DNA from: Acidithiobacillus ferridurans
GTDB lineage: Bacteria; Pseudomonadota; Gammaproteobacteria; Acidithiobacillales; Acidithiobacillaceae
Assembly: GCF_003966655.1 (NCBI RefSeq)
Contig: NZ_AP018795.1
Location: 1,939,501 to 2,003,500 of the forward strand
Reading direction: 5' to 3'
Length of the DNA: 64,000 nt
The translations under genes and the position numbers were made by a program. The notes under the pieces were generated by a model. It saw only the letters and a program-made list of their open reading frames with translations, ran no database searches and was not told the origin of the DNA. Below are positions 1 through 64,000 of this stretch, piece by piece (position 1 is the first letter of the stretch; every line of letters starts with the position of its first letter).

Positions 1-30
1 CTGGAGCTGACGGTGAGCGGAGGGAATTGA
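1..30 (+). CDS. C-terminal end of an upstream gene (partial)
   Basis: The first 30 bases read LELTVSGGN followed by TGA, and the next gene starts 3 bases later. This is the tail of a gene that begins outside the window. The two genes that follow are the 2Fe-2S and FAD subunits of a molybdenum hydroxylase, so the missing gene may be the molybdopterin-binding large subunit. Nine residues cannot prove this. Confidence 0.35.
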   Translation: MELTVSGGN

Positions 31-32
31 TC

Positions 33-482
33 ATGACGACGATGCGCATCAACGGTAGGGCATTTCAGAGCAGCTCAGCGCCGAACACCCGTTTACTGGA
101 TGTATTGCGTAATGAATGCGACCTCAAGGGGGCCAAAGAAGGCTGCGGTGAAGGAGAGTGTGGCGCCTGCGCGGTACTGGTGAATGGCAAGCTGGTGAAT
201 AGCTGTCTGGTTCCTCTCGGGCAGATGGAGCAGGCGGAGATTACCACGGTGGAGGGCCTTCCCGAAGATAGTGCCCTGGCACGGGCCTTTGTTCACTGCG
301 GCGCCACCCAATGCGGGATTTGTACGCCGGGTATGATGCTCGCGGCGACCGCCCTGTTGGCGGAGCATGCGAATCCGACACTGGAGGAGATTCGCTGGGG
401 CCTGAGCGGCAATCTCTGTCGCTGTACCGGGTATGGGCGCATTTATGCGGCCATCGCCCAGGCCGCCGGAGGGGTCTGCTGA
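33..482 (+). CDS. Molybdenum hydroxylase (xanthine dehydrogenase type) 2Fe-2S subunit
   Basis: This is a 149-residue small subunit of the xanthine dehydrogenase/CO dehydrogenase family, which passes electrons from the molybdenum centre to FAD. The N-terminal plant-ferredoxin-type domain carries the cluster motif EGCGEGECGACAV at about residues 36-48, with a further Cys in VNSCLVP. The C-terminal [2Fe-2S] domain has CGATQCGICTPGM and NLCRCTGYGRI, the family's two paired-Cys motifs. ATG at 33 is chosen because GGAGG lies 9 bases upstream. The stop overlaps the start of the FAD subunit gene. The substrate is probably a purine or pyrimidine, judging from the ring-opening enzymes encoded downstream. 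Confidence 0.93.
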   Translation: MTTMRINGRAFQSSSAPNTRLLDVLRNECDLKGAKEGCGEGECGACAVLVNGKLVNSCLVPLGQMEQAEITTVEGLPEDSALARAFVHCGATQCGICTPGMMLAATALLAEHANPTLEEIRWGLSGNLCRCTGYGRIYAAIAQAAGGVC

Positions 483-1348
483 TGTCTGATTGGATAAGGC
501 CGCGACATTTGCCGGAAGCCCTGGAGCTATTGGCGGCAGCCCCCCGCCCATATCGGGTGATTTCGGGCGGAACCGATCTTATGGTGGAGAGTCACCTCGC
601 CCCGGAACGGCGCCCGGAGTCCTGGCTGGACATCAGCGGACTGCAGGAGTTGCAGGGGCTGCAGATTACGGAAGATGGTATCCGGATTGGCGCGGCTACT
701 TCCCTGGAAGCGATTCGCCGGCATGCGGAAGTGGTCGCCCACTGGCCGATGCTGGCAGCCTCGGCGGCGGTGACCGGGGCGCCGCCCATTCAAAATCGCG
801 CCACGCTGGGTGGCAACGTTTGCAATGCCTCACCTGCGGCGGATAACGCGCCGGTATTGCTGGCTTATGGCGCACGTCTGGAGATCGCCCATCATCACGG
901 TTCGCGCTGGTTGCCTTATGGAGATTTCCATCAGGGGTATCGTAAGACGGCCTTGCAAGCTGGAGAGTTACTCAGCGCTCTGTGGATTCCTTACCCCCCC
1001 AAACACAGTCGCAGCTATTTTCGGAAAGTCGGAACACGGGCAGCGCAAGCTATTGCCAAGGTGAGTATCGCGGCGCTCATCGAAGAAGATAGTGATGGAA
1101 TTATTCGGAGCGCGCGTTTTGGCATGGCGAGTGTGGCGGCGACTCCCTGTACCTTGCCATCCGTGAGCCACTATCTGCTGGGACGTGCGTTGCGTGATAT
1201 TTCCGAAACTGATGTGCGCCATGGGGTAAGGCAGGATATTGCACCGATTCAGGATATTCGCTCGACGGCAGAATACCGTTTGGAGATAGTCTCCCGGTTG
1301 GTACTGGAGGCCATACATAGACGTAGTAAATCGAAAAAGGAGGATTAG
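482..1348 (+). CDS. Molybdenum hydroxylase FAD-binding subunit
   Basis: This is a 288-residue medium subunit (CoxM/XdhB-like). The N-terminal FAD_binding_5 region has the flavin-contacting segment VISGGTDLM near residue 32 and a second TLGGNVCNASPAAD motif near residue 105, which are hallmarks of the family. The C-terminal half matches the CO dehydrogenase flavoprotein C-terminal domain. The start ATG overlaps the TGA of the 2Fe-2S gene, so translation is coupled. The matching large subunit gene is not in the window and may lie just upstream. A run of seven C at 994-1000 keeps the reading frame here. Confidence 0.92.
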   Translation: MSDWIRPRHLPEALELLAAAPRPYRVISGGTDLMVESHLAPERRPESWLDISGLQELQGLQITEDGIRIGAATSLEAIRRHAEVVAHWPMLAASAAVTGAPPIQNRATLGGNVCNASPAADNAPVLLAYGARLEIAHHHGSRWLPYGDFHQGYRKTALQAGELLSALWIPYPPKHSRSYFRKVGTRAAQAIAKVSIAALIEEDSDGIIRSARFGMASVAATPCTLPSVSHYLLGRALRDISETDVRHGVRQDIAPIQDIRSTAEYRLEIVSRLVLEAIHRRSKSKKED

Positions 1349-1351
1349 AAT

Positions 1352-1936
1352 ATGGGTACCTATGCAAAGCAGACAGAGGCGGTTTATGTAGATGTTCCAT
1401 TGCTGGATGCGACCCCGGAGAATCTCGCGGAATACGGTGTGATGATTGGCGAGGCGGTACACCGGCCTGGACTTTCGATTCCCTTTTATAAGGGGAGTGT
1501 GGAAGAGGGGCAAAATCTCGATTTTGAATATACCGGTCGCGCGGTGGTCCGCACGGCGCGGATATCCCACCGCAACCCCGAGATTACCTGGCTGGAACGG
1601 CACCTCAATATGACGCAGATTTTTGTCGGGCTGGGCAGCATTCCCTTCGCCATGGTGTTGGGTAAACCCAATCAGGGCAGCGGGGAAAATGTCCCCCGCC
1701 TGGACGACGTCCGCGCTTTTCGCATTCCAGCGGGGCAGGGGGTGATGATTTATGCGGGTACCTGGCACGATTTCCCCATGTCCATTGGCGATCCGGTGAC
1801 GGTGATGACCATGAATTCTGACGAGGTGGTCACTGCTTTGGCGAACGCTCAGGCAGCAGATGAGATGGATGACGGTGATGTGTACAAGATCGACATCCAA
1901 CGTCGCACCGGGCGGGTACTCCGGGTTCCCTTTTAG
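1352..1936 (+). CDS. Ureidoglycolate lyase-like (AllA family) protein
   Basis: This 194-residue protein resembles the cupin-fold ureidoglycolate lyase/hydrolase family. Supporting segments are a TWLERHLNMTQIFVGLGSIPF-like core, where the family has its LERHPLGSQAF-like motif, and GVMIYAGTWHDFPM, corresponding to the family's WHHPL-type metal/substrate site. A strong AAGGAGG precedes ATG 1352. It sits between the Mo-hydroxylase subunits and the ring-opening amidohydrolase, which suggests a role in handling a ureido or carbamoyl acid intermediate. The real substrate is unknown. The usual family length is about 160-170 residues, so this member has extra sequence at both ends. Confidence 0.7.
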   Translation: MGTYAKQTEAVYVDVPLLDATPENLAEYGVMIGEAVHRPGLSIPFYKGSVEEGQNLDFEYTGRAVVRTARISHRNPEITWLERHLNMTQIFVGLGSIPFAMVLGKPNQGSGENVPRLDDVRAFRIPAGQGVMIYAGTWHDFPMSIGDPVTVMTMNSDEVVTALANAQAADEMDDGDVYKIDIQRRTGRVLRVPF

Positions 1937-1954
1937 TCGCAGAAGGCGAAGACC

Positions 1955-3046
1955 ATGCGTACCTCCGTCTACCGGTTTTTTACGACAGACCCTGCCGACG
2001 TTTCCGGGCTGGCCCGGGCGATTGCCGAGGGGATGATAGATCCCCAGAGCATCGTCGCGATTATTGGCAAAACCGAGGGTAACGGCGGCATAAACGACTT
2101 TACCCGGACTTTGGCGATGATGGCTGTGAGCCAAGTGCTGGCAACGCATTTGGATTGCAGTCCAGAGTTGGTGGAAGAACGCGTGGTGTTGTCCTTTTCG
2201 GGAGGTAGTGAAGGGGTTGCGGCGCCGCATATTCTGGTGTTTACGGTATCAGGCCGGGCGGCGGAGCAAGCCTATCCGATAAAACGTCTGGCGCTTGCAT
2301 CCGCCCATACCCGCCCTTTCAGCGCGCAGGAAGTGGGGCGGATGGTGATGGTGCGGGAGACCGCCCGCGCGGTGACCCGGCTCATGCATACCTTGCAGGT
2401 CGAGCCTGCGGATGTGCATCTGGTACAGATCAAAGGGGCGATTCCAGCGCTGGACTCTACAACGACCGGAAATGTCCGTGGCGAGCACCTGCGCTGTGAC
2501 ATGGCCTGGTCGCGCGGCGCTTCTGCCTTGGGGGTGGCCCTCGCTCTGGGTGAGGTCACCGAATCCGAACTGTCGGATGACGTCATCAACCAGGATTGGT
2601 CTTTGTACTCCAGTCGGGCCAGCGTTTCTGCCAAACCCTTATTGCGGCGCTCCGAAATAGTGCTCTTCGCCAATTCGTGCTGGTGGGAGGGTGATCTGGT
2701 CATCGCCCATGAGGTGATGCGGGACATCATCGATGTGGCGGCGATTCATGCCGTGCTGAATCAGCTGGGACTGCAGCCCGTCAACGGGCAGTTGGCGGCG
2801 GTCGATGCGGAGAAGGTGCTGGCGGTCTTTGCCAAATCCGATGCCGACCCGCGGGGCCATATCCGCCATCGTCGTCATACCATGTGGACAGACGCGGATA
2901 TCTCCGATATGCGCTATTCCCGCTGTGTAGTCTCAGCCTTGTTGGCCGGAATCACCGGGGAAACCGGCGTTTATGTCTCGACGCGCGCGGAGCATCAGGG
3001 TCCCCAGGGGGGCGGGCCGGTGGCCGTGATCGGGTACGCATCATGA
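1955..3046 (+). CDS. Ring-opening amidohydrolase (cyanuric acid hydrolase/barbiturase family)
   Basis: This is a 363-residue member of the AtzD/barbiturase family, which hydrolyses the amide bond of a cyclic imide (cyanuric acid or barbituric acid). The three-repeat architecture is visible. There is a Lys motif, IIGKTEGNGGINDFTR, near residue 40. The first active-site Ser lies in FSGGSEGVAAPH near residue 85. The second is in RGASALGVALALGE near residue 185, and the third is the SSRASVSAKP segment. The C-terminal EHQGPQGGGPV is a family signature. A preceding Mo-hydroxylase favours barbiturate, made by oxidising uracil. The AtzG/E/H-like genes that follow recall the cyanuric acid pathway. Sequence alone does not separate the two substrates. 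It overlaps the next gene by 4 bases. Confidence 0.88.
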   Translation: MRTSVYRFFTTDPADVSGLARAIAEGMIDPQSIVAIIGKTEGNGGINDFTRTLAMMAVSQVLATHLDCSPELVEERVVLSFSGGSEGVAAPHILVFTVSGRAAEQAYPIKRLALASAHTRPFSAQEVGRMVMVRETARAVTRLMHTLQVEPADVHLVQIKGAIPALDSTTTGNVRGEHLRCDMAWSRGASALGVALALGEVTESELSDDVINQDWSLYSSRASVSAKPLLRRSEIVLFANSCWWEGDLVIAHEVMRDIIDVAAIHAVLNQLGLQPVNGQLAAVDAEKVLAVFAKSDADPRGHIRHRRHTMWTDADISDMRYSRCVVSALLAGITGETGVYVSTRAEHQGPQGGGPVAVIGYAS

Positions 3047-4005
3047 ATGCCCTCGCCAGTCGTCAGCGGCCCTTGCTTCCGGTCCGGGAAGCCGTCGTGA
3101 CCAGGGTGCAGGGGTCTGCGCCCACGGTGATCGGGGCCAGCATGTGTCTCTTGGCAGACGGCTCGCTGCTGGGCACGGTAGGTGGTGGCCGTATGGAATA
3201 TCAGATCTGTCAGGTGTTGCGCTCTCCCCGTTCTGAAGCACCCCCGGCATTGCTGACTTTTACCCTGGGCACGGCGGATGATCAGTGCTGCGGTGGGCAG
3301 GTGGAAATCTGTGTGTTGGATGTGCCCCTATTTTTTTCCGAGCTGTACCAGTCCGGCGCCTCCCGTCTCTATCAAAGGGATTCGGCAGGCCGGTTGCAGC
3401 TCGTGGCCGGGATTACCCGTCTGGGACGGCAAATCGGTTCCTTTGATGCCTTGACTGTGCTTTTGCGCGCTGACGCTCCGGGTATGGATGTCGAGGAGCG
3501 GCACTTCGCGCTGCCTGCTCCCCATCATCAGCCGCTATGGATTTTTGGTGCGGGGCATGTGGGGCGGGCGGTTGCCAGGATGGCGCACGAATTGGATTTT
3601 GCTTTATCGGTATTTGATGAGCGGGTCGAATGGGCCGATCCTGCGGCCTTCCCGCCAGAGGTCGCCGTGGTAGACCAATGGTCCTGGGTGGACCTGCAGG
3701 CCCCGGCAATCGATGCCGTAGTGCTCATCATGACCTACAGCCACGCTATGGATTACGCGTTGCTGGAGCATTTTATCGGGGAACCATTGGCTTATCTCGG
3801 AGTAATTGCCAGCCGGTCTAAAGCGGCGCGTTTCAGTCACGCTCTGGCCCGCTCCGGACATGATATTCCGGACTATTTGCACATGCCTATGGGTTTACCA
3901 GGACTGGGTAAAAAGCCCCCAGAAATCGCGATCAGCGTGTTGGCGGAGTTATTGCGATTACGGCAGCAAAAAACCCGATTTTTAATAAAAGGAAAAGCAG
4001 AATGA
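3043..4005 (+). CDS. XdhC-family molybdenum cofactor insertion/sulfuration factor
   Basis: This 320-residue XdhC/CoxI-family protein would bind and sulfurate molybdenum cofactor and load it into the Mo-hydroxylase encoded at the start of the operon. The N-terminal XdhC domain contains SAPTVIGASMCLLADGSLLGTVGGG near residue 25. A Rossmann segment, IFGAGHVGRAVARMA, lies near residue 167. The C-terminal MPMGLPGLGKKPPEIAISVLAELL is the family's closing motif. The start ATG at 3043 overlaps the stop of the amidohydrolase gene (ATGA). A longer in-frame start at 2884 lies inside the previous gene and is not credible. Confidence 0.88.
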   Translation: MNALASRQRPLLPVREAVVTRVQGSAPTVIGASMCLLADGSLLGTVGGGRMEYQICQVLRSPRSEAPPALLTFTLGTADDQCCGGQVEICVLDVPLFFSELYQSGASRLYQRDSAGRLQLVAGITRLGRQIGSFDALTVLLRADAPGMDVEERHFALPAPHHQPLWIFGAGHVGRAVARMAHELDFALSVFDERVEWADPAAFPPEVAVVDQWSWVDLQAPAIDAVVLIMTYSHAMDYALLEHFIGEPLAYLGVIASRSKAARFSHALARSGHDIPDYLHMPMGLPGLGKKPPEIAISVLAELLRLRQQKTRFLIKGKAE

Positions 4006-4202
4006 ATCCACCCGGAACAGATGCCGAAACGCCCGAGGATACGTATATGAACTATCTCTTCGATTCTTTGGGGCTCAGTGTGCGCGAAGAATGGCGTGCA
4101 GACGTGAAGCATTATTTCATGCTGAGTACCCGGATGGCCAAGGTGCTGGAAGCGCATCCGCTGGACATGACGGAAGATTTGGCCCCGGTATTCCGCTCAT
4201 GA
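4002..4202 (+). CDS. AtzG-like small subunit (DUF4089)
   Basis: This 66-residue protein has the size and placement of AtzG/HpxX, the small partner that stabilises the AtzE amidase in the 1-carboxybiuret hydrolase complex. The segment YMNYLFDSLGLSVREEWRADV, followed by VLEAHPLDMTEDLAPVFR, matches the pattern of DUF4089 proteins. AAAGGA lies about 9 bases before the ATG. The gene overlaps XdhC upstream and the amidase downstream by ATGA junctions, so equimolar translation with AtzE is likely. Confidence 0.8.
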   Translation: MNPPGTDAETPEDTYMNYLFDSLGLSVREEWRADVKHYFMLSTRMAKVLEAHPLDMTEDLAPVFRS

Positions 4203-5596
4203 AGCCAGAGGACGACTCATTTCCGCAGGCGCAGGAAATTGCGCAGCGGGTCCGTAGCGGCGAGTGGCGCGCAACGGAGGTGGTGCAGGATACGCTCCGG
4301 CATATCCACGCCAGGAACGGCGAGATCAATGCCTTCACCAGCGTCACGGAAGCGCGTGCGCTACGGGAAGCGGAGGCAGTGGACCAGAAGGTGGCGCGGG
4401 GCGAAGACCCTGGGCCTCTGGCGGGGGTGCCCTTTGCGGTCAAAAATCTTTTTGATTTGCAGGGCGAGATTACCCTCGCCGGTTCCAAGATCAATCGAAA
4501 AGATGCCCCCGCCGTAGCGGACGCCACCGCCGTAAGGCGGCTCACGGCAGCGGGCGCCGTCATGGTGGGCGCTCTCAATATGGGCGAGTACGCCTATGAT
4601 TTTACAGGAGAAAACATTCACTATGGGCCTTCCCGCAATCCCCATGACCGTTTGCGGATGACAGGCGGGTCCAGTGGTGGCAGTGGTGGCGCCGTAGCGG
4701 CAGGCATGGTGCCCATCGCCCTGGGTTCTGACACCAACGGTTCCATTCGGGTGCCGTCTTCCCTCTGTGGTATTTTTGGACTGAAGCCGACCTATGGCCG
4801 CTTGTCCCGGGCTGGAGCCTTCCCTTTCTGTCCCAGTCTCGATCATATCGGTCCACTGGCACGCAGCGTGGTGGATCTCGCTCTCGCCTATGATGCCATG
4901 CAAGGGGCGGATGCTGCGGACCCCGTTTGTGCGGATAGGGCGATTGAGCCGGTCAGTGGAAGTCTGGCAGACGGTGTCGCCGGCCTGAAAATCGCCATTG
5001 CCGCCGGCTATTTCATGCAACAGGCGACGTCAGCAGCGGAGCAGGCGCTGGCGCGGGTCGCGGCGGCGCTGAATGTGACGGATCTCGTCGAAATTCCCGG
5101 CACCGCGCAGGCGCGTGCCGCCGCCTATCTCATCACCAATGCCGAAAGCAGCAATCTGCATCTGGATCGTTTGCGTCATCACGCCGCCGACTATGACCCG
5201 GATGTGCGGGATCGCATGCTGGCCGGTACGCTATTGCCCGCGTCCTGGAATATTCAGGCTCAGCGTTTCCGGCGCTGGTATCGGGCGGAAGTACTCAAGG
5301 TTTTCGCGCGCTATGACCTGTTGCTGGCACCGGCTACCCCCATGTCGGCGCCCGCCATCGGGCAGCGATATATGGAACTGGATGGGGAGCAAATGATGGT
5401 GCGACCGCATTTGGGGTTGTACACCCAACCCCTCTCTTTCATTGGCCTCCCGGTGGTGGTGGTGCCCGTAGCCAGCGCAGGGGAGATGCCTATCGGGGTC
5501 CAGATTATCGCCGCACCCTGGCAGGAGGCGCGAATATTTAAAGTCGCAAGAGAGCTTGAGTTGCACGGATTTACCAGTCCAATCCCCGCTCGCTAA
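4199..5596 (+). CDS. AtzE-family amidase
   Basis: This 465-residue amidase-signature enzyme is of the AtzE type (1-carboxybiuret hydrolase, HpxY-like). The Ser-cisSer-Lys triad is visible. Lys82 lies in PFAVKNLFD, the cis-Ser in [15 protein letters not shown] at about 158, and the nucleophile Ser182 in [16 protein letters not shown]. The [11 protein letters not shown] variant is typical of AtzE rather than GatA. It overlaps the AtzG-like gene by 4 bases and so probably forms a complex with it. In this operon it should cut an amide in the acyclic product released by the ring-opening hydrolase. The exact substrate (1-carboxybiuret, ureidomalonate or an oxamate-related compound) is not resolved. 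Confidence 0.88.
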
Positions 5597-5609
5597 GAGG
5601 AAAAATCCC

Positions 5610-5996
5610 ATGGTTCACACCGAAATCAATGCGCCCGAAGTCTTACAAGAAATGCAGGCAGCTTTTTTTCGTTATGAAAAAGCATTGGTGGAAAACGACG
5701 TTCATGTATTGGACGAGTTATTTTGGAATAGTGTATACACGTTGCGCTATGGAGTGGCAGAAAATCTCTATGGCTATGCGGCCATTGCCGAGTTCCGGGC
5801 ATCCCGTCCAGCCCCGGCGCTAAATCGGGAGTTGGTCAATACGACGATCACCACCTATGGACAGAGTTTTGCGACTGCCAACACGGAGTTCCGGCGCGAA
5901 CAGGTGCATGGGCGACAAAGTCAGACCTGGATACGCACGCCAGATGGTTGGCGTATCGTCGCGGCGCATGTGAGCCTGATGCCGATGGCAACTTAG
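5610..5996 (+). CDS. AtzH/HpxZ-like protein (DUF3225)
   Basis: This is a 128-residue SnoaL/NTF2-like protein. The DUF3225 pattern is clear in [28 protein letters not shown] and [19 protein letters not shown]. In Pseudomonas cyanurate catabolism the homologue AtzH is a 1,3-dicarboxyurea decarboxylase or amidohydrolase step. In Klebsiella, HpxZ belongs to the hpxWXYZ purine/oxamate group. AGAGGAAA lies just before ATG 5610. It follows AtzE by 13 bases, the same order as in atz and hpx clusters. Confidence 0.82.
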
Positions 5997-6004
5997 GCCG
6001 TAGC

Positions 6005-6613
6005 ATGGATGCAGCCATCATTCTGGCGGGTGGCCGGTCCCGGCGCTCGGGGCGACAGCACAAAGCGTGCAGGCGTGTGCCCGGTGATGGCCGGAACTGG
6101 GTTGATCGGCAGGTGGATATCCTGCGGCAGGCGGGGTTCGCGCCGGTGTATCTGGTGACAGGGTACCGGCCACGGCGGATTTTGGCTTGCCTGCATCGTC
6201 GTGCCATGAAACGGCATAACTTTCGGGCAAGGCGTGGGCCTTTCTCGACGCTTCAGATGGGGCTGCATAAACTATCCGGCTCTGCGTTGGTGGTGCAGGT
6301 AGATACGACTTTGCCGCCCGTACCATGGCTCAGGCGGCTGCGGCGCATCGCACATGCTCGGAATATTGCGGCGGTAAGTCCGATAGATCGATGGTGTAGC
6401 GGCGGGCATCCGCTGATGGTGTCGCAGGGTTGGCTACAGTCGCTCTGCGCAGTACCTGTGGATGCAGCCGATGCAAGGTTAGATCGACAACTGGGTTATT
6501 TGTCGGCGGCAGAGCATATTCGCTTGCCGTGGAATCATTTTTTACGTTATTCCCGGCTGAACACCCGCCGGGAATGGTGTTCAGCGCGTCGCAAACTGAG
6601 GTCCATTCTGTGA
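6005..6613 (+). CDS. MobA-like nucleotidyltransferase (molybdenum cofactor cytidylyltransferase-like)
   Basis: This 202-residue protein opens with MDAAIILAGGRSRRSGRQHK, the nucleotide-binding loop of NTP transferases such as MocA/MobA. A later VVQVDTTLPPVPWLRRL takes the place of the usual DxPxV segment. These enzymes convert Mo-molybdopterin into its dinucleotide form for xanthine-dehydrogenase-type enzymes, which fits the Mo-hydroxylase of this operon. The loop departs from the LAAGxSxRMGxxK consensus and the protein is unusually Arg-rich, so activity is uncertain. The stop overlaps the GTG start of the next gene. Confidence 0.65.
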   Translation: MDAAIILAGGRSRRSGRQHKACRRVPGDGRNWVDRQVDILRQAGFAPVYLVTGYRPRRILACLHRRAMKRHNFRARRGPFSTLQMGLHKLSGSALVVQVDTTLPPVPWLRRLRRIAHARNIAAVSPIDRWCSGGHPLMVSQGWLQSLCAVPVDAADARLDRQLGYLSAAEHIRLPWNHFLRYSRLNTRREWCSARRKLRSIL

Positions 6614-7799
6614 AACGCGGTCAAGTCTCCTTGTCGGCGAGCTCGGAGGGGGGTGCCGTGAGTGCTCCGCACGCGCTGGCGGCCGAGGCCGGGGCCGCTA
6701 TTTTGCGCAGCGGTGGTAATGCCATAGAGGCGGGTATCGCGGTGGCATCGACCCTCTCCGTGGTCTATCCCCACATGAACGGGCTGGGGGGCGATGGGTT
6801 CTGGCTGATCTCGGACGGCGATGCGCATACGGTACGCGGACTGGCCGCCGCGGGTCCATCAGGACGACACTATTCGGCAGCGCTGTTTCATGAACGTGGG
6901 CTGCGCGAGATTCCGTTCCGTGGCGGCTTGTCCGCTTTGACAGTGCCGGGTGCGGTGGGCGGCTGGGGAGCAGCATTTGGGTTCTCCAAGGATCGCTGGC
7001 GGGGCTGTAAATCCTGGTCCGATTTGCTGGAGAGCGCCTACTGCTACGCCGCCACCGGTTTTCGGCTCAGCCCTAACCAGAGCCATACCCTCACCAGATT
7101 TGGCAATGAACTCCGTCAGCAGCCGGGTTTCGCGGCACAATATATGCCGGGGGGGAGATAATGCCAACCGGGCGACTGTGGAGTCAACGGGCGCTGGCAC
7201 AAACGCTCGGGACTCTGGCGGAGAATGGTGCAGAGGCTTTTTATCACGGTCCGCTAGCCTGGCAAATGGCGAAGGGTCTCAAAGCCGCCGGCAGTCTGCT
7301 GACAGAAGCGGATTTGCGGGCCTTCGAGCCCCGCTGGGTGGAGCCGGTGCGCACCGCCTTCGGCATCGGCGAGGCTATCAATATGCCGCCGCCCACCCAA
7401 GGGGTAGCCTCGCTCATGATCCTCGCCCTGCTCAATCGTGTTGGACTCAACAGCGGGGACCATCTGGGCGCGGAACTGATTCATAACACGGTAGAAATTA
7501 CCAAACTGGCCTTCAAGTATCGGGACCAGCTAATAGCTGATCCTGACTTTGGCGATGTGGATATTGCGTCATTGCTGAATCCGGATTTTCTGGATGACTG
7601 CGCCAGAGAGATACATCCCCTTATGGCGATGCCATTGCCACCCATTGGACTCGCCAAAGGCGATACGGTCTGGTTCGGGGTGGTGGATGGGCAAGGGCGA
7701 ATGGTGAGTGTGATTCAGAGTCTGAAGTTTAGACATGCAGCCTCCTCGCCAGCTTCTATGTGTGGCGATATGGCGTAGTAAATGTGGAGCAGGATTGAG

Positions 7800-9122
7800 T
7801 CAGGCGACCTTTTTGCGGGGTGGGTCATCGGTATCGGCCCAAAAGGCGGGGGCGGGGCACTGGAATTTCCCGGACTTCGGGTCGTAGCCCTTCCAGAATG
7901 GAACCCGCAGAAATTGCAGATGAAGCCATTGGGCCATGAGTCCTGCGGTGACAGGAGTAGCGATACGCCAGGGCGCTACTGCAGTCATGGGGAAATCTTC
8001 GGATAGGGTTTCGGCGAGGAGTTGCACCATGGACCAAGCGATGCAGCGGATTTGCATCCAGCGTTCCAAGACGGTGCGTTTTTGCTGCCAGAGGTTATGG
8101 ATGCCCCACCAGCGTTTGAGATTGTGGAAGATCGGTTCGATCTGCCAGCGGTTGCTGTAGAGGACGACGATTTCGCTGGCGGTGAGATCCGTCTCGGAAG
8201 CGAGATAGAGGCGGGTGGGAGACCACCGATGATGCTTTTCATCGTAGATCGCACTCCATACGGCACGGACCGGATGGCCGTTCAGGAATCGTGCATTGGC
8301 GATGATGGATTGAAGACGGACCTTCTGCCGTTTCCCATAGAGATCCAGAGAGACGATCTCGGTGGGCAGCGCAGCCATGTCTTCCACGGTGTACTTGTTT
8401 CCATATATCCGAGGACGCCCGCGTTGGGATGTCCTCGGCGGTGGGTCGCGGAGCAGTACAGTATCTTTGCGCACCTGGCCGATGAACTGGCCTGCCGGCT
8501 GCAGGCCGTGCTGACGCAACAGGGGCAAGAGCAGGCGCCGCCGCATGAACCAAGCATCGGTGAGCAACCGGACGGGTACGGGGATGTGGGGTATAAAGGC
8601 GCGCAGCAATGCTCCGGCGATTTTCAGCTTGTGGGTGTTGCCGGTACTGGGCACCAGGCGCAAGCGGATGGGAAAGGAAATGGCTTTGCCGGAACGGGTA
8701 CGCAGGGTCAACGCCAGACCCACCCAATTCTGGGCGAGGACATAACTGGGGCGGTTGTGCTTATGACTGTGGTCGAAGCGGATGGCCGCGCCTGGGGCCT
8801 TGGTAGAGTGCCGCAGGACCATCGTGTCGTCGACGACTAACTCGACGATCAGGGGCTTGGGCAAGGACTGCAGGAGCCAGCGTACCTGGGTTATGGCCAA
8901 CGCCTGTGTACGCAAGGACGCACGCTCCAGGAGTTTGTAATAGGTGGTCCAGTGGCAGCGGAGGGAGATGCTGCTGAGGGCGCGGGTGACCCAGCCTTCG
9001 GGCGAGATCAGGCAACCGCAAAGCAGCTCCACAAAACTGCGCCGCGAGCGGGGCGGCACGACCGTCAGAAAGTAGGAAATCCACTCCGAGAGGCGGAGGG
9101 CAACGAGACGATGAAAGGGCAT
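7800..9122 (-). CDS. IS transposase, DDE (IS4-like), copy 1
   Basis: This is a 440-residue DDE transposase. The likely catalytic residues are in VVDDTMVLRH (first Asp, about residue 98), LLTDAWFMRR (second Asp, about 195) and the C-terminal YSNRWQIEPIFHNLKRWWGI, which is the Y-R-W-E-K pattern of IS4-type enzymes and holds the Glu. The start codon is at 9122, preceded by two strong hairpins and no clear ribosome site, so translation is probably kept low. The reading frame is intact and matches the second copy, so the element may still be active. Confidence 0.93.
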   Translation of the reverse strand: MPFHRLVALRLSEWISYFLTVVPPRSRRSFVELLCGCLISPEGWVTRALSSISLRCHWTTYYKLLERASLRTQALAITQVRWLLQSLPKPLIVELVVDDTMVLRHSTKAPGAAIRFDHSHKHNRPSYVLAQNWVGLALTLRTRSGKAISFPIRLRLVPSTGNTHKLKIAGALLRAFIPHIPVPVRLLTDAWFMRRRLLLPLLRQHGLQPAGQFIGQVRKDTVLLRDPPPRTSQRGRPRIYGNKYTVEDMAALPTEIVSLDLYGKRQKVRLQSIIANARFLNGHPVRAVWSAIYDEKHHRWSPTRLYLASETDLTASEIVVLYSNRWQIEPIFHNLKRWWGIHNLWQQKRTVLERWMQIRCIAWSMVQLLAETLSEDFPMTAVAPWRIATPVTAGLMAQWLHLQFLRVPFWKGYDPKSGKFQCPAPAFWADTDDPPRKKVA

Positions 9123-9134
9123 GACAGTGATTCC

Positions 9135-9186
9135 GAGAAGCCTAAAACGCTTCTCATTGGCCGACCCTTTTTTACAAGGGTCGGCC
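9135..9186 (-). promoter_or_regulatory. Paired hairpins in the IS transposase leader, copy 1
   Basis: Two perfect stems precede the transposase start. The first is GAGAAGC/GCTTCTC (9135-9141 with 9149-9155). The second is an 11-bp stem, GGCCGACCCTT/AAGGGTCGGCC (9159-9169 with 9176-9186). Such structures in other insertion sequences block transposase synthesis from transcripts that enter from outside. That role here is inferred. Confidence 0.55.
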
Positions 9187-9230
9187 GCACGGCACTATCA
9201 CTGTGTCAAGCACTTTCGTAGCAAAAATAG

Positions 9231-9251
9231 AAAAAACCCGGCGGAGCCGGG
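9231..9251 (-). terminator. Rho-independent terminator at the IS end, copy 1
   Basis: Read on the minus strand, CCCGGC and GCCGGG form a 6-bp GC-rich stem with a 3-base loop, followed by six T. It lies just inside the terminal inverted repeat and upstream of the transposase. It would stop transcription coming in from the neighbouring gene. The second IS copy has the same structure. Confidence 0.7.
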
Positions 9252-9908
9252 CTGTATGTCTAAACTTCAGATTCAGAGTCTCTACCATGAGTTTGGTACT
9301 GGCGTGGTGGCCGGTAATACTGGGGTACTGTGGAACAATCGCGGCTGTGCTTTTTCTCTGGAGCCGGGGCATATCAATATGCTGGAGCCCGGAAAACGCC
9401 CTTTTCATACTCTGAATCCCGCGCTTTATGCCGAGCAGGGGCGGGTGCAACTCGCCTACGGCAGTATGGGGGGGATGGCCAGCCCCAAACCCAGGCGGCA
9501 CTACTCATGCGCGTCAAGCACTATGGGCTTTCCCTCGCCGAGTCAGTAGCCAGTCCGCGCTGGCTGTATGGGCGGACCTGGGGAGAGATCTCTGCTGGGT
9601 TGCGTCTGGAGCAGCGCTATTCCAGGACTGTTTTTGAGGATTTGCAGCGCTGGGGGCATCAAGTGTCATGGGTTCCTGGTTACAGTGATTTTATGGGTCA
9701 TGCTGGCATGGTCGCGCGTGACCTGGAGGGTCGATTCGCCGGTGCTGCTGATCCCCGCAGTGATGGGAGCGTGGCAATGCCGTAAGATGCCTATTTAAAT
9801 AGTAGCTATTCACCAATGGCGCAGCCACCCCATGGCGGGCTGCGGGGTTATGCCGATCAGACTAGAGCGGGATTTTTCCAGTTCCACGGCAAGAGGTTGT
9901 GGAGAGGC

Positions 9909-10170
9909 TTATTGGGCAGGGGGGAGCTTTTCGAGCACATCGCAGAGTTTAGCGAAGGGCTCAATGCCGTTGAGGTTGCAGTTTCGATGATGCTGTAGAA
10001 GGACGCGGCCCGTTCACCACCCGCGTCATTGCCCACGAAGAGGTAATTTCCCCGGCCAATGACTACACCTCGCAGCGCCCGTTCTACCGGATTACCGATG
10101 CTGAGTTGTCCTGCTTCGAGGTAGAGGGTGAGTGCCTTCCAGTGCTTCAGGGCGTACCTACGTCTGGCAG
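9909..10170 (-). pseudogene. IS66-family transposase (TnpC) C-terminal remnant
   Basis: The minus strand encodes ALKHWKALTLYLEAGQLSIG, then NPVERALRGVVIGRGNYLFVG and GGERAASFYSIIETA. This is the C-terminal part of IS66 transposases (the NxxERALR and RKNxLFAGS motifs). After ETA the frame slips and LNGIEPFAKLCDVLEKLP continues in another frame. The closing LLPWNWK appears after a second slip across the G run 9919-9924. There is no N-terminal part or partner gene, so it is a dead fragment. Confidence 0.75.
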
Positions 10171-10178
10171 GGCGGTGG

Positions 10179-10703
10179 CTATGGCGCCTGTTCCAGTCCG
10201 GGCCCCTTACGGAGATTGTCCGGTCCAATCGGGGTGATGGAATCACCCTTTAAGAGATAGGCGCCCCCGAAGCCCGCGATATAACGCCCGGATAAGGGAT
10301 TCAGGCCGAACAGGCGAAAGTCCGGTAATTGGAATAACAGTTCCATGATGCCGCCGAACTTGGCCTTGAACTGCTCGTAGAGTATATGGCAAAGTTCGGT
10401 TTCCCTGAAGATTTCATGGACGTCACAGGTATAGCTCACGCGCTTTCTGGCAAGCACCTGAGGGGCACCCTGTTCATCCGTGATGATCATTATCCCGACG
10501 GGTTTTTTGGCCGCCAGATAGGCCGTATGGGGGGAAAGTCCACTCACGGCAGTATAAAATTGGTGGGTTGCCGCATCATGAATAAATGGTGCCATAGACG
10601 CCTCTGGGACACCTGCTGAATCGAGTGTGGCCAGAGTCATGGTTTGTGCATTGGCTATCAGATAGTTTATTTCAGCGGCTACGATCTCTATTTTTTCCAT
10701 CAT
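10179..10703 (-). CDS. HugZ/HutZ-like heme utilisation protein (PNPOx-like split barrel)
   Basis: This 174-residue protein is of the pyridoxamine-phosphate-oxidase-like fold, resembling HugZ/HutZ. TMTLATLDSAGVPEASMAPF near residue 21 is the flavin-fold strand pattern. ARKRVSYTC with a downstream FGLNPLSGRYIAGFGGAYLL is the HugZ-type C-terminal signature. GAGGTGA precedes ATG 10703, and a second ATG follows immediately. Homologues bind heme and take part in its degradation or transfer. It stands alone between two decayed mobile or restriction gene fragments, so no operon context helps. Confidence 0.72.
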   Translation of the reverse strand: MMEKIEIVAAEINYLIANAQTMTLATLDSAGVPEASMAPFIHDAATHQFYTAVSGLSPHTAYLAAKKPVGIMIITDEQGAPQVLARKRVSYTCDVHEIFRETELCHILYEQFKAKFGGIMELLFQLPDFRLFGLNPLSGRYIAGFGGAYLLKGDSITPIGPDNLRKGPGLEQAP

Positions 10704-10920
10704 ATGTTCACCTCGTTCGGCGGATTGTTCAGCGAAATCAGTACGCGGCGAAATGGATTATCACTGCCGCATCTTCACGGTTGGCGTGGTTCTGTCCGAA
10801 ACCGATCTGTGTCTCGCTATGGGCAAACGAATCCTGTCTGTCCGAAGTCCCTGCATCATATCTTGTTTGAGGGCATGGGTTTTGTCGCGACAGGATTCGG
10901 GGGCGGTGATTTCGGCGTTC

Positions 10921-11055
10921 ATGTTTGTCCGACACGTATTTGACGAAGATCAGAGCCGGCAGGTAGTCCCTGTACTGGGAGGCGTCCAGGTCTCCGCAGG
11001 GTTCATCACAGCTTTTCCAGAGGGAGGCGTAGAGTTCGGACTTCTTGAGGGGCAT
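10921..11055 (-). pseudogene. Type I restriction methylase (HsdM) N-terminal remnant
   Basis: From ATG 11055 the minus strand reads MPLKKSELYASLWKSCDE and then DASQYRDYLPALIFVKYVSD. This is the conserved N-terminus of HsdM-type N6-adenine methylases. Similarity stops after about 45 residues and the frame continues into unrelated sequence. No specificity or restriction subunit is nearby, so this is a truncated fragment. Nothing convincing is seen at 11056-11353. Confidence 0.7.
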
Positions 11056-11353
11056 GGGATGGAGGCTTACCTAAGGTGATGGGTTGATGTACGGCATTCT
11101 ATAACAAATACATAAAAGATGAAGCGCCCCCGGAACTTGCGCCCCTCCCTGTGCCACCAGTAGTCCGGTGGGTGTATATGCGTTCCGACTTGCTGGGCGG
11201 CATCTATCATGCCACACTTTGCACTAATCGGCAGCGGACCGATCGGGTACCACATCGAACACGCCAACAGCAGCGAAACGATATACCTTTGGAGGTTGTT
11301 TCTGTGGAGTATGGTCTGCCCGAGATGGCTTGAAACCGGAGGGTTCTGGAAAT

Positions 11354-12094
11354 ATGCTGCTGACGCCGACGTTATGGGTCTTGGCTGGTGCAGGAGCCTT
11401 GGGAAATGCCGTGTTGGGATCTCTGGTCATGTGTCCACGCTGCAAAATAATCAGCACCAACCTGGTACGCCTGCCAAAAGCGGCCATAGGGCGCGGTGAG
11501 ATAGCATTAACTTTTGATGACGGGCCGGATGCTCACGTAACCCCCCTGGTGCTGGATCAACTGGATCTCTATGGCGCGAAAGCCAGCTTCTTTTGTATTG
11601 GCGAGAAGGTGGCCGCACAGCCAGATTTGGTTGCGGAAATCGTGCGGCGCGGACATAGCATAGAAAACCATAGCTATAATCACAGAAATCTATTTGCATT
11701 CAGTGGGATAAGGAAACTAAAAATGGAAGTCGTTGCCACGCAACAGGCCATCCATTCCGCGAATAACGGCATCAGTTCCAGGTTTTTTCGTGCCCCGTTT
11801 GGCTTTCGCAGTCCATGGTTGGGTGGTGTCTTGCGCCAGACCCATATGCAGCATGTGGCCTGGACCCGGCGCGGCTATGACGCTGTTTGTCGTAATCCCG
11901 ATGTGGTGCTCCGTCGCCTCGTCCACAATCTTTCTGCCGGTGATATTTTGTTGATGCACGACGGAGGATCGGCACGTACACCTAATGGCCAGCCGGTTGT
12001 ACTGGAGGTGCTGCCCAGGCTATTGGAACGGTGCGTGAGCCACGGACTGCGCAGTGTATCTTTGCCAATGGCGCTCAGTAATGCGCAATTATAA
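11354..12094 (+). CDS. Polysaccharide deacetylase (NodB domain)
   Basis: This 246-residue protein has an N-terminal hydrophobic segment (LLTPTLWVLAGAGALGNAVLG) and a NodB-type carbohydrate esterase domain. TFDDGPD near residue 53 is motif 1 with the catalytic and metal Asp pair. HSIENHSYNH holds the metal-binding His residues, and RAPFGFR is motif 3. ATG 11354 is preceded by GGAGG at about 12 bases. It lies just upstream of the aryl-polyene genes on the same strand, followed by a 76-bp gap, so it could belong to that cluster and trim an acetylated glycan or lipid headgroup. That link is inference. Confidence 0.85.
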   Translation: MLLTPTLWVLAGAGALGNAVLGSLVMCPRCKIISTNLVRLPKAAIGRGEIALTFDDGPDAHVTPLVLDQLDLYGAKASFFCIGEKVAAQPDLVAEIVRRGHSIENHSYNHRNLFAFSGIRKLKMEVVATQQAIHSANNGISSRFFRAPFGFRSPWLGGVLRQTHMQHVAWTRRGYDAVCRNPDVVLRRLVHNLSAGDILLMHDGGSARTPNGQPVVLEVLPRLLERCVSHGLRSVSLPMALSNAQL

Positions 12095-12170
12095 AAATCC
12101 GGTTCTTGCTTGCCGATAGGGTTGTCGATGCACACGCCATGGGCGCAAATGTTTTTGTGAAAAAATTAAA

Positions 12171-13505
12171 ATGGAGCAGATCCTGATGGGAAAAGATGAA
12201 ATGTCCACTTTGGCTCCGGCAACGCAAATCTGTGACGTCCTGGTGATCGGCGGAGGGCCAGCGGGCTCCACGATCAGTGCGCTACTGGCAGGCCGGGGCT
12301 ACCAGGTGACCGTTCTGGAAAAGGCGCGTCACCCCCGCTTCCATATCGGCGAATCGCTACTTCCGGCCAACTTACCCTTATTGCAGGAATTGGGTGTTGC
12401 AGAGGAAATCCGGCGCATCGGCATGGCGAAGTGGGGCGCAGAGTTCAACTCGCATTACCATGTAGAGAAGAAACAGACCTTCTTCTTCGCCGACGCATGG
12501 GATAAATCCATGCCCATGGCCTATCAGGTGCGGCGTTCCGAATTCGACGAGATCCTCATTCGCAATGCCGAGCGAAAGGGCGCCAAGGTCACGGAAGGCT
12601 GTCGCGCGAACGCTGTGGAGTTTCTGCGCGATAACGCCGGGGTGCTGGTCCATGCGCAGCACGGGGATGGCCGCCAGGAAACCTGGCAGGCCCGTTTCCT
12701 GGTGGATGCATCCGGCCGCGATACCTTCCTGGGTAATCGTCTCAAATCCAAACGCCGCAACCCCAAGCATAACGGCTCCGCCCTCTATGCGCATTTTCGC
12801 GGTGCCCAGCGCCTTGACGGCAGGGAAGAAGGGAATATTTCGTTATTCTGGTTTGAGCACGGGTGGTTCTGGTTCATTCCCCTCGCGGACGGGACGACCA
12901 GCGTAGGGGCGGTGGTGTGGCCGCACTACCTCAAATCCAGAAGCAAACCCGTAAACGAGTTTTTTCAGGAAACCATCGACATGTGCCCCGCCCTCGCGGC
13001 ACGGCTGGTGAATGCCCAGCGCACTACCGATGTCGAGGCTACCGGCAACTACTCCTACGCTTGCGATCAAACCCATGGGCCCAACTATCTTTTGTTGGGT
13101 GACGCATTCGCTTTCATCGACCCGGTTTTTTCTTCGGGGGTCATGCTGGCCATGCAAAGCGCATTCATCGGCGCCGAGACCATCGACACGTGCCTGCGGG
13201 AGCCGCAGCGCGCCGCAGGGGCGCTCAGGGATTTCGACCGCCGGGTGCGCCACGGCGGTAAGGTCTTTTCCTGGTATATTTATCACATCAGCCAACCCGC
13301 CATGCGCGATATGTTTATGCGCTCGAGCAACGTGCTGAGGGCCAGAGAGGCGGTACTCTCGGTCCTTGCCGGAGATATTTTCCGAAAGACGCCGATTTGG
13401 CCCTCTCTTGCCGTCTTTAAGGGTATTTATTACTTGTCTTCCCTGCGTCATGCACGTCGTTCATGGGCAGCCTGGAAGCAGCGTAAAGAAGATATACGAG
13501 TATAG
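12171..13505 (+). CDS. Flavin-dependent halogenase-like oxidoreductase
   Basis: This 444-residue FAD enzyme has GGGPAGS (27-33) and GESLLP (60-65). It has the halogenase motif WFWFIP (232-237, consensus WxWxIP), a FIDPVFSSGV segment near 320, and a Lys at about 87 in a position like the catalytic Lys of halogenases. Geranylgeranyl-reductase-like oxygenases share part of this fold, but the WxWxIP motif supports halogenation. Xanthomonadins are brominated aryl polyenes, and a chorismatase of the XanB2 type is encoded 2 bases downstream, so halogenation of the polyene pigment is the best hypothesis. Several closely spaced ATGs (12171, 12186, 12201) leave the start uncertain. Confidence 0.75.
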   Translation: MEQILMGKDEMSTLAPATQICDVLVIGGGPAGSTISALLAGRGYQVTVLEKARHPRFHIGESLLPANLPLLQELGVAEEIRRIGMAKWGAEFNSHYHVEKKQTFFFADAWDKSMPMAYQVRRSEFDEILIRNAERKGAKVTEGCRANAVEFLRDNAGVLVHAQHGDGRQETWQARFLVDASGRDTFLGNRLKSKRRNPKHNGSALYAHFRGAQRLDGREEGNISLFWFEHGWFWFIPLADGTTSVGAVVWPHYLKSRSKPVNEFFQETIDMCPALAARLVNAQRTTDVEATGNYSYACDQTHGPNYLLLGDAFAFIDPVFSSGVMLAMQSAFIGAETIDTCLREPQRAAGALRDFDRRVRHGGKVFSWYIYHISQPAMRDMFMRSSNVLRAREAVLSVLAGDIFRKTPIWPSLAVFKGIYYLSSLRHARRSWAAWKQRKEDIRV

Positions 13506-13506
13506 G

Positions 13507-14580
13507 ATGACGCCAAGAGCGAACGCCTTGCTGACTGATGCGGGAGAGCTTTTTTTTTCTTATGCCCGTCCTGCCGATGACGCGTTGTCGTCACTATCCA
13601 GGCAGGAAGGTTTGCTGGGAATCATCACATTCCAAACCGGTTTTTTTGGAGAAGGGGATGGTGCCAAGCCCGAGGGAATATTGCAGATACCGTTATCCGG
13701 CCGGGGAGATGATCGATGTGAAATATGGAAGACCACGCAACCGGTGCATGCCGGGACGTTTGGTGATATTACCTACCGCTGCAGCCGCGACTTTTTGTTT
13801 GGCAGCATCGCCCTGGCCGTAGCCGACCTTCCAGCCGGCAATCATGGCCTGATTCACCTCCCTTTACAGAACGCGGCCGAACTCGCGTATCAGCAGATAT
13901 TCAGCCTGCTGGATCGCCACGGGTACCCGGGCCTGCTGCGTATTTGGAATTTTGTGCCGGACATCAATGGTGTTAGCCATGGTCTTGAACACTATCGCCA
14001 ATTCAATATAGGTCGCCAGGATGCGTTCCTTGCCCACAGTCGCCTCCCGTCGAGGCAAAACATCCCCGCAGCCAGCGCACTGGGCTCCGTAGATGGACCG
14101 CTGGTCGTATACTTTCTTGCGGCACGGCGTAACTCGGTAGCCGTTGAAAATCCCAGACAGATCAGCGCCTACCATTACCCGCAAGAATACGGGCCAAGCA
14201 GCCCGACCTTTTCCCGTGCCGGCTGGGTTGATCTAGGGCAACAAAAAATTCTCTTTATTTCCGGAACGGCCAGCATCATCGGGCATCAAACCCGGCATGA
14301 GGGGGATGTCGCGGCGCAAACACGCGAAAGCATGGCGAATATCGCCGCCGTCGTCGCAGAGACAAATCGCGTCGCGGCTGGACCCCCATATGACCTCAAC
14401 GACCTTTCCTACAAGGTTTATTTGCGGCGGTTCACGGATCTGCCGATCATTCGGGCCGAACTGGATCGTCTTGTTACACCAAAGGCTCCGGTATTTTATC
14501 TTCAGGCCGATATCTGCCGAGCAGATCTTCTGGTAGAAATTGAGGCAACCGCAGGTGTACTCCATGGCGGTATGGCATGA
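13507..14580 (+). CDS. Chorismatase, XanB2/FkbO/Hyg5 family
   Basis: This 357-residue protein of the chorismatase family hydrolyses chorismate. In Xanthomonas, XanB2 makes 3- and 4-hydroxybenzoate for xanthomonadin and ubiquinone. Family-like blocks are LRIWNFVPDINGVSHGLEHYRQFNIGR (positions about 145-171), SALGSVDGPLVVYFLA, and the C-terminal FISGTASIIGHQTRHEGD with TRESMANIAAVVAE. It starts one base after the halogenase stop and overlaps the next gene by ATGA. It would supply the aromatic starter acid for the aryl polyene chain. Confidence 0.85.
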   Translation: MTPRANALLTDAGELFFSYARPADDALSSLSRQEGLLGIITFQTGFFGEGDGAKPEGILQIPLSGRGDDRCEIWKTTQPVHAGTFGDITYRCSRDFLFGSIALAVADLPAGNHGLIHLPLQNAAELAYQQIFSLLDRHGYPGLLRIWNFVPDINGVSHGLEHYRQFNIGRQDAFLAHSRLPSRQNIPAASALGSVDGPLVVYFLAARRNSVAVENPRQISAYHYPQEYGPSSPTFSRAGWVDLGQQKILFISGTASIIGHQTRHEGDVAAQTRESMANIAAVVAETNRVAAGPPYDLNDLSYKVYLRRFTDLPIIRAELDRLVTPKAPVFYLQADICRADLLVEIEATAGVLHGGMA

Positions 14581-15380
14581 GTCAAGCCCAGGGATCGGGC
14601 ATTCCTGCTATGTTACGTACGCTGCGGGAATATCTCGCCTTCTATTGCGGATTGGGACTGTTGGCGAGCGCCAGTCTCCTGTGGTCCGTGCTGGCCCTGC
14701 CATTGAGCCTCGTACTGCCCAGGAAATGGAAAAAACGAACGGGACGACTGGTTATTACCACGGGGTTCAGAATGTACCTGCGGGCCTTGTCCATTATGGG
14801 GGCCTGCCGTTTTGACCTGAAGGCGCTGGATACGCTCCAGGGCGAATCGCCCATGATCATCGCGCCCAATCACCCTTCGCTGCTGGATGCGCTGATGGTG
14901 ATTTCCCGCATGCCCAACCTGGCGTGCATCATGAAGGCAGAGTTGGTGGATAACGTATTTTTTGGCGCAGGCGCCCGTTTGGCTGGTTATATCCGCAATG
15001 ATTCGTTACGCGGCATGATCTACCTTGCCGTGGAAGACCTACGCAGCGGCAGTCATTTGCTGCTCTTCCCGGAAGGCACCCGGAGCAACCGTCTCCCCAT
15101 CGGAACCGTACGCGGTAGCATTGCCCTGATTGCCAAGGAGGCGGGGGTGCCCGTCCAAACCGTTTTGATCGAAACCGACTCGGCGTTCCTAGCCAAGGGC
15201 TGGCCTTTTTTCCGCAAACCGGCCATGCCTATTCACTATCGAATACATCTCGGCCAACGCTTTGACCCGCCGACCGATGTGCGCGGCTTTACCGCGGAGT
15301 TGGAAAGCTACTTCCAATCGGCATTGGTGGATGCCAAATTGCCGCACCTTCCCGCAACAACGGATGTCCATTCTTCATGA
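14577..15380 (+). CDS. 1-acylglycerol-3-phosphate O-acyltransferase-like (PlsC family)
   Basis: This is a 267-residue acyltransferase with a hydrophobic N-terminal segment. The PlsC motif NHPSLLDALM, near residue 98, supplies the HxxxxD catalytic pair. FPEGTRS, near residue 164, is motif III. Aryl-polyene and xanthomonadin clusters normally encode such an enzyme to attach the polyene acid to a lipid or headgroup. ATGA overlaps at both ends tie it translationally to the chorismatase and glycosyltransferase genes. Confidence 0.87.
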   Translation: MSQAQGSGIPAMLRTLREYLAFYCGLGLLASASLLWSVLALPLSLVLPRKWKKRTGRLVITTGFRMYLRALSIMGACRFDLKALDTLQGESPMIIAPNHPSLLDALMVISRMPNLACIMKAELVDNVFFGAGARLAGYIRNDSLRGMIYLAVEDLRSGSHLLLFPEGTRSNRLPIGTVRGSIALIAKEAGVPVQTVLIETDSAFLAKGWPFFRKPAMPIHYRIHLGQRFDPPTDVRGFTAELESYFQSALVDAKLPHLPATTDVHSS

Positions 15381-16138
15381 GCGAGGCGTCGGCTACTCAT
15401 CTATTGCTGATCCCTAGCTATAATCCCGGTCCAAGAGTATATGAAACCGTGGCATTGGCGCGGCGGCAATGGAATCCCGTATGGGTAGTGGTGGATGGCA
15501 GCACCGACGGAACGGCTGCGGGGCTGGAGGCGCTGGCTGCCAAAGACAGCGGGTTACACATTTTTCAATGCACCAGCAATCAGGGTAAGGGCGCGGCCGT
15601 GCTTTTCGGTCTGGATCAGGCCGCCTCGCAGGGTTACACCCATGTGCTGACGATGGATTCCGACGGGCAGCACCCCATGGATGCCATTCGCTCGTTTATG
15701 GCAGCATCCCGGCAAAATCCGGACGCGATGATCCTCGGCGTCCCGGTCTTCGATGCCAGCGCCCCGGTCCTACGGGTAAAAGGCCGCAGGGTGTCCAACT
15801 GGTGGGCCAACCTGGAGACGCTGGGAGGGGGCATTGGTGATTCCCTGTTTGGTTTTCGCGTCTATCCCATCGCGCCGTTGCGGCAACTGATGCACGCACA
15901 ACGCTGGATGCGACGCTTCGATTTCGATCCGGAGGCGGCGGTGCGTATGTCCTGGCGTGGTGTCAGAATTATCAACATGCCAGCAACGGTCCGCTATTTC
16001 CGCGCCGATGAGGGGGGAGTATCCCATTTCCGCTATCTGCGGGACAACGTGTTGCTTACCTGGATGCACACTCGCCTGTTCTTCGGTTTTCTGGTTCGTT
16101 TGCCCGTATTGTTGTTGCGTTACTGGTCTGGGCGGTAA
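15377..16138 (+). CDS. Family 2 glycosyltransferase
   Basis: This 253-residue GT-A glycosyltransferase has the opening LLLIPSYNPGP, VVVDGSTDGT near residue 38 and TMDSDGQHPMD (the DxD-type metal/sugar nucleotide site) near residue 93. A short hydrophobic C-terminal segment (LFFGFLVRLPVLLLRYW) may hold it at the membrane. Similar enzymes occur in aryl-polyene clusters next to the acyltransferase. It is the last gene of the + strand block and overlaps the convergent antiporter gene by 19 bases. Confidence 0.85.
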   Translation: MSEASATHLLLIPSYNPGPRVYETVALARRQWNPVWVVVDGSTDGTAAGLEALAAKDSGLHIFQCTSNQGKGAAVLFGLDQAASQGYTHVLTMDSDGQHPMDAIRSFMAASRQNPDAMILGVPVFDASAPVLRVKGRRVSNWWANLETLGGGIGDSLFGFRVYPIAPLRQLMHAQRWMRRFDFDPEAAVRMSWRGVRIINMPATVRYFRADEGGVSHFRYLRDNVLLTWMHTRLFFGFLVRLPVLLLRYWSGR

Positions 16139-17466
16139 TCTGTGGTCAAACGGTTTTGCGATCGCTCGGGCATGGGAGCGGGGGCGGTCAGTTGTACCCC
16201 GGCCCGGGGTAACCATGCACGGAGAAAAGGTGTCGTGATGATGGTGCTGAAGATGGCCATGATCACCAGCATGGTGAAAACCTGCTGAGATATGGCACCC
16301 AGATCGTATCCTACATTGATGACGATCAACTCCATTAATGCGCGGGTATTCATCATGATGCCCATAACCTTGGCCTGGTGGTGGTTCAAGCCGGCGATCC
16401 GTGCCGCCCCATACGCACCGCCGAACTTGCCCACCGTCGCAAGAAGTAAGATCAGTCCGCACCAACCCCAGAGTGACGCGCTATCCAATCCGCCAATATT
16501 GGTACGCAGGCCCGTATAAGTGAAAAAAATCGGGAGAAAGAAGACCAGCACAAAGGGGGAGACCCGCTCATTCCACGCCTCCACGAATTCATTCGCGTCA
16601 TGGAGGATGACACCCATGATGAAGCCGCCAAAGATCGTAAAAATGCCCAACGAAGAGGTGATCAATCCGGAAACGAATATGCTGATCAGGATGATACCCA
16701 ATAAATGTGGGGTGAGTTTTCCTCCCGCGCTGAAACGACGGATCACCCATTTCATCAGCGGCCGAATGCCAAATATCCAGATGATGATGAAAGCGAATAC
16801 TAAAAAAACCTTGATGGCGAAGGCAATCGCCTCAAAATGGGACAGCGCCAGAGTCGTCACCAGCGCGAGCAACAACCAGCCGACGACGTCGTTGATCGCC
16901 GCAGCACTGATGGCGATGACTCCGAGTCGGGATCTGGTCATGCCGAATTCCATCATGATACGGCCGAGGATAGGTACGGCTGTAATGGAAAACGCGGTAG
17001 CGATAAATAGTGCCGATGCCCACGGTTCGGCTTGGGGAGAGAGTAGGGGCGCGCTGACCATGGCGAACCCCAGACCAAGAACGAAGGGTACCAGCATACT
17101 GGCTGCGGCCACCCATAACACCGCATTCCGGTTTGCTTTTTCTTCCAGGTGGGAAAAATCGAATTCCAGACCGATCTGAAACATCAACAGGATAAGACCC
17201 AGTTGGGAAAGGGCATCCAGGGGGCCAGCGGGGATCGAATGAAAAATGTAGTGGAAGGTGCCCGGCATCAGCAGGCCGAACAGCGACGGACCCAGCACGA
17301 TTCCGGCGATGATTTCGCCAACCACCGCCGCCTGGCCGATCCTGGTGGCGATTTCTCCACCCATGCGCGCGGCGAGTATGATGATGCTGAGTTGCAGCAA
17401 TGTGAAAAAGATCAGCAGTTCGGATTTCTGCGCGGGCAGATCAAAAACATGACTAAGCGTGCTCAT
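16120..17466 (-). CDS. CPA2-family cation/proton antiporter (Kef-type membrane domain)
   Basis: This is a 448-residue integral membrane protein with about 12 hydrophobic segments. The antiporter domain has GEIIAGIVLGPSLFG near residue 50, GLEFDF near 100, and AINDVVGWLLLALV near 190, matching the conserved Asp region of CPA2 exchangers. It lacks the C-terminal RCK/TrkA_N nucleotide-binding domain of Kef proteins. It begins 15 bases after the dehydratase-reductase fusion gene, so it is probably the last gene of that pigment operon. The linkage between ion exchange and pigment synthesis is unexplained. Confidence 0.87.
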   Translation of the reverse strand: MSTLSHVFDLPAQKSELLIFFTLLQLSIIILAARMGGEIATRIGQAAVVGEIIAGIVLGPSLFGLLMPGTFHYIFHSIPAGPLDALSQLGLILLMFQIGLEFDFSHLEEKANRNAVLWVAAASMLVPFVLGLGFAMVSAPLLSPQAEPWASALFIATAFSITAVPILGRIMMEFGMTRSRLGVIAISAAAINDVVGWLLLALVTTLALSHFEAIAFAIKVFLVFAFIIIWIFGIRPLMKWVIRRFSAGGKLTPHLLGIILISIFVSGLITSSLGIFTIFGGFIMGVILHDANEFVEAWNERVSPFVLVFFLPIFFTYTGLRTNIGGLDSASLWGWCGLILLLATVGKFGGAYGAARIAGLNHHQAKVMGIMMNTRALMELIVINVGYDLGAISQQVFTMLVIMAIFSTIITTPFLRAWLPRAGVQLTAPAPMPERSQNRLTTDYRPDQ

Positions 17467-17481
17467 GGAAAGCTCCAGGGT

Positions 17482-18693
17482 TCATGCCATGGCGCCATTG
17501 ATGGAAATGATCTGTCCACTGATGTAGGCCGCTTGTTCCGAGGCAAGAAACCCAACCAGATCGGCCACTTCCTCGGGGCGCCCGGCACGCTTCATCGGCA
17601 CCATTTGCGCGATGGCGTCAATAGGGAAGGCATTCGCGCTCATTTCAGTCGCGATGATGCCAGGCGCCACGGCGTTGACCGTAATCCCGCGGCTGGCGAC
17701 CTCCAGCGCCAGGGATCTGGTGGCCGCATGCAGCGCACCTTTGGCCGCCGAATAGTTGACCTGGCCGCGATTGCCCGTTAGTGCGGCCACCGAGGTGATA
17801 TTGATGATGCGCCCCCAACGCGTGCGGATCATGGGCATGAGTACGGCCTGCGTTACATGGAAGAAACCATTCAGTGATACGTCTATCACGCCCTGCCACT
17901 GCCGCGCGCTGAGGGCCGGGAAGACCGCATCGTCATGAATGCCGGCATTGTTGACCAGGACCTGGATGGGCCCGGCTTCGAGTTCATCCCGCAAGGCGGC
18001 AGCGGTGGCCTGTGCATCGGTGACGTCGAAAGCCAATACCGCCGCATCGCCACCCGCAGCGATGATGGAATCTGCGAGAGCCTGGGCTTTCTCTGGGTTG
18101 CGATGGGTATGGATAATGACCTGGAGACCATCTGCGGCGAGTTTTTTGCAGATGGCAGCACCAATGCCGCCGCTACCCCCAGTGACCAGGGCCCGCTTAG
18201 GCATGCGGCTCCCCCGGATCTCCGCAAGGGCGACAGGGGTATACATCGCTGCAGACGAATTGGTGTCTAATAAAAGTGCTGCGCGGCCATCCAGCAGTAC
18301 GCGGCCCTGGCCTAGAACAGCGAAGCGGTATAATAGATTGTGCTGGCCGGCCAGCTTTTCTGCCGTAATCGTGAGGTCGCCGTCGATATCATCAAGGCGC
18401 GATACGCGCAGGACAACATCGCGCACGCTGATGAGATAGCCTACCTTAGCTGCGTCCCCCCTTTCCGTTGCGGGACACAATAATGCGCCATGTACGGCCA
18501 TGGCCTGTGCCGCATATTCAATACCGCAGGCGGCACCGAGCCGCCCGTGGGCGCGTAGCGGCAATGTTTCCCATCGGTGGCTGGTGGCCGTGCAGGTAAT
18601 GGTGCTTTCATCCCATCGCTCTACAGCATCGAGCAAATGCATGCTTCCCTGGTGCGGTATTTGTCCGGCAATCCACTGGCGGTCTAGCTGCAT
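17482..18693 (-). CDS. Fused 3-hydroxyacyl-ACP dehydratase and 3-ketoacyl-ACP reductase
   Basis: This 403-residue two-domain protein starts with a hotdog dehydratase (about residues 1-160: QIPHQGSMHLLDAVERWDE, then GIEYAAQAMAVHG), as in the aryl-polyene ApeP-type enzymes. A FabG-type short-chain reductase fills about 163-403. It has TGGSGGIGAAI for NADPH binding, NNAGIHDD, and the Ser-Tyr-Lys triad in INITSVAAL and VNYSAAKGAL. In described aryl-polyene clusters these are two separate proteins. The linker (AEIRGSRMPKRALVTGG) contains a Met at the domain join, so an internal start making free reductase is possible. The start overlaps the end of the chain-length factor gene by 10 bases. Confidence 0.9.
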   Translation of the reverse strand: MQLDRQWIAGQIPHQGSMHLLDAVERWDESTITCTATSHRWETLPLRAHGRLGAACGIEYAAQAMAVHGALLCPATERGDAAKVGYLISVRDVVLRVSRLDDIDGDLTITAEKLAGQHNLLYRFAVLGQGRVLLDGRAALLLDTNSSAAMYTPVALAEIRGSRMPKRALVTGGSGGIGAAICKKLAADGLQVIIHTHRNPEKAQALADSIIAAGGDAAVLAFDVTDAQATAAALRDELEAGPIQVLVNNAGIHDDAVFPALSARQWQGVIDVSLNGFFHVTQAVLMPMIRTRWGRIINITSVAALTGNRGQVNYSAAKGALHAATRSLALEVASRGITVNAVAPGIIATEMSANAFPIDAIAQMVPMKRAGRPEEVADLVGFLASEQAAYISGQIISINGAMA

Positions 18694-19499
18694 GGTGCTA
18701 CATCCACTGCCAAATGCGGAGGATTCACGTAATCCAAGACGATGCGCCTGGCCTCGCTTCTCGCTATGGCCTGAAGCAGAGGGAGGCAGCGTGCGGCAGG
18801 AATGGATTGGCGCAAGGCTTCCAGGGCGATGTCATCCATGGCTTGCACTGCAGAGTCCGTAAATAAGTCATCTCCGCAAAAACGGAGTTGCGCGATCGTT
18901 TTCCCGGGATGAGGGGTAGCCGTCAGTAACAGCGCCACGGCAAAAGTATCCGGAACGGGGCGGGCGTCGTACAGAGGTTGGGGATAGTCGCTATCGCAGG
19001 CGATCAATAAGACGGGACGCTGCTCGCTCACCAGCAGCGTCATCGCTTCCAATAACCCGGCGGAGAAGCTCCCATCATAGGCGCTGACCACGGAGGAGGG
19101 CGTCATGGCGCCTGCCGCAATGCCCCAATACCCGGAAATGGCGTTGTGTACGGAATTATGAAACTGAGTGGGAGAAATCATGGTATCTCCTGACGCCAGT
19201 GCCGAACAGATGGCGTGGCAGATGCGGCCATCCCCTCCCGAGGAGGCAAATACCGATGCCGGATCTGCGGGGTGAACACCGGCCATGGCGCAGGCTTCAA
19301 GGCCCACCTGAAGGGCCGCCATGACTCCCGGACTGGCACGGCGCCGCTCCGCGGGTGGCAACGACGCAGGCGGCGATAATACGGTTTTCTGCTGTTGGTA
19401 GGGTGCTTGCCCGGCAAGTATGGCTAAGCCTTGCGGCCAGTTGGTGACGCCAGGGCCGAGCAGCCCCACACCTTCAAGGTATGCATTTAGCAAAGTCAT
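18684..19499 (-). CDS. Beta-ketoacyl synthase chain-length factor (ApeC-like)
   Basis: This 271-residue protein resembles the incomplete ketosynthase partners of aryl-polyene clusters (ketoacyl-synt_2 type). Segments such as VFASSGGDGRICHAICSAL, then SPTQFHNSVHNAISGYWGI and SSVVSAYDGSFSAGLLEAM, follow the ketosynthase fold. The last has Tyr where a catalytic Cys would sit, so it should be a non-condensing chain-length partner of the ketosynthase encoded 12 bases upstream. The active enzyme would be the heterodimer. Confidence 0.83.
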   Translation of the reverse strand: MTLLNAYLEGVGLLGPGVTNWPQGLAILAGQAPYQQQKTVLSPPASLPPAERRRASPGVMAALQVGLEACAMAGVHPADPASVFASSGGDGRICHAICSALASGDTMISPTQFHNSVHNAISGYWGIAAGAMTPSSVVSAYDGSFSAGLLEAMTLLVSEQRPVLLIACDSDYPQPLYDARPVPDTFAVALLLTATPHPGKTIAQLRFCGDDLFTDSAVQAMDDIALEALRQSIPAARCLPLLQAIARSEARRIVLDYVNPPHLAVDVAPCS

Positions 19500-19511
19500 G
19501 GCCTCGATTCG

Positions 19512-20705
19512 CTAGGTGGAACGGCCAAAGACCAGACTGCAGTTGCTGCCACCAAAGCCGAAGGAATTGCTTAATATATGGGAAACCCTTTGCCGTTGGT
19601 TTGACATGAGATATTGAATGCCAGTCGTGGTATCTCTCTGGCCGGCTTCCGGACCTGCCGGCATCAGGTCATGTTGGATGGCGATGGCACAAATGACGGC
19701 CTCCAGCGCTCCGGCGGCACCCAAGGTGTGGCCGGTAGCACCTTTGGTAGAGCTGCACGGTGTTGTGGCACCGAAGACTCCGACTACTGCTTTGGCCTCG
19801 GACGAATCATTGTTGAGAGTGGCGGTGCCGTGCAGATTGATATAGTCAATACTTGCAGGGCTCAACCCGGCCGAGGACAGCGCCTGCTCCATGGCTATAC
19901 GCGCTCCCAGTCCCTCGGGATGGGGCGATGACATATGATAGGCATCGCTGGATTCACCCACACCCAACAAAAGCACCGCATCGCCGTCGGGACTGTCCGG
20001 CATGCGCTCTAGCAGCAGATAGGCGGCGGCCTCACCGAGGGAGATACCCTTACGATCGTCGCTGAACGGTCGACAGGGGCCGTCGGCCAGCAGCCCCAGC
20101 GAATGAAAACCGTAGAGGGTGGTAGCGCATAAGGAATCTACCCCACCGACCACAGCGGCATCAATCAGCCCGGCGTCCAGCATACGTTTTGCCGAAGCGA
20201 GGGCCTTGGCGCTGGAGGAGCAGGCGGAAGACACCGACATGGCGGGACCTTCGAGCCGCAATTTGCGGCGGATGAAGTCGCTTAGAGAGTATGGACTATG
20301 GGTTGCGGCATAGACAAAATCCGCTGGCAGGCATCCACTAACGGGGTCGCGGCGCCGAAACGCCCACTCGGTCTGCAGAATGCCCGCGGTGCTGGTCCCC
20401 AGAAAAACGCCGATCCGCTTCCGGCCCCATCTGCTGGCGGCAGCATCCACTGCCTCGGCAAATCCGTCCTGGCGCAGGGCTAACTGCGCCAACCTATTGT
20501 TACGACAGTTGAAATCTTGCAGACCCGGTTCCATTTCCTCATCGTCAACCGCATCCACTTCGCCGACCCAGGTGTTGATGTCGATTCCCTGGAAGGCGCA
20601 CTGCTTCAGCCCGCTTTGGCGATCAAGCAGTGCAGCAAAGGTTTGGTCCAGACCGCGTCCGATACAGCTTGTCGCGGTGAAACGTGATACGAGCACCGGT
20701 GGCAT
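19512..20705 (-). CDS. Beta-ketoacyl-ACP synthase II-like (aryl polyene)
   Basis: This 397-residue FabF-like condensing enzyme carries SSACSSSAKAL (Cys162), NLHGTATLNNDSSE (first catalytic His), and the C-terminal SNSFGFGGSNCSLVFG. TKGATGHTLGAAGALE holds the second catalytic His. It would elongate the hydroxybenzoyl starter with malonyl units. It is the first gene of a minus-strand operon (ketosynthase, chain-length factor, dehydratase-reductase, antiporter) and is divergent from the ACP gene. Confidence 0.92.
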   Translation of the reverse strand: MPPVLVSRFTATSCIGRGLDQTFAALLDRQSGLKQCAFQGIDINTWVGEVDAVDDEEMEPGLQDFNCRNNRLAQLALRQDGFAEAVDAAASRWGRKRIGVFLGTSTAGILQTEWAFRRRDPVSGCLPADFVYAATHSPYSLSDFIRRKLRLEGPAMSVSSACSSSAKALASAKRMLDAGLIDAAVVGGVDSLCATTLYGFHSLGLLADGPCRPFSDDRKGISLGEAAAYLLLERMPDSPDGDAVLLLGVGESSDAYHMSSPHPEGLGARIAMEQALSSAGLSPASIDYINLHGTATLNNDSSEAKAVVGVFGATTPCSSTKGATGHTLGAAGALEAVICAIAIQHDLMPAGPEAGQRDTTTGIQYLMSNQRQRVSHILSNSFGFGGSNCSLVFGRST

Positions 20706-21012
20706 GTGTCTTATAAATCATAATAATAGATGATATGAACATTGTGATTGGGCGACCGATGAATGTCAAACCGAGCTCAACGGCTGCCTATAGGGATGGT
20801 AGGGAGGCACAGCAGCGCGGATGGATGGGCTGCCTCGCTTGGGGGCAGTATCCACCGATTGTGAACCAAGTAGCAATCTGGGGTAGAATTATAAATAAAA
20901 GTGGAACCGAGCGGGCACCTCTGTCCTCCTGCCGGAGGCGCTGGATCGTATCGCCCGGGGCGTATCGTTACCTGGTGCGCTGTTAAACATAACGCAATGG
21001 AGACTATCAAAT
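20706..21012. other. Divergent intergenic region between ketosynthase and ACP genes
   Basis: These 307 bases separate two divergently transcribed pigment genes and should hold both promoters. AT-rich stretches lie next to the ketosynthase start (about 20708-20745) and near 20885-20900. No clear operator repeat or RNA element was recognised. Confidence 0.4.
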
Positions 21013-21279
21013 ATGTACAGCCTTACTCCCCAGGAACTGGAATTAAGTGCTTTAATAATAGCGGCACTGAATCTTCCCGTGGATCCGCAGGACATTGATC
21101 CTGAAGCGCCATTATATGGTGGAGCATTGGGGCTTGATTCCATTGATATTCTGGAGATATCCATGGTCATAGGAAAAAAATACGGATTAATGATATCAAG
21201 CGACAACGACAACAAGGTGGAAATATTTAGTTGTTTGCGCAACCTCTGCACTTATGTGCAGGCGCATAGGTCCAACTAG
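21013..21279 (+). CDS. Acyl carrier protein (aryl polyene)
   Basis: This 88-residue acyl carrier protein has the phosphopantetheine site GLDSIDILE, with Ser at about residue 42, and acidic helices around it (DPQDIDPEAPLYG). Aryl-polyene clusters usually encode two carrier proteins, but only this one is visible here. It is alone on the + strand between two minus-strand pigment operons. The Shine-Dalgarno site is weak (TGGAGA, about 13 bases upstream of the ATG). Confidence 0.88.
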   Translation: MYSLTPQELELSALIIAALNLPVDPQDIDPEAPLYGGALGLDSIDILEISMVIGKKYGLMISSDNDNKVEIFSCLRNLCTYVQAHRSN

Positions 21280-21352
21280 AAAATCCTTTCCGCGCCCGCC
21301 GTAAGCGGGGAGCATCTGGCGTTTGGTCCGGAGCGCTTTGGGAAGCTAGGGA

Positions 21353-23707
21353 TCAAACGGTCGTGTGTTGGGAAAAACTGGCAGAGAATAACAACGCTAG
21401 AACGACACCGGGTGCAACGGTGGCACCGATGGCCTGTAGTACAGGAACCCCGGAAAAAGCGAGCGGCCCAAATCCCATGACGGTGGCAATATTGGCGATG
21501 ACCAGGGAGGCCAGCGTACGCGGGGCGATCTCCCCATGGACCTGCCTGTCACCTTGATCAAAAAAGAGTGCATAGTTTGATCCGACAGCGACGATCAGCA
21601 TAAGCCCAATCAGGTTCATAATATTTAGCTCATATCCAAGCAAGACAAGCCCGGCGGCCACCGTCAGGACGGCTGCAATTAAAGGTAGCAGTATCCTCGT
21701 GACCCGCATCGGGGAGCGCAATACGAGCAATAATAGTAAGGCAATGGAAACGACTCCCGCCAATGATAGCTTAATCCCATTTATCAGATAACTTTTATAC
21801 AATTGATTCGATGCGCCGGACAAGTCGACGAGCATGGCACCTGTGATATGGTGCCGGGCAAGGCTGGCACGCACGCGCTGCGCGTCCACTATGCCCGAAG
21901 CGGGTGCTTTGAGTGGTAGAATGGCGTCCCACCCGTGGCCGTGGCGGATAAGCATGCTGTTTACCACCATCCCGATACTGGTGCCGCGCAGGTCGGCAAG
22001 GGTTAGGGGCGTGAGTGTGCGCTGCACCTCGGATTCCTTGATGAACGGCGTGAACAGCGAAGCTTTTACTGGTAGACCAAGCAGGGCTTTACGCAAACGC
22101 CTTTCCAGCACGTCTTTTGGTGGGATCGCCGCTTGCCGCTCCTGTTGCAATGTGACGCTCGGCAGGTACCGGGCGGGACTCTCATAGCCGGCAATGACGT
22201 GATTTTCTACCAACCCCTGTAGCGCATTGCCGGTCTTTTCGGCCACAGCCAGCGTAGCGTTGACGGTGGGTGCAGAAACGACGACCAGATAACCGCCCTC
22301 GGATACGCCCAGGTCAGCGCGCATTTGCGTATAGAGTCGTTGCGCTGCCGCCGGGACGGGGCTCAGCGCAGACAGGTTGTAGTTCCAAATCTTGTCGCGA
22401 TGGCTGACGAGGACAGCGCTCGCCGCGATCAGTAGCAACACGACGCCAGACCGCAGGGTGAAAAGGGTTCGTGTCAAGCGCAGCAGATGTTCGCCAATAC
22501 TGCTTAAATCCCGTGATTTAAAATTGCCGGGTAGCAGAGTTGGTAGTACCAGCCGGGTAACAATTGCCGCAGTGAGAAGCCCGGCAATTGCGTAAAGGCC
22601 GAGTTGTGCCAGTCCCGGTAAATTTGAAAACAGCAGACTGGCAAATCCGATGATCGAGGTAAGTACCCCTAATCTGATGGTCGGCCAGTACTTGCGTATC
22701 CATTCGTCATTTCCTGTTGCAGATTGTCCGGACTGCACAAAAAAATAAATGGAATAATCTACCGCTTCGCCAATTAACGCCGTTCCAAAACCCAGAGTGA
22801 TATCGTAGACAACAGAGAAACCAAGCGCTACTGCGGAAATTCCGACGATTATTCCGGAAAATACTGGTAAGAGACCCAGAATAAGCACTATTCCGGAGCG
22901 GTATACGAGCAATAGCAGTATAATTATAAGCGTTATACTGATGGTGGACATCCACTCGGCTGCATGGACGATGGCGTCGCGAGAGGCTACCGAAATCACC
23001 CCGACGCCGGTCATCATCAAGGTGGTGTTCGCGGCTACGGACCCCGCTTCCGACTTCGCGACGGCGAATGCCGTCTGTATGTCGTTGATTGCTGCCTGCT
23101 GGGCATTCATAGCGGAACCGGAAGCTCGGGTTTGTGCCAATATCAAGACACTTTTGCCGGAACGCGAGGACCACACTCCGTCGCGGGTCACTGGTCTCAC
23201 CCCGCTTCCCATGGACCGGATCATCTGCACAGTGGCCCCGGTAGGATCACTAGGGAGCAACGACTGAACCATCTCTCCGCCTGGAGTGGCCAACATGTCA
23301 ATGGAATCGGCAATGGCATTGTGTAGTCCGGCAACTGTAAAAAGTGTCGGGTTGACGGTGGGGCTCAACAAGTAACGATGAGAAAAAATATAATGAAATA
23401 TTTTGGTATCACCATTGCTGCTGCCGTTGTTGAGGGACAAAAAGGCGGTGTTACCCTGAAGCTTCCGGACCATCTCATTGGAGAGCTTGGCGCGTATGGC
23501 AGCATCACCGCCATCAATGCGGATCATGATTTGGCGTGATAGGATGCCCTGACGTAATTGTTCGTTCAGGACCGCTTGCTGCGTGGTGGGCGACCGAGGC
23601 AGAAATTCCGAAAGATTTGCTGTGAATTTGGTGGTGCTGATCAATAAGCCACCGGCAAGCAAAATAGCCAGCCATGTTGCAATGATGAAAACGCGGTTTT
23701 TCCTCAC
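21353..23707 (-). CDS. MMPL/RND-family exporter of the aryl polyene cluster
   Basis: This 784-residue membrane protein has the two-half RND layout: an N-terminal transmembrane helix, a large periplasmic loop, five to six helices (from about residue 255), then the same pattern again from about 425. TLGFGTALIGEAVDYSIYFF near residue 310 and MLIVAVGSNYALFFDQGD near residue 705 carry the conserved helix-4 acidic/polar positions. Such proteins move the polyene lipid from the inner membrane towards the outer membrane. It overlaps the LolA-like gene by 4 bases, matching the exporter-carrier pair of known clusters. Confidence 0.87.
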   Translation of the reverse strand: MRKNRVFIIATWLAILLAGGLLISTTKFTANLSEFLPRSPTTQQAVLNEQLRQGILSRQIMIRIDGGDAAIRAKLSNEMVRKLQGNTAFLSLNNGSSNGDTKIFHYIFSHRYLLSPTVNPTLFTVAGLHNAIADSIDMLATPGGEMVQSLLPSDPTGATVQMIRSMGSGVRPVTRDGVWSSRSGKSVLILAQTRASGSAMNAQQAAINDIQTAFAVAKSEAGSVAANTTLMMTGVGVISVASRDAIVHAAEWMSTISITLIIILLLLVYRSGIVLILGLLPVFSGIIVGISAVALGFSVVYDITLGFGTALIGEAVDYSIYFFVQSGQSATGNDEWIRKYWPTIRLGVLTSIIGFASLLFSNLPGLAQLGLYAIAGLLTAAIVTRLVLPTLLPGNFKSRDLSSIGEHLLRLTRTLFTLRSGVVLLLIAASAVLVSHRDKIWNYNLSALSPVPAAAQRLYTQMRADLGVSEGGYLVVVSAPTVNATLAVAEKTGNALQGLVENHVIAGYESPARYLPSVTLQQERQAAIPPKDVLERRLRKALLGLPVKASLFTPFIKESEVQRTLTPLTLADLRGTSIGMVVNSMLIRHGHGWDAILPLKAPASGIVDAQRVRASLARHHITGAMLVDLSGASNQLYKSYLINGIKLSLAGVVSIALLLLLVLRSPMRVTRILLPLIAAVLTVAAGLVLLGYELNIMNLIGLMLIVAVGSNYALFFDQGDRQVHGEIAPRTLASLVIANIATVMGFGPLAFSGVPVLQAIGATVAPGVVLALLFSASFSQHTTV

Positions 23708-24420
23708 GGCGAAGGTGACTTGGTGATGGTGATCAGGGAACGATCGCGATTCGTTTTCAATGTTTCGATGCTGGTTACCGAATTGTTGCTACCGTTGACC
23801 TGAATATATTGAACCAGATCCGCCAACTTTTTTTGTCTGGGCAGCATCGTCAGAGTCCAGTTTCCCTCGCTGCCGCTCAAAGAAAGACGAAAGAATTGCT
23901 TCAGCATCTGCTGGTTCCCGGTCAACGTGCCACGTATGCTATCGATAAATGCCAATAATTCCGGATGATCCTGCAGATGGATATCCTGGTGGTCGATGGT
24001 GAGCACGTCGCCTTGTATGAGCATAAGCTCATTTTTTGGCTTGAGGGTGTGCATCTCCAAGCTGTCCGGGGCTATGAAACGTAGCCTACCAGATGATTCT
24101 ATGGGTTTCTCCAGCATGGTCAGGAATTTTTTCTCGACGAATGTGGCGCGGCCGGGTTTGGTATGTGCCAAGGACTGCATCAGATGATCGATATTCCATT
24201 CCGATGCCTGAGCTGCAGCCGTCGTCAGCATCGTACTTAGGCCCAGGAGCATCAGCAGGGTCACCGCCCCGAAATGGAAGGAGGTCCGGCCAGAAGCTGC
24301 CGCGAGTGGGGGTGTACTGCGTAACGTCTCCTGGTCCTTGAGAACGCCCTTTCCCAGGTGCGCCACGAGTATTCCTAGCCGGGTGTCCGGCAGTTGCCGG
24401 AGCACTTTAGATATGGCCAT
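23704..24420 (-). CDS. LolA-like outer membrane lipoprotein carrier family protein
   Basis: This 238-residue protein belongs to the LolA-related group found in aryl-polyene and xanthomonadin clusters. The mature part (EWNIDHLMQSLAHTKPGRATFVEKKF, then SSGRLRFIAPDSLEMHT) follows the LolA beta-sheet pattern. A signal peptide (VTLLMLLGLSTMLTTAAAQA) starts only at about residue 52. The first 50 residues are therefore either an unusual extension or the true start lies inside. The periplasmic product would ferry the pigment lipid released by the MMPL protein. Confidence 0.77.
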   Translation of the reverse strand: MAISKVLRQLPDTRLGILVAHLGKGVLKDQETLRSTPPLAAASGRTSFHFGAVTLLMLLGLSTMLTTAAAQASEWNIDHLMQSLAHTKPGRATFVEKKFLTMLEKPIESSGRLRFIAPDSLEMHTLKPKNELMLIQGDVLTIDHQDIHLQDHPELLAFIDSIRGTLTGNQQMLKQFFRLSLSGSEGNWTLTMLPRQKKLADLVQYIQVNGSNNSVTSIETLKTNRDRSLITITKSPSP

Positions 24421-25037
24421 CAGACTGCTCCCTAATCTTATTGCCAGAAGTCAAAAAAATTAAACCAGTTATAAGGTGCCATATGACAGTACTTCTCCAA
24501 CAGGCTGACGTACTTTTCCATCGCGCGATGCACGACTGCTTCCCGTTCGTCTCGTTCGACCTCAGTGAAATCAGCCAATTGTTCAAGAAAAATTTCATAT
24601 TTCCCCGGTCCGGTATGCAGCCCGACCATAAAGAAAATCGGTCTGCGCAAGATCACCGCCATCCGGAAGGGCCCGCTGGGCCAAAGGGCGGGCTTGCCCA
24701 GGAAGGTGATGGACTGCACCTTCTCCTTACCAAAAGAGCGATCACCCAGCAGACCAACCAATGCGCCGTTTTCCAGTTCTTCTTGAACGCGGATCATCGA
24801 ATCCATACGGCCAGGGGGTATGATATTTTGTTCGGCCATCGGATTGATGGCTGAAAGCATCGCATTTAAACGCTGGGCGTTTTGCTCATACATCACCATG
24901 ACCACGCGGGGACCAGGAGGGTGCCGCTGGCCAACCCCCCTTAGCACCTCAAAACTGCCGAGATGTGCCCCAAGAAGCAATACCCCTTGTCCGGCGGCAA
25001 CGGCCGTGTCGATAGCCTCTAGCTGATGTACATGTAT

Positions 25038-26586
25038 CTGAAGTTTAGACATGCAGCCTCCTCGCCAGCTTCTATGTGTGGCGATATGGCGTAGTAAATG
25101 TGGAGCAGGATTGAGTCAGGCGACCTTTTTGCGGGGTGGGTCATCGGTATCGGCCCAAAAGGCGGGGGCGGGGCACTGGAATTTCCCGGACTTCGGGTCG
25201 TAGCCCTTCCAGAATGGAACCCGCAGAAATTGCAGATGAAGCCATTGGGCCATGAGTCCTGCGGTGACAGGAGTAGCGATACGCCAGGGCGCTACTGCAG
25301 TCATGGGGAAATCTTCGGATAGGGTTTCGGCGAGGAGTTGCACCATGGACCAAGCGATGCAGCGGATTTGCATCCAGCGTTCCAAGACGGTGCGTTTTTG
25401 CTGCCAGAGGTTATGGATGCCCCACCAGCGTTTGAGATTGTGGAAGATCGGTTCGATCTGCCAGCGGTTGCTGTAGAGGACGACGATTTCGCTGGCGGTG
25501 AGATCCGTCTCGGAAGCGAGATAGAGGCGGGTGGGAGACCACCGATGATGCTTTTCATCGTAGATCGCACTCCATACGGCACGGACCGGATGGCCGTTCA
25601 GGAATCGTGCATTGGCGATGATGGATTGAAGACGGACCTTCTGCCGTTTCCCATAGAGATCCAGAGAGACGATCTCGGTGGGCAGCGCAGCCATGTCTTC
25701 CACGGTGTACTTGTTTCCATATATCCGAGGACGCCCGCGTTGGGATGTCCTCGGCGGTGGGTCGCGGAGCAGTACAGTATCTTTGCGCACCTGGCCGATG
25801 AACTGGCCTGCCGGCTGCAGGCCGTGCTGACGCAACAGGGGCAAGAGCAGGCGCCGCCGCATGAACCAAGCATCGGTGAGCAACCGGACGGGTACGGGGA
25901 TGTGGGGTATAAAGGCGCGCAGCAATGCTCCGGCGATTTTCAGCTTGTGGGTGTTGCCGGTACTGGGCACCAGGCGCAAGCGGATGGGAAAGGAAATGGC
26001 TTTGCCGGAACGGGTACGCAGGGTCAACGCCAGACCCACCCAATTCTGGGCGAGGACATAACTGGGGCGGTTGTGCTTATGACTGTGGTCGAAGCGGATG
26101 GCCGCGCCTGGGGCCTTGGTAGAGTGCCGCAGGACCATCGTGTCGTCGACGACTAACTCGACGATCAGGGGCTTGGGCAAGGACTGCAGGAGCCAGCGTA
26201 CCTGGGTTATGGCCAACGCCTGTGTACGCAAGGACGCACGCTCCAGGAGTTTGTAATAGGTGGTCCAGTGGCAGCGGAGGGAGATGCTGCTGAGGGCGCG
26301 GGTGACCCAGCCTTCGGGCGAGATCAGGCAACCGCAAAGCAGCTCCACAAAACTGCGCCGCGAGCGGGGCGGCACGACCGTCAGAAAGTAGGAAATCCAC
26401 TCCGAGAGGCGGAGGGCAACGAGACGATGAAAGGGCATGACAGTGATTCCGAGAAGCCTAAAACGCTTCTCATTGGCCGACCCTTTTTTACAAGGGTCGG
26501 CCGCACGGCACTATCACTGTGTCAAGCACTTTCGTAGCAAAAATAGAAAAAACCCGGCGGAGCCGGGCTGTATGTCTAAACTTCAG
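25038..26586 (-). mobile_element. Complete 1549-bp IS, copy 2 (IS4-like DDE group)
   Basis: This has the same length, terminal repeats (CTGAAGTTTAGACAT / ATGTCTAAACTTCAG), transposase and leader hairpins as the copy at 7722-9270. It is flanked by its own 9-bp target duplication, TACATGTAT (25029-25037 and 26587-26595). Different target duplications show two independent insertions. It carries the same GC-rich terminator hairpin (26553-26567). Confidence 0.95.
25116..26438 (-). CDS. IS transposase, DDE (IS4-like), copy 2
   Basis: This 440-residue transposase has the same sequence as the one at 7800-9122, including the DDT, TDAWF and YSNRWQIEPIF catalytic segments. It is intact. Insertion is on the minus strand, the same direction as the interrupted acyltransferase gene. 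Confidence 0.93.
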   Translation of the reverse strand: MPFHRLVALRLSEWISYFLTVVPPRSRRSFVELLCGCLISPEGWVTRALSSISLRCHWTTYYKLLERASLRTQALAITQVRWLLQSLPKPLIVELVVDDTMVLRHSTKAPGAAIRFDHSHKHNRPSYVLAQNWVGLALTLRTRSGKAISFPIRLRLVPSTGNTHKLKIAGALLRAFIPHIPVPVRLLTDAWFMRRRLLLPLLRQHGLQPAGQFIGQVRKDTVLLRDPPPRTSQRGRPRIYGNKYTVEDMAALPTEIVSLDLYGKRQKVRLQSIIANARFLNGHPVRAVWSAIYDEKHHRWSPTRLYLASETDLTASEIVVLYSNRWQIEPIFHNLKRWWGIHNLWQQKRTVLERWMQIRCIAWSMVQLLAETLSEDFPMTAVAPWRIATPVTAGLMAQWLHLQFLRVPFWKGYDPKSGKFQCPAPAFWADTDDPPRKKVA

Positions 26587-26918
26587 TACATGTATGTCAA
26601 AGAGATCGAAACGATTGTTGAGCAAATCAACGCGATCATGGATCGTTGCAGAGAATGTTAGAAAATGGCGATATATTTGCCAGATATGTGCGGGTCGGCC
26701 GAGCACCCGCGTGAGGTACGCTCGAGATGATCGCCTGGCCGTTGGCGCAAACAAGAGAAAGTATCCGGCGATCAGATGCAATATGACGCGGGCCTGGCGG
26801 CGGCCCAGCTTCATGGAAATCCAGGTGATTACCCGTAACATGGCCGTGCTTCCGCGCTCCGGATACTGTGCCCAGGATGGCTGGTTCGGGGGTATGGACG
26901 CCTGGTCTGTGGGGAGCA

Positions 26919-27239
26919 TCAGCAGGTTGAGGTCTTTGCGGCAGGAGATAGATCACCAGCGGCTATCCTGCGGTTGTTCGCGCGGATCTCAAAGGCGATG
27001 GACGCATCTGCTCCCGTATCGAAACATAGTGTCAGCACCTCCCCGGGAGATGCAGGGCTGTAAAATTTGGCCATGGTAATATGGCCCCCTGTCATCATCG
27101 CTTGCCCAGTCGTAGACTCCACCGTATGAATGACCTCGTCAATAAGCATTACGCCGGGAACGATGGGATGCCCCGGGAAATGACCAGCAAAGACCGGATG
27201 TTGCGCGGGGATGCTGAATAAAACTTCATGGTGTGCCAG
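26919..27239 (-). CDS. ApeI/FabZ-like 3-hydroxyacyl-ACP dehydratase
   Basis: This is a hotdog dehydratase-like protein of about 106 residues: HHEVLFSIPAQHPVFAGHFP, then PGVMLIDEVIH, with GHFPGHPIVPG as the FabZ active-site strand. No ATG, GTG or TTG lies at the natural N-terminus. AAGAGGAG ends 7 bases before a CTG at 27239, and the protein then reads (L)AHHEVLF, so a CTG start is proposed. The only canonical in-frame start (27329) would add 30 residues encoded inside the ligase gene. It overlaps the end of the AMP-ligase gene and the start of the acyltransferase gene, so it is a coupled operon member. Confidence 0.75.
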   Translation of the reverse strand: MAHHEVLFSIPAQHPVFAGHFPGHPIVPGVMLIDEVIHTVESTTGQAMMTGGHITMAKFYSPASPGEVLTLCFDTGADASIAFEIRANNRRIAAGDLSPAAKTSTC

Positions 27240-28587
27240 GATTGTTCTCCTCTTTATGATGGAGCGCAGTGACCAGCAACTGAAGCGCTTCGTGCGGTAA
27301 TTTTCCGGTATTGTTACGCGGTAGCGCATCTACAATCTGTAGTGGCCGGGGAAGAAATGCCGGATCGATGCGCTCACGCAGCCTGGCGTAAATCGAATGA
27401 GCATCTACTCCCGGTGCCACAACAAATGCAATCAAGCGCTTTACGCTGCCCGCAGCGCCGTCGTCGGGCATAAAAAATACACCATCTTGCACCTCTGGGA
27501 TGGAATTAAGCTGATGGTTTAGATAAGCCAGAGAGCTGCGTTTGCCCGCTATATTGACAAGGTCAGCGGTTCGACCATGAAGAAGAAAACGCTCATCGTT
27601 AATAATCTCCAGTCTGTCGCTGAGTTCCGTTGCTTGTTCCACATGCCCACCGCTTGCCCACACGCGCCCAAGTTGCGACGTCAAGCGCAGTTCTGGCAAT
27701 AACGACCATTCATCGGTTTCCGCACTGCGCCGGGTGGCAATCTGGCCCGTTTCAGTGGATCCGTAGATTTCCTGCAGAGGGGCATCGAAGCGGGTTTCCG
27801 CCTCTCTGGCCAGGTCTTGAGTCAATGGAGCCGTAGCGGAAATCAGCAAGTCGGCAGGTGGCAAAGGAGAATCCATACCCAATAAAGCGCGGAGGTGAAT
27901 TGGTGTGCTCACCAGTAATCGTGGTCGTGGCAGCAATGAAAGTTCAGCGCAAATATCCGCAGGGTAAAAATATTGCGGCGCACTGAGCGCACCTCCGCAT
28001 TGTAAAACGATCAGTATGGTTGATTCGAAGCCGTACATATGTTGTGGTGGAACGGTACCAAGCACCGCATGTGTACGGCCATCAAGTAAGCCCAGACGCT
28101 GGGCTTCGGCGCGGACGCTTCCTACCAGTGCGCCCCAGGTTTTCAGATGGGGAACCGGGCTTCCGGTGGATCCGGAAGTGAATACATAACTTACCGGTAG
28201 GGTTTCCGGAAGGAGGGGGATCGGCAGATTGTGATTTGCCGCCGATACGGGCGGGTCTTCAGGTAAGGAAAGTTGAGGTAGATCTATATCGTTATCACCA
28301 TCGCTGAGGCAAAACACATCCGGAGCGAAGCGGACCATCTGACGGATGGTTTCGTCTGTATATGTAGACGGCAACAGGCTTATTTTGTTGGCAGTCATGG
28401 CCGCAGCAAGACCTACCATGAAGCGGTAACGGTCACGGCAAACGTTAAGAACATGTTTCCCCGGAAGAAGTATGGCACGAAGCTGTGCTACGTCCGCTAA
28501 GAATTGATGTACGGTAATTGCTTCGCCATGACGAAATGCTACGACATCGCTCGCGGATTGATGGGTCATCAAGGGGAGGCGGTTCAT
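27226..28587 (-). CDS. AMP-dependent acyl-ACP/CoA ligase of the aryl polyene cluster
   Basis: This 453-residue adenylate-forming enzyme has the P-loop-like TSGSTGSPVPHLKTW near residue 137, EIYGSTETGQIATRR near 275 and LLHGRTADLVNIAGKR near 345. The C-terminal NNTGKLPHEAL includes the catalytic Lys. It is shorter than classical acyl-CoA synthetases but of the usual size for aryl-polyene ligases. It should activate the hydroxybenzoate starter and load it on the ACP. It follows the COG4648 gene by 27 bases. Confidence 0.88.
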   Translation of the reverse strand: MNRLPLMTHQSASDVVAFRHGEAITVHQFLADVAQLRAILLPGKHVLNVCRDRYRFMVGLAAAMTANKISLLPSTYTDETIRQMVRFAPDVFCLSDGDNDIDLPQLSLPEDPPVSAANHNLPIPLLPETLPVSYVFTSGSTGSPVPHLKTWGALVGSVRAEAQRLGLLDGRTHAVLGTVPPQHMYGFESTILIVLQCGGALSAPQYFYPADICAELSLLPRPRLLVSTPIHLRALLGMDSPLPPADLLISATAPLTQDLAREAETRFDAPLQEIYGSTETGQIATRRSAETDEWSLLPELRLTSQLGRVWASGGHVEQATELSDRLEIINDERFLLHGRTADLVNIAGKRSSLAYLNHQLNSIPEVQDGVFFMPDDGAAGSVKRLIAFVVAPGVDAHSIYARLRERIDPAFLPRPLQIVDALPRNNTGKLPHEALQLLVTALHHKEENNPGTP

Positions 28588-28614
28588 GGCCGGAGGTTGC
28601 CCATTGACTGAATA

Positions 28615-29355
28615 TTACCGTAGTGGACTGGGTTTGTTATTGCGCGATTGCTGTTTGCTCATCGCGCTCTTGCTGGAATAATGGAAATAGGCACGAAGTC
28701 CTTCCACCATTCCGGAACGCTCCCCTGCAGGGATGGTGCAACAGCGAACGATGTACTCAACCAACAACATGGATACCACCAGCGTCAGGGAAATGGTATT
28801 AGTCAATATGAATAATAATTGATGTGGCGAAAATATAAAAATAATCGGGGGCAGGGCTGTCATCGTGGCGAAGAGAAATGTCCAGGCCATGGTCACATGT
28901 CGAGTATAGCGCGCCACCTGTTCACTCAGGGGTCCATGAACCAGGTCGGCAATTCGCGATATCATGGGGGTGCGCCCGGGAAGCAAAGTGACACCGAATA
29001 CCATAGCGAATAGTGCGAAAATGCCACTCCTTTGAATCAGGTACGTCCAGTTTAAGTAGTGCACAAGAATGGTTTGGTAATGCCACAATGCCATACATCC
29101 AGCAATGACAGAGATGAGGCCGATAACTCTGTAACGCATGCGCCACGATATAAATAAAAAAACAATAATGACGGGTGCGAAGGTGGACACCACTACCAAT
29201 CCACCCGGGTGGGCCGAAGAGATCCCCCGGTAAGTGAGTATTTGGTAGCCGACAAAAACAAATAAGGAGAGCGCTACGCTCCCGTACTTTGCCAACCTGC
29301 TGGTTGTCAAATTCCGACAAAATAGTTTAACGGTTTGGTTGCGCAGAGGTTTCAC
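28615..29355 (-). CDS. COG4648-type membrane protein of the aryl polyene cluster
   Basis: This 246-residue protein has about six transmembrane segments: around residues 25-45, 52-72, 78-95, 110-130, 155-180 and 183-203. The SGIFALFAMVFGVTLLPGRTPMISR and VARYTRHVTMAWTFLFATM blocks match the membrane protein encoded at the same place in aryl-polyene clusters. Its precise role is unknown. It is the first gene of the minus-strand operon running through the ligase, dehydratase, acyltransferase, LolA-like and MMPL genes. Confidence 0.75.
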   Translation of the reverse strand: MKPLRNQTVKLFCRNLTTSRLAKYGSVALSLFVFVGYQILTYRGISSAHPGGLVVVSTFAPVIIVFLFISWRMRYRVIGLISVIAGCMALWHYQTILVHYLNWTYLIQRSGIFALFAMVFGVTLLPGRTPMISRIADLVHGPLSEQVARYTRHVTMAWTFLFATMTALPPIIFIFSPHQLLFILTNTISLTLVVSMLLVEYIVRCCTIPAGERSGMVEGLRAYFHYSSKSAMSKQQSRNNKPSPLR

Positions 29356-29504
29356 CTATCTTGATTTCTCGATCGTAAAAATAAATGTCCGCTACCAGAA
29401 TCTACCGTTATTGGTTTTTTGAATTTGGTTGTTGGCTGCTCAATGGATGTATCCCCAGGGAAATGGATGAAGCGCAACCCGGAGCCGGATCTATCTTGAA
29501 GCTG

Positions 29505-29837
29505 TTATTTTTGACTCTGTGTACTTCCTGTAACGGATGGCTTACCCCCCTTGGCTGCTTCCCAAAATCCGATGGCTCCTGCCTTCACCGCGTGACCGAT
29601 ATCAACCGCCTCATGGGCGATGCCAAGCCCCACCGCCTTTCCCGCCTGGCCGATCTTGTGGACGGTTGAACCAACTGTCTGGCCCGCCTGCTCAGCTCCT
29701 TGTTTGAGACCTGTATTTTCTGCATATGCTGTGTCCGGCGCCAGGAGCGAAACCAGAAATACGCAGGCGTACGCCGGAATCACTGCGTTTACCATCTTTG
29801 CCTTGAGGCTGTTGTCCGTCACCTTGTGTCCATGCAT
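29505..29837 (-). CDS. Small secreted protein of unknown function
   Basis: This is a 110-residue protein. ATG 29837 is chosen because AGGAGG lies 8 bases upstream. A GTG at 29846 is also in frame but too close to that site. The N-terminus is a signal peptide (hydrophobic VNAVIPAYACVFLVSLLA, then a likely cut after TAYA). The mature part is Gly/Ala/Lys-rich with repeated amphipathic helical stretches (QAGQTVGSTVHKIGQAGKAV). No family was recognised. It is encoded just upstream of the aryl-polyene operon on the same strand. Confidence 0.65.
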   Translation of the reverse strand: MHGHKVTDNSLKAKMVNAVIPAYACVFLVSLLAPDTAYAENTGLKQGAEQAGQTVGSTVHKIGQAGKAVGLGIAHEAVDIGHAVKAGAIGFWEAAKGGKPSVTGSTQSQK

Positions 29838-29963
29838 CGCATGCACCTCCTTACCACCCCCGTAATCCTACCCTAGAATTAGAGTCGCTTCCAACCGAAG
29901 TGGTTCAGAAACTTACCAGCTTAACGGCCAGCTATTCACAGGAAATTACGAATACCTCCAAAA

Positions 29964-30290
29964 TCACTCCTTCTGGGCTGCCAACGCATGGCGTTTCAAA
30001 TCCGCAAGCGCCTGGTCATTGATCACCCGCGGCACCTTGTTCTGATCGCCCAGTCTGCCGCGGGTGCGCAGCCAATTCGCAAAGGTCCCAGGGTCGACGA
30101 GGATGATCCGTGGGGCATCCAGTTGCACATCGTTTCGCCGATGTTCCCGGTAGTCGGCATTCCGTCCCCATGCTGAAATCGGTGACCTGCATTTTCAGGT
30201 TCCATGCCGCTTCAGCGACCGCTCCCTCGATTTCCTCGCCGATCAGATGTTCGTCAAAGGCGGACATCATGTTGGAAAGACGCCCGGTGA
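29964..30290 (-). pseudogene. GH3-superfamily-like C-terminal remnant
   Basis: Two reading frames together read MMSAFDEHLIGEEIEGAVAE, AAWNLKMQVTDFSM and then, after a frame slip, PRIILVDPGTFANWLRTRGR, LGDQNKVPRVINDQALADL to a TGA. The order of an FGEHL-like loop, a DF strand and a closing GQxKVPR motif resembles bacterial GH3 (acyl-adenylate/amino acid conjugating) proteins. Only the C-terminus remains and it is frameshifted. The family assignment is tentative. Confidence 0.45.
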
Positions 30291-30334
30291 TCAGGAGGCG
30301 GGGCGAAGGCCATCCCGCCGTGAGCGGGTTTTAT

Positions 30335-31066
30335 GGGGGTTTCCCGGGAACCGTCCGCGGGGAATCAGGCCAAGCGGAAGGCCTTGCCCAGAAAGGAAGT
30401 CCCCCCAGCCAATGAGCCGCACCCAGGCGGTGCATATCACCCCAGACCGCATAACGCCCCGCCCGTCTTGCCGTTTTACGCAACACCTGGCGGAAAAGCC
30501 TTGCCCGCCGCGTCGGCGACAACGCCTCCAGATCAGGGATCAGGTATTTCGTGAGGAAACCCCACTGACCGAGCAGGGCGCTCGCCTGCCGCCGTTCGTC
30601 GGTGTATAGGGCAGGGACGAGATAATACAGCAGGATCTCGAAGGTGGCCGCGGCAGCGGAATCCGGCCGGTAGTCATCGTCCCAGGTGTCGAGGCGTCCG
30701 GATGATCCCCATCCAGTGGGTGCGCGGGTCCGCGGGATCGCGCAGTTGGTCGTGATAGCTCGTCTCCTCCCGCGCCGGGATGGCCGTAGCGAGAATCTGG
30801 AGGATGTCCCCCGGCTACCGGCGCAGAGCAGATTTTGCCCGGGAACGCCGAATTCGGTGAAACTCGCGCGGAATTCTCCGTAATGGCGGGCGCGGGCCGC
30901 CGCCAAAAGGGCGCTGATTTCGTCGCTGGGATGATGCCCTACCGCAGGAGAGGGAATTAGACGAGCCAATTCACGTCGGCCCCCATGAGGCGGCGATGGT
31001 GAGCACGTCCGCCACCGTCCAGGATTCATGCCGCAGCCCGTTTGGGTCTGCTATCGGCCATTTCAT
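30335..31066 (-). pseudogene. Penicillin acylase-like (S45 peptidase) remnant
   Basis: The pieces fall in three frames. They are WTVADVLTIAASWGP near 31000, then FRASFTEFGVPGQNLLCA, then SYHDQLRDPADPRTHWMGII, then DDDYRPDSAAAATFEILLYY and YAVWGDMHRLGAAHWLGGLP. These match consecutive parts of the beta chain of penicillin/cephalosporin acylases. At least two frameshifts and missing ends make it non-functional. The remaining sequence to the DUF481 gene (31067-31312) holds nothing recognisable. Confidence 0.65.
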
Positions 31067-31312
31067 TATCCTTGGTATTCATGGGTAAGATTGTAAGCGA
31101 AATGCCACTTGACCCAGATCGCCGAATAGCTCAATAATCGACCTATTTGCGAGATCTTCAGTCCTATTGGCTGCTAGGAAACTGCTGGGATTTCGTAGCA
31201 CCAGCAGGAGTGGTGACCCCGCTAACCGTAGGGAATCGGCAACGGAACTGCCCGCTGCGGCATTTGGTTCCACGATTCAACCAGACAGCTTCCGCCATTG
31301 ATTGAGGAACCC

Positions 31313-32086
31313 ATGGCATTTTTATCCAAGAATTTTTTTGTGTGCAGCATTCTGGCGGCTTTTTTCGGAGTTTCTTTGTCTGCCATGGCGGATGAGCCCA
31401 ATATTGCTCCTGCGGTGATCTCGCTGGATAAGTTCGCTAAAAAACCCGAATGGTCGGGGACCGTCGGATTGGGTTTCAGCAGCAGTACCGGCACCAGTCA
31501 GGCGCTGAACCTCAATACCGATGATACCTTGCTTTGGCATCGTGGACCCTGGTTGAATCAAAGCCTGTTACTATACAACTATGCGACATCTCAGGGTACA
31601 GTCAATGCGGATCGCCTGGATGTCAGTAATCAAACCCGTTACGATATTGCCATTCAGCAATATCTATTTGGCCATTTGAGTTATCATCGCAATCACTTTG
31701 ACGGCTACTATTTTCGTGCGGACGAAACTGTAGGTTATGGCCATTATTTTAATCTGAGCCGAGCTTCATTGCTGACCTTGGAAGCCGGTGTCGGTGCGCG
31801 GCAATCTCATCCGATTGGCGGTGACTATTCCACCCGTCCTATTGCTCGTCTTTATGGAAAGTACCTCTGGAAATTTTCTCCACATGCGCATTTGTCGGAA
31901 GCAATAGCGGCTATCCTCGCGAATAATGGGGCCAACACCTACAACTCAATTCTTTCTGTGGTAAGTCCATTATATGGTGCATTCAACTTGCATCTTGCCT
32001 TTATCGCCACCTATAATACGAAAGTTCAGTACGGTTATCAGCCATTGAATACATTAACTACGATCAATCTGGATTACGACTTTTAG
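31313..32086 (+). CDS. DUF481/YdiY-like outer membrane protein
   Basis: This 257-residue protein has a signal peptide (FFVCSILAAFFGVSLSAMA, cut before DEPN). Its beta-rich body has alternating aromatic residues (WSGTVGLGFSSSTGTSQALN, WLNQSLLLYNYATSQG) and ends in LDYDF, with the C-terminal Phe typical of outer membrane barrels. The pattern fits DUF481 (YdiY, an acid-induced protein in enterobacteria). ATG 31313 has GAGG 6 bases upstream. It is a stand-alone gene. Confidence 0.8.
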   Translation: MAFLSKNFFVCSILAAFFGVSLSAMADEPNIAPAVISLDKFAKKPEWSGTVGLGFSSSTGTSQALNLNTDDTLLWHRGPWLNQSLLLYNYATSQGTVNADRLDVSNQTRYDIAIQQYLFGHLSYHRNHFDGYYFRADETVGYGHYFNLSRASLLTLEAGVGARQSHPIGGDYSTRPIARLYGKYLWKFSPHAHLSEAIAAILANNGANTYNSILSVVSPLYGAFNLHLAFIATYNTKVQYGYQPLNTLTTINLDYDF

Positions 32087-32196
32087 ATCATCACGCGGGA
32101 AAAGTGGTATGTAAATTCCATGATTGAAAAGAGCTTCCGCTTCCCGGACGCGGTTGGCGACGCGGATCAGACCAGCGCCCACAACTTATATGGAAA

Positions 32197-32469
32197 TCAG
32201 CCTTCTTTAGCCTTTTTAAGGACGGTGATAACTACTCCGCCAACAATAATCTTCACAAAGAGAATCAATATCAACAAATATATAATGTATTTAAAAGCGA
32301 TATCTATCCCAAAAAATTTAAATGAAAAGTATACGAGTATTCCGACTGCTGGCGTGATGCTAAAAAATAAAAAATACTTTATTGCCTTTATCATGGATTT
32401 TGACATTTTCAAGTTTCCCCCAATTATCTGCTGAGTGACAACGCTCATATGGTCATTGGTGGCACTCAT
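32197..32469 (-). CDS. Hypothetical small membrane protein in AT-rich DNA
   Basis: This open frame of up to 90 residues has two hydrophobic segments (YFLFFSITPAVGILVYFSF and IIYLLILILFVKIIVGGVVI). It has no recognised family. Base composition (about 32250-32420 is much richer in A+T than the surroundings) suggests acquired DNA. A start at the Met of NLKMSKSM (about 32406) would be more compact. On the other strand, at about 32460-32590, a short piece reads NVYHLGDLIAPKKSGDSQDH and may be the tail of a disrupted gene. Confidence 0.35.
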   Translation of the reverse strand: MSATNDHMSVVTQQIIGGNLKMSKSMIKAIKYFLFFSITPAVGILVYFSFKFFGIDIAFKYIIYLLILILFVKIIVGGVVITVLKKAKEG

Positions 32470-32635
32470 TTAACGACCGCAACAAAACTTCTAATGTCTA
32501 TCATCTGGGTGACCTGATTGCTCCAAAAAAATCGGGCGACAGCCAGGATCACCTCGTACCTGATGTAGGATGGCAGCTGAAACGTGAGTGACCAATCCAA
32601 TAAACCCATGCTCCGTCTTTCGTTATTCGTCTCAT

Positions 32636-34033
32636 CTATGTTTGGCTTGCATATCCAATAATGGATCGCACCCGCTCGTCATCGTATATTTTGCTCTCTA
32701 CCTTGCAATACACTGCATTCTCATCCGGAAAAATCGCCACTTCCACCACTCCAGGCAATTGCAGAAGTTGCCGGGTGAGTTGACTGTTGTCCTGGCTATC
32801 GGCAGGAAGAGGAAATATCCTGGTGGCGACATAGCGTGGCTGCTGCATCGTGAGTGCCACTATCAACCAGACCAAATAGATGGCCGCTACGGCCCAAAAG
32901 ACATCACTGTAGTTGTGTTGACCGGGCAGATAAAGTAATCCTCCCAACAAACCGCCACTAAATGCCCCTAGAAACTCCGCCGTGGTATATACGCCAGTGG
33001 CCGTTCCCTTGGCGCCAGGATGGCAGAACTTGGCCACCAGAGAAGGTAAGCTTGCCTCCAGCACGTTGAAACCCACAAAAAACAGAAACAGCGCGATGGC
33101 AATGGACCAGATGCTGTGATTGGAGAGCGCCATCCAGACGACAGCAGCCAACAGAATCGCGATCGCCAGCACAAAGACTTCTCGGAGGCGATGCTTGGCC
33201 TCACCGACGATGATAAAGGGGATCATTGCCACGAAAGAAAGCAGCATGACGGGGAGGTACAACATCCACTGATCCGCCTCAGAGAGGAGCGGATGCTGCG
33301 GATCAATAAGTACCAAGGGTAGCACTACGAAGAGCGCCGTTAGCCCTGTATGGAGTGAAAATATACCAAAGTCCAAACGGAGCAGGTTGGGATTCCTCAG
33401 TACGTCCTTCAGCGCCGCAGGATTCATTTCGGCATCGCGATGAAAGCGTGCTGGGACCGCCGGGATCACCTTGTAGAGCACGCCGATGGCGAGGATGGAC
33501 AGCGCCGCCGTCAACCAAAAGATCCCTTGCACCCCGATCCATTGTGCTAACGGCGCGGATAACACCAGCGACACGCTAAAGCTGATGCCAATGGTAATGC
33601 CAATAGTGGCCATAGCCTTGGTCCAGCGTTCTTCGCGCACCAGATCCGCGGTGAGCGCGATAATGGCGGCGGCCACGGCACCTGCACCTTGTATGATTCG
33701 CCCTACCAGCAACCATTCGATGCTGGTGGCCTGTGCGGCGATAACGCTGCCAATGGCAAAAATGAGGAGCCCCACCGCAATGACGGGTTTCCTGCCCCAC
33801 TTATCTGACAGTCTGCCGAAGGGGATTTGAAAAATGGCCTGAGTCAGACCGTAAGCACCCAGAGCAATGCCAATGAGTACTGGATGGCGCATTGCCCCAT
33901 GCAATCCGTGGGCATAGACGGAAAACACCGGTAATACCAGAAACAACCCGAGCAGGCGTAAACCAAATATTCCGGCCAAGGCAATAATGGATCGGCGTTC
34001 GCGTCCGTCCAGGGCGTTTTGTGAGGTAGTCAT
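32636..34033 (-). CDS. yajR: YajR-like MFS transporter with C-terminal ferredoxin-like domain
   Basis: This 465-residue protein has 12 transmembrane segments. The MFS motif A variant FGRLSDKWGRKPVIAVG lies near residue 73 and the motif C region VREERWTKAMATIGITIGIS near 140. After the last helix, a soluble tail of about 65 residues (QLLQLPGVVEVAIFPDENAV) matches the YAM ferredoxin-like domain that distinguishes E. coli YajR. The substrate is unknown. ATG 34033 is preferred over 34039 because AAGGA lies 5 bases upstream. The 180 bases upstream are AT-rich and should hold the promoter. Confidence 0.83.
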   Translation of the reverse strand: MTTSQNALDGRERRSIIALAGIFGLRLLGLFLVLPVFSVYAHGLHGAMRHPVLIGIALGAYGLTQAIFQIPFGRLSDKWGRKPVIAVGLLIFAIGSVIAAQATSIEWLLVGRIIQGAGAVAAAIIALTADLVREERWTKAMATIGITIGISFSVSLVLSAPLAQWIGVQGIFWLTAALSILAIGVLYKVIPAVPARFHRDAEMNPAALKDVLRNPNLLRLDFGIFSLHTGLTALFVVLPLVLIDPQHPLLSEADQWMLYLPVMLLSFVAMIPFIIVGEAKHRLREVFVLAIAILLAAVVWMALSNHSIWSIAIALFLFFVGFNVLEASLPSLVAKFCHPGAKGTATGVYTTAEFLGAFSGGLLGGLLYLPGQHNYSDVFWAVAAIYLVWLIVALTMQQPRYVATRIFPLPADSQDNSQLTRQLLQLPGVVEVAIFPDENAVYCKVESKIYDDERVRSIIGYASQT

Positions 34034-34221
34034 ACTCATCCTTATCTAGGGTTATTTAGGCCATTATTAATAAATTATCGGTTACTTATTGATTGAATTT
34101 AAAACATTATCATGGTTCCCATCCCAATCTATGGACAAGATATGAGGTTGTTGGTTCCATTGTCATCTCAATGCGGTAATTTATTTCACCAAATGAAGCT
34201 TGGATGTATGGGATGTGCGGA

Positions 34222-35607
34222 TTATTTGTCATCCATTTTCTCTTCGACGATATAATGGTTCTCAGGAACGGGAAGCCCCTCGCGATGCAATGGCAGGGTA
34301 TAAATGCTGTCCTGCAAAAACACACGGCGTACGGCAAAAGCAGTCAGGGCCGTCACCATGGCCGGCAGCAGAACATGGTAGTTTCCAGTTAACTCCACCA
34401 CCATCACGGGCGCACTGAGCAAAGCCCCGGTGGTGGCCGCCACCATGCCGGCCATTCCACACAGGGCGAACAAGGCCGCCAGATGCGGAACACCGATAAC
34501 AGGTTCCAGAAGCATTCCTAAACAACTGCCAAGTGCGGCCCCCATAAACAGGGAAGGCGAGAAAATCCCCCCGGAACCACCGGTACCGATCGTCAAACTG
34601 GTAGCCACCGCCTTCAGGACCAGCAAAATCAGCAGAAGCAGTGGCCATTGAATCTGCTGGACCAGCACATCGGATATCCCCGCATAACTGCCGCCGATCA
34701 AATAGTAATGACCCGTAAGACGATCGGTCAGATAAATCAGAATACCGACCAGCAGCATGCCGGACATGTGCCGTGTGTAAGGATTTTGCAGTAGTTGCCG
34801 ACTATAGGCGTCAACACCATCCATCAGCCGGATAAAACCGATACTCATCAGCGCCATGAAGCTGCCCAGCACGGCGAAGGTCGGCAACATGAGGCTGCCA
34901 TTCCAATGGCTGATGTCGGCGTGGGCAAAGAGATGACCGTTCCCGAACACCTCCTGTGTCACCCAACTGGCAGAGGCTGTTGCCACGAGTGTGGATAGAA
35001 CGGTCCAGGGCCGCCAGTCGGGCACGATCACTTCCATAGCCAGAAACCATCCACCCAGAGGTGCATTGAAGACGGCAGCGATACCGGCACCGACACCACA
35101 ACCCAACAAATGGATGCGCCGGTGATCCGGCACCCGAAAAAGATGCCCTACCATGGCACCGATAGCGGCACCGAACTGCATGGCCGGGCCCTCGCGGCCA
35201 GCAGAACCGCCCGTGCCAATGGTGATGGCTGTCGCCACCGGCCGCATGATCGCAATCACCGGCCGCATCTGGCCCCGATCGGCATGCACCGCACGTAGTA
35301 CCTGGCTGACACCGGCACCCTGTGCTTCCGGTGCGAAGTTGCGCACCAGCACCGTTACCAGCAGGGCGCCGACCACCGGCACAAGAATAATCCATGCGCC
35401 CCACGGGGAGACGGGAGTATGTTCCCGTGCGTTTTGCACGATACCGTAACTGCCTAAAATCGCTGCATTATGAATGCCCGCAATTAAATAATGGAAAAGT
35501 ACGGCACCCAGCCCGGCCAATAAACCCACTCCGGCGCCCAGCAAAATCAAACCAGGACCTTCGTGATGCGGCCCAAAACTGCGATGAAACCATGCGGAAG
35601 GTTTCAA
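34222..35607 (-). CDS. ClC-family chloride channel or H+/Cl- antiporter
   Basis: This 461-residue membrane protein carries the ClC signature GTGGSAGREGPAMQFGAA near residue 133, which includes the gating Glu. It also has TGGSGGIFSPSLFMGAALG near 340, and MAGMVAATTGALLSAPVMVVE. No CBS domains follow. It lies 13 bases downstream of a second ClC gene, so the two are cotranscribed. In acidophiles, ClC proteins may support the reversed membrane potential or acid resistance. That is inference. Confidence 0.92.
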   Translation of the reverse strand: MKPSAWFHRSFGPHHEGPGLILLGAGVGLLAGLGAVLFHYLIAGIHNAAILGSYGIVQNAREHTPVSPWGAWIILVPVVGALLVTVLVRNFAPEAQGAGVSQVLRAVHADRGQMRPVIAIMRPVATAITIGTGGSAGREGPAMQFGAAIGAMVGHLFRVPDHRRIHLLGCGVGAGIAAVFNAPLGGWFLAMEVIVPDWRPWTVLSTLVATASASWVTQEVFGNGHLFAHADISHWNGSLMLPTFAVLGSFMALMSIGFIRLMDGVDAYSRQLLQNPYTRHMSGMLLVGILIYLTDRLTGHYYLIGGSYAGISDVLVQQIQWPLLLLILLVLKAVATSLTIGTGGSGGIFSPSLFMGAALGSCLGMLLEPVIGVPHLAALFALCGMAGMVAATTGALLSAPVMVVELTGNYHVLLPAMVTALTAFAVRRVFLQDSIYTLPLHREGLPVPENHYIVEEKMDDK

Positions 35608-35620
35608 TCAACACGCTCCA

Positions 35621-37471
35621 TCATTGCGCCGCATGAGGGCGTAGCAAGCGCATGGGCAGGGAGGTGTAGGCCAGCACATCCTCAATCGTCACAATAGCGA
35701 TAACATCTTCGTGATGTAGCGGGGGATCGATCCGGCAGAGTAGCGCACATTCCTGATGGGTGGCACGGAATCTGGCGACCAAGTCATATATTTGGCAATC
35801 CACAGGAACACTAAACCAATCCTCGCTGGCAAAATTCTCTATGGGGGTGGAGGTTTGTCGGTGTCGCAGCAGCTCACGCACGCGCGGGGCGGTCAGTACC
35901 GCACGGGGTTGTGTCCCTTCGAGGACCAGGATATGTGGTATTTCACGGCCGCGATGGAGCAGTACCGCGATATCTGCCAGCGTTCGGTTACCTTTTACCC
36001 GGATCAGCGGAGTCTCCATAAACTCTCCGGCCGGACGCATCAGGTAGAGGTTGCTGTGCCGCGCCTCAGGGATAAAATGACCGCGGCGGATCAGTTTGCG
36101 CGTGTAAATCGTCTCCCTGGTGATCAATCGACGGACTCCAAAGGCCAGAGAGGCAACGATAATCAAGGGGATGATAATGTGGTAGTCGCTGGTCATTTCA
36201 AAAATCATCACGGCACCAGTGACGGCGGCACCGGTAGATGCGGCGACCATCCCGGCCATCCCCAAGGCGGCCGCGATGGTCATGCTGATCCCGATTCCCG
36301 GCAGTAAATGATTGGCGATGACGGCATATAGCCCGCCCAGGACTGCCCCGACATACAGTGAGGGAGAGAATACACCACCCGACCCTCCGGAACCCAGTGT
36401 AACGGAAAAAGTCAGGATCTTCAGTAAAAGCAGGAGCAGGAGAAAACCGGGCTGTGTAATGACGCCGTCGAGAATATCCTGAACCGTCGCATAACCCACG
36501 CCTTCAACGTAGTAATGACCGGTAAAGGTGATCATGAAATAAATGACCAGGCCTACGCCCAGCATGCCCGCGGCGTGTCGTGCGTAGGGATTTTTGATCC
36601 AGCGCTCGAAGCGAGCCTCCGTCCAATATAGACTGCTTGTAAACAGCAAACCGGCCCCGCCCGCCAAAAGACCGAGCAGAACATAGGCGGCATAGGCACC
36701 GGCGCTTTGGTGCATGGTCCGGTTGATGATGTGCTGAGAGATGATAAACGACGGATAATCACCCAGAAACAGGCGTGATACGAAGGCGGCGGTGCCTGTG
36801 GCGATCATGACCGGAACAAGGGTTCGCGCACTGACTTCCACCAGCATGAGCTCGATCGCAAACAATATGCCGCCCACCGGTGTGTTGAACGTCGCGGCAA
36901 TACCGGCGCCCGCTCCCGCCGCAATCAGCCCCAGTCTCTGCCATTCTTGCAACCGCAGCCACTGGGCCAGGCTGGAGCCGAAGGCGGCTCCAATCTGAAT
37001 AATCGGCCCCTCCCGTCCTACCGATCCGCCACTGCCGATACTGATGGAAGACGCGAGCGCCTTCACCAGAACCACCACGGGCCGAATAACGCCGCTCCCA
37101 TAATAAATGGCATCCATAACTTCGGGTACGCCGTGCCCTTTGGCTTCTGGCGCAAAAGTCCGGACGAGCCAGACCACCACCAGTCCGCCGAGAACAGGGA
37201 CCAGCACTACCCCTAAACCCCAGAAGCTGGCTGCGGAATGCTGCAAGTCATCAAAGCTTGAGGAAATCTGACCGAAGAAGAAGGCATTATGCATCAGACC
37301 GATCAGGCGCCGGAAAGCGACCGCACCCAAGCCCGCGACAATCCCCACAAAGAACGCCAGCACCAGATGAAAGGCCGGGTTCGTCCGAAACACCCCCTGC
37401 CATCCCTGGACGTTGCGTTCCATAACGAGGGTATCCATGTTGGCAGGCAGGGAAGCATCGTTGACCATCAC
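35621..37471 (-). CDS. ClC-family chloride transporter with C-terminal CBS domains
   Basis: This 616-residue protein has a ClC core with GSGGSVGREGPIIQIGAAFG near residue 142 and GSGGSGGVFSPSLYVGAVLG near 350. From about residue 470 two CBS domains follow (RVKGNRTLADIAVLLHRGRE, then ENFASEDWFSVPVDCQIYDL). Its first 71 codons and promoter are part of the 374-bp repeat and occur again at 46649-46860. It is divergent from a truncated lysR start here. The intact LysR gene, about 9.4 kb away, is probably its original neighbour and regulator. Confidence 0.92.
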   Translation of the reverse strand: MMVNDASLPANMDTLVMERNVQGWQGVFRTNPAFHLVLAFFVGIVAGLGAVAFRRLIGLMHNAFFFGQISSSFDDLQHSAASFWGLGVVLVPVLGGLVVVWLVRTFAPEAKGHGVPEVMDAIYYGSGVIRPVVVLVKALASSISIGSGGSVGREGPIIQIGAAFGSSLAQWLRLQEWQRLGLIAAGAGAGIAATFNTPVGGILFAIELMLVEVSARTLVPVMIATGTAAFVSRLFLGDYPSFIISQHIINRTMHQSAGAYAAYVLLGLLAGGAGLLFTSSLYWTEARFERWIKNPYARHAAGMLGVGLVIYFMITFTGHYYVEGVGYATVQDILDGVITQPGFLLLLLLLKILTFSVTLGSGGSGGVFSPSLYVGAVLGGLYAVIANHLLPGIGISMTIAAALGMAGMVAASTGAAVTGAVMIFEMTSDYHIIIPLIIVASLAFGVRRLITRETIYTRKLIRRGHFIPEARHSNLYLMRPAGEFMETPLIRVKGNRTLADIAVLLHRGREIPHILVLEGTQPRAVLTAPRVRELLRHRQTSTPIENFASEDWFSVPVDCQIYDLVARFRATHQECALLCRIDPPLHHEDVIAIVTIEDVLAYTSLPMRLLRPHAAQ

Positions 37472-37633
37472 TACACTCCGGGGACTCTTTTTTTGAAACT
37501 ATGCTATTCTTGTTGCCAAAGCAAATCGAGTTAATCGAAAACAATATCGGAGGACCCGATGAAGATAGATGCCGAGCAGTTGCTCACCCTCCTCGCGGTT
37601 GCAGAAACAGGCAGTGTCAGCGAAGCCGCACTA
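37260..37633. repeat. 374-bp direct repeat, left copy
   Basis: This covers the first 71 codons of the ClC gene, the divergent promoter region and the first 25 codons of lysR. It recurs in the same orientation at 46649-47022 without indels and with about five mismatches, so it is near 99% identical. The outer side of this copy continues into the full ClC gene, while the inner side breaks inside lysR into unrelated DNA. Confidence 0.95.
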
Positions 37634-37636
37634 TGA
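37559..37636 (+). pseudogene. LysR-type regulator, N-terminal fragment
   Basis: GGAGG precedes ATG 37559 and the frame reads MKIDAEQLLTLLAVAETGSV up to SEAAL, then TGA. The first 25 residues match the full LysR protein encoded at 46948, including its helix-turn-helix start. The fragment ends exactly where the 374-bp repeat ends. Confidence 0.9.
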
Positions 37637-37679
37637 ACCGCCGTTTTGGTATGGTGCGCCCGGCAGGGCGCACGCAACC

Positions 37680-38125
37680 GCAAAGAGCCGGGCGTGGCGA
37701 AGGACTCGGACGTCGAGACATTCTGCGCCTTGCGGCTGTTCATCGACTCGTGGCGCTGGCAAGGGGTGCCGTGGTACCTGCGTTCCGGCAAATGTCTGGC
37801 AGCAACAGCGGCGGAGGTTCTGGTGGAACTGAAACCGCCACCGCAAAGACTGTTCGACGATTCGGCGCCGGTGGACGGCCGGGCCAATTATCTGCGCTTC
37901 CGGCTCTCTCCTAACTCAGCCGTTGCCCTCGCCGTGCGCGTCAAGCGCGCAGGCAAGGAGTTCGTCGGCGAGCAGCGCGAACTCTACCTACTGAATGAAC
38001 AGCCAGGAGAGGAAGCCCCCTATGAGCGACTGTTGAGTGACGCCATGGCAGGCAATGGAGCACTGTTCACCAGTGAGGAGGCGGTTGAGGCCGCTTGGGT
38101 GGTGGTCGATCCTGTGCCCGGCTAG
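37680..38125 (+). pseudogene. Glucose-6-phosphate dehydrogenase (Zwf) internal fragment
   Basis: The frame reads AKDSDVETFCALRLFIDSWR, then GVPWYLRSGKCLAATAAEVL, then PPPQRLFDD and YERLLSDAMAGNGALFTSEE, ending WVVVDPVPG. This is the C-terminal domain of Zwf. The N-terminal coenzyme domain and the final residues are missing. It sits directly inside the left repeat, at the broken edge of the inserted segment. Confidence 0.87.
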
Positions 38126-38161
38126 TCCGGGAGGAAGCGACCTAAGCACAAAAAATCGCTC

Positions 38162-38193
38162 TTGACATTACCCTTGGCTTCAATGTTTATCAT
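38162..38193 (+). promoter_or_regulatory. Candidate MerR/CueR-type promoter for the copper genes
   Basis: TTGACA (38162-38167) and TATCAT (38188-38193) are separated by 20 bases, longer than the usual 17 and typical of promoters activated by MerR-family regulators. An inverted repeat, ACATT-12-AATGT (38165-38169 and 38182-38186), is centred in the spacer. The copper-type genes start 85 bases further on. No merR/cueR gene is visible in the window. Confidence 0.5.
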
Positions 38194-38278
38194 GGACATA
38201 TGGTCGGTTATAGCTAGGCTGTCAGCAGCCTCCGTAAACGTGACCTATAGCTGGCTGTGCCGCGAAGAGGTGCATTTA

Positions 38279-38971
38279 ATGGACGACAAAACCGGTGGAC
38301 ACCTAGAGATTGGCATAGACGGGATGACCTGCGCCTCTTGTAGCACGCGGGTGGAGCGGGCGCTGGGCAAACTGCCCGGCGTGACCTCGGCCAATGTGAA
38401 CCTGGCGACCGAGCGCGCCGAGGTGCTTTTCGACCCACAGCAACTCGATGCCGCACGCATCGCCGAGGCGATCCGCGAGTCTGGCTACACACCGGCCGAG
38501 GTGCTGCCCCAGGATAAGGCGAAAGTCGTCACCCAATTGCAGGAACAGTGCCGCCGGGTCGCCTTCATCGGCGATGGCATCAATGACGCTCCAGCGCTCG
38601 CACAGGCTAATGTCGGCATTGCACTCGCTTCAGGCACGGACATCGTCATCGAAGCAGCAGAGGTGACCCTCTCACGCAGACAACTCGGCGAGGTGGTCAC
38701 GGCACTGACGGCGGCACGGCGCACCCTGAGCAATATCCGCGGCAATCTGTTCTGGGCCTTTTTCTACAATATTCTACTGATCCCTGTTGCGGCTGGCGTG
38801 GCCGCGCCTATCGGCATCCATCTGAATCCGATGGTGGCTGGCGTAGCCATGGGGCTGTCCTCCGTCTTCGTGCTCAGCAACAGTTTGCCCCTTAAACGGC
38901 TCAAGGCTTATGTACCAACGGTAACGCCGGGTGCTGTACAGAATACCGCACTCGAACCTGCTCATTCCTGA
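38279..38971 (+). CDS. Internally deleted copper P1B-ATPase: HMA domain joined to the C-terminal P-domain end
   Basis: This 230-residue frame begins with a heavy-metal-associated domain (GMTCASC at about residues 17-23) and continues in frame at VLPQDKAKVVTQLQ into FIGDGINDAPALAQANVGIA, and then the last two transmembrane helices (NLFWAFFYNILLIPVAAGVA, HLNPMVAGVAMGLSSVFVL). The first six helices, the actuator domain and the DKTGT phosphorylation site are absent, so it cannot pump. It may be a deletion relic, or a small membrane copper-binding protein. The frame is open throughout and a plausible promoter precedes it. ATG 38279 is the first start near the HMA domain. Confidence 0.8.
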   Translation: MDDKTGGHLEIGIDGMTCASCSTRVERALGKLPGVTSANVNLATERAEVLFDPQQLDAARIAEAIRESGYTPAEVLPQDKAKVVTQLQEQCRRVAFIGDGINDAPALAQANVGIALASGTDIVIEAAEVTLSRRQLGEVVTALTAARRTLSNIRGNLFWAFFYNILLIPVAAGVAAPIGIHLNPMVAGVAMGLSSVFVLSNSLPLKRLKAYVPTVTPGAVQNTALEPAHS

Positions 38972-38998
38972 GCGATCGTTCAAACGAGGAGAATCCTA

Positions 38999-39394
38999 AT
39001 GAGTCAGTTCGTTTTCAGCGTACCCGCCAAGGGCGATTTTGAAACCACCGTGGCGCAGGTCACTGCGGCCCTCAAGGTGGAAGGCTTCGGTGTGCTCACC
39101 ACGATTGACGTGGCCGCGACGCTCAAGGCCAAACTGGGCATTGAGGGACAGCCCTATGTCATTCTCGGGGCTTGCAACCCGCACTACGCTCATCAGGCGT
39201 TGGAGGCCGATCCCGACATCGGTGCCTTGCTGCCCTGCAACGTGGTGGTGCGCACCGAGGCCGATGGCAGCGTGAGCGTGGTGTTCATGGATCCCGCAGC
39301 TGTACTCGGCATGGTGGACAGGCCGCAAATTACCGCCCTCGGCATCGAGGTGCGCGACAAACTCCAGCGTGTGGCTGATGCCGTGCGCGGTTGA
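38999..39394 (+). CDS. DUF302 family protein
   Basis: This 131-residue protein fits DUF302: SVPAKGDFETTVAQVTAALK, then GFGVLTTIDVAATLKAKLG, YVILGACNPHYAHQALEADP and GALLPCNVVVR. The NPHYAHQ and LLPCNVV blocks are diagnostic. AACGAGGAG lies close before ATG 38999. DUF302 genes often sit with copper and sulfur genes, as here between the CopA remnant and a CopZ-like gene. The molecular role is not established. Confidence 0.85.
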   Translation: MSQFVFSVPAKGDFETTVAQVTAALKVEGFGVLTTIDVAATLKAKLGIEGQPYVILGACNPHYAHQALEADPDIGALLPCNVVVRTEADGSVSVVFMDPAAVLGMVDRPQITALGIEVRDKLQRVADAVRG

Positions 39395-39455
39395 ATAATA
39401 CCTATACGAGCGTATTGAATATCCCTTTTACTTCATTCCCAACAGGAGAAAACCC

Positions 39456-39662
39456 ATGAGCGAGACCCATCTGAAGATCACCGGCATGACCTGTGGGCAT
39501 TGCGTGCGGGCCGTGACGAAGGCGCTGGAAGGCGTATCTTGCGTTGAAAAGGCCGATGTCGCCCTCACGCCAGGAGAAGCTGTAGTGCATGGTCAGGCGA
39601 GCGCTGCCGCATTGATCGCAGCGGTCAAGGAAGAAGGCTACGACGCGGCTGTGCAGGACTGA
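39456..39662 (+). CDS. CopZ-like copper chaperone (HMA domain)
   Basis: This 68-residue single HMA domain has the metal-binding motif GMTCGHC at about residues 9-15 and the usual beta-alpha-beta-beta-alpha-beta length. CAGGAG precedes the ATG. It would bind Cu(I) in the cytoplasm and pass it to a P1B-ATPase. The adjacent CopA-like gene lacks its pump core, so the partner may be encoded elsewhere. Confidence 0.9.
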   Translation: MSETHLKITGMTCGHCVRAVTKALEGVSCVEKADVALTPGEAVVHGQASAAALIAAVKEEGYDAAVQD

Positions 39663-39666
39663 AGCC

Positions 39667-39906
39667 ATGGCGAAGGTGCTACTCTACACCAGTCCCGGCT
39701 GTCCGGACTGCGCCGCTGTCAAGCGCTACCTCGAAATGCACGGTGTCGCTTTTGACGAACGCGACGTCACCGCGCCGGGCGTGGCCGAAGAAGCGAAATC
39801 CCGCTACGGCGTGCGCGTCGCGCCGATCACCGTGATCGACGGCGGGGCGCTGTACGGTACTTTTGCCGAACAGAAATCGCGGCTCGATGCTGCATTCGGT
39901 GGTTGA
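39667..39906 (+). CDS. Glutaredoxin
   Basis: This 79-residue thioredoxin-fold protein has the dithiol site CPDC at about residues 12-15, in the segment LYTSPGCPDCAAVKRYL. It also has the cis-Pro region VRVAPITVIDG. It lies 4 bases after the CopZ-like gene. It probably reduces disulfides or glutathionylated cysteines, possibly in the copper chaperone. Confidence 0.88.
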   Translation: MAKVLLYTSPGCPDCAAVKRYLEMHGVAFDERDVTAPGVAEEAKSRYGVRVAPITVIDGGALYGTFAEQKSRLDAAFGG

Positions 39907-39930
39907 ATGCAGTGTATCAGGAGGCTTGAA

Positions 39931-40353
39931 ATGGACCGGAAAACCATCAGGCGTTTGGGTCTTGCCGCAGCGTGCGCGGCATTTATTGTTTCGCCCGCCT
40001 TCGCACAGGGCATGATGGGCGGCCCCGGCATGATGCCACACATGCCGATGGTGGCGGTTCAGCATAGTCTTCCACGCCAAGCACCCGCAGCGATTTCCCG
40101 CTACGGCTGCATGAGTTGTCATGCGGTGGGGCATGGTGTCGTCGGACCTGCCTTCGAATGGGTGGCCTGGAAATATCAAAAGCAGCCCGATGCCCTGGCG
40201 CGGGTTTCCTCCTTCATAGAGCACGGCGGAACATCCACATGGGGCGGCATGATGCCTGATCTAAACGTACCCGATGCAACCGCCCGGGATATTGCGCAAT
40301 GGATACTTAAACTCAAACCCGTACAGCCGCCGCAGACGCAGGGAGAGCACTGA
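39931..40353 (+). CDS. Periplasmic c-type cytochrome
   Basis: This 140-residue protein has a signal peptide (RLGLAAACAAFIVSPAFAQ) and a Met/Gly-rich N-terminus (GMMGGPGMMPHMPM) that could bind copper. One heme site, CMSCH, lies near residue 61, and GGMMPDLN may supply the distal Met ligand. AGGAGG precedes ATG 39931. It is the last gene of the copper-type set in the inserted segment and may take part in periplasmic electron transfer. Confidence 0.85.
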   Translation: MDRKTIRRLGLAAACAAFIVSPAFAQGMMGGPGMMPHMPMVAVQHSLPRQAPAAISRYGCMSCHAVGHGVVGPAFEWVAWKYQKQPDALARVSSFIEHGGTSTWGGMMPDLNVPDATARDIAQWILKLKPVQPPQTQGEH

Positions 40354-40719
40354 ACTGGGTTGACATGAAGGTTCGCATGTATTTTTCGGCGCCTCGGGTT
40401 GGGGGCCAGTCGTGGTATTCTTGGTTATGCTGGCGGTGCTGCTCACCGTGGCACGCTCGGCCTGGGGATAACGCACCATGCAACCTCCGGGGCGGGCTCA
40501 TTAATAGGGCGGTTAGAATTCTCGAAAACCATTCTCAAAAACTAATGGGTTATAGCCATAATAATTTCGAGGACATGGTGGCCAAGCTGCCGAACGGTCG
40601 CTTACGCTGTCCTGCCGCTGTTTGAGCCCAGATGGCTGGTAGCAGTAGAGGATTGTTTGATGCCTGACTGTGCCCTGGTATGCAACTGCCGACGTGCTCC
40701 GTTCCGGGCGATTGCCGCT
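40354..40719. other. Intergenic stretch with no supported gene
   Basis: A short hydrophobic reading (VVVFLVMLAVLLTVARSAWG, ending at about 40470) has no start codon in frame and may be the tail of a lost membrane protein gene. Nothing else was recognised. Confidence 0.4.
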
Positions 40720-41643
40720 TCAGCCCTGAAAACCCGATTTTAACTCCAGGAAAAACCATGGGGCTCCCACCAACAGATACCAGTAATAGGTAAAAAAACG
40801 CCAGCCCAAGAGGCTGAATCCCACGTCGCCCCTTGCCATGGTGCTGCCAAACAAAAGTGCGTAAGCTGCGCCTACAGTTCCGGCACCGCCCGGCAGGATG
40901 CTAAGTTGTACGGTTAGGTTGAGCAGGGTTTGGCTTACAATCAGGTAAGGGACGCTCACTACGACACCGGCGTAGGCCATGAGTATCCATAAGATCAGAT
41001 ACCGGGGGAGCCAATAGCCTGCGGTGCTGCCAAAGATCAACCAGCGGTGGCGCCAATTCATGGTTTTGATCAGCCCCGCCGCTCGGGCGAAACGATGAAC
41101 GGAACGTGCAACGGAAAACCGGTGACGACGATACCAGCGTACCTGCCGCAGCAGATAGTCGATCCATAACAATAAGCGCCGATGCTCGATGTGCCAGGCC
41201 AAGATCGCGATGATGAAAGTAGATAATACCGTAATAAGCAGCGTGACAAAGGCGCTCAGATTGGGAACATGGCGTGACGCAGAAACCATGATGAGGGTGG
41301 CGCCGGAGAATAATAGGATAATGAACAATAGGTCGAAAATGATGATGAGCACCAACAATCCGCCGGAATGGCCTATATCCACTCCCCGGCGGCGCAAAAA
41401 CAGGATATAGGCGACGCCCATACCGGATGCCGCCGGTGTGGCCGCTCCGGCAAATTCCGCAGCCATGACGATACCCATGGACCTGTGCAAGGCCAGACCG
41501 ATATGTAAAAGGCTGCAGAGAATGCGCAGTCGCGCTCCCTCAAAAATCCAGCTGATCAACATCAGTGTCACCATTACTAACAAAATCAGTGGTGGAATAT
41601 TCAACAAGAGCTGCAGGGTCTGTCTGTTGATGAAGAGGAACAA
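40720..41643 (-). CDS. Flippase-like membrane protein (lysylphosphatidylglycerol synthase TM region/UPF0104 family)
   Basis: This 307-residue protein has seven to eight transmembrane helices. AAEFAGAATPAASGMGVAYI near residue 60 and SILPGGAGTVGAAYALLFG near 255 match the conserved polar motifs of the LPG_synthase_TM (AglD-like) family. The soluble synthase domain of MprF is absent, so it is probably a lipid flippase or transporter of unknown substrate. It is downstream of a GNAT gene on the same strand. Confidence 0.75.
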   Translation of the reverse strand: MFLFINRQTLQLLLNIPPLILLVMVTLMLISWIFEGARLRILCSLLHIGLALHRSMGIVMAAEFAGAATPAASGMGVAYILFLRRRGVDIGHSGGLLVLIIIFDLLFIILLFSGATLIMVSASRHVPNLSAFVTLLITVLSTFIIAILAWHIEHRRLLLWIDYLLRQVRWYRRHRFSVARSVHRFARAAGLIKTMNWRHRWLIFGSTAGYWLPRYLILWILMAYAGVVVSVPYLIVSQTLLNLTVQLSILPGGAGTVGAAYALLFGSTMARGDVGFSLLGWRFFTYYWYLLVGAPWFFLELKSGFQG

Positions 41644-41793
41644 GGGTATCAGAGATACCCCAAGCGCAATGACGAGAATTATCCAGAATTACCGGTGCAT
41701 GGAGGTAGGTCCTGTTGGTGAGGTGCTTGGGGGCTGCGCTATGCAATCAACACTCTCTATTTCAATCATCGGTTCGGCAGTGGGCGATTTCGG

Positions 41794-42516
41794 TCAACGG
41801 AGATCCTTGGCGACGCAGATATTGAATACCTCTTCGCTAACGCTACCTGCAAATATCGTTGTCTTTATCCGATCATGGACCCCCAGACCGTAGCGTTGGT
41901 ATGCGTGTTCCGGATGATGGTTTTTGCAGGAGAACAATTTGCCATAATAGCGCGGATGATCTGTTTTTCTCAGGCGCTCTTCGAAAGCCCGCCACAGGCA
42001 GCGGACAAGGCCATAACCGCGAAACCCGGGTAATACATTAAAATGCATGTGGGCGGCCTGCCGGGGGCGGCGGGGCCGTTCGCGAAAGCTGTGGGTAAGT
42101 AGCCATTCCACGAATTGCGAACTGCGCGGGTGATGCGCATAGGCCCCGGATACGGATTTGAGCAGCATGCGCAATGTGGCTGCCGAACCCGCATAGACCA
42201 GATAGCGATCAAAAGAAGGCGGCGCTCCCAGCAAATAACCGACAACCCGGCCGTTATGCGTGGCCACATAGGCCCAATCCTCGGCATAATCCAGATAGGG
42301 ATTGACCATAAGATCGGCGAAAAGCTCGCGATCGCAGAATATGGCATCTATTGGGTTGCCGAGGAATCCCGTTTCGCAACAGATATGTCTGATTTTCGCT
42401 CTGTCGGCATTCCGATAGGGGCGGATGCTGAACCCGGCAGATTTCCCTAACCAAAAGCCGTTCGTAATGATCGAATCTTCGGGCATGTCGGCATAAGCGG
42501 GGTGAGATCCTGCCAT
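41794..42516 (-). CDS. GNAT-family N-acetyltransferase
   Basis: This 240-residue protein reads as a GNAT enzyme. It has SIRPYRNADRAKIRHIC at the start of the fold, a VATHNGRVVGYLLGAP strand, and HMHFNVLPGFRGYGLVRCLW as the acetyl-CoA motif A (consensus QxxGxG, here RGYG). C-terminal YYGKLFSCKN and AYQRYGLGVHDR complete the fold. The acceptor substrate is unknown. It lies 42 bases downstream of the H+-ATPase gene. Confidence 0.78.
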   Translation of the reverse strand: MAGSHPAYADMPEDSIITNGFWLGKSAGFSIRPYRNADRAKIRHICCETGFLGNPIDAIFCDRELFADLMVNPYLDYAEDWAYVATHNGRVVGYLLGAPPSFDRYLVYAGSAATLRMLLKSVSGAYAHHPRSSQFVEWLLTHSFRERPRRPRQAAHMHFNVLPGFRGYGLVRCLWRAFEERLRKTDHPRYYGKLFSCKNHHPEHAYQRYGLGVHDRIKTTIFAGSVSEEVFNICVAKDLR

Positions 42517-42558
42517 AATTGCTTTTTCCTCAGAGAATGCAGCGAATATCTCTCCCTG

Positions 42559-45048
42559 TCATCGGCTGGAAATCGGCCCCATCAGAGGTTGGTTTAGGCG
42601 ATCCACGAAATCGCGATGTCTCGGTGTATCGAACTCCAAGTGCTTATAGACCCTGATCTTGGCCCAATCCTCAATGAATATCCAAAGAATGCAATAGATC
42701 CATACTGCACCGGCCTCCCCCCAGGTGATAGAGGGCACCAGCCCCATGGGATAGACTACAAACAATGTCGCCGCGGCTTTGGTCAGAATGGCAGACCAAA
42801 GGAGTATCGCTGAGGGATAGGGTTTCTTCAAAAAAGAGCTACGCGTCCGCGCAATGAACAACGTCAAATGCCCGGCAACGGCAAGCTTGAGGAAAATCAG
42901 GGTTTGCAGATGCGGGATGCCCATGTGAAAGTAATCTTTGGCGATGAGCAGCATGCCAAAGGTTTCCACGACGCCGATGAGCCCCAGTACGGTGGACACC
43001 GTTAGGACGCGGTGCATGTCCCAGCGCACTGGTTTGGGATCCAGCCAGGTGTTATCGGTGGCGATAGCCATGATCGGCACATCATTAAAGAACGCCAGCA
43101 GGATGATCATGATGGCGGTGATCGGATAAAAGTCGAAAATCAGCATGGCCAGCACGACGAAGACCATGATTCGGATGGTTTCTACGATACGGTAAATCGC
43201 GTAGCTGTTCATGCGCTCGAAGATGCGGCGAGCCTCCTCCACAGCCCTGATGATGACATTCAGGCCTGGTGCCATCAGTACCAGAGCGGCGGCAGCCCTG
43301 GCGGCATCCGTGGCACCGGACACTGCGATACCCACGTCCGCTTGCTTGAGTGCCGGGGCATCGTTGACGCCGTCTCCGGTCATGGCCACCAAATAACCGT
43401 CGCTTTGCAACGCCTTGACGATGTCATACTTGTGTTCCGGAAAGACCTGGGCAAAGCCATCGGCGTCGGCGATTCTCTGCCGCAGTTGCGGTGGAAGATG
43501 GCCCCCATCCATCCTTTTGCCAAAAACCTCGTCGGCCGGAAGGATGTTCGTACCTAACCCCAATTGTCCGGCGATCTCCTTGGCAATGGCTCCGTTATCA
43601 CCGGTAACCATCTTGACGTGAATGCCGTGGGCCTCGGCTTGGGCGATGGTGTCCCGGGAGTCCTCCCGGGGTGGATCGAAGAGCGGAACGATACCGAGGA
43701 ACTGCCAGTCCTCCGACCCTGATTTGCGGGCCACACCCAAGGTGCGGTAACCCTTCCCGGCCAGGGCCTGCACACGCCCTTGCGTTTGCTGGAGCAAAGG
43801 TTTGGACAGATGGCAGAGGCCTAGGATCACCTGGGGCGCCCCCTTGGTCACGGTCCACTCCTGGCCGGAGGAGTCCTTCACCTGAGCTTCGGTGCGTTTG
43901 CCTACTGGATCAAAGGGGGTGAAGTGCGTTTGTTCCCAGCCCGCGAGAAGTTGGGGATCCTGGACCGCGCCGAGCACCGCCAGATCGATAGTGTCCTGAT
44001 CTTCCGCCTTGGAGGCCAGTGCCGCCGCGCGCAAGACGTCTTCTTCTCCAATACCGGCGGTCGGCTCCAGGGGGCCGAGGGTGAGTTTATTCTGTGTAAG
44101 GGTCCCGGTTTTGTCCGAGCATAGTATCTGCGCCCCGGCCATTTCCTCGATGGACTGTAGACGGGTGACGATGGCTTTCATGCGTGAGAGCCTTAAGGCG
44201 CCCAGGGCCATGGTCACGGACAGTACCGCAGGCATGGCCACCGGGATGGAGGCTACCGTCAAAATGAGGGCGAATTGCAGCAAGGTGAGGAAGGCTTGAC
44301 CGCGGAACATCTCCACAGTAATGAGCACGGCTACCAAGCCCAGAGCGATATAAATAAGGTAATCGCCGATCCGCAAGACGGCCTTCTGGAAATGGGATAC
44401 GGCGCCGGCTTTTTGGACAAGGCCCGCCGTCTTGCCAAAAAAGGTATTCATCCCGGTGGCGGTGATCACGGCCACCATCTCGCCTTGCTTGACGATGGTG
44501 CCGGAATACGCCACGTCGGCCACCTTCTTGCTCACTGGCAGGGATTCTCCGGTCAGCGCCGACTGGTCTGCGCTGAGATAATCTCCTTCCAGCAATTGTA
44601 CATCCGCAGGGATGATGTCTCCCAGGCGGATACGGATGACGTCGCCAGGTACCAGATCCGCTGCCAGAATCTCTTGCCATTGGTTGTCCCGTAACACACG
44701 GGCTTTGAGGGCCAACTGACTCTTGAGCGCCTCCAGGGCGCTACTGGCCTTGTATTCCTGCCAAAAGCCAATGCCTGCGTTAAAGAGTAGCAGCAATGAA
44801 ATAATAGTCAGGTCGGCCCAGTGGCCCACCGCGGCGGACAGAATGGCCGCCACCTCGATCATCCAGGGTATCGGGCCCCAGAAGTAATGCAGAAAGCGCA
44901 TGAGAGGACTGACTTTCTTTTCCTGGAGGGCGTTTGGTCCGTATTGCTGCAAACGCTGTTGTGCTTCGTTGCTTGTCAGCCCGGCTGGACTGGCGTGCAA
45001 ATCGGCCAGAGTCTTTTCGATAGGCGGGGTCTTATCCGGATCGGTCAC
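42559..45048 (-). CDS. Plasma-membrane-type H+-ATPase (P3A ATPase), island copy
   Basis: This P-type ATPase has about 829 residues. The actuator loop has LTGESLPV, the phosphorylation site is CSDKTGTLTQNK, and the hinge is MTGDGVNDAPALKQADVGIA. Helix 4 reads TVASIPVAMPAVLSVTMALGA. The absence of metal-binding CPC and the ATDAARAAAALVL segment match proton pumps common in acidophiles. A GTG at 45048 is preferred because AGGAG lies 6 bases upstream. An ATG at 45087 adds 13 residues but has no ribosome site. It would expel protons or build potential at low pH. Confidence 0.9.
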   Translation of the reverse strand: MTDPDKTPPIEKTLADLHASPAGLTSNEAQQRLQQYGPNALQEKKVSPLMRFLHYFWGPIPWMIEVAAILSAAVGHWADLTIISLLLLFNAGIGFWQEYKASSALEALKSQLALKARVLRDNQWQEILAADLVPGDVIRIRLGDIIPADVQLLEGDYLSADQSALTGESLPVSKKVADVAYSGTIVKQGEMVAVITATGMNTFFGKTAGLVQKAGAVSHFQKAVLRIGDYLIYIALGLVAVLITVEMFRGQAFLTLLQFALILTVASIPVAMPAVLSVTMALGALRLSRMKAIVTRLQSIEEMAGAQILCSDKTGTLTQNKLTLGPLEPTAGIGEEDVLRAAALASKAEDQDTIDLAVLGAVQDPQLLAGWEQTHFTPFDPVGKRTEAQVKDSSGQEWTVTKGAPQVILGLCHLSKPLLQQTQGRVQALAGKGYRTLGVARKSGSEDWQFLGIVPLFDPPREDSRDTIAQAEAHGIHVKMVTGDNGAIAKEIAGQLGLGTNILPADEVFGKRMDGGHLPPQLRQRIADADGFAQVFPEHKYDIVKALQSDGYLVAMTGDGVNDAPALKQADVGIAVSGATDAARAAAALVLMAPGLNVIIRAVEEARRIFERMNSYAIYRIVETIRIMVFVVLAMLIFDFYPITAIMIILLAFFNDVPIMAIATDNTWLDPKPVRWDMHRVLTVSTVLGLIGVVETFGMLLIAKDYFHMGIPHLQTLIFLKLAVAGHLTLFIARTRSSFLKKPYPSAILLWSAILTKAAATLFVVYPMGLVPSITWGEAGAVWIYCILWIFIEDWAKIRVYKHLEFDTPRHRDFVDRLNQPLMGPISSR

Positions 45049-45610
45049 GGCGTTCTCCTGTGAAGATGGTGCAGATACATTCGGCAAATTTTAAATTGTC
45101 CGAAAAATTTTCATCGTTCTGTGATGCCTCGGTTAGCCCATCGCGGCAATGACTTGGAAGGAGGCCACTGAGCCGTGTCGGGGAAAATGATCTCCTCGTA
45201 TAGCACAAGGGAACCTTGGGGCGGATGCTTCCGCCACTGCGTCCCAGTCGACTAACGCTATGGAAATAATGGCCATTATGTGCCTTCCGGTCGATGGATA
45301 TCGATGTTCTTCCCCTGGACGCGCGCCAGATCATCAGCTGATATGATGTGGTTGGCCAGTACAATAAAAAACTTGCGCAGGAACCGGATGGACATCGAAT
45401 TAATTGCCCAGGCTGCAAACCAAGAAGGATTGTGTGGTCTGATCTGGTCCGGGTCTGGGGTCTGGGGTCTGGGCGATGAGAAAACTACGATTATCTAGAG
45501 CCTGCGAGGCACATGCCATGTAAGGGTTCGCAGAGTCCGGGGCCGGGTGATGTGCTAGTCTGTTTATGACAGACGCGTCGATGGTTTCCATAAAAATTCT
45601 CCCGGAGGAT
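45049..45610. other. Long intergenic region between the H+-ATPase and rpoS-like genes
   Basis: About 560 bases lack a supported gene. Short frames (for example at 45280-45498) show no recognisable protein. It should contain the H+-ATPase promoter. Confidence 0.4.
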
Positions 45611-46564
45611 TTACTGCAACTCAGCATATTGGCGCAACAGCTCCAATGCCTCCTCCTGAAGCTGTCTGACCCGTTCGTGACTTACGCCCAACTCTTTGCT
45701 GATTGCGGATAATGTCTCCCCTTCTTCGCCGTCCATACCAAAACGGCGGATCAGGACGGTACGATGTCGCATGTCCAAACGCAGGAGGGCTCGCTGAATC
45801 TGTCTCTGGACGTCCTGTTCCTCCAGGGAGGTCTCCAGGCCCGACTGATCGGCATCCACCAATGTCTGAGCCAAAGATGGGCTACCCTCCCATCGGGAGG
45901 GCGCATCCAGACTGACCATATGGCGGTCCTGCTGGAGACAGTCTTTTACATGGGCGACGGACTTGCCCATGACCTGCGCCACTTCCTCTACGCGAGGTTC
46001 GCCCTGCATCGTTTGTGCGATTTGCCGGGAACTGCGCAGCACCGCGCTGAGATTTTTGATGATATGGATCGGCAAACGTACCACCCGCGACTGGTTCATG
46101 ATGCCGCGCTCGATTCCCTCGCGAATCCACCAGGCGGCATAGGTGGAAAACCGAAATCCCCGCGCCGGATCAAATAATTCCGCAGCACGGATCAGTCCGA
46201 GATTCCCCTCTTCAATGAGATCGAGGAGCGGAAGGGTGTGCTGCCGTTGGTAGCGGCGCGCAATGCGGACGACGAGACGGAGGTTGCATTCCACCAGGCG
46301 ATTGCGTGCCGCGAGATCGCCTTGTTGTATCTTGAGGCCCAGGGAGACCTCCTCCTCCGCCGTGAGCAGGGGGTTGTGGCCGATTTCCTGCAGATAGAGT
46401 CTTATGGCGTCAACATGATCGGGAGGTCCGGCTTCCCAGGCAAGGTCGGCTGTTGAGTCGAATTCCGGTGTTTCAGGCCTGAGGCAGGCTTCGCCCTGTC
46501 CAACCTCGGTTATTTCTTCTTCAAGAGTGTCCGGAATGTCCCAGTCGGTATCCCCTGTCAACAT
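45611..46564 (-). CDS. rpoS: RpoS-like group 2 sigma-70 factor
   Basis: This 317-residue sigma factor has DAIRLYLQEIGHNPLLTAEE (region 1.2), then NLRLVVRIARRYQR and DLIEEGNLGLIRAAELFDPA (2.1-2.2), then FRFSTYAAWWIREGIERGIM (2.3-2.4), and region 4 with TLSAISKELGVSHERVRQLQ. The order and length match RpoS rather than RpoD or RpoH. ATG 46564 is chosen because AAGGA lies 6 bases upstream. A TTG at 46570 is less likely. The gene lies at the right edge of the inserted segment, without the usual nlpD neighbour. Another copy may exist elsewhere in the genome. Confidence 0.85.
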   Translation of the reverse strand: MLTGDTDWDIPDTLEEEITEVGQGEACLRPETPEFDSTADLAWEAGPPDHVDAIRLYLQEIGHNPLLTAEEEVSLGLKIQQGDLAARNRLVECNLRLVVRIARRYQRQHTLPLLDLIEEGNLGLIRAAELFDPARGFRFSTYAAWWIREGIERGIMNQSRVVRLPIHIIKNLSAVLRSSRQIAQTMQGEPRVEEVAQVMGKSVAHVKDCLQQDRHMVSLDAPSRWEGSPSLAQTLVDADQSGLETSLEEQDVQRQIQRALLRLDMRHRTVLIRRFGMDGEEGETLSAISKELGVSHERVRQLQEEALELLRQYAELQ

Positions 46565-46648
46565 GGCCAATCCTTTGCGCTGGATTCAGGCCGTCGTTGA
46601 GGAAGACACCGTGATGCGCGCGATATTCGACCCGCGCTCCAGACCGAA

Positions 46649-46860
46649 GAGGAAATCTGACCGAAGAAGAAGGCATTATGCATCAGACCGATCAGGCGCC
46701 GGAAAGCGACCGCACCCAAGCCCGCGACAATCCCCACAAAGAACGCCAGCACCAGATGAAAGGCCGGGTTCGTCCGAAACACCCCCTGCCATCCCTGGAC
46801 GTTGCGTTCCATAACGAGGGTATCCATGTTGGCAGGCAGGGAAGCATCGTTGACCATCAC
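46649..46860 (-). pseudogene. ClC transporter, N-terminal fragment
   Basis: From ATG 46860 the first 71 residues match the ClC-CBS protein encoded at 35621-37471, up to FGQISSS. The frame then enters unrelated DNA next to the rpoS-like gene. It is a by-product of the repeat. Confidence 0.9.
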
Positions 46861-47022
46861 TACACTCCCGGGACTTGTTTTTTGAAACTATGCTATTCTT
46901 GTTGCCAAAGCAAATCGAGTTAATCGAAAACAATATCGGAGGACCCGATGAAGATAGATGCCGAGCAGTTGCTCACCCTCCTCGCGGTTGCAGAAACCGG
47001 CAGTGTCAGCGAAGCCGCGCTA
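46649..47022. repeat. 374-bp direct repeat, right copy
   Basis: This is the partner of 37260-37633 at an offset of 9389 bases. Its outer side continues into the complete lysR gene. Its inner side breaks the ClC gene after about 71 codons. The mismatches are clustered in the promoter region (three near 46867-46876) and two in lysR. Confidence 0.95.
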
Positions 47023-47841
47023 CGCCTGGAGCGAGGACAACCGGCCATCTCGGAACGCCTGCATAAACTGACGCGGGAAATTGGCGAGCCTTTATATGTC
47101 CGTGAGGGCGGTGGCATTCAGCTGACGCCCGTCGGCCAAGCATTGATTCCCGATATCCGGCAGTTGCGCGCCAAGTTACAAGATATTGAGAATCTGCTCC
47201 TGCGCCAAAAATCCTTGCAAGCGGGAGAACTTCACATCGCTTCTACCAGCCTGATTGCTAATTATTTACTACCGCAATATTTGCAAAGTTTTCAAAGCCA
47301 GAATCCAGGAGTCAATCTCTACATAAAGAGCGGCGTGACCTATTGGGGAGACATCAATCTTTCCAAACTGGACGTCTTCTTTTTTGAAGGAGAGATGGAT
47401 ATACCGCATCTACCCGATAGTTATGAAATACAACCGTGGTTGACCGGAGAAATCGTTGCGGTCATGCCCAAAACCCATCCGCTGGCGTCAGTGTCGGTGC
47501 TGAGCTTGGAAGACATACAACCTTTTCCTGTGGTATGGAGAGAACCTTCTTCCGGAGTTCGAAGGAGACTGGAGAAGGCGTTCAGACAAAAGAACATTGT
47601 GCCCGCGCACTTCATTGAGGTGGCCGATGTGGAATCCGTGGGGGCCATGGTAAAGGCTGGCTTGGGAATAGGCTTTATGACCCATACGGTTTTTGAACAG
47701 AGACCGGACTGGGATCTGCTGTATAAACCCCTCTCATCCTCCCAACTGATCTGGAGGAGTTTCATGGCTATTCCCAACCCGGCAAGGCGTTCCCGCGCCT
47801 TGTCGGTTTTTTTGGACCTTATGGGTTCTATACCGTTCTGA
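46948..47841 (+). CDS. LysR-type transcriptional regulator
   Basis: This 297-residue protein has an N-terminal winged helix-turn-helix (LLAVAETGSVSEAALRLERG, then QPAISERLHKLTREIGEPLY) and a LysR effector-binding domain from about residue 90. GGAGG lies 5 bases before the ATG. It is divergent from the ClC fragment. In the uninterrupted ancestral arrangement it would face the full ClC gene and probably regulate it. The effector is unknown. The C-terminus is complete. Confidence 0.92.
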   Translation: MKIDAEQLLTLLAVAETGSVSEAALRLERGQPAISERLHKLTREIGEPLYVREGGGIQLTPVGQALIPDIRQLRAKLQDIENLLLRQKSLQAGELHIASTSLIANYLLPQYLQSFQSQNPGVNLYIKSGVTYWGDINLSKLDVFFFEGEMDIPHLPDSYEIQPWLTGEIVAVMPKTHPLASVSVLSLEDIQPFPVVWREPSSGVRRRLEKAFRQKNIVPAHFIEVADVESVGAMVKAGLGIGFMTHTVFEQRPDWDLLYKPLSSSQLIWRSFMAIPNPARRSRALSVFLDLMGSIPF

Positions 47842-47844
47842 TAA

Positions 47845-47990
47845 GCCTTAATACGGTAGACGCCGTGAGAACATGATGCATGTCCCAATGTACACAGTAC
47901 AGGTTGGGGATCCAGCCAGGTGTTGTCGGTGGTGATGGTCATGATCGGCACATCATTGGCGCCGTCTCCGGTCATACTCAGCAGTTAGCC
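47845..47990 (-). pseudogene. Internally deleted H+-ATPase scar
   Basis: The minus strand reads MTGDGANDVPIMTITTDNTW followed by LDPQPV. This joins the GDGVND hinge motif of the H+-ATPase directly to the later NDVPIMAIATDNTW segment, with everything between deleted. It is closer to the ATPase encoded at 42559-45048 than to the intact one that follows. Only about 45 codons remain. Confidence 0.8.
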
Positions 47991-47997
47991 ATCTGTT

Positions 47998-50427
47998 TCA
48001 ATGTGTTGGCGACTTGCGATAGGCCTCCAGTGTCCGGTAAGCGATGATCTTGGCCCCGCTATTGACGAAGAACCATGCCAGGGAGTAGGCCCATACCAGC
48101 AGGGCATAGCCCCAGCCGATGGGGGGAATGAGCCAGCCGTAGACGGCGGCGAAGGTACCGATGATCTTCGTAGCAATCGTGACGTTGAAGAAACTCCAGC
48201 TCGGCCAGGGCCGCTGCCAGATGGCGCCGGTGTTGCGGGTCAGGAAGATGGTCAGGTGGCCGGCCACCAGCAGCTTCAGGAAAATCAGGGTGCGGATGAC
48301 GCCCGCCGGTAAATGCAGGTAGGTTTCGGCAATCCAGAACAGGAAAAATGAGGCGACGACGCCCAGTACGCCGAGAAGGATGGAGATGATCAGCACCCGT
48401 GTCATATCCCAGCGTACCGGCTGGGGCGCCGTGGGGGCGTTGTCGTAAGCGATCATCATGATGGGAAAATCATTGAGCAGGGCGATCATGACGATCATCA
48501 CGGCGGTGACTGGATAGAAGTCGAACACCAGGATCGACAGGGTCATGAAGAGCAGGACCCGGATCGTCTCGGCGATCCGGTAGATGGCGTAGCTGTTCAT
48601 CCGGGCGAAGATCCGGCGCGCCTCCTGGACGGCGCCGACGATGACCGTCAGGCCGGGTGCGGTGAGCACCAGATCGGCCGCAGCGCGGGCGGCGTCGGTG
48701 GCGCCGCTGACGGCGATGCCGACATCGGCCTGCTTCAATGCGGGGGCGTCGTTGACGCCGTCTCCGGTCATGCCGACGATATGGCCCCTGGCCTGTAACG
48801 CCTTGACGATGGCGAACTTATGCTCCGGAAAGACCTGGGCGAAACCGTCGGCCTTTTCGGCCTGGACCTGTGCGGCGTTGGCATCCGTAGAGAGGGCTTC
48901 AGCCGGAACGATGCTTTGCCCCAGATGCAGCAGCATGGAGACCTGTTTGGCGATGGCCAGATGATCGCCGGTGACCATCTTGATTTCGATCCCCATCCGC
49001 TGGCCCGCGGCGATGGTTTGCGCCGAATCTTCCCGCGGTGGGTCGAACAAGGGCAAGAGGCCGAGGAAGCGCCAGGCACCATCCTCATCCTTTCGGGCCA
49101 CTCCCAGGGTGCGGTAGCCCTTTCCCGCCAGGGCATCGATCTGGCGGGTGACTGTCTGCCTGATGCCGACATCCGGCTGCGCCAGATCCAGGATGACCTG
49201 CGGAGCGCCCTTGGCTACGCGAAAGCGCTCGACGCCTGCCGCCACCTCCGCCTCACTGCGCTTGCTTACCGGATCAAAGGGTTGATATTTCAGGACGGAA
49301 TAGGAAGCCAACGGGGCGGAGACGGGCAAGCCGCCCAGCACAGCGGTGTCGATGGGGTCGCCGGTATCCCGCTCGGAGGCTAAAGCGGCGGCGAGGATCA
49401 GTTCCTCCGCATCGCGGGCCCCGATCACTACGGGTTCACCGAGGGTGAGGCGGTTCTGGGTGAGGGTGCCGGTCTTGTCGGCGCAGAGCACATCCATGCC
49501 GGCCATCTCCTCGATGGCCACCAGACGCGAGACGATGGCCTTCAGCCGCGCCAACCGCTCCGCCCCGACGGCCATGGTCACCGACAAGACGGCGGGAAGG
49601 GCGACGGGGATGGCGGCCACGGTCAGGACCAGGGCAAAGAGGATCGTCCGGATCATGGGTTCATGACGGATCGCCAGAGCCACGAAGAGGATCACCGCGA
49701 TCAGAACCAGCGCCGAAACGATCAGGAAGTTTCCGATGGCGAGCACTGCCTTGCGGAAATGGGAGACGCTCTCCGCCCGCTCCACCAGTTGCGCGGTCTT
49801 GCCGAAAAAGGTCTGCAGACCCGTCGCGGTCACCAAGCCCTGCATCTCGCCCTTGCCGACGATGGAACCGGAATAGGCGCTATCTCCCCGGCCCTTGTCC
49901 ACCGGCAGGGATTCCCCCGTCAGGACCGATTGATCGACACTGAGGTAATCGCCGCTCAGCAGCAGCACATCGGCCGGAACGATGTTTCCCAGCTTCAGCA
50001 GGATGATGTCGCCCGGCACCAGGTCCTGCGCGGCGATCTCCTGCCACAGGCCGTCGCGCAGGACCCGCGCCCGCAACGCCAGCTTCCGTTGGAGCATGGC
50101 GATGGCGTTGCCGGCCTTGTGTTCCTGCCAGAAGCCCACGCCAGCGTTTACCAGCAGGAGGGTCATGATGATGGCGAAGTCCGCCCAATGTGCCACCACG
50201 GCGGAAAGCACCGCGGCGATTTCGATCATCCAGGGAATGGGACCCCAGAAATAGCCCAGAAACTGGCAGATCGGGCTGAGGCGCTTTTCGGGGATGGCGT
50301 TTGCCCCATATTGGGCCAGGCGACGGGAGGCCTCCGCTGCTGACAAACCGCGCCGGGTATCGCTCTGCAATTGCCGGACGACCGCCGGAATGTCGGGAGC
50401 ACTTGTCGGGTCAGGATTGATTGTCAT
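47998..50427 (-). CDS. Plasma-membrane-type H+-ATPase (P3A ATPase), second copy
   Basis: This 809-residue proton pump has LTGESLPVDKG (actuator), CADKTGTLTQNRLTL (phosphorylation), MTGDGVNDAPALKQADVGIA (hinge) and TVAAIPVALPAVLSVTMAVG (helix 4). ATG 50427 is chosen over the upstream start at 50490 because AGGAGG lies 8 bases before it. It is similar in layout to the pump at 42559 but clearly diverged, so it is not a recent duplicate. It stands alone. Confidence 0.92.
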   Translation of the reverse strand: MTINPDPTSAPDIPAVVRQLQSDTRRGLSAAEASRRLAQYGANAIPEKRLSPICQFLGYFWGPIPWMIEIAAVLSAVVAHWADFAIIMTLLLVNAGVGFWQEHKAGNAIAMLQRKLALRARVLRDGLWQEIAAQDLVPGDIILLKLGNIVPADVLLLSGDYLSVDQSVLTGESLPVDKGRGDSAYSGSIVGKGEMQGLVTATGLQTFFGKTAQLVERAESVSHFRKAVLAIGNFLIVSALVLIAVILFVALAIRHEPMIRTILFALVLTVAAIPVALPAVLSVTMAVGAERLARLKAIVSRLVAIEEMAGMDVLCADKTGTLTQNRLTLGEPVVIGARDAEELILAAALASERDTGDPIDTAVLGGLPVSAPLASYSVLKYQPFDPVSKRSEAEVAAGVERFRVAKGAPQVILDLAQPDVGIRQTVTRQIDALAGKGYRTLGVARKDEDGAWRFLGLLPLFDPPREDSAQTIAAGQRMGIEIKMVTGDHLAIAKQVSMLLHLGQSIVPAEALSTDANAAQVQAEKADGFAQVFPEHKFAIVKALQARGHIVGMTGDGVNDAPALKQADVGIAVSGATDAARAAADLVLTAPGLTVIVGAVQEARRIFARMNSYAIYRIAETIRVLLFMTLSILVFDFYPVTAVMIVMIALLNDFPIMMIAYDNAPTAPQPVRWDMTRVLIISILLGVLGVVASFFLFWIAETYLHLPAGVIRTLIFLKLLVAGHLTIFLTRNTGAIWQRPWPSWSFFNVTIATKIIGTFAAVYGWLIPPIGWGYALLVWAYSLAWFFVNSGAKIIAYRTLEAYRKSPTH

Positions 50428-50724
50428 AAGGACCGCCTCCTGGTCGGCTCTGGCATTTGCACCACCTTCCAGGTAGTCGTTGTGCCGCAAGTATTAAATA
50501 TACGGCATGCCTGTCCTTAAGTATCTTTCGACGTCTCACGTGGTCGAGCCGCATCAAACGTATCATGGCGCCACCGTCACCGGCGTACCTCAATGATCTG
50601 ATCCAAGTTTACTTTCTTCCATTACCCAGCGGTGCGAGAAGCCCTGCCTGAAATCCTGTTTGTTCACCTGAAATAGCTATTACAATGGACGCACTCATCA
50701 ACCCAAGGCTGAGGGAGTTGGGCC

Positions 50725-50745
50725 AAGGCCATGCGCGTTGGCCTT
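50725..50745 (+). terminator. Terminator-like hairpin
   Basis: AAGGCCA (50725-50731) pairs with TGGCCTT (50739-50745) around a 7-base loop, followed by TTCGTTTT on the + strand. No + strand gene clearly ends here. The 300 bases between the ATPase and higA hold nothing else recognisable. Confidence 0.4.
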
Positions 50746-50801
50746 TTCGTTTTCGGGCAGCTATAACTGTCTATCGTATTTTTGTGCGCTCGGGTTGTCG
50801 G

Positions 50802-51119
50802 TCAGGCGGCTTGCTCGGGCTTGTGAATGGCCGCCAGTTCTTCGGCCAACCGACGTTCCGCAATGGTCAAATCGTAAGCCTGTTGCATGCGTAGCCATAT
50901 CCCCGGCCCGTTACCCAGATACTTGCCGATACGCAAGGCCATCTCTGGGGTAATGCCTTTGCGCTCGGACAGGATGCCGTGAACGGTCTGGCGCGAGACC
51001 CGCAGGCCACGGGCAAACTCTGCTACAGAGATATCCAGTGCAGGCAGTACCTCCTCCCGCAATATCTCGCCCGGATGCGTCGGTGTCCGGTCCACCTGCT
51101 CAACGGTCATTTCGTCCAT
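50802..51119 (-). CDS. higA: HigA-family antitoxin (XRE helix-turn-helix)
   Basis: This 105-residue protein starts MDEMTVEQVDRTPTHPGEIL. The HPGEILREEVLPALDIS block and the helix-turn-helix VAEFARGLRVSRQTVHGILS are typical of HigA/VapI antitoxins. ATG 51119 follows a GGGGGTG ribosome-site-like sequence. It lies 16 bases downstream of the higB toxin gene, the toxin-first order characteristic of higBA. It should bind its own promoter and neutralise HigB. Confidence 0.9.
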   Translation of the reverse strand: MDEMTVEQVDRTPTHPGEILREEVLPALDISVAEFARGLRVSRQTVHGILSERKGITPEMALRIGKYLGNGPGIWLRMQQAYDLTIAERRLAEELAAIHKPEQAA

Positions 51120-51135
51120 CGGACACCCCCTGTCC

Positions 51136-51411
51136 TTAATGGTAATTCTCCAGATCAACGCGCCAGGCATCTCCTTCACGCCACTCGAAGGTGATGCAAT
51201 AGGGTCCATTCACATAAACCGTGTACCGCTTCGGTTTCCCCTCCAAAGCATGGAAGTCGAAACCTGGCACGTTCAACTCCTCCGGGGATACTGCAGCGTT
51301 TATGGCATCGAGTCTGCGCTTGCAGCGGGTCACCAAATCCGCACCGACTTTCGCCGATTGACCCGTCTCGAAAACCTGCTTGAGGCCCTTATGCACAAAA
51401 CTTCGTATCAA
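51136..51411 (-). CDS. higB: HigB-family mRNA interferase toxin
   Basis: This 91-residue RelE/HigB-fold protein has SFVHKGLKQVFETGQSAKV and RCKRRLDAINAAVSPEELN at the N-terminus, VPGFDFHALEGKPKRYTVYV centrally, and YCITFEWREGDAWRVDLENY at the end. It would cut mRNA on ribosomes when HigA is degraded. It is intact and paired with higA. Frequent horizontal transfer is known for this family. Confidence 0.92.
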   Translation of the reverse strand: MIRSFVHKGLKQVFETGQSAKVGADLVTRCKRRLDAINAAVSPEELNVPGFDFHALEGKPKRYTVYVNGPYCITFEWREGDAWRVDLENYH

Positions 51412-51722
51412 GTGGAACCCTCGGAGAGGTTGTTACCGCCCTGTTGAAAATTACACCGCAGTGTCATAGGTGTCAATCATCTGTTGACAGTCGCTGGCGC
51501 ACGCCTTGCCCACAAACTTCATCGCCTTGGCTCAGCCAGGGGAAATGCGGGGAGTGAGGGAAGCGGAAGACGTCGGTCATGATGGTATGGAAACAGTGAA
51601 TTTTATCCCTATTCCCGCGATTGGATGGGGACGAAAACAGTTGAAGGCCCCTATCTGTAAGGGTTTCCGTATAATGGTCTCGACGAAAAGACTCACCTAC
51701 AGGGAGATTTACAGGAGGGCCG

Positions 51723-51872
51723 ATGCAGAAAATGGCACGAACCGTGCTGCCTTTCCAGCTTGCCGCGACGGAAGAATCCATGACGGCATAATCGGGGCTG
51801 GTGTTATTGGGCGAGTTTGCCCAAGGTGCGGGTCTGCATCGCTGGCTGGAGCGGGAGATGCCCAAACCCGGC
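51723..51872 (+). pseudogene. IS1380-family transposase N-terminal remnant
   Basis: From ATG 51723 the frame reads MQKMARTVLPFQLAATEESM, a TAA stop at 51789, and then SGLVLLGEFAQGAGLHRWLE and REMPKPG. This matches the N-terminus of IS1380-type transposases. The transposase is cut after about 50 codons and joins a UbiB remnant. AGGAGGG precedes the start. Confidence 0.6.
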
Positions 51873-52035
51873 CTGAGTCTGATCATTGCCGCTGTTATTA
51901 TTGGGTCATCCCTGAACATGGCCGTTCACTCCGGTCCCCATTATCTGGGGATTCCTCTTCAGGGGCTCATCGGCTACTCGGTGGCCAGCGCACTCGGCCT
52001 GTGGTGGGTGACAGCGATCCTACGTTCGGGAAGTT
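51873..52035 (+). pseudogene. UbiB (ABC1 kinase) C-terminal remnant
   Basis: In the same frame as the transposase fragment the sequence reads LSLIIAAVIIGSSLNMAVHS, then HYLGIPLQGLIGYSVASALG and LWWVTAILRSG. This is the two-helix membrane anchor at the C-terminus of UbiB proteins (consensus IIAALIIGSSL and GLLGLWLLxxIxRSG). The kinase domain is absent. The fragment ends near the copB stop. Confidence 0.65.
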
Positions 52036-52074
52036 CTGAACAAGCGACATGCTGGCTGCTTGTCGATCCATGCG

Positions 52075-54098
52075 CTAGGTGGTGAGCCGAACCCTCTGGA
52101 GGAGCTTGGCGTTGATGGCGACGATCACGGTGGAAATGGACATCAGGGCCGCCCCCACCGCCGGGGAAAGCACCAGACCAACGCTGTAAGCCACCCCGGC
52201 AGCAAGGGGGATCGCCACGATGTTGTAGCCGGCACCCCACCACAGGTTCTGGATCATCTTGCGATAGGTCGCCCGGGAAAGTTCCAGGATAGCCGCCACA
52301 TCCCGGGGATCGGAGCGGACCAGCACAATGTCCGCCGACTCGATGGCGACGTCCGTGCCCGCTCCGATGGCGATCCCGACATCCGCCTCCACCAGGGCAG
52401 GCGCATCGTTGACACCGTCGCCGACCATGGCCACGCGCAATCCCCGCGCCTTTACCTCCTTGATCTTCTCCGCCTTTTGTCCAGGGAGCACTTCGGCGAA
52501 ATAGTCGTCCAGCCCCATTTCCTGGGCCACCCAACGGGCCACCGCTGCGGAGTCGCCGGTCAACATCATCACCTGTACGCCCATCCCCTTCAGCCGCGCG
52601 AGGGCTTCCCGCGACTCCGCTCGAATGATGTCGGCCAGCGCGACAGCCCCCTCCGGTTTCTCGTCGACGAGCAGGTATATCACCGTTTTGCCCTGGGATG
52701 CCAAGGCCGCGATCCGCTTATCGCTGACATCGAGACCGCTCTCCTTGAGATAGCCGGGGCTTACGACCTTCACATTGCGCCCATTTACAACGGCTTGCGC
52801 GCCCTTACCGGGGATGGCCTTGAATTCCTTGGGAGGCTCGAAGCCGATGCCCTTCGCTTTGGCATATGCCACGATGCCAGCGGCGATGGGGTGCTCCGAC
52901 TGGCTTTCGAGGGCCGCGGCGAGCCGTACGACCTCATCTTCGGCGTATCCGCCGAGCACGACTACATCCGTGACGCCGAACCGTCCCTCCGTCAAGGTCC
53001 CGGTCTTGTCAAACACCACCGCCTGCAGTTGGCGCGCCCGCTCAAAAGCAGACCGGTCCCGGATAAGCAGCCCATGCTGCGCCGCCATGGCGGTGGACAC
53101 GGCGACGACCAGTGGAATCGCCAGGCCTAGGGCATGGGGACAGGCAATCACCATGACGGTGACCATGCGGGCCAGGGCAAACTCGAAGTGCTGGCCAAGG
53201 ACCAGCCAAATGGCAAGGGTAAGTCCGCCGACGCTCAACGCGGTAAGGGTCAGCACCAGGGCCGCGCGGTCGGCAAGATCCTGGGTCCGGGAGCGGGACT
53301 CCTGCGCCCGGCGCACCATCTCGATGACCTGTGAAAGATAGGTTTCACTGCCGGTCTTGTGGACCTCGACGGTGATACTCGACTCCCCGTTAACCGAACC
53401 ACCGATCACTTCGTCGCCGTCCCCCTTCTCCACGGGCTGGCTTTCGCCAGTGAGCATGGCCTGGTTGATGGTGGTCTGTCCCTCGATGACACGTCCGTCC
53501 GTAGGGATTTTTTCGCCAGGCTTCACCAACACCCGGTCACCGCGCTGCAGATTGGCGACCGGCACGTCTTTCATGCCCTCCGGGGTTACGAGATGGGCCT
53601 CGGATGGCATCATTTGCACCAGTTTTTCCAGTGCGCCAGAAGCCCCAGGACTGATTTCATCTCGATCCAGTGGCCGAGCAGCATCACATCGATCAGCGTG
53701 GCGAGCTCCCAGAAGAACACTTCCCCCTGCACCCCGAACACGACAGCGCTCGAGTAAAAATAGGCCACGCTGATGGCCAGAGCGATCAGCGTCATCATGG
53801 CTGGCTTGCGGGTCTCAAGCTCGGCAAACAATCCCTTCAGGAAGGGCCAGCCACCGTAGAAATACACTCCACTCGACAACGCGAAAAGCACATAGGATGA
53901 CCCTGTGAAGGCGAGCGCCGCCTCCAGCCCCAGCAGCCGCTGGATAAGCGGCGACAAAAGGAGGATAGGGATCGTCAGGGCCAGCGAGACCCAAAACCGT
54001 CGCCGGAAATCGGCGATCATGGCACCATGGTTGTGACCGCCGTGCGCGCCGGGATGAGCGTTACCCATCCCATGTTCCTGATGTCCCGAATGGTCCAT
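52075..54098 (-). CDS. copB: CopB-type (P1B-3) copper-transporting ATPase, with one frameshift
   Basis: The N-terminal part (54098 to about 53640) starts MDHSGHQEHGMGNAHPGAHG, a His-rich metal-binding tail, and four helices follow. The rest (to 52075) has ANLQRGDRVLVKPGEKIPTD, MLTGESQPV, the ion site CPH in VIACPHALGLAIPLV, FDKTGTLTEGRFGV and MVGDGVNDAPALVEADVGIA. CPH marks the Cu(II)-type CopB group. The frame breaks at EMKSVLG. The run there is GGGG on the minus strand (53643-53646), and one extra G gives EMKSVLGASGALEKLVQMMP. The whole protein would be about 674 residues. Only one base is missing, so it may be intact in the living cell. Confidence 0.88.
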
Positions 54099-54236
54099 AG
54101 AATCCTCTCTATTTTACCGCAGCAGGAACCTCAGCGCCGGTTGCCGACATTGGCTCTTAACCAACGAGACCAGATGTCTACCACAGTTCCACCTGTTGGT
54201 GGCGCATCCGGACCCGCTTTGGTGGATGGAGACACG

Positions 54237-54500
54237 TTATTGTTCCAGGTCGCGACGTCTTTCCAGGTATTCATCCCTTCCTATTTCCCCGCGGGCATAG
54301 CGTTCATGGAGCACATCCAGCGCGGTGTTTTTCTTGCCACCCCGAATCCCGCGACCCGTGAAGGCCTGCATCAGCAACATGACGCCAGCAACGATGGCAA
54401 AAATCAGCAAAAGGCAAAGCAAACCCCAAAACAGGACCATGAATACCGACCCTGTCCAATCATAACCGTTGCCAAAACCACCCATCATGTAAGGCCACAT
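54237..54500 (-). CDS. SHOCT-domain small membrane protein
   Basis: This 87-residue protein has a transmembrane helix (VFMVLFWGLLCLLLIFAIVA) and a C-terminal SHOCT motif (ALDVLHERYARGEIGRDEYL). MWPYMMGGFG at the start is Met-rich. ATG 54500 is preferred because GAGGAA lies 6 bases upstream. Such small proteins are frequent beside copper efflux genes, as here upstream of copB. The function is unknown. Confidence 0.82.
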   Translation of the reverse strand: MWPYMMGGFGNGYDWTGSVFMVLFWGLLCLLLIFAIVAGVMLLMQAFTGRGIRGGKKNTALDVLHERYARGEIGRDEYLERRRDLEQ

Positions 54501-54783
54501 TTTCTGTTCCTCGTCGTTCACTCGCTACGCCACGGACCCAGAACAAACGCTCGTTGATGACCATTCAACGCCACTTCAGTGTAGTAGGCGGTGTCCACTT
54601 GTTCCATCTTCTTTCAGACTATCCCATGGATGGGGACCACCTCAGCCATCAGTGTCCTGGCGACTGAGGATATGGTCCATGGTCCCCCGTTGGCCAAAGC
54701 GGACAGCCACGATAAATCACCTAGCAAGTGGTGAAGAAGGGCTTCTCGCCCTCAGGGTAGGGGTTTCGCCAGCCGGAAAGTAC

Positions 54784-55536
54784 TCACCCTCCCTGGAAGG
54801 ATGGGTCGCAAAGACGGCGAAGCGTTTCTGGAATGTCCTCCGGACATTGCCCGCAGGCAAGATTGGCAGGGACGGCGTATGCCATCTTTTGCGGATGGGC
54901 CAGTTTCAGATCAGCCATGATGGCCTGGAACTCCGCCGAGCTTTTGCCGGCCAGGCGCGGGTTCCGCTCCTTTTCCTGGGCAATGGACGAGACATGCCGG
55001 TGCTGATAATCATGGGCCGGATAAACCAGTGTGGCGTCGGGCAGAACAAACAGCTTTTCCTGAACGGAGCGGTATAGGGTGGCGGCGTCGCCATTCTGGA
55101 AATCGGTGCGCCCGCAGCCATCAATGAGCAGGGCATCTCCGGTGAAGACCCGCCAAGTGTCGCCGTCCACCACCAGATAAGCGTGGTGGGTATCCGTATG
55201 TCCAGGGGTAAAAAGGGCTTGAAAATGGAGCGAACCCAGGCTCAGGGGCCGTTCTTCGGCCACCCCGAAATCGGTGCAGGGCAGATCGTCCATGGCCGGC
55301 CCTGCAATCCGGCTGCCGACGCGGGCCTTGAGCTTGCAGGCGCTACTCACATGGTCGGCATGGATATGCGTTTCCAGCGTATAGCTCAGGCGCAGCCCGA
55401 GATCATGCAGGACTTGCAGGTCCCGCTCCATGGTCTCCAGCACCGGATCGAGGAGCACTGCCTGCCCTGTCTGGGTACAGCCGAAGAGATAGGTATAGGT
55501 AGCGGATTCTGCTTCAAAGAGCTGACGGAAGATCAT
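54784..55536 (-). CDS. ETHE1-like persulfide (sulfur) dioxygenase, metallo-beta-lactamase fold
   Basis: This is a 250-residue enzyme. THIHADHVSS near residue 57 holds the iron-binding His/Asp set. LFTPGHTDTH, VFTGDALLIDGCGRTDFQ and VYPAHDYQHR complete the metal site. CGRTDFQ is a hallmark of ETHE1-type persulfide dioxygenases, which oxidise glutathione persulfide to sulfite. It is the last gene of the five-gene sulfur operon, 53 bases after the DsrE-like gene. Confidence 0.88.
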   Translation of the reverse strand: MIFRQLFEAESATYTYLFGCTQTGQAVLLDPVLETMERDLQVLHDLGLRLSYTLETHIHADHVSSACKLKARVGSRIAGPAMDDLPCTDFGVAEERPLSLGSLHFQALFTPGHTDTHHAYLVVDGDTWRVFTGDALLIDGCGRTDFQNGDAATLYRSVQEKLFVLPDATLVYPAHDYQHRHVSSIAQEKERNPRLAGKSSAEFQAIMADLKLAHPQKMAYAVPANLACGQCPEDIPETLRRLCDPSFQGG

Positions 55537-55589
55537 CGGATTGCACTCCTTCGTGATGGCAGGTGAATCGGCGGCGCACAGGCGATACT

Positions 55590-55931
55590 TCAGAAACAGA
55601 CGACCTCATCCGCGGCGCTGATCCAGTCGGACAGGCCCTTCATGGAACTTTTTGTAACACCGTCTGGTAAAGACCCTGCCCATCCCTGGCTTTTGAGGGA
55701 AGTGCTACAACACTGCACGGTCAAACCCAGATCCAGCAGTTCCAGAAAGAGCGCATGGGTAGACTTCGCGAATTCCCTTGCGGGCGCCAGCAGCCCAATC
55801 CCCTGTCCAGCCAGAAAAAGGCGCACCTCCTTGCCCTCGGCCAGCATGGCGCCGGCAAGACGCACCGCCGTATCGGCGCGGGGATTATCCGCCTCGGGAG
55901 CGGCATGCAAAACAATCAACGCGATGGTCAT
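55590..55931 (-). CDS. DsrE/DsrF-like sulfur-relay protein
   Basis: This 113-residue protein of the DsrE fold has IALIVLHAAPEADNPRADTA with RLAGAMLAEGKEVRLFLAGQ, then LDLGLTVQCCSTSLKSQGWA containing a Cys pair at about residues 74-75, and ISAADEVVCF at the end. DsrE proteins carry persulfide sulfur on such cysteines. It overlaps the MFS gene by 4 bases and precedes the ETHE1-like gene, consistent with passing sulfane sulfur to the dioxygenase. Confidence 0.8.
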   Translation of the reverse strand: MTIALIVLHAAPEADNPRADTAVRLAGAMLAEGKEVRLFLAGQGIGLLAPAREFAKSTHALFLELLDLGLTVQCCSTSLKSQGWAGSLPDGVTKSSMKGLSDWISAADEVVCF

Positions 55932-57205
55932 ACATTACCCTTTTTTTGAACAGGACGAGGATGGGTTTCTTTCACGGCCAGGGCCACCCACAGCCCCGAC
56001 AGGGCGACAATACCGGCCGTAGCCCAGATGGCGGGGAGAATTTCGTTACTCCATTGCGCCACCAGGCCCAGCAGCAATCCGCCGATGGCATAACCCGTAT
56101 CGCGCCAGTACCGATAGACACCGAGGATACGCCCTCGCTCCAGCGGTGGGGCCGTATCGGACATGGCGGCGACCAGGTTCGGGTACAGGAGCGCCATGCC
56201 CAGACCCATGATGAGCGCCGTCGACATCCACAAAACAAAGCCTTGCACCAAGGCAGTGGCCGCCAAGCCCGCAGACAACAGAAAAAAGCCGCTGACAATG
56301 GGGATCTTGCGGCCGATGCGATCGGCCAGATAGCCGGTCCAGAGTTGCGAAAGCCCCCAGACGGCACCGTAAACGCCGGTGATCCAACCGATAGCCACCA
56401 CTCCCATGGCGTGCTCCAGGAAGTAGAGCGGAAAGAGCACCCAGACGAGGGTATCGGCCACCTTGTTGGCCACCCCCGCCTGGCAAAAGGCGCGGTAGCG
56501 CGGATTCTGGAAAGAGACTTCGAGAAAGCTCTGCATCCAGCTCCGCTTTGACGGGGGGGAGGATACGGGGTGGGCGCCATGCTCGGCGTGAACCCAGGCG
56601 ATGGTATCGCGCACGCGTAACAGCAGCACCAGGGCCAGCAGGACTACCCCCAGGCCGAAGAGCAGCAACGTCCAACGGGGGCCATAGAGCACGGCCAGAT
56701 AGCCCGTGGCCAGCCCCGCCACGCCCATGCCCAAATAACCCACCGCCTCATTGATCCCCACTGCCAGCCCGCGCTGTCGGCTGCCTGCCAGGTCGATCTG
56801 ACTGGTCACCGTCATGGTCCAGGTGAAGGCCTGGTTGATGCCGAGAAAGACGTTGGCAGCGATGATCCACCACCAGTTGGGGGCAAAGAAAATCAGCAAT
56901 GGAATGGGAATGCCGGCAATCCAGCCGATCAACAAGACCCGCTTACGCCCGACACGATCGGAAAGGGAGCCCGCCACCAGGTTGAGGGCCCCTTTCACCA
57001 GACCGAAGGAAATGACAAAGGAGGCTAGGAAGAGAAAAGCCCCCTTGGCCACCCCAAAGTCCTGGGCGAGGGATGGCAAGACCGTGCGCTCCATGCCGAT
57101 GACCAAACCGACAAAAAAGACCTGCGAGGTTTGCAGCAGAAACTGGCCACTATTGCGGGCAATTCCCCGCTGATACGCCCCGGCGGCTGCCTGCACCGGG
57201 CTCAT
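55928..57205 (-). CDS. MFS transporter in the persulfide operon
   Basis: This 425-residue protein has 12 predicted helices. LVAGSLSDRVGRKRVLLIGW near residue 77 is MFS motif A, repeated as LWTGYLADRIGRKIPIVSGF in the second half. QIDLAGSRQRGLAVGINEAV and GVYRYWRDTGYAIGG are further family-like blocks. It is coupled by ATGA overlaps to the ArsR and DsrE genes. The substrate is unknown. A sulfur compound such as thiosulfate, sulfite or a persulfide is suggested by context only. Confidence 0.87.
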   Translation of the reverse strand: MSPVQAAAGAYQRGIARNSGQFLLQTSQVFFVGLVIGMERTVLPSLAQDFGVAKGAFLFLASFVISFGLVKGALNLVAGSLSDRVGRKRVLLIGWIAGIPIPLLIFFAPNWWWIIAANVFLGINQAFTWTMTVTSQIDLAGSRQRGLAVGINEAVGYLGMGVAGLATGYLAVLYGPRWTLLLFGLGVVLLALVLLLRVRDTIAWVHAEHGAHPVSSPPSKRSWMQSFLEVSFQNPRYRAFCQAGVANKVADTLVWVLFPLYFLEHAMGVVAIGWITGVYGAVWGLSQLWTGYLADRIGRKIPIVSGFFLLSAGLAATALVQGFVLWMSTALIMGLGMALLYPNLVAAMSDTAPPLERGRILGVYRYWRDTGYAIGGLLLGLVAQWSNEILPAIWATAGIVALSGLWVALAVKETHPRPVQKKGNV

Positions 57206-57558
57206 GAAGTCGTCTTGCGTAGCGGTACGACTTCCGCCAGTTGCTGACGGCAGGCGGTGGTGATATCCATCTGGTCAAGAATCAACTTCCGCACGATCTC
57301 GCAGGTCTCCAGCACCGCAGGGCTGGTGAGACGGTAATGGCAGAAGGTGCCGCACTTGTCGCAATGGACCAAGCCACGTGCCTTGAGCACGTTGAGGTGT
57401 TGCGAGACATTGGCCTTGGACAGTCCGGTCAGCTCAGTCAACTCCCCCGCCGTATGCTGCCGTTCTCCCAGGTAGTGGATCATCTCCAGGCGCTTGGGAT
57501 GGGCCAGCGCCGCAAAGACCTCGGCGAAGAGGGCGAAGCGCACCGTCTCCGCGCTCAT
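57202..57558 (-). CDS. ArsR-family transcriptional repressor of the persulfide operon
   Basis: This 118-residue winged helix protein reads FAALAHPKRLEMIHYLGERQ, then TAGELTELTGLSKANVSQHL and NVLKARGLVHCDKCGTFCHY. Cys residues are at 66, 69, 73, 86 and 103. Cys pairs are used for persulfide sensing by BigR/SqrR-type members, which control ETHE1-like dioxygenases. It overlaps both neighbours by 4 bases. It most likely represses its own operon through the inverted repeat at 58315-58336. Confidence 0.88.
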   Translation of the reverse strand: MSAETVRFALFAEVFAALAHPKRLEMIHYLGERQHTAGELTELTGLSKANVSQHLNVLKARGLVHCDKCGTFCHYRLTSPAVLETCEIVRKLILDQMDITTACRQQLAEVVPLRKTTS

Positions 57559-58307
57559 GCCGCCGCCCCCAGATTGGCCGCCACCATGCGCGCCATCTCC
57601 GCCGGCCGCTCCGGGATGTTGGCCGTGAGTTCGCGGATAAAGGCGTCCCGGTCGGTCATAGACAGATAGGGATCCCAGCGCTTCTCGAAGCCGATGGTGG
57701 AAGAGGGCTTGCCGGACAACCCCGCACCACAGACACTGCCCGCCGCATGGCCGGGGAAGATCTCAAGGTCGTCGGGCAGGGTGAGGAGTTTGGCGTGGAT
57801 GCTGTCGAAGATCCGGCCCGCCATCTCCTCCGGAGTTCCCCCCAAATCGGGCCTGCCGACGCCGCTGACGAAGAGGGTGTCGCCAGTGAGCACGAACCAG
57901 GGATCGGCGCTGCGCCGCAGGTCGCTGACCAGGAGACAGATGCTGTCGGAGGTATGGCCGGGGGTATGCAGGACTTTGGTGGTGACATTACCCGTTTCCA
58001 GCACCTCGCCGTCCTGTAGGCCGCGGATCGGGAAATGCACCTTGCCCACATCGCTTTCGTGCAGGCAGTAGGGTGCATCCGCCAGCTCCGCCAGTTTCCG
58101 GCCGCCGGAAAAATGATCGGCATGGATGTGGGTGTCGATGACAAAGGCGATGCGCACCGCCGCCTTTTGCGCCTCCTCCACGAACCACGCTTCGTCGCCA
58201 GCCACGACATCCACTGCCACCGCCGAACCCTTGCTGCCGCATCCATAGAAGTAGGACAAGGTCCCGTCGGCGCTACTCCGTTGTTTGAAAAACATAGACC
58301 ATCCCAC
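57555..58307 (-). CDS. Metallo-beta-lactamase-fold persulfide dioxygenase-like protein
   Basis: This 250-residue enzyme has DTHIHADHFSGGRKLAEL near residue 59, VLHTPGHTSDSICL, VLTGDTLFVSGVGRPDLGG and IFPGHAAGS. This is the complete metal-binding set of ETHE1-like proteins, with GRPDL instead of GRTDF. It is diverged from the second dioxygenase at 54784-55536 and may act on a different persulfide or be a glyoxalase-II-type hydrolase. It is the first gene of the operon. ATG at 58307 or 58295 are both possible. Confidence 0.83.
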   Translation of the reverse strand: MGWSMFFKQRSSADGTLSYFYGCGSKGSAVAVDVVAGDEAWFVEEAQKAAVRIAFVIDTHIHADHFSGGRKLAELADAPYCLHESDVGKVHFPIRGLQDGEVLETGNVTTKVLHTPGHTSDSICLLVSDLRRSADPWFVLTGDTLFVSGVGRPDLGGTPEEMAGRIFDSIHAKLLTLPDDLEIFPGHAAGSVCGAGLSGKPSSTIGFEKRWDPYLSMTDRDAFIRELTANIPERPAEMARMVAANLGAAA

Positions 58308-58314
58308 TAATCGT

Positions 58315-58336
58315 TAGTTAAGAAATAAATTAACTA
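58315..58336. promoter_or_regulatory. Inverted-repeat operator candidate for the ArsR regulator
   Basis: TAGTTAA (58315-58321) and TTAACTA (58330-58336) form a perfect 7-bp inverted repeat with an 8-base AT-rich spacer. It lies 8-29 bases upstream of the first gene of the persulfide operon. Length, composition and place fit an ArsR-family binding site. Confidence 0.6.
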
Positions 58337-59149
58337 TAAAATATCGGGACCTTTCCTGCTTGTCAATAAGATCCAATTGCTTTTCTCTCCAGGAGGGACG
58401 CATGGTCGATGCCTACCGAGGCTAGGCTGCCCCCTCCGCAACGAGCCGTAGGGCATCGCTTTCCCGGATGTCCGTGACACCCGGGGCAAGCTTCTGGTCG
58501 TGCTCGTGGGTCAGAAAAAGGCTGCGGCCATGGCGGCGCGGAATGGATCCGGGGAACGGCGATGGTCAAAACTGCGGGAATGGATGCAGTAGCTTGGGAC
58601 GTGTGGGACCAACGGTCGCAGTATCTGGAAGCAGACGTAGGACTCGGATAAAACGGCTGGATTCGCATACGATCTAAAAGTTAAGAAATTCATTATGTTT
58701 CCTGATTTCTGGTCACAAATGGAAACTAATCAAAAACAATATTATGGATTATTTTGTCAGCACGAATGTGAGACATGCATGGTCTACTTTTTTGTCTTAA
58801 CGACGCAACCCTAAAGGCATCGTTCTGGGACGCCCCACTCAATCTGATGACGAACCAAATTCCAAGCGAACCTTCTTGATGGCCGTCCTACGCGCAATCG
58901 TCTCCGCCAAACCTCCTATAATTCGTAACTCTCATATTTTATCCGATCAGACTATATCTGCGGAGTTTTTCGAGGAGAACTATTGTTTCATTAAAATTAC
59001 AGTTTCTGTATAGTAATTGTTACACATTAGAAAATTATAAGCATATAAGTATATAAACATAATTTATGTTGCATTGGAAAACTATTTATAGGGTCAATAA
59101 AAATAATCTTGCTTGACAAGAAAGCAAGTTTTTAATTAACCTATGTTAG
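58337..59149. other. Gene-poor AT-rich region
   Basis: About 800 bases without a supported gene. A short minus-strand piece (LFLTHEHDQKLAPGVTDIRE and following, ending near 58430) may be the tail of a lost gene. From about 58680 the DNA becomes AT-rich, with many stop codons in all frames. TTGACA at 59113-59118 could be the -35 box of the gene that follows. Confidence 0.4.
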
Positions 59150-59467
59150 GTGCCAATTACATGGGAGCTAACCATAACATGGATACATCATACAATGATG
59201 TTGACACACATCTCTCCGCATTGTGACATTACCATGGATTTCACCACTACTTCGGGTAAACACCTGCGTATTCGTGTGCCCCTCACCCTCTTCGATGATC
59301 TAAGCCTGAAAATCGGTAACGGCTACAAGGCTGGTTGTTGGGTAGTGGCACGCTGCAACGAAGTAGAAAGGCTTTCGCACGAAACTATTGAGCAATATGT
59401 CAATATCATGGCGCGTCAGATATGCCAGCAGGTCACTATGCCACGCATTGAGGTACAAGCCGCCTAG
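59150..59467 (+). CDS. Hypothetical protein
   Basis: This frame of up to 105 residues starts at GTG 59150. An ATG at 59195 (MMLTHISPHCDITMDF) would give a shorter product of about 90 residues. The core (TSGKHLRIRVPLTLFDDLSL, then YKAGCWVVARCNEVERLSHE) looks like a folded, non-membrane protein with several Cys and His. No family was recognised. Coding-like composition and a clean stop make it plausible. It is an orphan in an AT-rich region. Confidence 0.5.
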   Translation: MPITWELTITWIHHTMMLTHISPHCDITMDFTTTSGKHLRIRVPLTLFDDLSLKIGNGYKAGCWVVARCNEVERLSHETIEQYVNIMARQICQQVTMPRIEVQAA

Positions 59468-60295
59468 CTGTAGCAGTTTTCGTTCAAAACGGCATGCTTA
59501 TACTAACTGAGTCAGTGACTTGGTAACCGGGCGGCCACCAAATGGCCTGAGTGGGCCGTGAGGCCAAGGGAAGAGGTCATTCCGAGAAAGGAAAAGAAAG
59601 GACGAACTCCTTTGGTTATGATGTTGCGAGTATTTTGAGGAGGTTTTTTCATCGGGAAAACGATAGTCCGCCCCCCTCCGTGGCTGGGCTCTGGAAAAGG
59701 CGGGTGTGAGGAATCCATACCGGATTTCAGGGCGCCCACCCAGGCCGCATAGAGGTGTTGGAAAGGAGCAAAGGCCAGGGTATGAACCGGAAAAGACAGA
59801 ATCTGCCGGCGGGCAAGATGTAGTCAGTGAGCCGCCAGGGTCATGATTTCCTGGATGACGGTTTTTACCCGGCGGCGCTTGGCGCTATGGCGCGGTGCGT
59901 ATTGTCTCAATATCGGCCAGTTATGTTGTGATGTTGCGTTTCAATATTGAAACCCGCTGTAAATCTATGGTATTCCGTTTCAGCGCATTTCCGGCTGTTT
60001 CCGGACCTTTGATTGGGGCAACCGCCTTTCTGCACGATCCGATCCTGTTTGGAAACCCAGCGCAAGCAGGGCGTTGATCTGCTGCACGCCTTGGTTTAAC
60101 CTGTTCAGGGAGAACCCCCACAACCCGCCATGGGATAACTTACCCTTGGTGAATAGTCACATGGACAAAGTTCTACCACGTATGGCTTACCTAATCCTGG
60201 GCAAGCTTAATCTCAGGCTACTTGTCTAAAATGACGCGGAACCTATATTCTAATCTGAAAAATTTATTTTTTACTGTTAGCTTGGATAACGCTTT
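59468..60295. other. Gene-poor region with transposase debris
   Basis: No intact gene is seen in these 830 bases. The stretch around 60118-60166 resembles 9806-9855 in inverted orientation and may be an insertion-sequence end. A 16-bp palindrome, GTTTCAATATTGAAAC, lies at 59938-59953. The promoter of the TauE gene should lie in the AT-rich 60230-60290. Confidence 0.4.
59824..59918 (-). pseudogene. Transposase C-terminal remnant
   Basis: The minus strand reads PILRQYAPRHSAKRRRVKTV, then IQEIMTLAAH and TGA. The Arg/Lys-rich end with KTVIQEIMxLAA resembles the last residues of IS1380-type transposases. It is about 30 codons long with no upstream part. Confidence 0.4.
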
Positions 60296-61078
60296 ATGAT
60301 TACATTGACTTTTAGTCAAGATATCGATTGCATTCTGGCTGGTGTAATAGTAGGATTTTCCTTGGGACTGATTGGCGGCGGTGGCTCCATTCTTGCGGTT
60401 CCATTGTTGCTCTATTGGGTCGGCGTACACGATCCTCATCTGGTTATCGGCACGACAGCGCTAGCTGTGGGTATCAATGCTTTCATAAATCTGATTCCGC
60501 ATGCGCGTGCCGGTAATGTACGCTGGGCAGTCGCTATACATTTTACTATCGCTGGTGTTATTGGAGCTTTTGCCGGTGCTGAGTTGGGGAAAGTGATCAA
60601 TGGAAAATATCTACTCATTCTCTTTGCACTGCTCATGTTTTGGATTGCCGTAAGTATGTACCAGACACGAGAAAATCAGCCAGTTGTTCATAGAACATGC
60701 AAACGGCATGCTTGTGTATATTTTTATGGCGGCGGTACTGGTATTTTATCAGGATTTTTTGGCATTGGTGGTGGTTTCCTCATTGTTCCTGCACTGATGC
60801 GTTCTGGGCGGTTGCCTATTTTGAATGCCGTCGCTTCCTCATTATTAGCTGTGGGAGCCCTAGGCACAGCCACTGCCATCAGCTATTCACTGGAGGGCCT
60901 CGTAGACTGGCGTATTGCTGCAGAATACATAGCTGGTGGAATCTTGGGAGGATGGTTGGGGGCATTTAGTGCCAACAAACTGGGACAGCGCAAAGCGGCG
61001 TTGAATGATATCTTTATCGGCGTCATAGTTTTGGTCGCTATTTATATGTTATACAAAGAAATTGGATATTTTATATAG
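60296..61078 (+). CDS. TauE/SafE-family sulfite/organosulfonate exporter
   Basis: This 260-residue protein has eight transmembrane segments. GFSLGLIGGGGSILAVPLLL near residue 20 and GGGTGILSGFFGIGGGFLIV near 143 are the two repeated Gly-rich TauE motifs. It is likely an exporter of sulfite or a related anion, which would suit the persulfide dioxygenases encoded nearby. Codon and base composition are more AT-rich than the surroundings. The ribosome site is weak (GGATAA). Confidence 0.88.
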   Translation: MITLTFSQDIDCILAGVIVGFSLGLIGGGGSILAVPLLLYWVGVHDPHLVIGTTALAVGINAFINLIPHARAGNVRWAVAIHFTIAGVIGAFAGAELGKVINGKYLLILFALLMFWIAVSMYQTRENQPVVHRTCKRHACVYFYGGGTGILSGFFGIGGGFLIVPALMRSGRLPILNAVASSLLAVGALGTATAISYSLEGLVDWRIAAEYIAGGILGGWLGAFSANKLGQRKAALNDIFIGVIVLVAIYMLYKEIGYFI

Positions 61079-61113
61079 GGCAGTTCAAAAAATTAGCCAT
61101 TTCCAGTAAAATG

Positions 61114-61243
61114 TAGCGGGCCGATTGGAAGGGAGAACGCTTCCGCCCCATTCTGGAAGGTGTGCAGAAGGCCAAGCCCAAAGGGCCGGGAGGGAGAAAG
61201 CCCTACCGTTTTTTGCAGGACCTGAAAGCAAAAGGAGATAGCC
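61114..61243 (+). other. Open stretch of unknown origin before the pterin dehydratase gene
   Basis: After a TAG the + strand reads RADWKGERFRPILEGVQKAK, then PKGPGGRKPYRFLQDLKAKG, with no start codon. The composition is coding-like and basic. It may be the tail of a lost gene. Confidence 0.3.
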
Positions 61244-61573
61244 ATGGACCAAGATCTTCAACATGCGCATTGCGTACCCTGTGAGGGTGGGGTTGCGCCC
61301 CTGGACGCGGAACGGGTAGGACTTCTATTACGCTCCCTACCCCAATGGCAAGTGGTCGGGCAGGCGATCCGCCGGGAGTTTCGTTTCAAAAACTTTTACG
61401 AGACTATGGCCTTTGTGAATGCCGTGGCATGGATCTCGCACCGGGAGGACCATCACCCGGACCTGGAGCTGGGTTATAACCGCTGTGTCGTCCATTACAG
61501 TACCCACGCCATTAGCGGCCTTTCAGAAAATGACTTCATCTGCGCCGCCCGGGTGGATGCGCTGCTGACATGA
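61244..61573 (+). CDS. phhB: Pterin-4a-carbinolamine dehydratase
   Basis: This 109-residue protein of the PCD/DCoH family has WQVVGQAIRREFRFKNFYET, AWISHREDHHPDLELGYNRC and VVHYSTHAISGLSENDFICA. HREDHHPDLE carries the catalytic His residues. It dehydrates 4a-hydroxytetrahydrobiopterin and is also linked to molybdopterin and folate metabolism in bacteria without phenylalanine hydroxylase. GGAGA precedes ATG 61244. The stop overlaps the AlpA-like peptide start (ATGA). Confidence 0.92.
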   Translation: MDQDLQHAHCVPCEGGVAPLDAERVGLLLRSLPQWQVVGQAIRREFRFKNFYETMAFVNAVAWISHREDHHPDLELGYNRCVVHYSTHAISGLSENDFICAARVDALLT

Positions 61574-61653
61574 CGGGGGCGGAAAAGCGCGTCCGTGCGG
61601 TGGGCTGGTTGCGGGATGACTTGATCGCCTGGATGGAAGCCCGTAAAAAATGA
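61570..61653 (+). CDS. AlpA-like C-terminal peptide (27 residues)
   Basis: The 28-codon frame (27 residues and a stop) overlaps the pterin dehydratase stop by ATGA and reads KRVRAVGWLRDDLIAWMEAR. RAVGWxxxDxxAWxxxR is the C-terminal motif of AlpA/phage excisionase-like regulators. The N-terminal helix-turn-helix is missing. With tRNA-Arg 170 bases away, it may be a relic of an integrated element, or a coincidental coupled micro-ORF. Confidence 0.4.
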   Translation: MTGAEKRVRAVGWLRDDLIAWMEARKK

Positions 61654-61825
61654 CACTGCTGAATGATCCAGCGTCAGTCTTCTCGCCGGAGCGTGTCCCA
61701 ACTGTCGATGGTGACCGCCTAGGGCTAGGAGATTGTAGGGTTCGCGCAATGGATACCATATGGATACCAGTCACCGAAAATGCGAGAATCGCCCACATGA
61801 AAATGTTATAACGCCATGTTTTATA

Positions 61826-61902
61826 TGGTACGCCTGGAGGGACTCGAACCCCCGACCTACGGCTTAGAAGGCCGTTGCTCTATCCAGTTGAGCTACAGGC
61901 GC
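61826..61902 (-). tRNA. tRNA-Arg (anticodon TCT)
   Basis: The minus strand folds as a cloverleaf. The acceptor stem is GCGCCTG with CAGGCGT, the D arm has AGCTCAACTGGATAGAGC, the anticodon stem-loop is ACGGC-CTTCTAA-GCCGT with TCT, the variable loop is AGGTC, and the T arm is GGGGGTTCGAGTCCCTC. The CCA end is encoded. Confidence 0.96.
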
Positions 61903-62037
61903 ATAGGGATGATCGGACAATAAATCGATGGCGCCATTGTAGAGGACCTGTGGCGGTCAGGGAAGCAGGAGCGTGCCTCTTTTCGCTGATGGCTGCCAGC
62001 GTGTATGGTTGGTGGTATCAGCCGATCGGAGCAGGGC

Positions 62038-64000
62038 ATGGACAAGCGCTTTATCCTGGAGAGCAGTTTTTCGCCGCAGGGCGACCAGCCGGAGGCTATT
62101 CGTCTGTTGGTGAACGGCCTTGCCGCTGGTGAATATTTCCAAACCCTGTTGGGGGTGACTGGTTCGGGCAAGACCTTCACCATGGCCAACGTCATCGCCA
62201 TCACTCACCGTCCCGCCGTCATCATGGCGCCCAACAAGACCCTTGCAGCGCAACTCTATGCGGAAATGCGCGCGTTCTTTCCCCACAATGCCGTGGAGTA
62301 TTTTGTCAGTTATTACGATTACTACCAGCCGGAGGCCTACGTTCCTTCCTCCGACACCTTCATCGAAAAAGACGCCGCCATCAATGACCACATCGAGCAG
62401 ATGCGCCTCTCCGCTACCAAGGCCCTGCTGGAACGGCCGGATGTCATCATCGTGGCCACCGTTTCGGCTATCTACGGTCTGGGTGATCCGGCCTCCTACC
62501 ATGGCATGATTCTGCATCTGCGCGAGTCCTCCACCATGGATCAGCGCGCCATCCTCAAGCGTCTGGCGGAGATGCAATACAGCCGCAATCCTTTGGAAAT
62601 GAAGCGCGGCACCTTTCGCGTCAACGGCGATGTCATCGATATATGGCCCGCGGAAAGCGAAGACGAAGCCGTTCGGATCGAGCTTTTTGGCGACGAACTG
62701 GAGCGCATCTCGCTCTTCGATCCCCTGACCGGCAAGACCATCACCCGTTTACCGCGCTACACCATCTACCCCAAAAGCCACTATGTCACCCCGCGCGAGA
62801 CCATTCTCGCGGCGCTGGATGCTATCAAAGATGAGCTTCGCTCGCGTCTGGAGGACCTGCGCCGCGCCAACAAGCTGGTCGAAGCGCAACGGTTGGAGCA
62901 ACGCACCCGCTTTGATCTGGAGATGATGGCTGAGCTGGGGTACTGCTCTGGGATCGAGAACTACTCCCGCTACCTCTCGGGACGGGTGCCCGGTCAGGCA
63001 CCGCCGACCCTGATGGACTACCTCCCCAAGGATGCCCTGCTATTCATGGACGAATCCCATGTAACGGTCCCGCAGTTCGGGGGATGTACAAGGGCGACCG
63101 TTCGCGCAAGGAAACGCTGGTGGAATATGGTTTTCGTCTGCCCTCGGCGCTGGACAACCGGCCCCTGATGTTTCCCGAGTTCGAGTCACTGATGCCGCAG
63201 ACCGTGTTTATTTCCGCCACGCCCGGTCCCTACGAACTGGAGCACTCCGGGCAGGTGGTGGAGCAGGTGGTACGGCCCACCGGCCTGGTCGATCCCGCTG
63301 TGGATATTCGTCCGGCGAAAGGGCAGGTCGACGATCTGATCAGCGAAATCAACATCGTTGTACGTAACGGTTGGCGCATTCTGGTGACGACGTTGACCAA
63401 GCGGATGGCCGAAGATCTGACCGATTATCTCCACGAACTGGGTATCAAATGCCGCTATCTCCATTCAGATATCGAGACGGTGGAGCGGGTGGAGATCATT
63501 CGCGATCTGCGCGCCGGGGTGTTCGACGTGCTGATCGGGATTAACCTGTTGCGGGAGGGCCTGGATATGCCGGAGGTGGCATTGGTCGCCATTCTGGATG
63601 CGGATAAGGAGGGCTTCCTGCGCTCGGAGCGGTCGCTGATTCAGACCATCGGGCGCGCGGCGCGCAACCTGCACGGGCGGGCCATTCTCTATGCCGACGG
63701 CATCACCAAATCCATGGCCCGCGCCATAGCCGAAACCGACCGCCGCCGGGAGAAGCAGTTGCAGTTCAACGCCCAGCATGGCGTCACCCCGCGCGGCATC
63801 GTCAAGCCGGTATCCGACATGATTGAGGGAGTCTATCGCCGCAATGCACAACCTGCCGCGCATGCTGCGGAAAAAAATGCGGATTATCGCGTGCTCAGTG
63901 ATCCCCAAGCCGTTGCCAAGAAAATCAAGGAACTGGAGGAAGCCATGTACCGACACGCCCGCAACCTGGAGTTTGAGCAGGCAGCGGCGCTGCGGGACGA
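62038..64000 (+). CDS. uvrB: Excinuclease ABC subunit B (UvrB), one frameshift, runs off the window
   Basis: UvrB is the damage-recognition helicase of nucleotide excision repair. The N-terminus reads [18 protein letters not shown], then [15 protein letters not shown] (Walker A, about residues 39-53), and [20 protein letters not shown] (the beta-hairpin). [16 protein letters not shown] is Walker B. At the G run 63079-63083 the frame shifts. A sixth G restores [20 protein letters not shown] and the remaining helicase domain ([36 protein letters not shown]) up to the start of the UVR motif at the window end. The loss of one base in a conserved repair gene is more likely a sequence error than a true mutation. 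A GTG at 62005 is less likely than ATG 62038. Confidence 0.92.

Follow-up and report, generated by a model that had tools for sequence, protein, structure and literature searches.

Among the closest described relatives of the locus analysed here are the arcuflavin clusters of Azoarcus sp. BH72, arcA-L and arcM-X, which are unlinked in that genome (PMC3949708). The others are the pig/xan cluster of Xanthomonas, the cluster of Lysobacter enzymogenes OH11 (PMC3691225) and the ApeA-R genes of E. coli CFT073 (PMC8253772), and an antioxidant role has been reported for the aryl polyene pigment class. Among the matches listed in the open-licence literature, we found no paper on an aryl polyene or xanthomonadin from Acidithiobacillus; the main text of PMC9734747 contains neither ‘aryl’ nor ‘polyene’.

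Gene content and conservation of the locus

We analysed a stretch of 64,000 nucleotides from the mine-dwelling iron bacterium Acidithiobacillus ferridurans (the window), in which one cluster belongs to a known type of yellow membrane-pigment locus. It is very probably a xanthomonadin/arcuflavin-type aryl polyene cluster of which this strain carries a transposon-hit copy, and the route and the lesion described below are the best explanation of its gene content. The features are as follows (positions in the window).

11330..12094, plus: polysaccharide deacetylase, arcN-like (PF01522; arcN in Table 1 of PMC3949708)
12171..13505, plus: ArcA-type flavoenzyme with flavin-dependent-halogenase fold (PF04820; Lys87, W232-x-W-x-I-P, F315xxPxxSxG)
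13507..14580, plus: XanB2/ArcB-type chorismatase (TIGR04444, PF21168; Met at 13507 chosen as start over TTG at 13366)
14577..15380, plus: glycerolipid-type acyltransferase, arcD-like, intact (PF01553; NHPSLLD motif)
15377..16138, plus: family-2 glycosyltransferase, arcE-like (PF00535)
16120..17466, minus: Na+/H+ antiporter, arcG-like (PF00999; arcG in the table of PMC3949708)
17482..18693, minus: in-frame fusion of a dehydratase (residues ~1-158) and a 3-ketoacyl-ACP reductase (~164-403) (NF004200 over cut-off; FabA/FabZ-type profile)
18684..19499, minus: half chain-length-factor protein, arcJ/Lysobacter ORF16 type (PF13723)
19512..20705, minus: ketosynthase, arcK-like (NF006618 over cut-off; SSACSSS)
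21013..21279, plus: acyl carrier protein, ACP (NF006617 over cut-off; PF00550)
21353..23707, minus: MMPL/RND-type exporter (PF03176)
23704..24420, minus: LolA-like periplasmic carrier (PF19574, LolA_3; NF053544, flexirubin LolA2, below cut-off)
24438..25037, minus: LpxL-like acyltransferase, C-terminal part, severed from its N-terminus (PF03279 positions 104-291 of 295; HLGSFE, HX4E)
25029..25037 and 26587-26595: left and right copies of the target-site duplication TACATGTAT
25038..26586, minus: IS701-family insertion sequence (IS), 1549 bp (NF049999 over cut-off; terminal inverted repeats CTGAAGTTTAGACAT)
25116-26438: IS transposase
26551..26569, minus: terminator-like stem and T run within the IS, at the end facing the incoming polyene operon (pattern match only)
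26587..26919, minus: LpxL-like acyltransferase, N-terminal part, 111 aa ahead of the IS
26919..27329, minus: ApeI/FabZ-like dehydratase, arcS-like (PF07977 over cut-off; PF22818, ApeI, below cut-off; start approximate)
27226..28587, minus: AMP-ligase, arcT-like, presumed 3-hydroxybenzoate:ACP ligase (PF00501, PF13193)
28615..29355, minus: conserved protein in arcU/ApeG position (no family match; assigned by placement)

Across the 20 ORFs scanned with Pfam, the gene set matches the arc table of PMC3949708 apart from the unrecognised genes named in the last section, which supports the xanthomonadin-type assignment of the original prediction. Family searches also bear out its ketosynthase, chain-length factor (here a half-size protein), reductase, ACP, AMP-ligase, glycosyltransferase, LolA-like and MMPL genes: the ketosynthase and half chain-length-factor genes adjoin at 18684-20705, and the AMP-ligase, ACP, ketoreductase, two dehydratases, LolA and MMPL proteins are all present. 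The ACP gene is indeed isolated, alone on the plus strand. The half-size chain-length factor was considered as a second truncation and rejected, half size being the normal form (PMC3691225, PMC3949708).

The locus starts before position 12171, where it had been taken to begin: the polysaccharide deacetylase gene precedes the flavoenzyme gene in Acidithiobacillus relatives too, and has homologues at 49 of the 80 named loci. The Na+/H+ antiporter gene (28/80 loci) had likewise been left out, and both are conserved in Acidithiobacillus relatives. The COG4648 label given to the ORF at 28615..29355 found no confirmation in Pfam or NCBIfam; it directly adjoins the AMP-ligase gene on the same strand in all 14 named loci with both, among 80 loci examined. 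An Rfam search of 9000-32000 gave no match at gathering thresholds.

Both predicted dehydratases and the reductase were found, but a 1-nt deletion joins one dehydratase to the ketoreductase in a single frame, with the joint near 18210. We rejected a native fusion, since the frames are separate in 49/49 loci with both parts (six further loci with only one part lie outside this count), and the deletion may be a PacBio sequencing error. The dehydratase part of the fused gene alone had no Pfam match at E 0.01; a profile built from this part plus 18 relatives matches the FabA/FabZ-annotated dehydratase structure 6qsr_B (E 1.4e-8), a chain that we take to be ApeP.

The cluster is present in 11 of the 17 Acidithiobacillus genomes searched and in many Betaproteobacteria, and the flavoenzyme, chorismatase and LpxL-like acyltransferase occur in the identical set of 11 genomes of the genus. 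Against two close relatives (G006 and G007), dN/dS is 0.08-0.50 for the measured genes (the dehydratase portion of the fusion being outside the measurement), which argues that the cluster is not a product of chance. Constraint is weaker for LolA (up to 0.50), the N-terminal part of the acyltransferase (up to 0.44) and the ORF in arcU position (up to 0.45).

Starter unit and proposed route

The chorismatase belongs to the FkbO/Hyg5/XanB2 family, as had been predicted, and groups with the XanB2/ArcB type rather than falling outside the XanB2/FkbO group. It scores 244 bits with TIGR04444, below the 325-bit cut-off, and exceeds the cut-off of PF21168. At Hyg5 positions 173/240/327/334 it has Ala/Gly/Cys/Glu, in agreement with three of the four reference residues (Gly173, Gly240, Cys327, Glu334); Gly240 and Cys327 are common to both proteins, whereas FkbO has Ala there. 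The signature is shared, residue by residue, by 80, 81, 81 and 81 of 81 family rows, among them Azoarcus sp. L1K30 (chorismatases with fewer than ~250 aligned residues were left out). Ala at 173 in nearly all rows makes subfamily CH-III likelier than CH-II.

At the level of sequence, this XanB2/ArcB-type grouping gives good support to 3-hydroxybenzoate as the starter, in line with the hydroxybenzoate-primed polyene originally proposed. The enzyme might instead serve ubiquinone synthesis, as XanB2 supplies 4-hydroxybenzoate (4-HBA) for ubiquinone in Xanthomonas (PMC5069965). We consider this highly improbable here: the UbiC family is found in 17/17 genomes of the genus, including the six lacking the cluster, so that ubiquinone synthesis does not depend on the chorismatase, and the chorismatase gene tracks the pigment genes in the same 11/17 genomes.

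The predicted product is a yellow 3-hydroxyaryl polyene. In the proposed route, the chorismatase would form 3-hydroxybenzoate, which the AMP-ligase would load onto the isolated ACP. Building the aryl polyene would then fall to the ketosynthase and its half chain-length factor, together with the ketoreductase and dehydratases, and the ArcA flavoenzyme would halogenate or oxidise the aromatic head, whether still bound to the ACP or already finished. The polyene would be joined to lipid through acyltransferases and the glycosyltransferase, and the LolA- and MMPL-type proteins would deliver it to the outer membrane.

The ArcA flavoenzyme

The original prediction of a flavoenzyme with halogenase features stands as regards the fold, the catalytic lysine and the GGGPAG and WFWFIP motifs, but these motifs are general to a wider family. 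The variant B halogenase motifs (GxGxxG, WxWxIP, Fx.Px.Sx.G) and the catalytic Lys are present and do not discriminate: the lysine and WxWxIP occur in 19/19, and FxxPxxSxG in 17/19, readable distant relatives, all uncharacterised (counted by eye in 19 of 20, L161 being in the wrong frame). We therefore rejected WxWxIP as proof of halogenation. We also rejected a geranylgeranyl reductase identity, as TIGR02032 gives 120-121 bits against a cut-off of 158.8; in the tree, ArcA does not group with two reductase-like proteins of the same genome (branch 86/92, not strongly supported). In this tree of 75 rows, selected from those at hand, ArcA proteins form one clade (92/99), which meets the CndH/FasV and PltA/ChlB4 groups in an unresolved fork. 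All three outgroup rows have very long branches and a LodB-like row falls beside FasV, so the deep forks are weak. Among 143 genomes, the LodB profile (NF038171) had one match, below cut-off, which served only as outgroup, and the QhpG profile (NF049967) had none in the genomes or in the controls, which makes that result uninformative. The accessible part of PMC8269204 says nothing on the ArcA clade.

The claim that the polyene is probably halogenated is unsupported, since the motifs extend to distant relatives and the Azoarcus pigment is nonbrominated; on sequence grounds, halogenation is possible. That ArcA is a carrier-protein-dependent (variant B) flavin halogenase giving a brominated or chlorinated polyene is a serious candidate reading, though we stop short of calling it probable. 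Lys87, WxWxIP and FxxPxxSxG are invariant in 119/119 ArcA-family rows (112 distinct, the window protein included; loci with fewer than ~380 aligned residues and L119, L120 and L150 were left out), and the best solved sequence matches are halogenases. The ArcA model is closest to the halogenases FasV, Bmp2, ChlB4, PltA, Mpy16, CndH and RadH (Z 41.3-46.2); CmlS scores 37.4 and the monooxygenases reach 37.6 at most. The clade lies on the CndH, FasV, PltA and ChlB4 side of the tree, away from the geranylgeranyl-reductase rows, by the same branch of limited support (86/92). Xanthomonadins are brominated and Xanthomonas clusters contain a halogenase gene (PMC3691225). On the other hand, Azoarcus arcA is annotated as a halogenase, yet arcuflavin is reported as nonbrominated (PMC3949708); for BH72 ArcA the comparison is by annotation, and Azoarcus sp. 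L1K30 has a 62% ArcA homologue. Moreover, the uncharacterised protein 3nix ranks second by fold (Z 46.1), and ArcA is one residue shorter ahead of the lysine than four aligned halogenases.

The nonbrominated arcuflavin would also fit hydroxylation of the aryl head or the polyene by ArcA, acting as a flavin monooxygenase without halogenase activity; this reading is plausible but likewise short of probable. QhpG, a monooxygenase with Trp181 and Trp183 in its channel, demonstrates that a halogenase-like fold can serve this chemistry, and p-hydroxybenzoate hydroxylases come next by fold (Z ~36-37). Most characterised halogenases outscore them, however, and a hydroxylase has no obvious need of the catalytic lysine that all ArcA rows retain. 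A wider reading appears unlikely when taken as a whole: that ArcA homologues across Acidithiobacillus and the Betaproteobacteria are carrier-dependent halogenases, that an iron-oxidising acidophile hence makes a halogenated aryl polyene, and that the type strain JCM 18981, its lipid-attachment acyltransferase knocked out by a transposon, would accumulate free halogenated polyene acid.

An insertion in the LpxL-like acyltransferase gene

The two acyltransferases had been read as part of a complete cluster, which overlooked both the 1-nt deletion and an insertion: the glycerolipid-type enzyme is intact, but the LpxL-like one is split after ~111 residues by the element at 25038-26586. Its transposase (475 bits with NF049999; cut-off 170), terminal inverted repeats and 9-bp target duplication place it in the IS701 family. 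Nine exact copies occur in the genome, with 8-10 bp target duplications at 9/9. The open frame of the acyltransferase is 317-342 aa long in 10/10 other Acidithiobacillus genomes carrying the gene and 225 aa here, and excising the IS and one duplication in silico restores an open frame that aligns with the intact G006 protein. No second match to the C-terminal part was found in this genome at E <= 1e-15. Because the gene is intact in relatives, the locus type is unchanged and the present copy damaged; A. ferridurans is represented in this comparison by one genome, and the lesion is seen only there. A complete genome also exists for the A. ferridurans strain JAGS (PMC7098893).

The LpxL-like protein probably takes part in fixing the pigment to a lipid anchor. 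With the IS in its gene, an intact, lipid-anchored pigment is unlikely in this strain; lipid anchoring is probably impaired and the polyene probably still assembled, so that the likely outcome is polyene made without proper anchoring, or in lower amount. E. coli mutants in the acyltransferase genes apeD and apeJ retain part of their colour and produce late intermediates that are believed to be wrongly anchored (PMC8253772). The terminator-like hairpin in the IS may stop transcripts before they reach the LolA and MMPL export genes, which may be under-expressed, although such sites number 26 in the stretch against 18.0 expected from shuffles (sd 4.5). As a LolA-like gene is dispensable for pigment in Lysobacter (PMC3691225), polarity may matter little.

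Some acyltransferase activity is conceivable because the HX4E motif is retained behind an in-frame, IS-borne start: the IS end carries AGGAGG-CTGC-ATG, with AGGAGG four bases ahead of the ATG, and the resulting 204-residue product would retain HLGSFE and span PF03279 positions 104-291 of 295. That this product still works, and the enzyme is not truly lost, is quite improbable in our view, as it is without ~110 N-terminal residues, and chance alone would put a start reading outward from an IS end in frame in one case out of three.

Within Acidithiobacillus the cluster is otherwise conserved, and the acyltransferase is intact or broken by a transposon depending on the species; this allows a comparison of the lipid-attachment step and of what the pigment contributes under acid and metal stress. 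For the reading of genomes, the locus cautions that a list with all core functions present may conceal a split gene.

Comparison with known aryl polyene systems

Compared by listed function, the locus shares with the Azoarcus arc clusters the halogenase-annotated flavoenzyme, chorismatase, two acyltransferases, glycosyltransferase, Na+/H+ antiporter, reductase, two dehydratases, half chain-length factor, ketosynthase, deacetylase, exporter, LolA, AMP-ligase and ACP. It differs from BH72 in forming one locus instead of two, in the IS-split second acyltransferase and in the fused dehydratase and reductase; in the Pfam scan of 20 ORFs, no counterpart was recognised of arcC, arcF, arcL, arcO, the methyltransferase gene arcM, regulators and DAR genes. 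With the Xanthomonas pig/xan cluster, as described, it has in common a XanB2-type chorismatase and the half chain-length factor with ketosynthase; a halogenase gene is reported in two Xanthomonas species (PMC3691225). The Lysobacter enzymogenes OH11 cluster shares the half chain-length factor/ketosynthase pair, a XanB2 homologue, a LolA-like protein and two dehydratases, but is without a halogenase gene, and its pigment is non-brominated (PMC3691225). E. coli CFT073 ApeA-R (PMC8253772) differs in its 4-HBA start, two ACPs, methyltransferase and a gene table without chorismatase or halogenase, while core enzyme types and LolA-like and RND transport are common to both.

Gene content and distribution of the cluster

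Nearly all the genes listed in the original prediction of a xanthomonadin-like aryl polyene cluster were recovered by family searches. The ORF labelled COG4648 had no match in these searches, and its support comes from its position beside the AMP-ligase gene, which it adjoins on the same strand in all 14 named loci carrying both (80 loci examined). One dehydratase gave nothing in a Pfam search; a 19-sequence profile of it matches the FabA/FabZ-annotated dehydratase structure 6qsr_B (1.4e-8), presumably ApeP. The cluster reaches further than its predicted start at the flavoenzyme gene, and begins with a deacetylase gene.

Features of the cluster and its surroundings
7722-9270, IS701-family element, copy 1, target duplication ATTCAGAGT
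11330-12094, polysaccharide deacetylase, which precedes the flavoenzyme in Acidithiobacillus relatives too
12171-13505 (+), flavoenzyme (ArcA)
13507-14580 (+), chorismatase
16120-17466, Na+/H+ antiporter, between glycosyltransferase and reductase
24438-25037 (-), LpxL-like acyltransferase, C-terminal piece
25038-26586, IS701-family element, copy 2, inside the LpxL-like acyltransferase, TACATGTAT on either side
26587-26919 (-), LpxL-like acyltransferase, N-terminal piece
27226-28587 (-), AMP-ligase

A separate 105-aa ORF at 10738-11055, resembling the HsdM N-terminus (PF12161), is possibly the remnant of a restriction-modification gene.

The flavoenzyme, chorismatase and LpxL-like acyltransferase co-occur in the same 11 of 17 genus genomes. 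Flavoenzyme matches at 1e-40 are present in 54 of 377 genomes evenly sampled from the class, 32 of them (own genome counted) at at least 44% identity and the others at 37% or less; in 27 of the 29 loci read from this sample (L121-L149), BLAST places a further gene of the polyene cluster no more than about 1.5 kb away. The named scan yielded 375 confirmed relatives, and the best 80 of these were kept, with Polaromonas, Thiobacillus, Sulfuriferula, Thiomonas, Azoarcus and Zoogloea among their genera. The 80 loci, which differ in length, carry the chorismatase (57/80), the first acyltransferase (73/80) and the glycosyltransferase (71/80). The polyene cluster system is therefore common and conserved.

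Interruption of the LpxL-like acyltransferase

In this strain the LpxL-like acyltransferase is separated into 111 N-terminal and 199 C-terminal residues by a 1549-bp element, two identical copies of which lie in the window. Its transposase belongs to the IS701 family (NF049999). The genome contains nine exact copies, each bordered by a direct target duplication of 8-10 bp, as well as one 89% copy and fragments; the identity of all nine suggests that the IS moved recently. The acyltransferase frame is open over 317-342 aa in all 10 other Acidithiobacillus genomes with the gene (16 others searched), compared with 225 here, and joining the flanks minus one duplication restores an unbroken 307-residue frame that aligns with the protein of the close relative G006. 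A search of the genome with the C-terminal part gave no second match at E <= 1e-15. A terminator-like hairpin (26569-26551, pattern match) is located within the IS on the entry side, and the exit end (25038-25052) carries an RBS-like AGGAGG-CTGC-ATG reading outward, in frame with the acyltransferase remainder.

We infer that this protein is the counterpart either of ApeD or of ApeJ's acyltransferase half. E. coli mutants that lack one of the two APE acyltransferases stay partly coloured and make late intermediates, which the authors take as wrongly anchored (PMC8253772). Final lipid attachment is likely impaired in this strain and LolA/MMPL expression may be reduced, making it a poor strain in which to seek an outer-membrane antioxidant pigment; species with an intact acyltransferase gene, such as G006, are better suited.

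A possible second lesion concerns positions 17482-18693, where one A is absent in GGGAGG, so that dehydratase and ketoreductase form a single 403-residue frame. The two are in separate frames in all 49 loci with both parts, and in close relatives the stop of the dehydratase overlaps the start of the reductase. The 1-nt deletion may be real, or may be an indel error of the PacBio-only assembly. The reductase part has a dN/dS of 0.09 against G006 and 0.12 against G007, another close relative.

Elsewhere in the window, a direct repeat of roughly 380 bp, its two copies nearly identical, occurs at 37260-37640 and 46649-47029, 9.4 kb apart. One copy overlaps the beginning of a ClC-type channel ORF (-), the other that of a LysR-type regulator ORF (+). 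An adjacent pair of ClC-type chloride channel/transporter genes occupies 34222-37471 (-, PF00654). Three P-type ATPase ORFs lie within 42559-53619 (42559-45087, 47998-50490 and 52075-53619), interspersed with a sigma-70-family ORF (45611-46570).

The flavoenzyme and halogenation

The closest solved relatives of the flavoenzyme by sequence are halogenases (CndH at 1.4e-61, ChlB4, FasV, Mpy16 and PltA), and Lys87, WxWxIP and FxxPxxSxG are unvarying in 119/119 ArcA-family rows (112 distinct). Its AlphaFold model (mean pLDDT 79.9, pTM 0.83) resembles the halogenases FasV, Bmp2, ChlB4, PltA, Mpy16, CndH and RadH (Z 41.3-46.2) and the uncharacterised 3nix (Z 46.1); CmlS (Z 37.4) falls amid monooxygenases (37.6 and below). 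ArcA proteins form a single clade (92/99) on the same side of the tree as CndH, FasV, PltA and ChlB4. The branch dividing this side from 12 distant relatives and the two GG-reductase rows is not strongly supported (86/92), and the tree, with its long outgroup branches, resolves no nearest neighbour for ArcA.

The halogenase fold and motifs are present, among them the WxWxIP motif named in the original prediction of a probably halogenated product. However, the lysine and WxWxIP also occur in 19/19, and FxxPxxSxG in 17/19, readable distant relatives of uncharacterised activity; the motifs are therefore general to a wider family, which does not prove that non-halogenases carry all of them. According to the literature, Trp181 and Trp183 lie in the channel of the monooxygenase QhpG (PMC7876137), some halogenases lack WxWxIP while Fx.Px.Sx.G is possibly present in all active ones (PMC8407142), and arcuflavin, the Azoarcus BH72 pigment, is reported as nonbrominated though arcA belongs to its clusters (PMC3949708). 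Because of the general motifs, the QhpG Trp pair and the nonbrominated arcuflavin, we consider halogenation a tenable but tentative hypothesis rather than a probable one.

The chorismatase and the starter unit

The predicted XanB2-type chorismatase does belong to the FkbO/Hyg5/XanB2 family (TIGR04444, 244 bits, though under the 325-bit cut-off). Its residues at Hyg5 positions 173, 240, 327 and 334 are Ala, Gly, Cys and Glu, which are found in 80, 81, 81 and 81 of 81 family rows, respectively; FkbO has Ala where Hyg5 has Gly240 and Cys327. Numbering was equated with that of Nat-hyg5 in PMC7170507 by our own matching, using a constant offset of nine. That source gives the corresponding Gly, Gly and Cys as characteristic of CH-II and Glu334 as the active-site acid (PMC7170507). 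The first CH-II Gly is replaced in the chorismatase studied here, as it is in the Azoarcus sp. L1K30 sequence. Since the UbiC family occurs in 17/17 genus genomes, the chorismatase is unlikely to serve ubiquinone synthesis alone. According to the arcuflavin study, Azoarcus BH72 ArcB produces 3-HBA in vitro, and arcuflavin is labelled after feeding of 4F-3HBA (PMC3949708). In relatives, the cluster product should be a 3-hydroxybenzoate-primed aryl polyene, and the polyene assembly genes are open in this strain as well.

Comparison with the arc clusters of Azoarcus BH72

The locus represents a single, undivided arc-type cluster, likened to BH72 by listed function and not by sequence. The arc table includes the methyltransferase arcM, arcC, arcF, arcL, arcO and regulators (PMC3949708), none of which was recognised among the 20 Pfam-scanned ORFs around the cluster. 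From the same table, there are counterparts here for the halogenase-annotated arcA, the chorismatase arcB, the acyltransferases arcD/arcR and the glycosyltransferase arcE, and further for arcH-K, arcP, arcQ, arcS, arcT and arcV (PMC3949708). The deacetylase and the Na+/H+ antiporter, whose placement looked odd at first, are arcN and arcG in that table (PMC3949708).
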